Assembly: GCF_000003605.2 (NCBI RefSeq)
Contig: NW_003138322.1
Span: 222,916-252,198 of the forward strand
Source of the DNA: Saccoglossus kowalevskii
Lineage: Eukaryota > Hemichordata > Enteropneusta > Harrimaniidae
DNA length: 29,283 nucleotides
Reading direction: 5' to 3'
Below the pieces are notes generated by a model. It ran no database searches. It saw only the letters and a list, made by a program, of their open reading frames with translations, and was not told where the DNA came from. This document shows positions 1-29,283 of this stretch, one piece after another. Made by a program: the position numbers and the translations under genes. Numbering within the stretch: position 1 is the stretch's first letter; each line of letters begins with the position of its first letter.

Positions 1-539
1 CCCTATTGCCCAATACTTATTATTTCTACAGCTACAATTCAGTGGACAGAAAAAATGCATAATGAGCCCACAATCATAGAATGAAAACTCGATGATGAGT
101 TATTTATGTCATTGATAAACTTCTACTGGTACTTGGATACATAAATATAAAATTCCCCAGGAATACATCCTGATATGATTTTGAGGTGATGTCCACCAAG
201 AGGGGGTGATGTCTACTGAGAGGAGGTGGCGTTGACATGCTGGACCATAATAGATTGGTAGATAGGAAAAGTAGGATAATTGCATACCTCGGATCTAGTG
301 GGAACCCAATTTGCAGTTGTTTGTATTCACTGTGAATAGCCATGAATTAAGATTTCATCCCTCTCAATCAATAATGGAATGTCCCATACTAAAAGTTCAA
401 CAGCAGGATTACACCACTGTACGAGGTGAATAGGGGGGTTTAGAGTTATGGGCTAATTAGCTAACCAAGGTGTTTTGATATTCTAATTGCTAGACACTTG
501 AAGTTCACTAAAAAATGGCACACATGAATAGCAAGCTTA
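1..539. other. 3' flank of the gene
   Basis: Apart from the exon-like segment at 288-329 and the polyadenylation region, I see no gene or repeat here. Confidence 0.5.
288..329 (-). CDS. Isolated exon-like segment downstream of the stop
   Basis: The acceptor CATGGCTATTCACAG precedes 329 and the donor CCGAG|GTATGC follows 288. The 42-bp segment encodes EYKQLQIGFPLDP in its only sensible frame (1+39+2). It lies beyond the stop and polyadenylation signal of the main gene, and its phase does not match the GTGAGT donor inside the terminal exon. It may belong to another minus-strand gene or be chance. Confidence 0.22.
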
Positions 540-545
540 TTTATT
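540..545 (-). terminator. Polyadenylation signal AATAAA
   Basis: The plus strand reads TTTATT, which is AATAAA on the minus strand, about 180 nt beyond the TAA stop at 725-727. The minus strand then reads TGTGTGCCATTTTTT around 513-528, the GU/U-rich downstream element expected after a cleavage site. This implies a 3' UTR of roughly 190-200 nt ending near 525. Confidence 0.55.
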
Positions 546-724
546 TGATATCCAGTCAGAGATGTATAATACATAAAGCCTGGGGCAATAAAAAGACTTT
601 AAGTGGGGTTGGCAGAACTAAAGATAGGAGGGGACAAACCAGTTTAGTAGGCAGACCCTTATGGTACAAATACAATGGGGGTGTGAAATCTGGTTAAAAT
701 CAAAGGCCCAAAGCTGTATTGAAG

Positions 725-830
725 TTAGTCAAATGCTTCTAAAATGTCCAAATACTCACAGAATAGAGTAATACAATTAGGTAAATATTCTGCAGCCCCT
801 TCTCTATCCATATATACACACACAATTCTA
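725..830 (-). CDS. Terminal coding exon with stop codon
   Basis: The acceptor AAATATCTGCAG precedes 830. One leftover base and 34 codons follow, then TAA at 725-727. The peptide includes MDREGAAEYLPNCITLF and ends EYLDILEAFD. The incoming phase (one base) matches the preceding exon if that exon ends at 910 with two spare bases. A good donor-like GTGAGT lies inside at about 753-758, so a variant splicing further downstream is possible. I prefer read-through to the stop because the following polyadenylation signal is well placed and no downstream exon fits the spliced phase. No known domain was recognised. Confidence 0.68.
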
Positions 831-909
831 CTGCAGATATTTTCATTTCCAAATGCATTATTATTATTTATTGTGCTAAAATACAGTTTCCTCACTTCTC
901 TAGGTACAC

Positions 910-1021
910 TTGTATACCAGGGTTTGGACTTCATGAAGGCTTAGATGCCCAATGATGCCTTTGTAGTGTTTGCCTCCAAATGGCATAGCTACAGGAATAT
1001 TGTTCCTCAGAAATTCAAACC
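910..1021 (-). CDS. Internal coding exon near the C-terminus
   Basis: The acceptor TATATATAGCAG precedes 1021. The exon runs 2+108+2 bases and encodes a peptide containing RNNIPVAMPFGGKHYKGIIG and HLSLHEVQTLVY. The donor after 910 is AA|GTGTAC. An alternative donor, CTG|GTATAC, lies 8 bases earlier in the exon but would break phase with the terminal exon. The 79-nt intron to 830 is short but plausible. The upstream junction is odd: the intron to 1064 would be only 42 nt and the phases disagree by one base. The peptide itself looks strongly protein-like. Confidence 0.68.
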
Positions 1022-1063
1022 CTGCTATATATATTACTGGTACATATATTATCTAAATCTCAC

Positions 1064-1124
1064 CTCATCCTCGCTGTCATCATCACTAATGAGTAGGTCA
1101 GCACTCAAGTCATGGGCTTGTGTT
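1064..1124 (-). CDS. Acidic coding exon (DDDSEDE)
   Basis: This has nearly ideal splice signals: a long pyrimidine tract ending TTTTATTTTGTAG before 1124, and GAG|GTGAGA after 1064. Only one frame is open (1+60 bases). It encodes TQAHDLSADLLISDDDSEDE, a serine/acidic stretch of the kind phosphorylated by casein kinase 2 in other proteins, though that is only an inference here. The incoming phase matches the exon at 1185-1215 across a 60-nt intron. The outgoing phase (0) does not match the next exon, which starts with two spare bases. Confidence 0.72.
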
Positions 1125-1184
1125 CTACAAAATAAAAAGAAAACATCATATGATAGTATACAAGCTTTTTTGCATGCAATATAC

Positions 1185-1215
1185 CGGGGTACAGAATCAG
1201 CAGTTGTATGGCTGC
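1185..1215 (-). CDS. Small internal coding exon
   Basis: The acceptor GAGTTGCTCAG precedes 1215 and the donor CCCCG|GTATAT follows 1185. The 31-bp exon reads 2+27+2 and encodes SHTTADSVP plus shared codons at both ends. It receives one base from the exon at 1901-1991 and gives two to the exon at 1064-1124, so it restores the frame between two stronger exons. Its small size means it would be easy to propose by chance; the double phase match is the main support. Confidence 0.5.
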
Positions 1216-1818
1216 CTGAGCAACTCTTTATGTGACAACCAAATCCTGAAACTGGTTACGCATTTTTTTTCTTCTAGAAATCACAATTTGTATATGCCAT
1301 ATTGATAGTCCTGAACAGCATCATCATTTCGATGGAAAAATCTTCAGTTTTAAAATTAGTTCTTGTCTCCAGATACATGTAGATAAACTAGTAAACCAGA
1401 AATTTGAAATTTGTTTTGATTAAGAACCAATAAAAATTATTGTACAATTACATTTTCATGTGGATAACCAGTTTTTCCAGAGTGGTTGTATGTTTTTTAA
1501 TTTCAACCTATTTATATTTGAGAATACCTGTAAGTACCCATATATGTACATAGCATATTCACAGGTGAACATTCAGACAATAAACATCATGTATACATGT
1601 ATACCATTCCCTTTGTCAAAACGTATTATGATGTAGACAGATTTTATACATCAAACCGTCAATAAAAGCTATTTTCGGTTTACATGTGTATGTGAACTAT
1701 GGACAGTACTGTTATGTATAACACAATTTAGTTTAAAAAGCTGAATGACAAAATTATAAAATATTTCCAAAAACAAGTTGAATCAGAACAGAAGAAAATC
1801 AATGGATCACAAGAACAT

Positions 1819-1880
1819 TTCAACAACAGCAATAACAACATTAACACCACCACCACCACCAACAACAACAACAACCTCCT
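1819..1880. repeat. Triplet microsatellite (AAC)n/(ACC)n
   Basis: Imperfect runs of AAC, then CAC, then AAC. It begins about 20 bp inside the intron that follows the exon ending at 1901. On the gene strand it reads GTT/GGT repeats, which extend an open frame of leucine and valine codons that is not real coding sequence. Confidence 0.9.
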
Positions 1881-1900
1881 CCTTATCTCACTGTTCTTAC

Positions 1901-1991
1901 CCACTCTGATAAGTAATGGTTTATTCCAAAAGTTGGCCTCCTCATAGAAATGAAACAGTGGAACATGTAAAATTACCTGGAATAGCAATTT
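1901..1991 (-). CDS. Internal coding exon
   Basis: The acceptor ATACTATTTATTCAG precedes 1991 and the strong donor GTGG|GTAAGA follows 1901. The 91-bp exon starts in phase 0 and ends with one spare base. It encodes a hydrophobic-aromatic peptide including LFQVILHVPLFHFYEEANFW and NKPLLIRV. An apparent 36-nt intron inside it (GTAATT...GAG at 1976-1941) is unnecessary because the frame stays open through it. A CAA/CAC triplet repeat begins just inside the following intron. Confidence 0.68.
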
Positions 1992-2634
1992 CTGAATAAA
2001 TAGTATTTACAGGACAAACAACATCGGGATTCACACTGATCATATACTTGGAAAGAGCTGATAATGCAGATTACAGCACCATTAATTCAAACAGCAGACA
2101 TACTTGGACACAACAAGCCAATTGAAAAGAAGAAATGGCATACGATAACAAAGTCTATGTTCACAAACCCCTGCCATTATTGAAACGCAAGCAAGCGGAA
2201 CAAGGCATATTTTACTCTAATAACAGTGGACCAGGCCAATAGTAACGGCACTAAAACAACAAACGATAAAGTGCGGTCAGAGAACAATCACTATGGAATG
2301 GCGTTGGTTTCAGCTGATCTACATCACCGAAAAGACACATGTTTCGTTCACGTGTGCATAGCTATAACTACACCCATGAATAGAGGCGCCACTCTTGACC
2401 GATCAGCTAAATACGTTCTAAAGTTGGTCAATAGAAATTTGTAAACACAGGTAAACAAATTGAGTGTCAGATAAACACAGGTAAGGTTAGCCAACTATTT
2501 AACAATTGATTGGGGATGTTAACCCACCAAAAGTGGGGAAAGTAGTATAGATAAAGTGGATAAGAATGTGGACATGTTGACTAGTAACCTAGTAAATTAT
2601 GGCTTCCATTAAGGGGTTGACCCATAAGAAACTT

Positions 2635-2650
2635 GGGGGGGGGGGGGGGG
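2635..2650 (+). repeat. Poly-G run (16 G)
   Basis: Uninterrupted G homopolymer in an intron. Such runs can form G-quadruplexes and are prone to length error in assemblies. Confidence 0.95.
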
Positions 2651-3644
2651 TCCACAGGTAAACAAAATGACAAAAATTTATATAAAAAGAAAATCTTACT
2701 CAAAACTTACTGAGAGAAGAAATAAAATAATTTACACAGATTTTGCACAATCTCCTCTCCCGCAAATTATAATGGTTTAAAACATAGTCGGCAGAAATGC
2801 CTGAACAGGAACAAAATTGAACTAAAATTTAATCATCACCTTTTCAACCATACTATTTAGTTAATTAATTACAATTCAATTTTCCCTTTCAAAATTTGGA
2901 TTCCTGTTACAGCATAATTTTTTTTTAAATACATACAATAGCACAGATATTGGTGAACATCACTGTAAATGTAGCGATTAAAAGGTGAAGACATTGGACT
3001 TCCATAACATACCCACACTAATCATGCACAGATCAGCGAGTCTGTGCAAGGTATTGTGTTAAACACAATTGACTATTTTTACACCACGAAATACCAGAAA
3101 AAGTCTGTGTTTGACTTTGTTAATATTATAATCATTTTGTTTCTTCAGCTAACATTATCCTTTGACTAAATACTTTACTTTCATTGAATGTTCTGGGGCC
3201 ACACCATGACATATTAATTCACCTATATTATAATTGATCACCATTGGTCTCAAAACATTCACTGTTTCAGAAAATCAGCAGTGCACCAAAACATTTCTCA
3301 ACCGGCAATTTGAGCACTGGGATATTTCTGCTAGATTCATATAATACCGGGTGGTCTCTTCATTAACAGTGTTTAGATAGGACAAGGATTTGCTAGGATT
3401 GTACTACTTTAAAGCACAGACATATGGGTGACATACTGGAAACTTTATACTCAGTTGGTATGCATTTATTGGTTGTAGCAACTAAACAAACACTGTACTT
3501 GATCCTTTCCTAAGAAAGGTACTTTACTTTTAATACATATATATATATGGAGACAAGATGTTAACCACAATCTATCGGTAGTATTTAAAGAATTAGAAAT
3601 TACCAGTTATTGCTGAAATGCTGAGACATTGGTGTGAGTAAAAA

Positions 3645-3656
3645 GGGGGGGGGGGG
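3645..3656 (+). repeat. Poly-G run (12 G)
   Basis: Uninterrupted G homopolymer preceded by AAAA and followed by TGTGTAAAAGGGGG. It is in the same intron as the longer run at 2635-2650. Confidence 0.95.
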
Positions 3657-3859
3657 TGTGTAAAAGGGGGAATCAAGGAAGTAAGGGAAAATTGGCGCAG
3701 GGGTTTGGGCGAAGAAAGCCTTTGGCTCAAGTGAGAATCAGTGCACCCTCTGTAGTCCATTTGATGAACTGTACGCAATTCATTACACTAATTCACTGAC
3801 ATGTCATTGACACAAAAGAAAATAGTACATTGATATAGTGGTCTTGAAAAACATCTTAC

Positions 3860-3900
3860 GAAAGTTACATAATTAGTGACTTGGAAAAACAAAATCCATC
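3860..3900 (-). CDS. Small internal coding exon
   Basis: The acceptor CTGTCTTCTAACAG before 3900 is preceded by a long CTAT/CTGT pyrimidine tract formed by a microsatellite. The donor TTTC|GTAAGA follows 3860. Only the frame with two leading bases is open (2+39). It encodes WILFFQVTNYVTF, a hydrophobic segment. It takes one base from the exon at 4360-4404 (joint codon GGA) and leaves phase 0, matching the exon at 1901-1991. Confidence 0.63.
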
Positions 3901-3907
3901 CTGTTAG

Positions 3908-3944
3908 AAGACAGACAGACAGATAAATCGATAGATAGATAGAT
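3908..3944. repeat. GACA/GATA microsatellite serving as a polypyrimidine tract
   Basis: Tandem AGAC and AGAT units. On the gene strand these read CTGT/CTAT repeats ending a few bases before the acceptor of the exon starting at 3900, so the repeat forms the pyrimidine tract of that splice site. Confidence 0.85.
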
Positions 3945-4359
3945 TTACATGTCAAATCGGAACTGTTTTTATCTTTGATAACAATAAATCTAATCTACCT
4001 ACATCAGACATTCCAAAATTCAGGTATCAACTTATAAACAATAATTATAATGAATTAAATTTGTCAGCTAAATTAACTCAAAGATTGAGTTTAAATCAAT
4101 TGAGGAAATCAGTGAACACTGCGCTTCCACAAGATGGTTATCACATAGAATGTGACCTCAGTGGCTCCGTACTCCACTGAAAGCTCAAATGTCTACATTG
4201 GACATTCTCTGCGCACATATGCCACCTTTCATGCTTTTTTTATATTTATTTACCAATTTCCCATCATTTTGTCCAGGGAATGTGGTTGCCATGACAACCA
4301 AAATCAATCTGCACGCAATTATTTCCAATTCATTGGTTTTGAGAGCGGGAAAACATTAC

Positions 4360-4404
4360 CTGTGAAACCTGCAATTAAATCAAGGTAGTCCATAACAAAG
4401 TGGT
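4360..4404 (-). CDS. Small internal coding exon
   Basis: The acceptor AGTGCTAGTCAG precedes 4404 and the donor CACAG|GTAATG follows 4360. The 45-bp exon reads 2+42+1 and encodes HFVMDYLDLIAGFT. The other two frames contain stops. A second AG four bases further upstream (GTGCTAG) would lengthen the exon by four bases and change its phase. Phase supports the CAG site: one base comes from the exon at 4921-4945 and one base passes to the exon at 3860-3900. Confidence 0.6.
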
Positions 4405-4920
4405 CTGACTAGCACTATTTTTCTTCTCATTAAAAAATACATCAATTTGATGTCCACACGCAAATATCAGAACCACAAGGCTTCCATTAGCACCTTCATT
4501 ATAGCTTACTACATTAAAGCCATTCTGTTATTGACAGAGTTTTTAAATTTCAATGAGTGCTGATTTGAAATAGAAGATTTAATATAACGAAGCAAAAACC
4601 TACAAAGAGTATCGATAATAGATTGCCAGCATGGAAATCTTCTGCGAGGGCTGCTTGTAATACAACAAACACACACACATTTTGGTTTCAGTTTAAAACA
4701 CGCTTCCTGTCGGGATGTATCGTCAACCGTGTGATCTTGACGTCATACAACCAGAGGGAGAACGCAAGTAGTTCTGATTTATTCTGAATAATCACAAAAG
4801 CTATTCATCAAATTCAGCATAGATTGGAAAGCAATTTTCCCTTCTCCTATTTATATCTATTTTTAGGCTCTTTTCTCACACAAAAGAGCTCTTCAAAATG
4901 CATAGCAATGTAATACTTAC

Positions 4921-4945
4921 AACTCAACTTTACAACAGGCAACAC
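4921..4945 (-). CDS. Candidate micro-exon (25 bp)
   Basis: The acceptor ATTATATAG is weak in pyrimidines. The donor GAGTT|GTAAGTAT is strong. In phase 0 it encodes VLPVVKLS with one spare base, linking the exon at 7900-7945 (ends phase 0) to the one at 4360-4404 (needs one base). A second frame is also open (VACCKVE) but does not fit the neighbours. The donor and phase fit are good, but at this length chance cannot be excluded. Confidence 0.45.
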
Positions 4946-5066
4946 CTATATAATTATTTATATGAGCATTACCTATAGTCTAAACCAAAAATCCTGATTT
5001 TATAGCTACCAGGGATGAATCAATTTATAAAAAAAAAAAAAAAACTACAAATCACATTTTCTGCCC

Positions 5067-5345
5067 GACTTTAAAAGCCGATGGCTGTCACGCCACATAT
5101 GCACAACATATATATGAACAAAGATGGCGACTTTAACTGTTGCGCAGAACAACAAGTACAAATATGTTACCAAGCTTTAACAATTAAGGTGGTTGGAAGG
5201 TATCGAAGAGTCACGGGTGGTAATTCGTTCTTGTCGTACCCAGCTCAAAACTCGTACTTGTGATTTCCTTTAGAAGAGTGCATTGAATTGTGGGAAAATT
5301 AATGTTTATCAACACAAATGTTGTACATGTGTGGCACGGCAACCA
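5067..5345. repeat. Dispersed repeat family R1, copy 1 (decayed)
   Basis: Matches 8670-8955 over most of its length. Shared blocks, in the same order, include TTACCAAGCTTTAA, GGAAGGTATCGAA, AAAACTCGTACT and ATGTTTATCA followed by ACAAATG. This copy carries TG/CA where the other has CG (for example TGTACATGTGTGGC against CGCACATGCGCGGT), as expected of an older, deaminated copy. No terminal repeats or poly-A tail are obvious, so the class is unknown. Confidence 0.75.
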
Positions 5346-5722
5346 TCAACCTTTAAAACAAGGCTTCTTCTATTTTCTGAGTTCTAATTTCCATGTCTCC
5401 ATTTGTGAAAGTTCATGTTATGAATTTACATCACTTTGTGAGATGGCTGACATGTATTAGGATTTGGAAGCTAACAATTTAATTATTATCTTGATTTCCA
5501 TGGCAACAATTAATGGTATTATTTGTTTTACAATTGTCCTTTGAGTGGCTATCATTTTTCCTGCCAAAATCTTAGATATTTTTTTTTAAATTTCAATAAT
5601 TTTTTTTTTGAAATCAGCATTTTTAAAACGATTATGTAGGTTCATTTTGTGAAATAAGACATTGGGGTTCTAGGTCAATGTTGTCTGCAGATATTGAAAT
5701 GCAACTGTCCTAGCGATCCTGT

Positions 5723-5768
5723 GATTTGATTTGATTTGAGTTGATTTGATTTGATTTGAGTTGATTTG
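5723..5768. repeat. Pentanucleotide microsatellite (GATTT)n/(GAGTT)n
   Basis: GATTT units interspersed with GAGTT units in two blocks, in the intron between the exons at 7900 and 4945. Confidence 0.85.
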
Positions 5769-6464
5769 GGAAGAAAAACAAATGTTTCATATTTTAAATT
5801 CAAAGACAACTAATCAATCTTGTGGTGGTGACTAATGCCGTCTGAAGAAACTTTCAACACTCATCTCAAAAGAATTATGTAAATACATTTTTACTAACAA
5901 ATGGTAAATATTTTGGTAGTTTGGGACATGAGTTTAACATGTGTTGAATGCCGGTCTTAGTGATAGATCATTGCAAGACATTCTTATATACAGTTACAGT
6001 ATATAAACAGTAAATGCCTTCTCAACAGTACCAAGATTATTTATTTTCATTCCAGAAAGAAATAAAAATGTTTACAGTTACCGAGAACTGAACAATTTTC
6101 ATTCTCAGATTCTAAATGCAATGGCTCGTGGAGATGGATTAAAACAACACAATTTATCAGTCATTATTTTGACTTCTAGCTATCATGGCAACTGGCCTCT
6201 ATTGACTTAGGTACCATATTGTCCAAGTCACAACTACAATCAGAGAGTTGGATCAGCTGCTACTAAGTCTGTATGTGAGGTTGGTGCGACATTGTTCACA
6301 CACATGTTTACAGACATACTTGTCTGTGTAATTTTTTTACCCCCTACACTTATTCTCAAAACTGTTAAACTTATATTATGCTGATGTAAAATAGAGTTAC
6401 CGTAGTTCAGGTGTATATGAAAGTATAAAGTAATAAAGTAACAATGTTACCAAGGGAAGTCATA

Positions 6465-6612
6465 TGCATAACCATAATCCATTGTGGGTAAATAATAATT
6501 GCAAGGATTTCACCACCTGGGGTTGAGGCTACAAAGCATAGATTGTGGATGCATTGTGGATAATTACTAGAATCTTTCCACCCAGGGTTGCGGCTACTAA
6601 GCATGGATTTCA
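6465..6612. repeat. Imperfect tandem duplication of about 70 bp
   Basis: Two adjacent diverged units share ATTGTGG, GGATAATTA/ATAATAATT, the CCACC-GGGTTG block and GGCTAC-AAGCAT-GATT. The first ends near 6540 and the second near 6612. Non-coding. Confidence 0.6.
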
Positions 6613-7899
6613 GATTTGTTTATTCTTTTCAACTTATAAAAGATCTTTCAAGTTTACTCAAAAACAATCTCGGTAGGTATCAACTTTCTGCTACTTTTCA
6701 CGGTCATGTTAAAGGTGCCTGTTATTTCTCAGGATAATTTGACAAATTTACTTTCATTTTACAAATTTGGATTTTACCTATGCTTAAAAACATTTGAATC
6801 CATACTATACAAAATCAAGAATTCTGTCAGCAATTTAAATATACAGATCACTGCAGAAAGGTAAACACTTTGATAGCTTCCTGCAATGCAATATGTCTAA
6901 GACACACACCGCCATGCAGGAGATCCGAGAGTAATCAGCGACAAGGCAAAATATAGAGATACATCAAGTAACCTAGAATCACCTTTGATTAGCCTACACT
7001 TCAGGCAAACAATCAAGACCAATGACACTAATAACTTGGAAACCATATCAAGATTTTTAAACACACATAGCCTGGCAAGATACTGTATTGGTTCGATGCA
7101 CCACTGCTTTACTAACGGTGTGTAAAGGACTAGATTTCCTACTAGACTACGCTTCACTGCTTGGAATGATCATTTTATTTTTATTGATATGCTTCAGTGG
7201 GCTCATATTTCATTTAATACTTTAATTCTATTTGTATATATTATAGCTAATTAGACTGCACTATAGGTAATTAAGTACACAATTCAGTGAGGTTTTTTTT
7301 AATGAAGATGACACTCTGAATTCAACCTTAAGATTGAGTTGTAGGTTCATACATCTTCTTACAAATCCATTATAATTATATTGCAGTAGTACATTAAGTT
7401 TATTTATATAGTTTTCAATCCTTCTTTGCTATGAATATCCGGATTTTTCACATTGATGGCGCTTTAATTTCTAGTGCCAGAATGAGGCTGGGATTTAGTC
7501 GACATCTCAAAAAAACATGCAATTGTTCATTGCTATGGTGATAACTATTTGTCAAAGATGCAAAATGTTTGGCAAATTGTGGTTATTATTTTGTTGTCTA
7601 AGTTTCCAAAAAGCTACTTTTTCATTTCAAGAACTTATCAGCAGTCTAGTAGACCTTACAGAATTGTCCGTACAATTGTCAAAATGAATAGCCTATACTA
7701 CTATTCAGTTAGTGGGACATGTGATCAGCATTGTATGGCATATTTATTGCACAGATAAGCATTACATGCCATATTCATCAGCTAATAGACTGTAATTTTT
7801 ATAGCTACTGAAAACTGGATAGTTTTGTATATTATCTTTATTACTCTGTGTGTACCATTGTATAATGTAACATGTAAGTAGTATCAGTGCATCCATTAC

Positions 7900-7945
7900 C
7901 TGAAATGTACCTATGGCATTATCAATCAATTCAAAATATAACTGG
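7900..7945 (-). CDS. Small internal coding exon
   Basis: The acceptor ATTATTTGCAG precedes 7945 and the donor TTTCAG|GTAATG follows 7900. The 46-bp exon reads 1+45 and encodes QLYFELIDNAIGTFQ. It ends in phase 0, matching the candidate exon at 4921-4945. It needs two bases from upstream, which the weak candidate at 10948-10967 would supply. The codon pattern and both splice sites are convincing even without the neighbours. Confidence 0.68.
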
Positions 7946-8369
7946 CTGCAAATAATAGCCAATGTTTTGTTTTCAGCTTTTTTTTTTGTAAACTACCATG
8001 ATCAAAAGGTACATAAATTATAATGTAATCAAAATTACTCTTCTTTGGTAACTATGATTGGTTTCCATGGCAACCACAGTGTACAATGTTTCCAAGGTAA
8101 ACAGCTTATGCATGGCTGTAGCAACCATTATTTCCGCATACCAACGGGTGCCATGGCTACATTCCATGAACAATGCAGAATGATAAGACACGCACAGCTG
8201 GGAATATACATTTTCTTTGAAAACAAGTTTGTAAAACAAGTCCTGTCATGAAAGAGTCCCTCTTGTTCAATAGTAAACAAAACTGAATTACGGTATGTCA
8301 GCCATTTTAAATGAGAACAAATAACAAAATTTGACTCCAATCTGAAATTAATTTATCAAGGTCCCATCA

Positions 8370-8600
8370 TGTTCAATGTATGTACCAAAGCTTGAATGAT
8401 AGTTGTCCCTGTATGACCGAGATCCAAGTACTGAAATTCTTGATTTTAATGCATTTGGCCATCTTGAATCAGATCATGAAACAAGCACATGTCTTTCAAG
8501 ATGTATGTGCATAATTTGAAAACTACGTCTGCAGGCATGTCCCAAGATACAGATGGTTGTGTATGAAAATGCATGCATACAGACACATGCACACAGAGGT
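8370..8600. repeat. Dispersed repeat family R3, copy 1
   Basis: Contains GGCCATCTTGAATCAGATCATGAAA and, downstream, CAAGATGTATG and CCCAAGATACAGATG. The same blocks occur in the same order at 16040-16240, and a short third fragment lies at 15812-15875. Diverged copies of an unclassified element. Confidence 0.6.
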
Positions 8601-8669
8601 CAATTTAGAAGTTTTCATTTTGGTCTGGTTCACTCATTGGGAAGCCATTTTGTTGATACACATAAACAA

Positions 8670-8955
8670 CTTAAAGGGCGGTAGTCGTAGCGCTGCACAT
8701 GCACGAGATATGGATCGCGATTATGATTGTAGCCCGCACCAACTTGAACAACTTGAGAGGTTACCAAGCTTTAATTAAGTACTTTATTTTGATGTTTGGA
8801 AGGTATCGAAAGAGTCGCCAGCGGTAATTAGTGCAAGTGACGCCTAGGGCAAAACTCGTACTCGCGATTTCATTAGAAAAGCGCATTGGATTATGGGAAA
8901 GCAATGTTTATCAAAACAAATGTCGCACATGCGCGGTGCGAGGACTATCACCTTG
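8670..8955. repeat. Dispersed repeat family R1, copy 2 (CpG-rich)
   Basis: Homologous to 5067-5345 in the same orientation. It is richer in CpG (GGTATCGAAAGAGTCGCC, CTCGTACTCGCG, GTCGCACATGCGCGGTGCG) and so looks like the younger copy. No coding potential survives across the repeat. Confidence 0.75.
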
Positions 8956-9182
8956 TAAGAAGAACAATCTACTTCTGCACTGGAGAAGATCAGTACTCTA
9001 TTATGATAAATAGATAAATAGGTTTTTGTAATGAGATGGAATAATAGTGATTCTAAGTATGTAAATAATTTGAAATCGTCCAAAAAAATTGTTTCTAGCA
9101 ATAATTGGATTACCTAATTGCGAGTTGTATTAAGTTACATAGCAGATGAGATATGAATAAAACTCGACGAGACACAAAGTAC

Positions 9183-9193
9183 GGGGGGGGGGG
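9183..9193 (+). repeat. Poly-G run (11 G)
   Basis: Uninterrupted G homopolymer inside an intron. Confidence 0.95.
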
Positions 9194-9883
9194 AGCAATG
9201 CCAATTGATGGTACTGATATCAATGTGGTCAGTATGAATAGAGCTATTTCATAATTATATAGTCAATCAACATATTATTGTAATATCTGAAGATAGTAAG
9301 TTTACACAAGGTAGTTTAATATTCATCGTTGCTCAAGGCAGACTGTGTCTCAATGTAAATTCTGACAGGAATTACAAATTATTGATTTTTTTTGTATAAA
9401 ATTGATTTTATTTCTCTCACTAGCATACTAACTGGTTAAAATGTCTGGGTGCATGAAGAATACATCAAAACTGTTGGAGGACAAGAGGCTATATTTTCTA
9501 GTGTTGTCAATGAATTAAAACCATTGTAAAAATTAAATTTGATGGTAAGTAGGTCAATTTCTTAAAATGAAAAATGAGGTTATGAAGAAACAGATGTCTG
9601 TGAATAAAGAGTAAACGCTCTGTGAAATATTCATAAATTTATAATACAGTTTATCCCGATTTTACCAAACAATTTCTACATCAATTGCTTATTACCACGA
9701 TTATCAATTGTATAAGTGATTGTACATATGTTCAGTGACCTGATTTTATTTAATATGTACATGTGGTTTGTAGCGGTTTCTATAATCTATGAAAATGCTA
9801 CATATTTTTTCCCCCATAAAAGATCAGTAATCGTAATACTTTCTGACATATTACATTAATCTACTGTACAGACGTACCTACCG

Positions 9884-9897
<14 letters not shown>

Positions 9898-9935
<38 letters not shown>
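9898..9935. repeat. TA dinucleotide microsatellite
   Basis: About 18 uninterrupted TA units within an intron. Confidence 0.95.
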
Positions 9936-9937
<2 letters not shown>

Positions 9938-10947
9938 TATTTTTAATTTTAATTGTTTTATGCTTGTTATATAGAAATGATTTTAGAAATAATTTTATGA
10001 AAGAGAAAGTTATGTCATGACATGACACAGTCCCACATTGTTCAAATACCTGCCAGTCAGACAATTTTAATTTGATCTGAAAAAAATTATTTACTTGAAG
10101 TCACATCTATACTACGTCTCAAAGAACAGAGCTCCAAGTAATAACAGACACCAAGCATTGAAGCAAGTAATTAATCCTTTTTACCTGGCTTGATCAATAC
10201 TAATGTATTAGTGACCAAAGAACTGCTTTTTAGATTTTTGTCAATAATATTGATCAGTTTAGCAAGATGTTGGCACTTAGAAGCGTAACAAGCGCATGAA
10301 ACAGAAAAAGTTTCTTTATATGATTTATTTTTCTCCTACAGGTGTTTTATTTCACATGGTTTACAGCCATGACACACAAAGATAACACTGTCTTTAATAT
10401 TTATCTTCCAGTGATTTACAAGACATGTAACAACCAACGTATTCATTTGTATGTTCTTAGTGTTGTATCATTCATGATTGAAGCTCAAACATTTTGCATT
10501 ATTTACATTGTTTTCTCATCTGTGACATGGTAATCTGGTATTTTTACTGCACACTGCACCCAACACAGAAGAAACTGTTAGTGACCACCTCTATACAAGG
10601 ACCACTTGCCTATAATGACCAATTTCAGGCAACATATAGCAACACACACACACACAGTCAGAATGCCGTGAATATTTTAAAGCATGACTTCATGTATACG
10701 GTATAAGATTAGGACACCTGCAGCTAAATGCTTTACTTTGCAAGACGGTAATCTCTCAGTTAAAGAATCTCATCACTTACGGCCCTATCACCATGGAAAT
10801 ACATCTTATCACCATGGAAATAATACCAAATGATGAGCTACAATCTTCAGTTTACTCTGACAACTTCTCCAGGGTAAAGACGTTTGTTATCATTAATTAT
10901 TAATAAAATAGCATCCACCTAGCACCTTGTGCTGATTTCCACTACAC

Positions 10948-10967
10948 CTTCTTATAGAATTTAACAT
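10948..10967 (-). CDS. Weak candidate micro-exon (20 bp)
   Basis: The acceptor TTTCTATGAGCCACAG precedes 10967 and a weak donor GAAG|GTGTAG follows 10948. In phase 0 it encodes MLNSIR and leaves two bases, exactly what is needed between the exon at 11984-12012 (ends phase 0) and the one at 7900-7945 (needs two bases). A different undetected exon with length 3n+2 could serve equally well, so this is a placeholder more than a firm call. Confidence 0.25.
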
Positions 10968-11482
10968 CTGTGGCTCATAGAAACACAGCCATTAATACTG
11001 CATGGTAGGCACATTCAAGTTAATATCACCAATACAGCTGTCACATGACAATACCATAGAATAGTAAAATTATTCTAACAGATGATTGGTCACTCTTGTG
11101 TATATTATTATTCTTTTCACCACCAGTTCCCTCTTTATATCACAAATTCACAAAATAGTCCTGTTTATAGTCTGGACTTTCCTTCAGAAGATTTGGACAA
11201 AAATAGACATTTTTTTTTTGAGTAAAAACTGAAAATTAACTCAAATTTTGTCTGTTGGCTTCAAAATTAGGGCTTATTTCCAGAAAAATTGAAGAACATA
11301 AGAAATAAGAGCAGGAAAATGTGGGAGAGAAAGTCTGGTGGCATATTCACTACATTACAACAGCTATTTAAATAGATGCAACCAGTAATTTTGTATTACC
11401 AGCAACCTGACGGTTGAAATAATAAGAACATTGTGGTAGCCAAGTCAAAAACAAATTGTTCAAAAAAATAATGTACAACTCT

Positions 11483-11567
11483 AATATCAAAGCAATCAGG
11501 TTGGTAGTGTTCAAGAAGAATTCTAAAATCCACCCAAGGTACCTACATACCAAGTATCAAATCAATT
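11483..11567. repeat. Dispersed repeat family R4, two joined partial copies
   Basis: TATCAAAGCAATCAGG...GTTCAAGAAGAA is followed directly by CACCCAAGGTAC...ACCAAGTATCAAATC. Both parts match 22985-23060 (CTACCCAAGGTACATATACACCAAGTATCAAAGC...TTTTCAAGAAGAAG), but in permuted order, as if two partial copies lie head to tail. Confidence 0.55.
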
Positions 11568-11983
11568 TCATACAAATTCACCCAACTTCAAATATATATT
11601 TATTTTATTTATTCATATATGATTCATCTGCTCATTCATTCAGGTATGATCTTATTGATAAAAAAATCAATGTAATATATTCAGCAGCAATAACATTGTA
11701 TTTATTCTATGAAACATATCCGTACACAACAGGATTCAGTTTTAGTAAAAGTATTAAATTTTCATCATTGATATATACTATGCTGAAGTGAAACTGAAAA
11801 AGATGACAAGGAAATGCCCATGAGCTATTCAGATCAGACATGAGGTACTAAAATAATAATTTTAGTTTTAAAAATAAATAAACTAGCTGTTTTATACATA
11901 TGGTTGTAATACACAGCAGATACAGGTACATGTTTTCTAATTGGTTATTTACTTTGGTTGAGTGAGCAATCAGTAATACTTAC

Positions 11984-12012
11984 AATTTGTAATTTAATTG
12001 CAAACCCTCGAT
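11984..12012 (-). CDS. Small internal coding exon (29 bp)
   Basis: The acceptor before 12012 has a good pyrimidine tract (TTTTTTCTTATTCCCACTTG...AATCAG). The donor after 11984 is AATT|GTAAGTATT. With two leading bases it encodes RGFAIKLQI and ends in phase 0; joined to the previous exon the shared codon is TAT. One other frame is open (IEGLQLNYK) but does not fit the incoming phase. The strong splice sites make this better than most exons of its size. Confidence 0.5.
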
Positions 12013-12450
12013 CTGATTTTTACAAGCAAGTGGGAATAAGAAAAAAATGTTAATTATCAGATCTTTTGACCTTCCAATTATAATTTTTCTCACCAAAACA
12101 TTGGTGTCACTTATTGCCAATTTGTGCATTATTTTCTGCAATTCTATGATATTTTTAGACCAAATAGATTTCTAATAGTACAGGTCTTATAACAATTTTG
12201 GAAAACAAAATTATCTTGGTTTTATTTTGTGAATTATGACAAACCAAAGTTTACTTCGGTGCTCAAAAGATTTAACTAAAATGATAAATCAGGAAAGCAT
12301 CTGATAACTGAAGAGACATTTCCAGTTATTATTTCATTACCAATTATTTTTGTTCATGGATAATGGATATCATGAATAGATAAGTTATTGAACTTTATTA
12401 ATTATTGAAAGAATCATATGAACCTTTTACAGGCCAATTTATGTCCTTAC

Positions 12451-12485
12451 ATAGATTAGGACGGAATATTATTGGTACATCTGTA
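12451..12485 (-). CDS. Small internal coding exon (35 bp)
   Basis: The donor CTAT|GTAAGG after 12451 is good. The acceptor is either CTGAAAG (exon from 12485) or GTACAG (exon from 12480). With the first it reads 1+33+1 and encodes TDVPIIFRPNL, matching the two spare bases of the exon ending at 12641. It passes one base to the exon at 11984-12012. The peptide is convincing; the exact start is not. Confidence 0.45.
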
Positions 12486-12640
12486 CTTTCAGTAGAGGTA
12501 GTTTTTATTATCGCAAAAATACATGACACGCTAAAAACACATTAGGTAATTGGAATTTTCACATGAAATATTATAGATAATCATTTATTTAATTCATATA
12601 ATGCCAAATTACGAGTTGGGTGTTGATCAGAGTGTTGTAC

Positions 12641-12671
12641 CTAGCTAGCAAAGCAGCCACATTGCTGTGAT
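12641..12671 (-). CDS. Small internal coding exon (31 or 24 bp)
   Basis: The acceptor CTACTTTCAATATAG gives a start at 12671; CACAG seven bases later would give 12664. The donor GCTAG|GTACAA follows 12641. In the only open frame it encodes HSNVAALLA (or NVAALLA) and leaves AG, which joins the next exon as AGT. The incoming phase cannot be tested because the preceding exon ends inside the N gap. Confidence 0.4.
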
Positions 12672-12975
12672 CTATATTGAAAGTAGACCTGTTGGATACT
12701 TCTATTACTCATATGAAGAAGATACAAACAAACTCAGAATAGATAGGTTACACACTTGCACATCATATTAGTGTATCCAATACCAGATATAAATGTCAAT
12801 ATATTAATGACGTATATATCACCAAGCTCATACCTACATCGGATTTCATTCAGATTTATCATACACATGCATACAAGCAGCTAAATAAAACACTAATCAG
12901 AAAAACATTATATTTAGACTGTCAAGCACTCCCTCAGTCATACGTCCACCTTCACCTGGTTTATGTCTGCCAATA

Positions 12976-13069
12976 GACTTGCTCGCAGTCTGTTGCGTTC
13001 CCGATGAAAAATTCTTGAAAAATAAATATAAATTGCGTAAACGAATGGTGAACGCAAAAGTCATGTGAC
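12976..13069 (+). repeat. Inverted repeat, left arm
   Basis: Runs from GACTTGCTCGCAGTCTGTTG to AAAGTCATGTGAC and is nearly the reverse complement of 13627-13710, apart from about 10 extra bases near its inner end (AACGAATGGTGAACGCAAAA). It runs directly into the Ns, so its inner boundary is unknown. It is probably a MITE-like element or one arm of a foldback element. Confidence 0.85.
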
Positions 13070-13348
13070 NNNNNNNNNNNNNNNNNNNNNNNNNNNNNNN
13101 NNNNNNNNNNNNNNNNNNNNNNNNNNNNNNNNNNNNNNNNNNNNNNNNNNNNNNNNNNNNNNNNNNNNNNNNNNNNNNNNNNNNNNNNNNNNNNNNNNNN
13201 NNNNNNNNNNNNNNNNNNNNNNNNNNNNNNNNNNNNNNNNNNNNNNNNNNNNNNNNNNNNNNNNNNNNNNNNNNNNNNNNNNNNNNNNNNNNNNNNNNNN
13301 NNNNNNNNNNNNNNNNNNNNNNNNNNNNNNNNNNNNNNNNNNNNNNNN
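13070..13348. other. Assembly gap (Ns)
   Basis: A run of about 279 undetermined bases between the left inverted-repeat arm and the visible part of an exon. Long hairpins often cause such gaps. The true length is unknown, and the donor of the exon at 13349-13565 is hidden here. Confidence 0.99.
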
Positions 13349-13565
13349 TATCGATGAAGGCTTTGGTATCCTAATACTTTTAAGGCTCGCTCCAAATATT
13401 CTCCTGATAACATTGCACGTTTTTCTAAAATAATGGCATATGTGATTCGGATATGAGAAAGTAGGTAAAGTTTATCCAAGAAAGTGTGTATGGTTTCCGG
13501 GGTCTCAGTTGATATGTTAATTACCATGTCTTCTGATTGGTTGAAACATATTAGACATGTCAAGC
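13349..13565 (-). CDS. Internal coding exon, truncated by the gap
   Basis: The acceptor CGACCAGATTCAG precedes 13565. The frame is then open for 71 codons until the Ns. It encodes LTCLICFNQSEDMVINISTE, then TIHTFLDKLYLLSHIRITYA and EKRAMLSGEYLERALKVLGY. The incoming phase (two bases) matches the exon at 14170-14224, giving a joint GGC glycine codon. It may instead start at CAATCAG (13533), which is in the same phase. It lies between two inverted repeats, so an origin within a transposable element is an alternative, but the phase match favours a genuine host exon. Confidence 0.62.
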
Positions 13566-13626
13566 CTGAATCTGGTCGGTAATGTGAGGGCGCTTACACT
13601 GATGGCAAGTCTGTTGAGATTTCGTG

Positions 13627-13710
13627 GTCACATGACACTCCTTGTTTACGCAATTTATATTTATTTTTCAAGAATTTGTCATCGGAATCGCAACAGACTG
13701 CAAGCAAGTC
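13627..13710 (-). repeat. Inverted repeat, right arm
   Basis: Reverse-complement partner of 12976-13069, reading from GTCACATGAC to AAGCAAGTC. Similarity drops outside 13710. It starts about 60 bp upstream, on the gene strand, of the exon at 13565. Confidence 0.85.
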
Positions 13711-14169
13711 CAGTCTGCCAACTACAAAGAACCTTCATATGGATTGTGTACACAGGATACACCTGGTTTTAACAGCTATCGTCTAACACATTAATTTGTA
13801 AGTATAAATGCAAGCAGAAAATATATCCATATTGTACTGTTTGCATATCAGACATTTTTAATATGGACCTTGAACTATCAATGTCAATATATTCTTCCCA
13901 ATAAGAACACACAATGCAAATATTAAGCAAATCTCCAGTAAAAACATGCATAAACACTAAAAATTACATTAACAAGATACTGGATCATTGAAGTAAGACA
14001 TTTTAACCATAGACACACAGTTTGGTGCACACGCACAACCAACAGAGGAACTACAAAACATTTGTAATCACAGGGGGACCCCATTCTGATACTGAAGCCG
14101 TAATTTTATTTGTTTCATTGAAGACAATAGCAAAATATTATTTTTTAGATATGTGGGTATTAGACCAAC

Positions 14170-14224
14170 CTGTTTTGAAATGACGGATCAAATCATCTAC
14201 AGTGGTACCGGGGTATTCATGCAG
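14170..14224 (-). CDS. Internal coding exon
   Basis: The acceptor AATAGCTAACCCAG precedes 14224 and the donor AAACAG|GTTGGT follows 14170. The 55-bp exon starts in phase 0 and leaves one base. It encodes LHEYPGTTVDDLIRHFKT. Both phases match neighbours (15503-15560 upstream, 13565 downstream). The donor is not ideal at positions +3 to +6, but the peptide and the double phase match support the call. Confidence 0.66.
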
Positions 14225-14686
14225 CTGGGTTAGCTATTGCGATGCTGCCAGTATCTCAGTGTCGTTGATTCACAGTTTCAGTTTTGGGATAGTTTCTTTT
14301 AAGGTGAAATCAAAAGTTTCGAGCCAAGTCGAATGTACACTCAACGACACTGTCAGTAATTACAAATAGTGTCTCAATCATCTTGCAGAACAATATATGA
14401 TTTACATTGAGTTCTCCATAAAATTGTATCTCTGAATTTAAATTATGGAGACACATTTGGCAAATATTGGTGTTCTATTACACAAATGTTACAGAAAGTG
14501 CATAATAATAATAAAGAAGCGTAAAGCATATAAAGTAATAATCCAGATGACTGCATCTGTGTTTATACGGAGTGATGTAGATGAGTACAGTGCGTAGTAA
14601 CAACTGGATAAACACTCACTACAACCAGCTATAAAAATTTCAGATTTTTTTTAGTAAATACAATTTTAAAAATATAATGTAATTAT

Positions 14687-14716
14687 AATTGTCTTCATAA
14701 TTGTCTTCATAATTCG
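14687..14716. repeat. 15-bp direct duplication
   Basis: TAATTGTCTTCA occurs twice in tandem with a 15-bp period, with the start of a third unit. Intronic or flanking non-coding sequence. Confidence 0.8.
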
Positions 14717-15502
14717 TCACATTAAATTTCTGATATTAAGGTCATGGCAATTATTGAAAAGGTGTCAGTCATAAATCATTTCACGGGATTTGATCAAAAG
14801 ACAGTTTTTGAGCATAACAACCAAATTTGTCACATCATCACAGATTATGTAATTTCTAAATCAGACATTCTATTATTCAATAACCATTGAAGAATCTCAC
14901 AAATATCAAAGGTGCAACCTTTCAACAAAGCCAAGCATGGGTAATACAAGCAGTGATACACATGCTGGTCATAAAAGTAAAACGATGATGAAAAAATAGA
15001 TTGTGTGCACCATATGGCTGTCAGTTTTGGATTACCATTTTATATTAAATTGAACGGTAAACGAGTGTAAGATGGAAATGAACACTATTATGTTGAGGAA
15101 AATTAAAAGCAGAGTTCAGTATGGTAATTATGTTAACTGTAAATTGCCCAAATAAGGTCAGGCCATTTTAGTAATTCAGTTTGAATTTATTAACACTTTG
15201 AAGTGTATTTAATTTACACTACGCAATAGGTATGATATATCAATATTCGTATATTGTTGATTTTATATATAATAATGGTATTTGACATTCAGTCTTGGGC
15301 TTATAAGATGATTTACATTTTTTTTTTAACACTTTTAAATGTCTTAAATCTATTGCCTAAGGTAGCAAAATGTGCTTAATGTACATAGCTAGTTTTTTAA
15401 AGTTGTTATATGTTTTGACGAGAAAATATATACCCTGATAATGTATAAGAGTCTAACCTAGACAAGAGTTATAACTAAAGCAAAAAGAATCATTGTACTT
15501 AC

Positions 15503-15560
15503 AATCCACTGAACTGAATCATTGTATTGATGGTAAACAATGATTGGAACAAAGAGACAG
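15503..15560 (-). CDS. Internal coding exon
   Basis: The acceptor TTTTGTTTTGTCACAG precedes 15560 and a near-consensus donor GATT|GTAAGTAC follows 15503. With one leading base it encodes CLFVPIIVYHQYNDSVQWI and ends in phase 0. Another frame is open (VSLFQSLFTINTMIQFSG), but phases at both ends favour the first: the upstream exon leaves two bases and the downstream exon starts in phase 0. The peptide is hydrophobic at its start, but one exon is too short to call a membrane segment. Confidence 0.68.
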
Positions 15561-15765
15561 CTGTGACAAAACAAAATGATTAATCCCTGTGTACAGCTTG
15601 TATTTGTTACAAAACACCTCGATATCAGACTGATAGACTTGTTGCAATAACACCACACATTTAGTAACATACAGGTATTGTTTTCCAAGTTTAATTGGTA
15701 ATGACAACCCTCTTCCAGAGCTAACACTAACATTATCTTTCATAAGAATATAATGGATACCGTAC

Positions 15766-15806
15766 CTCATCAGGCTACCAGAGTGTAACATATTCACCCA
15801 AAAGCT
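15766..15806 (-). CDS. Small internal coding exon
   Basis: The acceptor TTCATCAAAATAG precedes 15806 and the donor GATGAG|GTACGG follows 15766. The 41-bp exon starts in phase 0 and leaves two bases. It encodes SFWVNMLHSGSLM. It joins the exon at 20119-20230 (phase 0) to that at 15503-15560 (one leading base, joint codon AGC) across a 205-nt intron. The acceptor is weak in pyrimidines; the fit on both sides is exact. Confidence 0.6.
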
Positions 15807-15811
15807 CTATT

Positions 15812-15875
15812 TTGATGAATTTTAAAAATTAAAATGCCCACCATTCAGCCATATTGAAATGTATCATAAAACAAA
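15812..15875. repeat. Repeat family R3, short fragment
   Basis: CCATTCAGCCATATTGAAATGTATCATAAAAC resembles the GGCCATCTTGAATCRGATCATGAAA core at 8458-8482 and 16136-16160. Short and diverged. Confidence 0.35.
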
Positions 15876-16039
15876 TAAATGCGCGTAAGTGATATTATGT
15901 GTGATATATGAACAAAGTTTGACTGGTCATGGTGTGTCAGGTGTCCTCTGGAATTGCAAGTTTGAACAAAATCTGTTTGTACAAAGATGTGGTTCTGAAA
16001 TTGCAGAAATGCTTGATTTTTTTTTTTTTTTACTTTGCC

Positions 16040-16240
16040 TCACCGAATGAATAATCGTGCATATGTGCATGTCAGAGATTTAGATCTGGAACAGCATTTG
16101 TTAAAACAATTGATGAATTTAAATGACTGCCATTCGGCCATCTTGAATCGGATCATGAAATCACTGGACGTGCATATGGACTCAAAGATGTATGAAGTTT
16201 TTATGTAATTGGTCCCAGATACAGATGAGCACAAAACAGT
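16040..16240. repeat. Dispersed repeat family R3, copy 2
   Basis: Shares with 8370-8600 the core GGCCATCTTGAATCGGATCATGAAA, then AAAGATGTATG and CCCAGATACAGATG at similar spacing. Confidence 0.6.
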
Positions 16241-16358
16241 TTGTGTTTTCAGACTTTGTCTGAACGGGAACTAAAACAAAATTATGTTATACGTGCAATA
16301 TATAACACACCCAGGAAGCAGGTCTATTTTGTAAAACCATTTAATTTCACTATTTTGA

Positions 16359-16505
16359 TGTTTTGAGCAATTTCACTGGGTTTTAAGTTCACAAACCTGG
16401 CTCGGAAACAATGAGTTCTATTGTTATTTTACATATTCACATTAATTTAATTCAGTGGATTTTACTTTTAAAAAAAGTGAAATTAAAAACCAGCGAATAA
16501 TGCAT
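16359..16505. repeat. MITE-like element, copy 1
   Basis: Begins TTTTGAGCAATTTCACTGGG and ends AAAAACCAGCGAATAA, so its ends form short imperfect terminal inverted repeats (TTCACTGGNTTTTA type). The interior matches 19728-19875 at GAGTTCTATTGTTATTT, ACATNTTCA and GATTTTACTT. Non-autonomous, with no coding capacity. Confidence 0.6.
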
Positions 16506-16654
16506 TTTCAGCATTAAATATGCTACATTTATATTTTCACTCAATTCTATTATCAACACTTAACAGAAATAAAATGTTATAGAAAATTTTCACATTTAAA
16601 TGATATAACATAATTTCCTGCAAAAATAAAGTACTCTGCTGTATCTTTCAAGTG

Positions 16655-16668
16655 GTTGCCATGGCAAC
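16655..16668. promoter_or_regulatory. Perfect X-box palindrome GTTGCCATGGCAAC
   Basis: A perfect 14-bp inverted repeat matching the consensus bound by RFX-family winged-helix factors (GTNRCC...RGYAAC). It is intronic and is the best of several variants in the window. Binding is inferred from the motif only. Confidence 0.45.
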
Positions 16669-17079
16669 TGCTTCTGAATCTATCTGCACATTATACATAG
16701 AGGGCAGTATTTTGTTTTAATGATTTATCCAAATTGTTAAAACACTATATTTACAATAAATGATTGTGCACGAATAACATCAGGTGTACATTATCCATTC
16801 TGTACACTCGGGTCGTGCTATGATAACTTTGAGAAGAATTTAATCTTTGGAGTGTCGTTAGTTTTCATTTTATCTAATTATTCAGTCACCTCACATCTGT
16901 AGTTTAATTCATTGAAAACTGTAACGTAATTGGTTTTCATTCTGCCGTGATTCTCAAATCGTGATACATGTAATTTGACACTTGCATCGTAATATCGATC
17001 ATTGTTTGAGCACATCACTCCATCGTACATTTAAATTTACTGCAGATATCCAACGTTAAATTTCACGATATTGTTATTT

Positions 17080-17091
17080 CCCCCCCCCCCC
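17080..17091 (+). repeat. Poly-C run (12 C)
   Basis: Uninterrupted C homopolymer, followed by TTCTCTTCC. Confidence 0.95.
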
Positions 17092-18502
17092 TTCTCTTCC
17101 TAATACAGGTTATAAATTTGATGATTCATGGATCACCCAACTGAGACATTCAGGATATTTTTACTTATCATACTAAACACCTTTTAATAGAATGAGACAA
17201 TTCAACAACAAACATGTTTGCAACGGAAATGGTGAATTTCCAGCAATCTGAAAGTTTTTACCAAATCAAACAACAGATTATGGTACTATTCAAATTATTG
17301 TATGAAACAAGCCAAAAAAAATAATAAATAAATACTCATAAATATAAATAATCAACATTAATTTGTTTATCTCTATTTGATATTGTGAAAGATTTTTGCC
17401 TATAGATGAATGAGCCAAGATGGTACAAATAGATGGGTTGTTAACAGGCAGTGTTTTCTATAGACAGACAGACTGCGATACAAGATGACAAGTAGTGGCT
17501 ATCAGCAGTCAGGGCTTAGTGGTAAGATTTACTCTAGGATAGCAAAAGAGATTGAAGTAGCTACATTGTATATATTCACTAGTGGCCAGTTAAATCAACT
17601 TCCAGCATACTGTAGCAGTTTTATCAGCATCAAGACAAGCATGAAATCAAAAGACATGCACAGAATAACCAAACAGACCATTAAGGGGCGGAACAACTAT
17701 TATTGGAGCAGGGTGTCTGCTTCTCTGCATTATAAGGATTTACTGCATAATGAAAGTAATTCTGACTGATTCAAGAGAGATTAAAAACAGATTTGAAATA
17801 AATATATATTTCATACACGCTTTTGATATACTCTTTAATATATAATTACGCGATATTTGAAGTATGTATTTTATCACAAGGTAGTTATGGAATCATTAAG
17901 ATTAAAGAGTTTTCATATTTTGTTTGTTTGTGCCATATTAGAAAATTCTGGGACATTTTTCATGGTAACTGATATCAAAACACATTGTGACCATATTTTC
18001 AAGTTTATAGTTTGGGGTCTATTGCGACCTAAGGCAATAAGACACGTCACTGACGCACATAGATTTTTCGCAATGTAGTAAGTTACGCTCAATCTGTGGT
18101 ATGTCATTGACTCTATGGCCACAATGCATTTTGATAAAACTGTCAAGTGAGAAATATTCTTTCCGCAGTGCAATTGATATACACAGGGTGTGAATAAAAA
18201 ATCAACTTGGAATTGCCCCCAGTGAATAGTTTGAAGATGACAGCAGTGATCTAATTTGATAAGGCGACTAATATTCAGTCTTCTTATGAGCCATCACAAC
18301 CTAGGTAATTGAATTGACCAGACTGTGATCGTATCTCTTCGTCCCTCTTATCCCCCGACAGGAGAAAGAAACACATCAATAAAAACATTGCTAATAAATA
18401 ATTTAGCACTAAGGTGATACACACACAAATACATTAATTTCATATGTAATTGTATTTAGCAGTAGTCTTAGACTGTGTGCTTATGATACTCTAGGGAATT
18501 AA

Positions 18503-18546
18503 CCCCCACCCCCCCACCCCCCACCCCCACCCCCCCACCACCACCA
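18503..18546. repeat. C-rich simple repeat (CCCCCAC)n
   Basis: Runs of five to seven C separated by CA or A, ending in CACCACCACCAC. G-quadruplex potential on the minus strand. Confidence 0.9.
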
Positions 18547-19100
18547 CATTGACATAAAATGTTAATTTCAATTCCATGTATTCATGCATGACTGATGATG
18601 TGAATCGTGATCTGGAACCAAGGAGTCGTGATCTAAAGCATTAATCAATTTTCGTAGATGGATTTTTTTTTCTCGGTTTAATAATACATCATTATAAGTG
18701 AGTTTTAATATTTCAAATCTACCGGCAGGTTGAAATCTCTTTGTTTAGGCTAAGCAGCGAGTAAAATGGTAATCTATCTTTACACCTAAACCAGCCCTAA
18801 ACACTGCATTTGATAAAATATCAATTATATAATGTTATTTTATGAGCATTCATCTACAGAATGATGCAACACAACCTAACACAATCTAGTGAAACACTAA
18901 ATACCAGGTAATATAAATCATTGATGTAAACAGTTCAAAGATCAATACATAGCTAATAATAAATTGAGTAATTTTAAATACAGCTGGAAAGCTCACTAGA
19001 CTATTTAATTGAATATACACCAAGTTACCATACTCATCAAATTTAGCGCCCATGGGTATCATTGCGTCTCAGAGAGATGGGAGCTGAACTTAGCCGAGCA

Positions 19101-19194
19101 CTCACCCACCCACTGACCCAAACACCCACCCTATAAATCCACCCACCCTATAAACCCCCTCACCCAACCCTCGAAACCCACCCACGAATGCGAA
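19101..19194. repeat. CCCACC-rich degenerate minisatellite
   Basis: Repeated ACCCACC motifs with two CACCCACCCTATAAA-type units and related sequence. Non-coding. Confidence 0.8.
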
Positions 19195-19727
19195 TGACAA
19201 TTTTAGTTCACCATGTGCCAGAAAATAAAATTGCGAAATTAATTGCATCATCATTAATTTCTACAACTCAAAATAAGCACATTTCAATATTAATTATGCA
19301 CCACCAGAATTACAAGGTTAAAAGGTATTAGGGTCTGAGGAAACACATTATAAGAATTTTTATCATTGTCAAGTGAGTTTGATCACACACAAACTCTTCT
19401 CTCTTGACCAGATAGGTCTGATCTGCTAAAAAACAATCAGAATGCTGTTTTGTACATGTACTAACAAAATTCTCTGGGAATTCCCACAGTCATCCTGGCA
19501 TTGCAATGCAAAAGTGAGTTCTCTATGTCGAAGTATAATCAATTCCGATAAAAAAAGGGGCATTTGGAAAAGTCGAATAATGATCAAAGAGCATGTTTTT
19601 ATGACAAGACAGTCCAATTTGGGGCATTTTGGAAGGGATGGACGCTTAGCCAAACATGAAATATCCTAAAAGTGGGGCCTAGGCACTTGAACAAGTATGT
19701 TAAAACTATTTAATATTTATTTGTTGG

Positions 19728-19875
19728 TGCTTTGAGCAATTTCACTGGATTTTAGGAAAGCAAATGTAGTACGGACAAAGAGTTCTATTGTTATTTCACA
19801 TGTTCATGCGATTTTAATTTACCTGATTTTACTTCTCAACAAAAATAGCAAAATTAATAAACCAGTGAATAATAA
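19728..19875. repeat. MITE-like element, copy 2
   Basis: Starts CTTTGAGCAATTTCACTGGA and ends AATAAACCAGTGAATAATAA. Same orientation and same internal blocks as 16359-16505, with substitutions and small indels. Confidence 0.6.
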
Positions 19876-20118
19876 ATGTATTTTACAGTACATGTGTACA
19901 TGGAGGAATAAACGTCAGACAAGAACACTATAAACACAGAATAGCTTTACACGAGAATGAAAAAACACAATTATAAAGCAAAGAATCTAATACTTGTACT
20001 AGAGCAAGCAACTTTTTTTATACCAATATCCTTTTTTTACAAAATCATCGATCATAGTACACTGGAAAATGTCAGGATACCTGGAAGGACGATTTGAAGA
20101 CATACTACAGCTACTTAC

Positions 20119-20230
20119 GTTTGGGAAATCCTGATTAATGTATATGTAAGCACACACAGGATGAGCAGATTGACTATTCAACTGTGTGATGATGTGACGG
20201 TGATTAAGACGGAAGGCAGGTACTCGTGCA
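20119..20230 (-). CDS. Internal coding exon
   Basis: The acceptor TTATTATTATGTATTTAG precedes 20230 and a consensus donor CCAAAC|GTAAGTAG follows 20119. The 112-bp exon reads 1+111 and encodes ARVPAFRLNHRHIITQLNSQ followed by SAHPVCAYIYINQDFPN. It needs two bases from upstream, supplied by the exon at 23923-24048 (joint codon CAT), and ends in phase 0 as the exon at 15766-15806 requires. One of the best-supported exons here. The product family is not recognised. Confidence 0.82.
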
Positions 20231-20978
20231 CTAAATACATAATAATAATTTATCATTTTTGATTTGATGAAATATAACATTTAATAGATAATGAGTTTTG
20301 ATTTCTTTTAAATTAGGCAGCAATTGTCAGAAATTGTAAATCCATGTGTGTGAAAGAAGGCATTGAAGTGACACAGCTTCCATTATTACTTTTTCAAAGT
20401 GATTTCTCACGAGGTGAACACCAGACATCCCAAAGAAAAGAGTGGATTATGTGTAAAAGAAAAACAACGTCATGCAGTTGCAGATGAAAGAAATGACTTA
20501 TTCAAATATATCAATTAGAGTAATTGTTAGTATGATGGTTGATTACATTAGTAGATACAATTCTTGGTATGACGAAAGATACAAGATTTATTTCTTTATT
20601 ATCTATTATGACAGACAGATATGATACAAACTGGAGAAAGATTACTTAAGCATTTTTAGGGGAGTGTTGTGTTGAATGTGATTGGTCAAGAGATGTTAGA
20701 GATGAGGCTCTAGAAGTTGGGGATGCATCAAGGACACAAGTCCAAATGTGTTATGCCCATGCAAGACTGAGTTCCGGAATGGTAGATTTGCTGAATTTTG
20801 ATGAAACTTGAAATGAATAATGAAACATGTACGTATGTTATTATGTGACCTATTTGTGAAGTTGAATGTAATTGACTAAATATGTCTGAATTACAGGTTC
20901 AGATTGACGGACGCACACACACTGGCGGGCAGACAGATGCATAGATGAACAGATAATCATAAGTTTTATTAACATACG

Positions 20979-21029
20979 AACAAACAAACACACAAACAAA
21001 CACACAAACAAACAAACAAACAAACAAAC
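20979..21029. repeat. AAAC/ACAC microsatellite
   Basis: CAAA tetranucleotides interrupted twice by CACA. The open frame of Val-Cys-Leu-Phe repeats on the minus strand is a by-product. Confidence 0.9.
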
Positions 21030-21603
21030 GGATAAATCAAATCTAATGTTCAACAGAGTTGCAAGTACATGTACCAGTAAGCTTATCTTTCTATTAATAC
21101 ATTATGAGCTAGTATATACCTGGTAAAGCACTAGTCAGCCTTAAGGATTCATGTCCAATCATTGTCTGAAGCCACAGCACATCACTTTTTTTTATTTCAA
21201 AGATCAGTGCTCTCTAGGGCAAGATGGATCATCAAATATGACCACAAACACTTTTTCAAGTCATTTCAAATTGATGCTGTTAAATTGACTCCGCGGTGCA
21301 TGCAATTAGTTCTACATTTTAATACTCTGCAGAAGATATGCCTGCTGTACAAGTCTATTCAATGCGTGTTTTCTAGCATGTCATAACAATGGCCACATAT
21401 CAACACTAATTTTCACAGGGACAAAGAAACAGCAGGGTAGCTGGCGAAGCCCTACCAGTATGCCTGTTCCCTGTCTGTAAAATTCTCTGGGTATTAATAG
21501 CTTTGGCACAATCTCTTTATTAATCTTCCATTTATTGATACACTGTAATATATCATTCTAGCTGCAATCAAAATCTAACAAGTAACTGCCTTATTTATAA
21601 ACA

Positions 21604-21614
21604 CCCCCCCCCCC
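21604..21614 (+). repeat. Poly-C run (11 C)
   Basis: Uninterrupted C homopolymer followed by TCCCC. Confidence 0.95.
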
Positions 21615-22984
21615 TCCCCATGCACTAGTAGGTGGGGGATACCATACAAAATAACATAATTCCAATCACAAATCATGCCATTTGGCAAGACCTTAACCTG
21701 TATATTTTACAATTCCAATTTATTTATTTTCAAATTACAAAGTGACACAGAAATTTGTGCAAATTATAATGACACCAAAATGTCACATGAACAAATTAGT
21801 TTCGATATCATGTTTTTTTTTTAATATCTTAATAATCCACTATGAATCGTTCTCACCTTGACCTCAGAAAAGTGCACGTATTACATATATAATATGTCCA
21901 GGCACCAAAGCATGTGCATTGGGTTACCGATTCCCTATAATTATACATAGTTTTTTATTTCAATCATGCTATTTAGCTACAGATTGAAGAACAACAACTC
22001 GTTAGTGTTTCAGAATTATAAGTTTGTATGTGTGTATACTGTGAACCGCTTTAATTTTTTGAGAGACATAATTTTGCAAATTTCTTGAGTCATTGAAAAT
22101 CATTAATTTATTGGTAGTGACTTCTATGACACAGTGTCAATAAATTTAACAAATTTTTTTCTCATTATTGCCATAAAATCCTGAACTAGTGGAAATTTCT
22201 AGCAGTGAAAAATTAAACGAAAGTGGACGAATGAATTAACGAACATTGCATCAAAAGTGTCATCATAATTTGGTTTCTACATTTTCTCACTTTATTTTTT
22301 GGAAATTTCACAAGCTCCAGTAAAAAACATCATGTATAATTGCAGAACAGACTTGTATCAGAACTGAAACATTTATGCTTTCTTGAAAATATACAACAGT
22401 CCAATTCCAGTTTTTTTTTTTAAATTCCCTTTTTTTTTTGCATTCTTCCACACCACTAGTTACTTAAATAGTTAGTTTGGCACAACCGGAAAACTGGAAT
22501 TCAGGTTAAGCTACATAAATTATGTTGGTTGCCATGGAAACACTTGGTGAGGGCGCCCTTCAAACAAATTAAAGCCCTTGTTTACTCATCCTGAGCTGTT
22601 GAACAATGCATCGGTTAAATTCAACGGAATGAGGAAATATTCTATCTTTATATTATCTGGGAAATCAACACTAAAACCTGGCATAACAATCTACCACAAA
22701 ATATTTACGCTGAACAAGCTTTAAACTGCCGTTTGTTTGCAATTCTAAACAAGCAGCCTATCGGCTGAGATAGCTCCGCTGTTAGCAATGCACATTTCAA
22801 TTAAAGAACAGAAGATATCATTAGAAAATGAACTATGTGTATAGTATCAATGCAATGGGACTTGCTGTTTTTAACAAGAATTCAAAAATATAATTTTTAA
22901 CCATAAATGACAATGACAAAAATATTCACCAAAATTAGAGAATTAAAGATATCATTACAAAATGAACAAATCTGAGAGAGGTCT

Positions 22985-23100
22985 ACCCAAGGTACATATA
23001 CACCAAGTATCAAAGCATTCAGGCTTGTAGTTTTCAAGAAGAAGTCGAAAAAGTAAAACATTGACACGGACGACGAAGGACAATCACTCAAAGTCGACAG
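22985..23100. repeat. Dispersed repeat family R4, fullest copy
   Basis: Contains CCAAGGTACATATACACCAAGTATCAAAGC, TTTTCAAGAAGAAG and GACACGGACGACGAAGGAC. Fragments recur at 11483-11567 and 25751-25787. The GACGACGA-type end resembles repeats common in marine invertebrate genomes, but I cannot name the family. Confidence 0.55.
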
Positions 23101-23613
23101 CGGAGCTAAAAAGTGCATAACACTGACACGAACTATTAAATAAAACATGGCCATATGAATGAGCAACCAACTAGAACTCAGATGTGGACGAGTTAAAAGA
23201 CAATTATTTCGGGAGGTGTAAACACTGCCACGTTTGGTATTTAATTTTGCAACAAAACAAACACGTCCGTTCTATTCTTATAAATCTTAAAATCTCAAAT
23301 ACTTGCTGGAAATGTGTTTGGTGTAGACTTTTACAGGTGAACCAAGTGATAAGTGTTAAAGCAGCCATAAAAGGATCATTGTAGAATAAGATTAATGATT
23401 GTATTCTTCTCATTTATCATAGTTACACTTTTACATGTACATGCCAATTTATTCTAAACAGTAAAAATACTGCAATGCATTTAATTTGTCGCTACTACAT
23501 GTCCTAATTTTTACTGTATGTTAAGTCAACTGCTTCTGTGGGGACGAAATTTCTTGATAACCACCATTACTTAAAGATAGCAATGAAAAGTCCACTGATG
23601 TATTTCATTTCAG

Positions 23614-23675
23614 GCCAAAATTCTAGTATCACAGGTAATCGTGAAGACATAGGAATGTGACGAGTCAGAAAATTT
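23614..23675. repeat. 62-bp direct repeat, copy 1
   Basis: GCCAAAATTCTAGTATCACAGGTAATCG...GACGAGTCAGAAAATT matches 25002-25062 with only a few differences: C/T at two sites and one G/A or indel. The two lie 1.39 kb apart, either side of a coding exon and the minisatellite. Confidence 0.85.
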
Positions 23676-23778
23676 TGTTTTTCCCAGACTCGGGAAATTC
23701 ATGAAAATCACCGAAATATAACTGTTTACAGAACGTTTGCAGCAAGAATATGACACATGAAAATAAACCCTGGTAAAA

Positions 23779-23798
23779 TGGATGGATGGATGGATGGA
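23779..23798. repeat. ATGG tetranucleotide microsatellite
   Basis: Five GATG/TGGA units in an intron. Confidence 0.85.
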
Positions 23799-23922
23799 GG
23801 CAATTAATCCAATCACAGTATATATTAGATCTAATTCTGACTGTTAGAGACTGCTTGACAATACCTACAGTAAAATCTAACCCCTCAGGCTGCCAAATAA
23901 TGAAACCTTAACACATACATAC

Positions 23923-24048
23923 TGGTAAACGAGTACAAACGAGAGATTTAGTACCCCTAGACCAACTACTCTGAGGCAAGCTGCATTATGGTAAATCTCT
24001 GTCATAGCGAAGAAATCTGCTGAAGATGTTGGTAATCCAATGAAACAC
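23923..24048 (-). CDS. Internal coding exon
   Basis: The acceptor GACTAGCCCTAG precedes 24048 and a repeated-GTAT donor TTTACCA|GTATGTATG follows 23923. The 126-bp exon reads 1+123+2. It encodes CFIGLPTSSADFFAMTEIYH then NAACLRVVGLGVLNLSFVLV. The upstream exon leaves two bases (joint TTG) and the downstream exon takes two (joint CAT). The second half is hydrophobic. An internal acceptor (CATCTTCAG) would shorten it without breaking the open frame. Confidence 0.74.
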
Positions 24049-24597
24049 CTAGGGCTAGTCATATTTGATTGGAAAGCGTGGATGTTGAAAGTTTAATGAT
24101 AAAAGCAACCCTGGGGGGTAAGGGATGCAGATTGCAGAGATTTCACTATCACCATTATGTTGTCTGGATTTGTCAAATTGTTGATTCACAAATAGCACAT
24201 CGAGATGATATTTTTATACACAGCGTTAAGGGGGGTTAAATATTAATAATTTTTATTTCTGAAAATAAAATCCTTTCTAGATGTGGATAATAAAGTATGG
24301 AAAGTTCTTATAATTTCATACAATCATAAATCAAAACATTTTCTGCTGACTCATTTCCATGACAACAATTTTATTTTATTATTATCTCCCCACCCCCAAC
24401 AATAGGCTAATCTTTCCACAATAAAGGAATTCCTCAGAAATTTGATGATTTAGTTGAAAACTTGGTGAAAATTTCTGTTCATTTAACTCTTTGCAAACAT
24501 GTATTAATTACAGCAGTTATACTTTTATCATTAACGATTTTATAATTGTGGCAAACGCTATCACATTTTAATTGTGTCCAAGTTTTTGAACTATAAT

Positions 24598-24854
24598 ACC
24601 AGGATATGTGACCCTTAGGAGTCAGAAAGGACCAGGATGTGTGACCTTTAGGAGTCACATAGAACCAGGATGTGTGACCCTTAGGAGTCAGAAAGTACCA
24701 GGATGTGTGACCTTTAGGAGTCACATAGAACCAGGATGTGTGACCCTTAGGAGTCAGAATATACCAGGATGTGTGACCTTTAGGAGTCACATAGAACCAG
24801 GATGTGTGACCCTTAGGAGTCAGAATATACCAGAATGAGTAACCTTTTTGTTAA
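24598..24854. repeat. 33-bp minisatellite with 66-bp higher-order unit
   Basis: Seven full units plus one degenerate unit of about 33 bp, each starting ACCAGGATGTGTGACC. Two variants strictly alternate: A has CCCTTAGGAGTCAG and B has CTTTAGGAGTCACATAGA, so the true period is 66 bp. Because 33 is a multiple of 3, frames on both strands stay open and give periodic peptides such as TPKGHTSW. No splice sites or host context suggest it is translated. B units contain the hairpin TGTGAC-8nt-GTCACA. Confidence 0.9.
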
Positions 24855-25001
24855 CCTATCAAATTTGACAGGGATAAATTCAGCAGTAATAAGAAAATTG
24901 TGTAGTGGTGAAGAAGTTACTTTGGGTTTTACGGAAGGAGTCACAGAGACTTCCACTGAATTCAGTCATTAGGAAAACCTCAAATAGCAAAATTTCTGGC
25001 A

Positions 25002-25062
25002 GCCAAAATTCTAGTATCACAGGTAATTGTGAAGACATAGAAATGTGATGAGTCAGAAAATT
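25002..25062. repeat. 62-bp direct repeat, copy 2
   Basis: Near-identical partner of 23614-23675, same orientation. Confidence 0.85.
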
Positions 25063-25252
25063 ACAGATTTAATACGTTTCAATAGAGGTGTAAGGATTCG
25101 TATTTACAACATTTTTTTTTATTATATTCAGAAGCCCCAAAAACTTTAGAGCCACAATATGATTACTCGTTTAGAATACAGAGACCTATATTGTAAAATT
25201 TTAGGGGTCAAATAAGTGGGGACTTTCAACACATTGGTTAGATTCACTTTAC

Positions 25253-25462
25253 AAAATACCACCACTTGTATGTCTAATGGAAAAGGTCACGACGCGTTTA
25301 CAAAAAAAAGCACTTAAGTCAATTTGGCTGCTCTTATGTAATAAATGAAATGTGCTTTTCAATGGAGTTGCTTTGTCACAGAGTGGATGGGAGGAAATAT
25401 GTGGATATTGTTTATCATCATTCATTCGACAAGTTAATACAAGTTGAGAGAATTTAGCTTCA
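25253..25462 (-). CDS. Long internal coding exon
   Basis: The best acceptor in the window, TTGTCAGTTCTTTTCTTCAG, precedes 25462. The donor TATTTT|GTAAAG follows 25253. The 210-bp exon reads 1+207+2 and encodes EAKFSQLVLTCRMNDDKQYP and onward to KRVVTFSIRHTSGGI. Phase matches on both sides: TA from the exon at 26160-26200 makes TAT, and TT passes on to make TTG. A donor in GTG|GTATTT is an alternative end. No named domain was recognised. Confidence 0.78.
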
Positions 25463-26159
25463 CTGAAGAAAAGAACTGACAACAATATTAATAATATTTA
25501 GTTATTTGTAAAATGAATGATAAATGTCTTTAATGCATCCCCTTTAACTATCATTTCTAAGCTTTCAATATAGATCTAAACGTGCTGTCAACTGAAAAGC
25601 ATTGACAGAATGAATGACATACCATGCAATCAATACATAACCCTCAAATACAGTGTAAAAACATGTAGGTTGCATTTCTTGAGATTGCTCATGATCAGTA
25701 AGCAATACAATATTAATATTCCCTGCTCATATTCGCTCTATCAGAAATTTATCCACCCAGCAGTTTTCAAGAAGAGGTTGAAAAAATATTATCATTTGAT
25801 AACAATATTCACTAAACACTGAATTTTATATATTTATAACAATTAATTAGGTAAATTACAGGGATTTTTCTATGGTAAAAATAAGTAATATTTTAATAAT
25901 TTAGTAAAAAGCCATTGCAATTTTCTATTTATTTCTTTTTATTTATTTCTATACCATATTTAATAGAGTTAATAAGGTATATAGAATTATAGGAATCTCC
26001 TTGAAATAAACAAATCTACCAAAAGTATATATATAATACACACCAAAAATCAGAATGATCATCCCAGTGGCTTAGAAAATCAGGACGACACTGAACAACA
26101 TTGGGTCACAAAAGTTCATAGGCATGATGGGAAATTGAGGTATCCTTCTAGTATAGCAC
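25463..26159 (-). other. Intron
   Basis: AT-rich non-coding sequence with a short R4-like fragment at 25751-25787 (ATCCACCCAGCAGTTTTCAAGAAGAGG) and no further exon. Confidence 0.55.
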
Positions 26160-26200
26160 TAGTTGATGAACCGAATCCTCAAGTCATAGCCATTAGCTGC
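26160..26200 (-). CDS. Small internal coding exon
   Basis: The acceptor GCATTGTTAAATTATATCAG precedes 26200 and a modest donor AACTA|GTGCTA follows 26160. The 41-bp exon starts in phase 0, leaves two bases and encodes AANGYDLRIRFIN. It fits the long exon at 25462, which needs two bases (joint TAT). The upstream phase fits the tentative exon at 28033-28110. The weak donor lowers confidence. Confidence 0.48.
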
Positions 26201-28032
26201 CTGATATAATTTAACAATGCAACAAGCAGTGGATACAGATTTATTACGGATATCGATAGGAGATTGTCTCGGGGCATGCAAGTTAAATATGCCACTACCT
26301 ATCATGCACAATTATCTGATAAAACGGAAAAACTCATTAGATCCTTTCAAATAGAAATCCTGGGGGAAGGGGAATTTGACAATTAATGTACGAGAATTAC
26401 TTTCAAAGATATTAGTCGGTAAATCATAGGTGCTCGTCCTTGTAGAATTTTTTTAAATATTGAACAGTAAAACAAATGAAGGTTGAACACATGGGGCCTA
26501 AATGTTTGTATCTGAACTAAGCGATGCGCAACACTGCATATGCAACGGGTTACGCAGATAAAACAACAGTGAGATAAACAGACAGTCTATCAACTACAGG
26601 TATGACAGAATATCTTCACACACTCCAAGAAGCAAAGTGCAAGTAGTTCCTTACTCATAAATTTCTGATACAAGTACAGGCGACATGATGGATCACACGA
26701 ACACCTAAGGAACACAGCTACATATGTCTGATATAAGGCGAAAAAAAAAGAAGATATATTGCGAGTTTTCTATCACAACTAATGATACATATACTAGGGG
26801 GGGCTTACTAAAGACTTGGATTATTCCAATTGAAATTGGGTGAGGGGGGAGAACAGGAGGAGGAATTAGTTCCCGACAGGTGTCTGTGTCGGAGCACTAC
26901 AAAATTTGTAATTTCATCATTCAGGAAAACTAAATAACGATGGCTACTAAAAGATTTAACACTGACTGTTAATTGTGATTGATCAAATGCCCAAGATATT
27001 AGAGTAATGCATATTTACAACTTACACAAGCATATGTAGTAATACTGCACACAAATGCTATTACTAACAATAATATCTCTCATCTACTAATCCATTTATT
27101 TAATATCCTAGTCAGTCAGTTGCCAGTCATTTCCACAAGAGACATATAAATTACAGTAATACTATTAAAAGTAGGTACTGACAATGCATACTATATCAGA
27201 GCATAAGCAAACACATAGCGTATTGTAAAAAGCCAGGTTTACATGGTTTTAATGTAGACTGGCGTTCAAATCACCATCAATGCCTATATCAGTTTAATGT
27301 TCAGCTAATCTCAATACGCAACTGCTGAAATAGGACATCAAGCAGCAATTAGTGATACTTGCTATGAAAGCAATCTTGAATACAGATATTATCTCAAATT
27401 GAAAAGATATGACTGTATTCATCAGACTGGTAAAATATAATTTTTGACCAAATATGAAAAAAATATTGACTAATAAATACCAAAATAAACTGTGGGAAAT
27501 GCCTTGAAATCAACAACCTAAGAAATAAAGTGAAAATTCAGTGAAAATTTGTCAAAATGTGGAAATATTTGCACTGAATTTGGGCGGGAAAATATCTGCC
27601 ACTCAAAGTTTTATTCATGTAAGTTTAATTGCCATGCATTAGCTGCATGCTATAATTATGTCTTAGTTGCCCACTGACTATCGAGGTGAGCACCAATAGA
27701 TGATTTTCAGTTTCAATACAAGATCTTGCATATTGCATGAAAGGCGCAGAATGAATGTATACTGCGAAAATCAAACAATTGATTTTGAATTTCTGCAGCT
27801 CAATGTTGAAATGTCGTTCTTAAAAAAATATTGCGTCAAGATACCCTTACTTCATCAAAATTGACTATCATCAAATGTATATACGGTAGCAAATTATAAT
27901 TCATGGATATGCCCTCCAAAATACTTCAGATAAAGATATTCCTCCAAAATAATGTTTCGATGCAACTATGAGGCTATGACCTTTGTTTGTCCTGTTTTTA
28001 TATTTGACTTCATGAATCTCGGGGGATCTCAC
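26201..28032 (-). other. Intron or unresolved region
   Basis: AT-rich, with a G-rich patch near 26798-26850. No repeat family was recognised. A continuous minus-strand frame runs on from the exon at 28033-28110 down to about 27901, so part of this stretch may be coding if a different donor is used. Confidence 0.45.
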
Positions 28033-28110
28033 GGAGAACAGAAAATAGTCAATTTCAGTTGTCTTTAGAGATGGGGTACCCAGTGAAACTGACATCCAGG
28101 CTAAGAACAA
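28033..28110 (-). CDS. Tentative most-upstream coding exon
   Basis: The acceptor ACTAGACCCAAAACAG (poor pyrimidine tract) precedes 28110 and the donor TTCTCC|GTGAGA follows 28033. The 78-bp exon is open in phase 0 at both ends and encodes LFLAWMSVSLGTPSLKTTEI then DYFLFS. The frame stays open past the donor for another 43 codons (including SVRSPEIHEVKYKNRTNKGH), so the exon may be longer. Phase agrees with the exon at 26160-26200 for this donor. Confidence 0.4.
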
Positions 28111-29283
28111 CTGTTTTGGGTCTAGTTTTCATTACAATACTGAACACAAATCAATATTGATCTGATAACCCAAGTACATGAACATTTATTTCATCTTTTC
28201 ATCAAAACTAACAAATCGGATACTACAAAACAATCTGATATTTCTTTAATGTCAGTGACAGTATCTCTACACTACCAATCACTTGTATTCAGCATTCTAG
28301 ACGACACATTTCATTTGTTATCATGTCTAGCATCCTGACACCTGAGGCTCAAACTCATTGAATGGTTTCAATCAATACGATAGCAATCCTACAATTGTGT
28401 AACAAGTGCTTTTTTGTTGTGTAACATTGATTATTCGGCTCCGTGCCATGAAAGTGACAAGCAATCAGTTCCATTATGGCTATAATTAAATTCAAGATTT
28501 TTTTTTTTCAGTTCATAACAGTTTCTACTTGAACAATTCAATAATGTCGGCTGAGATTCTCTACAATAATGTATAGAGAATGAGGTAATGGAAAATTATA
28601 TTAAGTCACATATACCAGCATGACTCTAATTGGTTTGAAAGGAACAGTGCACAAGTGATGGCACGATCCATATTTTAAATTTTCCAAAGGTGGATAAAAC
28701 ATATATTGACTTGTTATGAATAATAGAGGAAATATGGTAGCACATTCACTTGATTATATAATATGCAAACTGATCACATTTGAGAATGCCCAAAAACATT
28801 TTTTTGAAACCCAATATGAAATTTTTGAGTGAAAACAATAAATTTCGGATCAGATATTAAAATGCCAGCCAAGATAGTTGTTGTTTATCACCAAAACAAC
28901 TAGCCTCAGACTAGACAGCCTTATCTTTATGATAATTTTTGGGTCACAGTTGCATCGATTGTTATTATTAGATTTGTGCATGTAGTAAGACATGTATTGC
29001 AATCAGTTTTGCAAAAAAAAAAAAAAAAAGAGTATGCAGAAAATGTTTAAAGGACTATGTTGACCTAAGTACCAGCCTAGTCCTGATCAGCTATGTGATT
29101 GTATTGCTTTCTGACCAAATTTCTCAAATTCTCAAACTTGGTTCAGTTTGCCCATTTATTATGCCACTTTGCCACTGTATTTACGTCAAGTGAAGTTAGG
29201 GAAAGTTTTTCACATTAGATTAGACTGGGTTTATTGCAACCCTGTTTGGTCAAAAATAAAAAAATAAAAATCACAAAGGGTGA
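28111..29283. other. Upstream stretch with no recognised feature
   Basis: AT-rich sequence, presumably an intron of the same gene. It contains a 17-bp A run at 29013-29029. No exon with usable splice sites was found. Confidence 0.5.

Follow-up and report, generated by a model that had tools for sequence, protein, structure and literature searches.

The window analysed here, 29,283 nucleotides (nt) of Saccoglossus kowalevskii DNA (contig C2951, 513,484 nt long, positions 222916-252198; G+C approximately 28-36%), is probably mostly intron, with one probable 61-base exon of an AF4/FMR2 gene on its minus strand. Conventional open reading frame (ORF) scanning shows only scraps, as a first-pass annotation had stated: there are 14 ORFs of at least 80 amino acids, and the longest without N has 111. 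The same annotation had proposed an animal split gene on the minus strand, a placement that our analysis supports, with the exon best placed in an AF4/FMR2 gene. What emerges is a small, probable AFF exon that ORF scanning would overlook, separated by tens of kilobases from the other exons recognised in the gene.

A probable 61-nt exon in the window

Our exon score adds acceptor, donor and codon usage terms, with matrices and a codon model drawn from general knowledge and untrained on the host genome. On this scale a 61-nt minus-strand block scores 23.3, with 20 shuffles of the window reaching at most 17.0. A block as good (at least 23.2) appeared in 1 of 200 simulated windows, the maximum being 27.6. 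The block contains the acidic DDDSEDE patch that had already been singled out, and the patch does lie in an open minus-strand coding block after a good acceptor. The features at and around it, in window coordinates, are:

1125..29283, minus strand: probable intron, or upstream flank of the AFF gene; no Pfam match above the curated cut-off in six frames, and minus-strand exon scores at chance level
1125..1144, minus strand: acceptor with pyrimidine tract gttttctttttattttgtag, score 4.6
1064..1124, minus strand: probable internal coding exon TQAHDLSADLLISDDDSEDE, 61 nt, splice-plus-coding score 23.3, carrying the DDDSEDE patch
1058..1063, minus strand: donor gtgaga (GAG/gtgaga), score 6.9
1049..1051, minus strand: TAA read earlier as the stop of the gene (VRFR, then stop), 6 bases past the donor and presumably intronic
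1..1063, minus strand: putative start of the downstream intron, approximately 6 kb to a candidate bridging exon outside the window

Read from 1124 to 1064, the block opens with a single base that completes a split codon, and ends at a codon boundary; because it starts inside a codon, further upstream exons are needed. The donor of 6.9 ahead of the TAA indicates that the block is probably internal and not terminal, and the earlier placement of the acidic patch near a C terminus fails for the same reason, the strong donor (GAG/gtgaga) coming before the stop. Among minus-strand blocks that exclude this exon, the highest score is 9.2, inside the shuffle range. Real exons of the AFF gene score down to 8.3, so weak exons may be overlooked in the window.

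A six-frame translation of the window, with stops written as X and 12 of 12 frame halves covered, gave no Pfam match above the curated cut-off; the best E value, 0.0096, belonged to a Colipase-like family on the plus strand (16.5 bits against a cut-off of 27). The three minus-strand frames (6 of 6 frame halves) gave no credible match in the PDB, the best E value being 0.91, and Rfam and tRNA scans of the window returned no match. The peptide of the 61-nt exon alone matched nothing in Pfam or the PDB.

An AF4/FMR2 gene downstream of the window

An AFF (AF4/FMR2) gene lies approximately 43-56 kb downstream of the window on the same strand, with the following features in contig coordinates:

180282-180126, minus strand: serine- and acid-rich exon (SDE-like), high exon score
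179363-178074, minus strand: 1290-nt exon starting RKWCLAPFF, score 110
173159-169363, minus strand: stretch of exons with high exon scores

Two joined downstream exons match AFF4_CHD (PF18876) at 2.6e-23, and single exons match it at 2e-14 and 1.3e-12. The AFF4 chains 6kn5, 6k7p and 6r80 of the PDB match the two joined exons at 3.9e-19 to 4.5e-19. Searching the 572-Mb genome with PF18876, with five candidates scored, yielded four matches above the cut-off, all on contig C2951 and on the same strand, which cover profile positions 12-88, 102-151, 150-228 and 224-261 in order. By sequence homology, the downstream gene is an AF4/FMR2 member with the C-terminal homology domain present, and the family is biologically well known. 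No second AFF gene was seen in the PF18876 search of the genome; only the best candidates were scored, so this is no proof that the gene is single.

Joining the window exon to the AFF gene

The serine-rich exon requires two preceding bases, and the window exon ends at a codon boundary. Joined directly in DNA, the two are out of frame and run into stops, and a direct join of their peptides gives no AF-4 match; both direct joins were rejected. Between them lies a bridging candidate:

217942-217890 (contig), minus strand: candidate bridging exon, 53 nt, score 14.7, good splice sites

It is the best of six listed phase-compatible candidates in approximately 44 kb, and by itself it matches no family. 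Window exon, bridge and downstream sequence stay open through all four exons, with no stop. Cut at 112 residues, the join matches Pfam AF-4 (PF05110) at 7.9e-8, with 32.5 bits against a cut-off of 26.9; the alignment runs from residue 5 and covers profile positions 414-492, in the pSER part. Without the window exon the AF-4 score is 23.6 bits, and a 520-residue join scores 21.8 bits, below the cut-off of 26.9. When the window exon was scrambled nine times, the AF-4 scores were 26.7, 25.1, 23.9, 29.8, 24.0, 25.0, 26.1, 23.7 and 26.3 bits; none reached 32.5 bits and one passed the cut-off. With scrambles spanning 23.7-29.8 bits against 32.5 for the real order, part of the AF-4 gain is due to composition and the rest to residue order.

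On these sequence comparisons, the window very probably belongs to a single long minus-strand gene of the AF4/FMR2 (AFF, lilliputian-type) family; the window contains one recognisable exon, the rest probably being intron. We infer that the join of window exon, bridge and serine-rich exon is used in the mRNA.

A chain of small exons within the range of chance

The first-pass annotation had assembled approximately 22 small exons into a product of about 530 residues. We judged this chain as a whole; of the claimed exons, the DDDSEDE block alone was tested singly. Under permissive rules (YAG..GTR borders, open, 45-180 nt, matching phases, introns no shorter than 60 nt), the longest chain comprised 120 blocks on the minus strand, 113 on the plus strand and 117 in the reversed sequence; 20 dinucleotide shuffles gave 97-122. 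When GTRAG donors were required, the longest chains were 19 on the minus strand, 15 on the plus strand and 8-23 in 20 shuffles, a length of 19 being reached in 1 of the 20. The minus-strand chain length is thus at the high end of the chance range, and within it. AATAAA is frequent, with 51 copies on the minus strand and 45 on the plus strand; as the plus strand and the shuffles also chain alike, phase chaining and a nearby AATAAA are almost uninformative. The polyadenylation-type signal cited earlier is present, at 872 and downstream of the block, but with 51 copies on that strand it carries almost no weight as evidence.

The proposal of some 22 exons and 530 residues is not supported, since the plus strand and the shuffles yield equally long chains, and we reject an uncharacterised gene family of that size, its exon chain being no better than chance. 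Nor is the family unrecognisable, as had been suggested: the exon is best placed in the AF4/FMR2 gene, the rest of whose recognised exons are downstream, outside the window. The earlier observation amounts to open blocks chained by chance around a single probable exon, which comes from an ordinary and known gene family. This corrects a likely mis-annotation, in which chance open blocks would have yielded a false orphan protein.

The N-terminal part of the gene

Neither pattern searches nor tblastn located the N-terminal homology domain (P-TEFb binding) or the ALF region (ELL binding) in contig 162916-382198. Patterns for N-terminal AFF exons gave none in contig 162916-352198 or in 352199-382198, and none was recognised by coding score upstream to contig 382198. 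In tblastn, queries from the N terminus and the ALF region of human AFF4 found nothing convincing, the best E value for the N-terminal homology domain (NHD) being 2.0. Genome-wide searches with PF05110 and with an AFF4 N terminus were empty, and had no working control. From the window exon to a GLYR1-like gene approximately 148 kb upstream, nothing was recognisable as an N-terminal AFF exon. Within the window, minus-strand candidates scoring 5-11.4 have the phase needed upstream of the 61-nt exon; the eight listed score 6.6-11.4. It is very unlikely that the N terminus of this gene is divergent or truncated, lacking recognisable P-TEFb- and ELL-binding parts while keeping the DLXLS-SDE-NKW (MED26/SL1-type) and C-terminal parts.

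Alternative readings

The 61-nt block could come from another gene, or be a chance open block, that merely lies upstream of the AFF gene. Its 20-residue acidic peptide holds little information, 1 of 200 simulated windows contains a block as good, and scrambles recover part of the Pfam score; yet its strand is that of the AFF gene, the order is right, the join is phase-compatible, and the real join has the best of ten Pfam scores. A DLXLS-like motif, admittedly sought with a post hoc pattern, also occurs once in 219,283 bases as against 1 in 40 simulated sets, and we regard an unrelated block as unlikely. A minor but real possibility is that at least one further, weakly scoring N-terminal AFF exon inside the window was missed. 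Neither the Pfam AF-4 profile, which has no match in the six window frames, nor tblastn with the N-terminal and ALF parts of human AFF4 (no convincing hit; best E value 2.0, for the NHD) points to one, even though the gene needs upstream exons for a block that starts within a codon, genuine exons can have scores of only 8.3, and window candidates of the needed phase exist.

A complete split gene of approximately 22 small exons inside the window, encoding a conserved, uncharacterised protein of some 530 residues, is extremely improbable. The window does contain open blocks bordered by AG and GT whose phases chain, and weak real exons occur in the host genome (score 8.3), but equal chains form on the plus strand and in shuffles; the six frames have no family match and the minus-strand frames no PDB match with E below 0.9; and the exon claimed to be the last has a strong donor and fits the downstream AFF gene. 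Our preferred reading remains that of one probable AFF exon in a mostly intronic window.

Motifs and putative function

PMC6339877 describes three conserved motifs in the AF4 pSER domain: DLXLS, which binds MED26, SDE, which binds SL1, and NKW, which is needed for transactivation. Tests of SDE and NKW are reported in PMC4673504, and the DLXLS consensus is given as LXXDLXLS in PMC8387021. Compared by eye with LXXDLXLS as stated there, LSADLLIS in the window exon is a near match, with one fixed position off (I for L). LSADLLIS and DDDSEDE in the window exon are followed, in the next exons, by an S/D/E-rich stretch and then RKW; the start of the 1290-nt exon, RKWCLAPFF, has R for N relative to NKW, a comparison made by eye only. 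A regular expression for DLXLS plus an acidic stretch, composed after the exon had been seen, matched once in 219,283 bases translated in six frames, and once in 40 simulated sets of equal size.

In the AFF gene, the window exon would encode the start of the pSER region, with its DLXLS-like motif and then an acidic stretch. Downstream would follow the 53-nt bridge, the SDE-like exon, the NKW-like 1290-nt exon and the exons of the C-terminal homology domain. Human AFF4 acts as a scaffold protein in the transcription machinery of RNA polymerase II, and its C-terminal domain mediates dimer formation. By homology to the human proteins, the product may serve as a scaffold for the super elongation complex, with the DLXLS-like motif as a possible binding site for MED26 of Mediator, the SDE motif as one for SL1, and the C-terminal domain expected to form dimers.

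Repeats and neighbouring sequences

Window positions 12976-13042 and 13644-13710 hold a pair of 67-nt inverted terminal repeats (94% complementary), flanked by a 9-bp direct repeat GTCTGCCAA (12965-12973 and 13713-13721), with 279 N (13070-13348) inside the element. The segment 12965-13721 is a probable non-autonomous DNA transposon, and we take the 9-bp repeat to suggest a Mutator-like element. A tandem array at 24598-24847 (period 33/66, approximately 7 copies) accounts for a 103-amino-acid minus-strand ORF at 24479-24790. Pairs of dispersed repeats with 72-95% identity (5206-5356/8810-8958, 16332-16476/19701-19843 and 23614-23674/25002-25062) are likely remnants of interspersed elements. 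Beyond the window, minus-strand ORFs at contig positions ~371936-381200, on the strand of the AFF gene, resemble the dehydrogenase part of GLYR1/NPAC, and a plus-strand stretch at ~296522-296911 resembles a pogo/Tigger-type transposase fragment.

Comparison with known systems

With the AF4/FMR2 family (human AFF1/AF4 and AFF4/AF5Q31, fly lilliputian; PF05110, PF18876) the gene shares the C-terminal homology domain and, in the same order, the serine- and acid-rich region and the DLXLS-like motif. It differs in that DLXLS reads DLLIS and NKW reads RKW, and in that the N-terminal homology domain and ALF region of the family were not found. The EAF family (EAF1) also has DLXLS and SDE, according to the relevant section of PMC8387021, and DLXLS-like and acidic serine-rich stretches occur here too; in that same account EAF proteins are without NKW, whereas the gene described here has an NKW-like start to its 1290-nt exon and an AFF4-type C-terminal domain.
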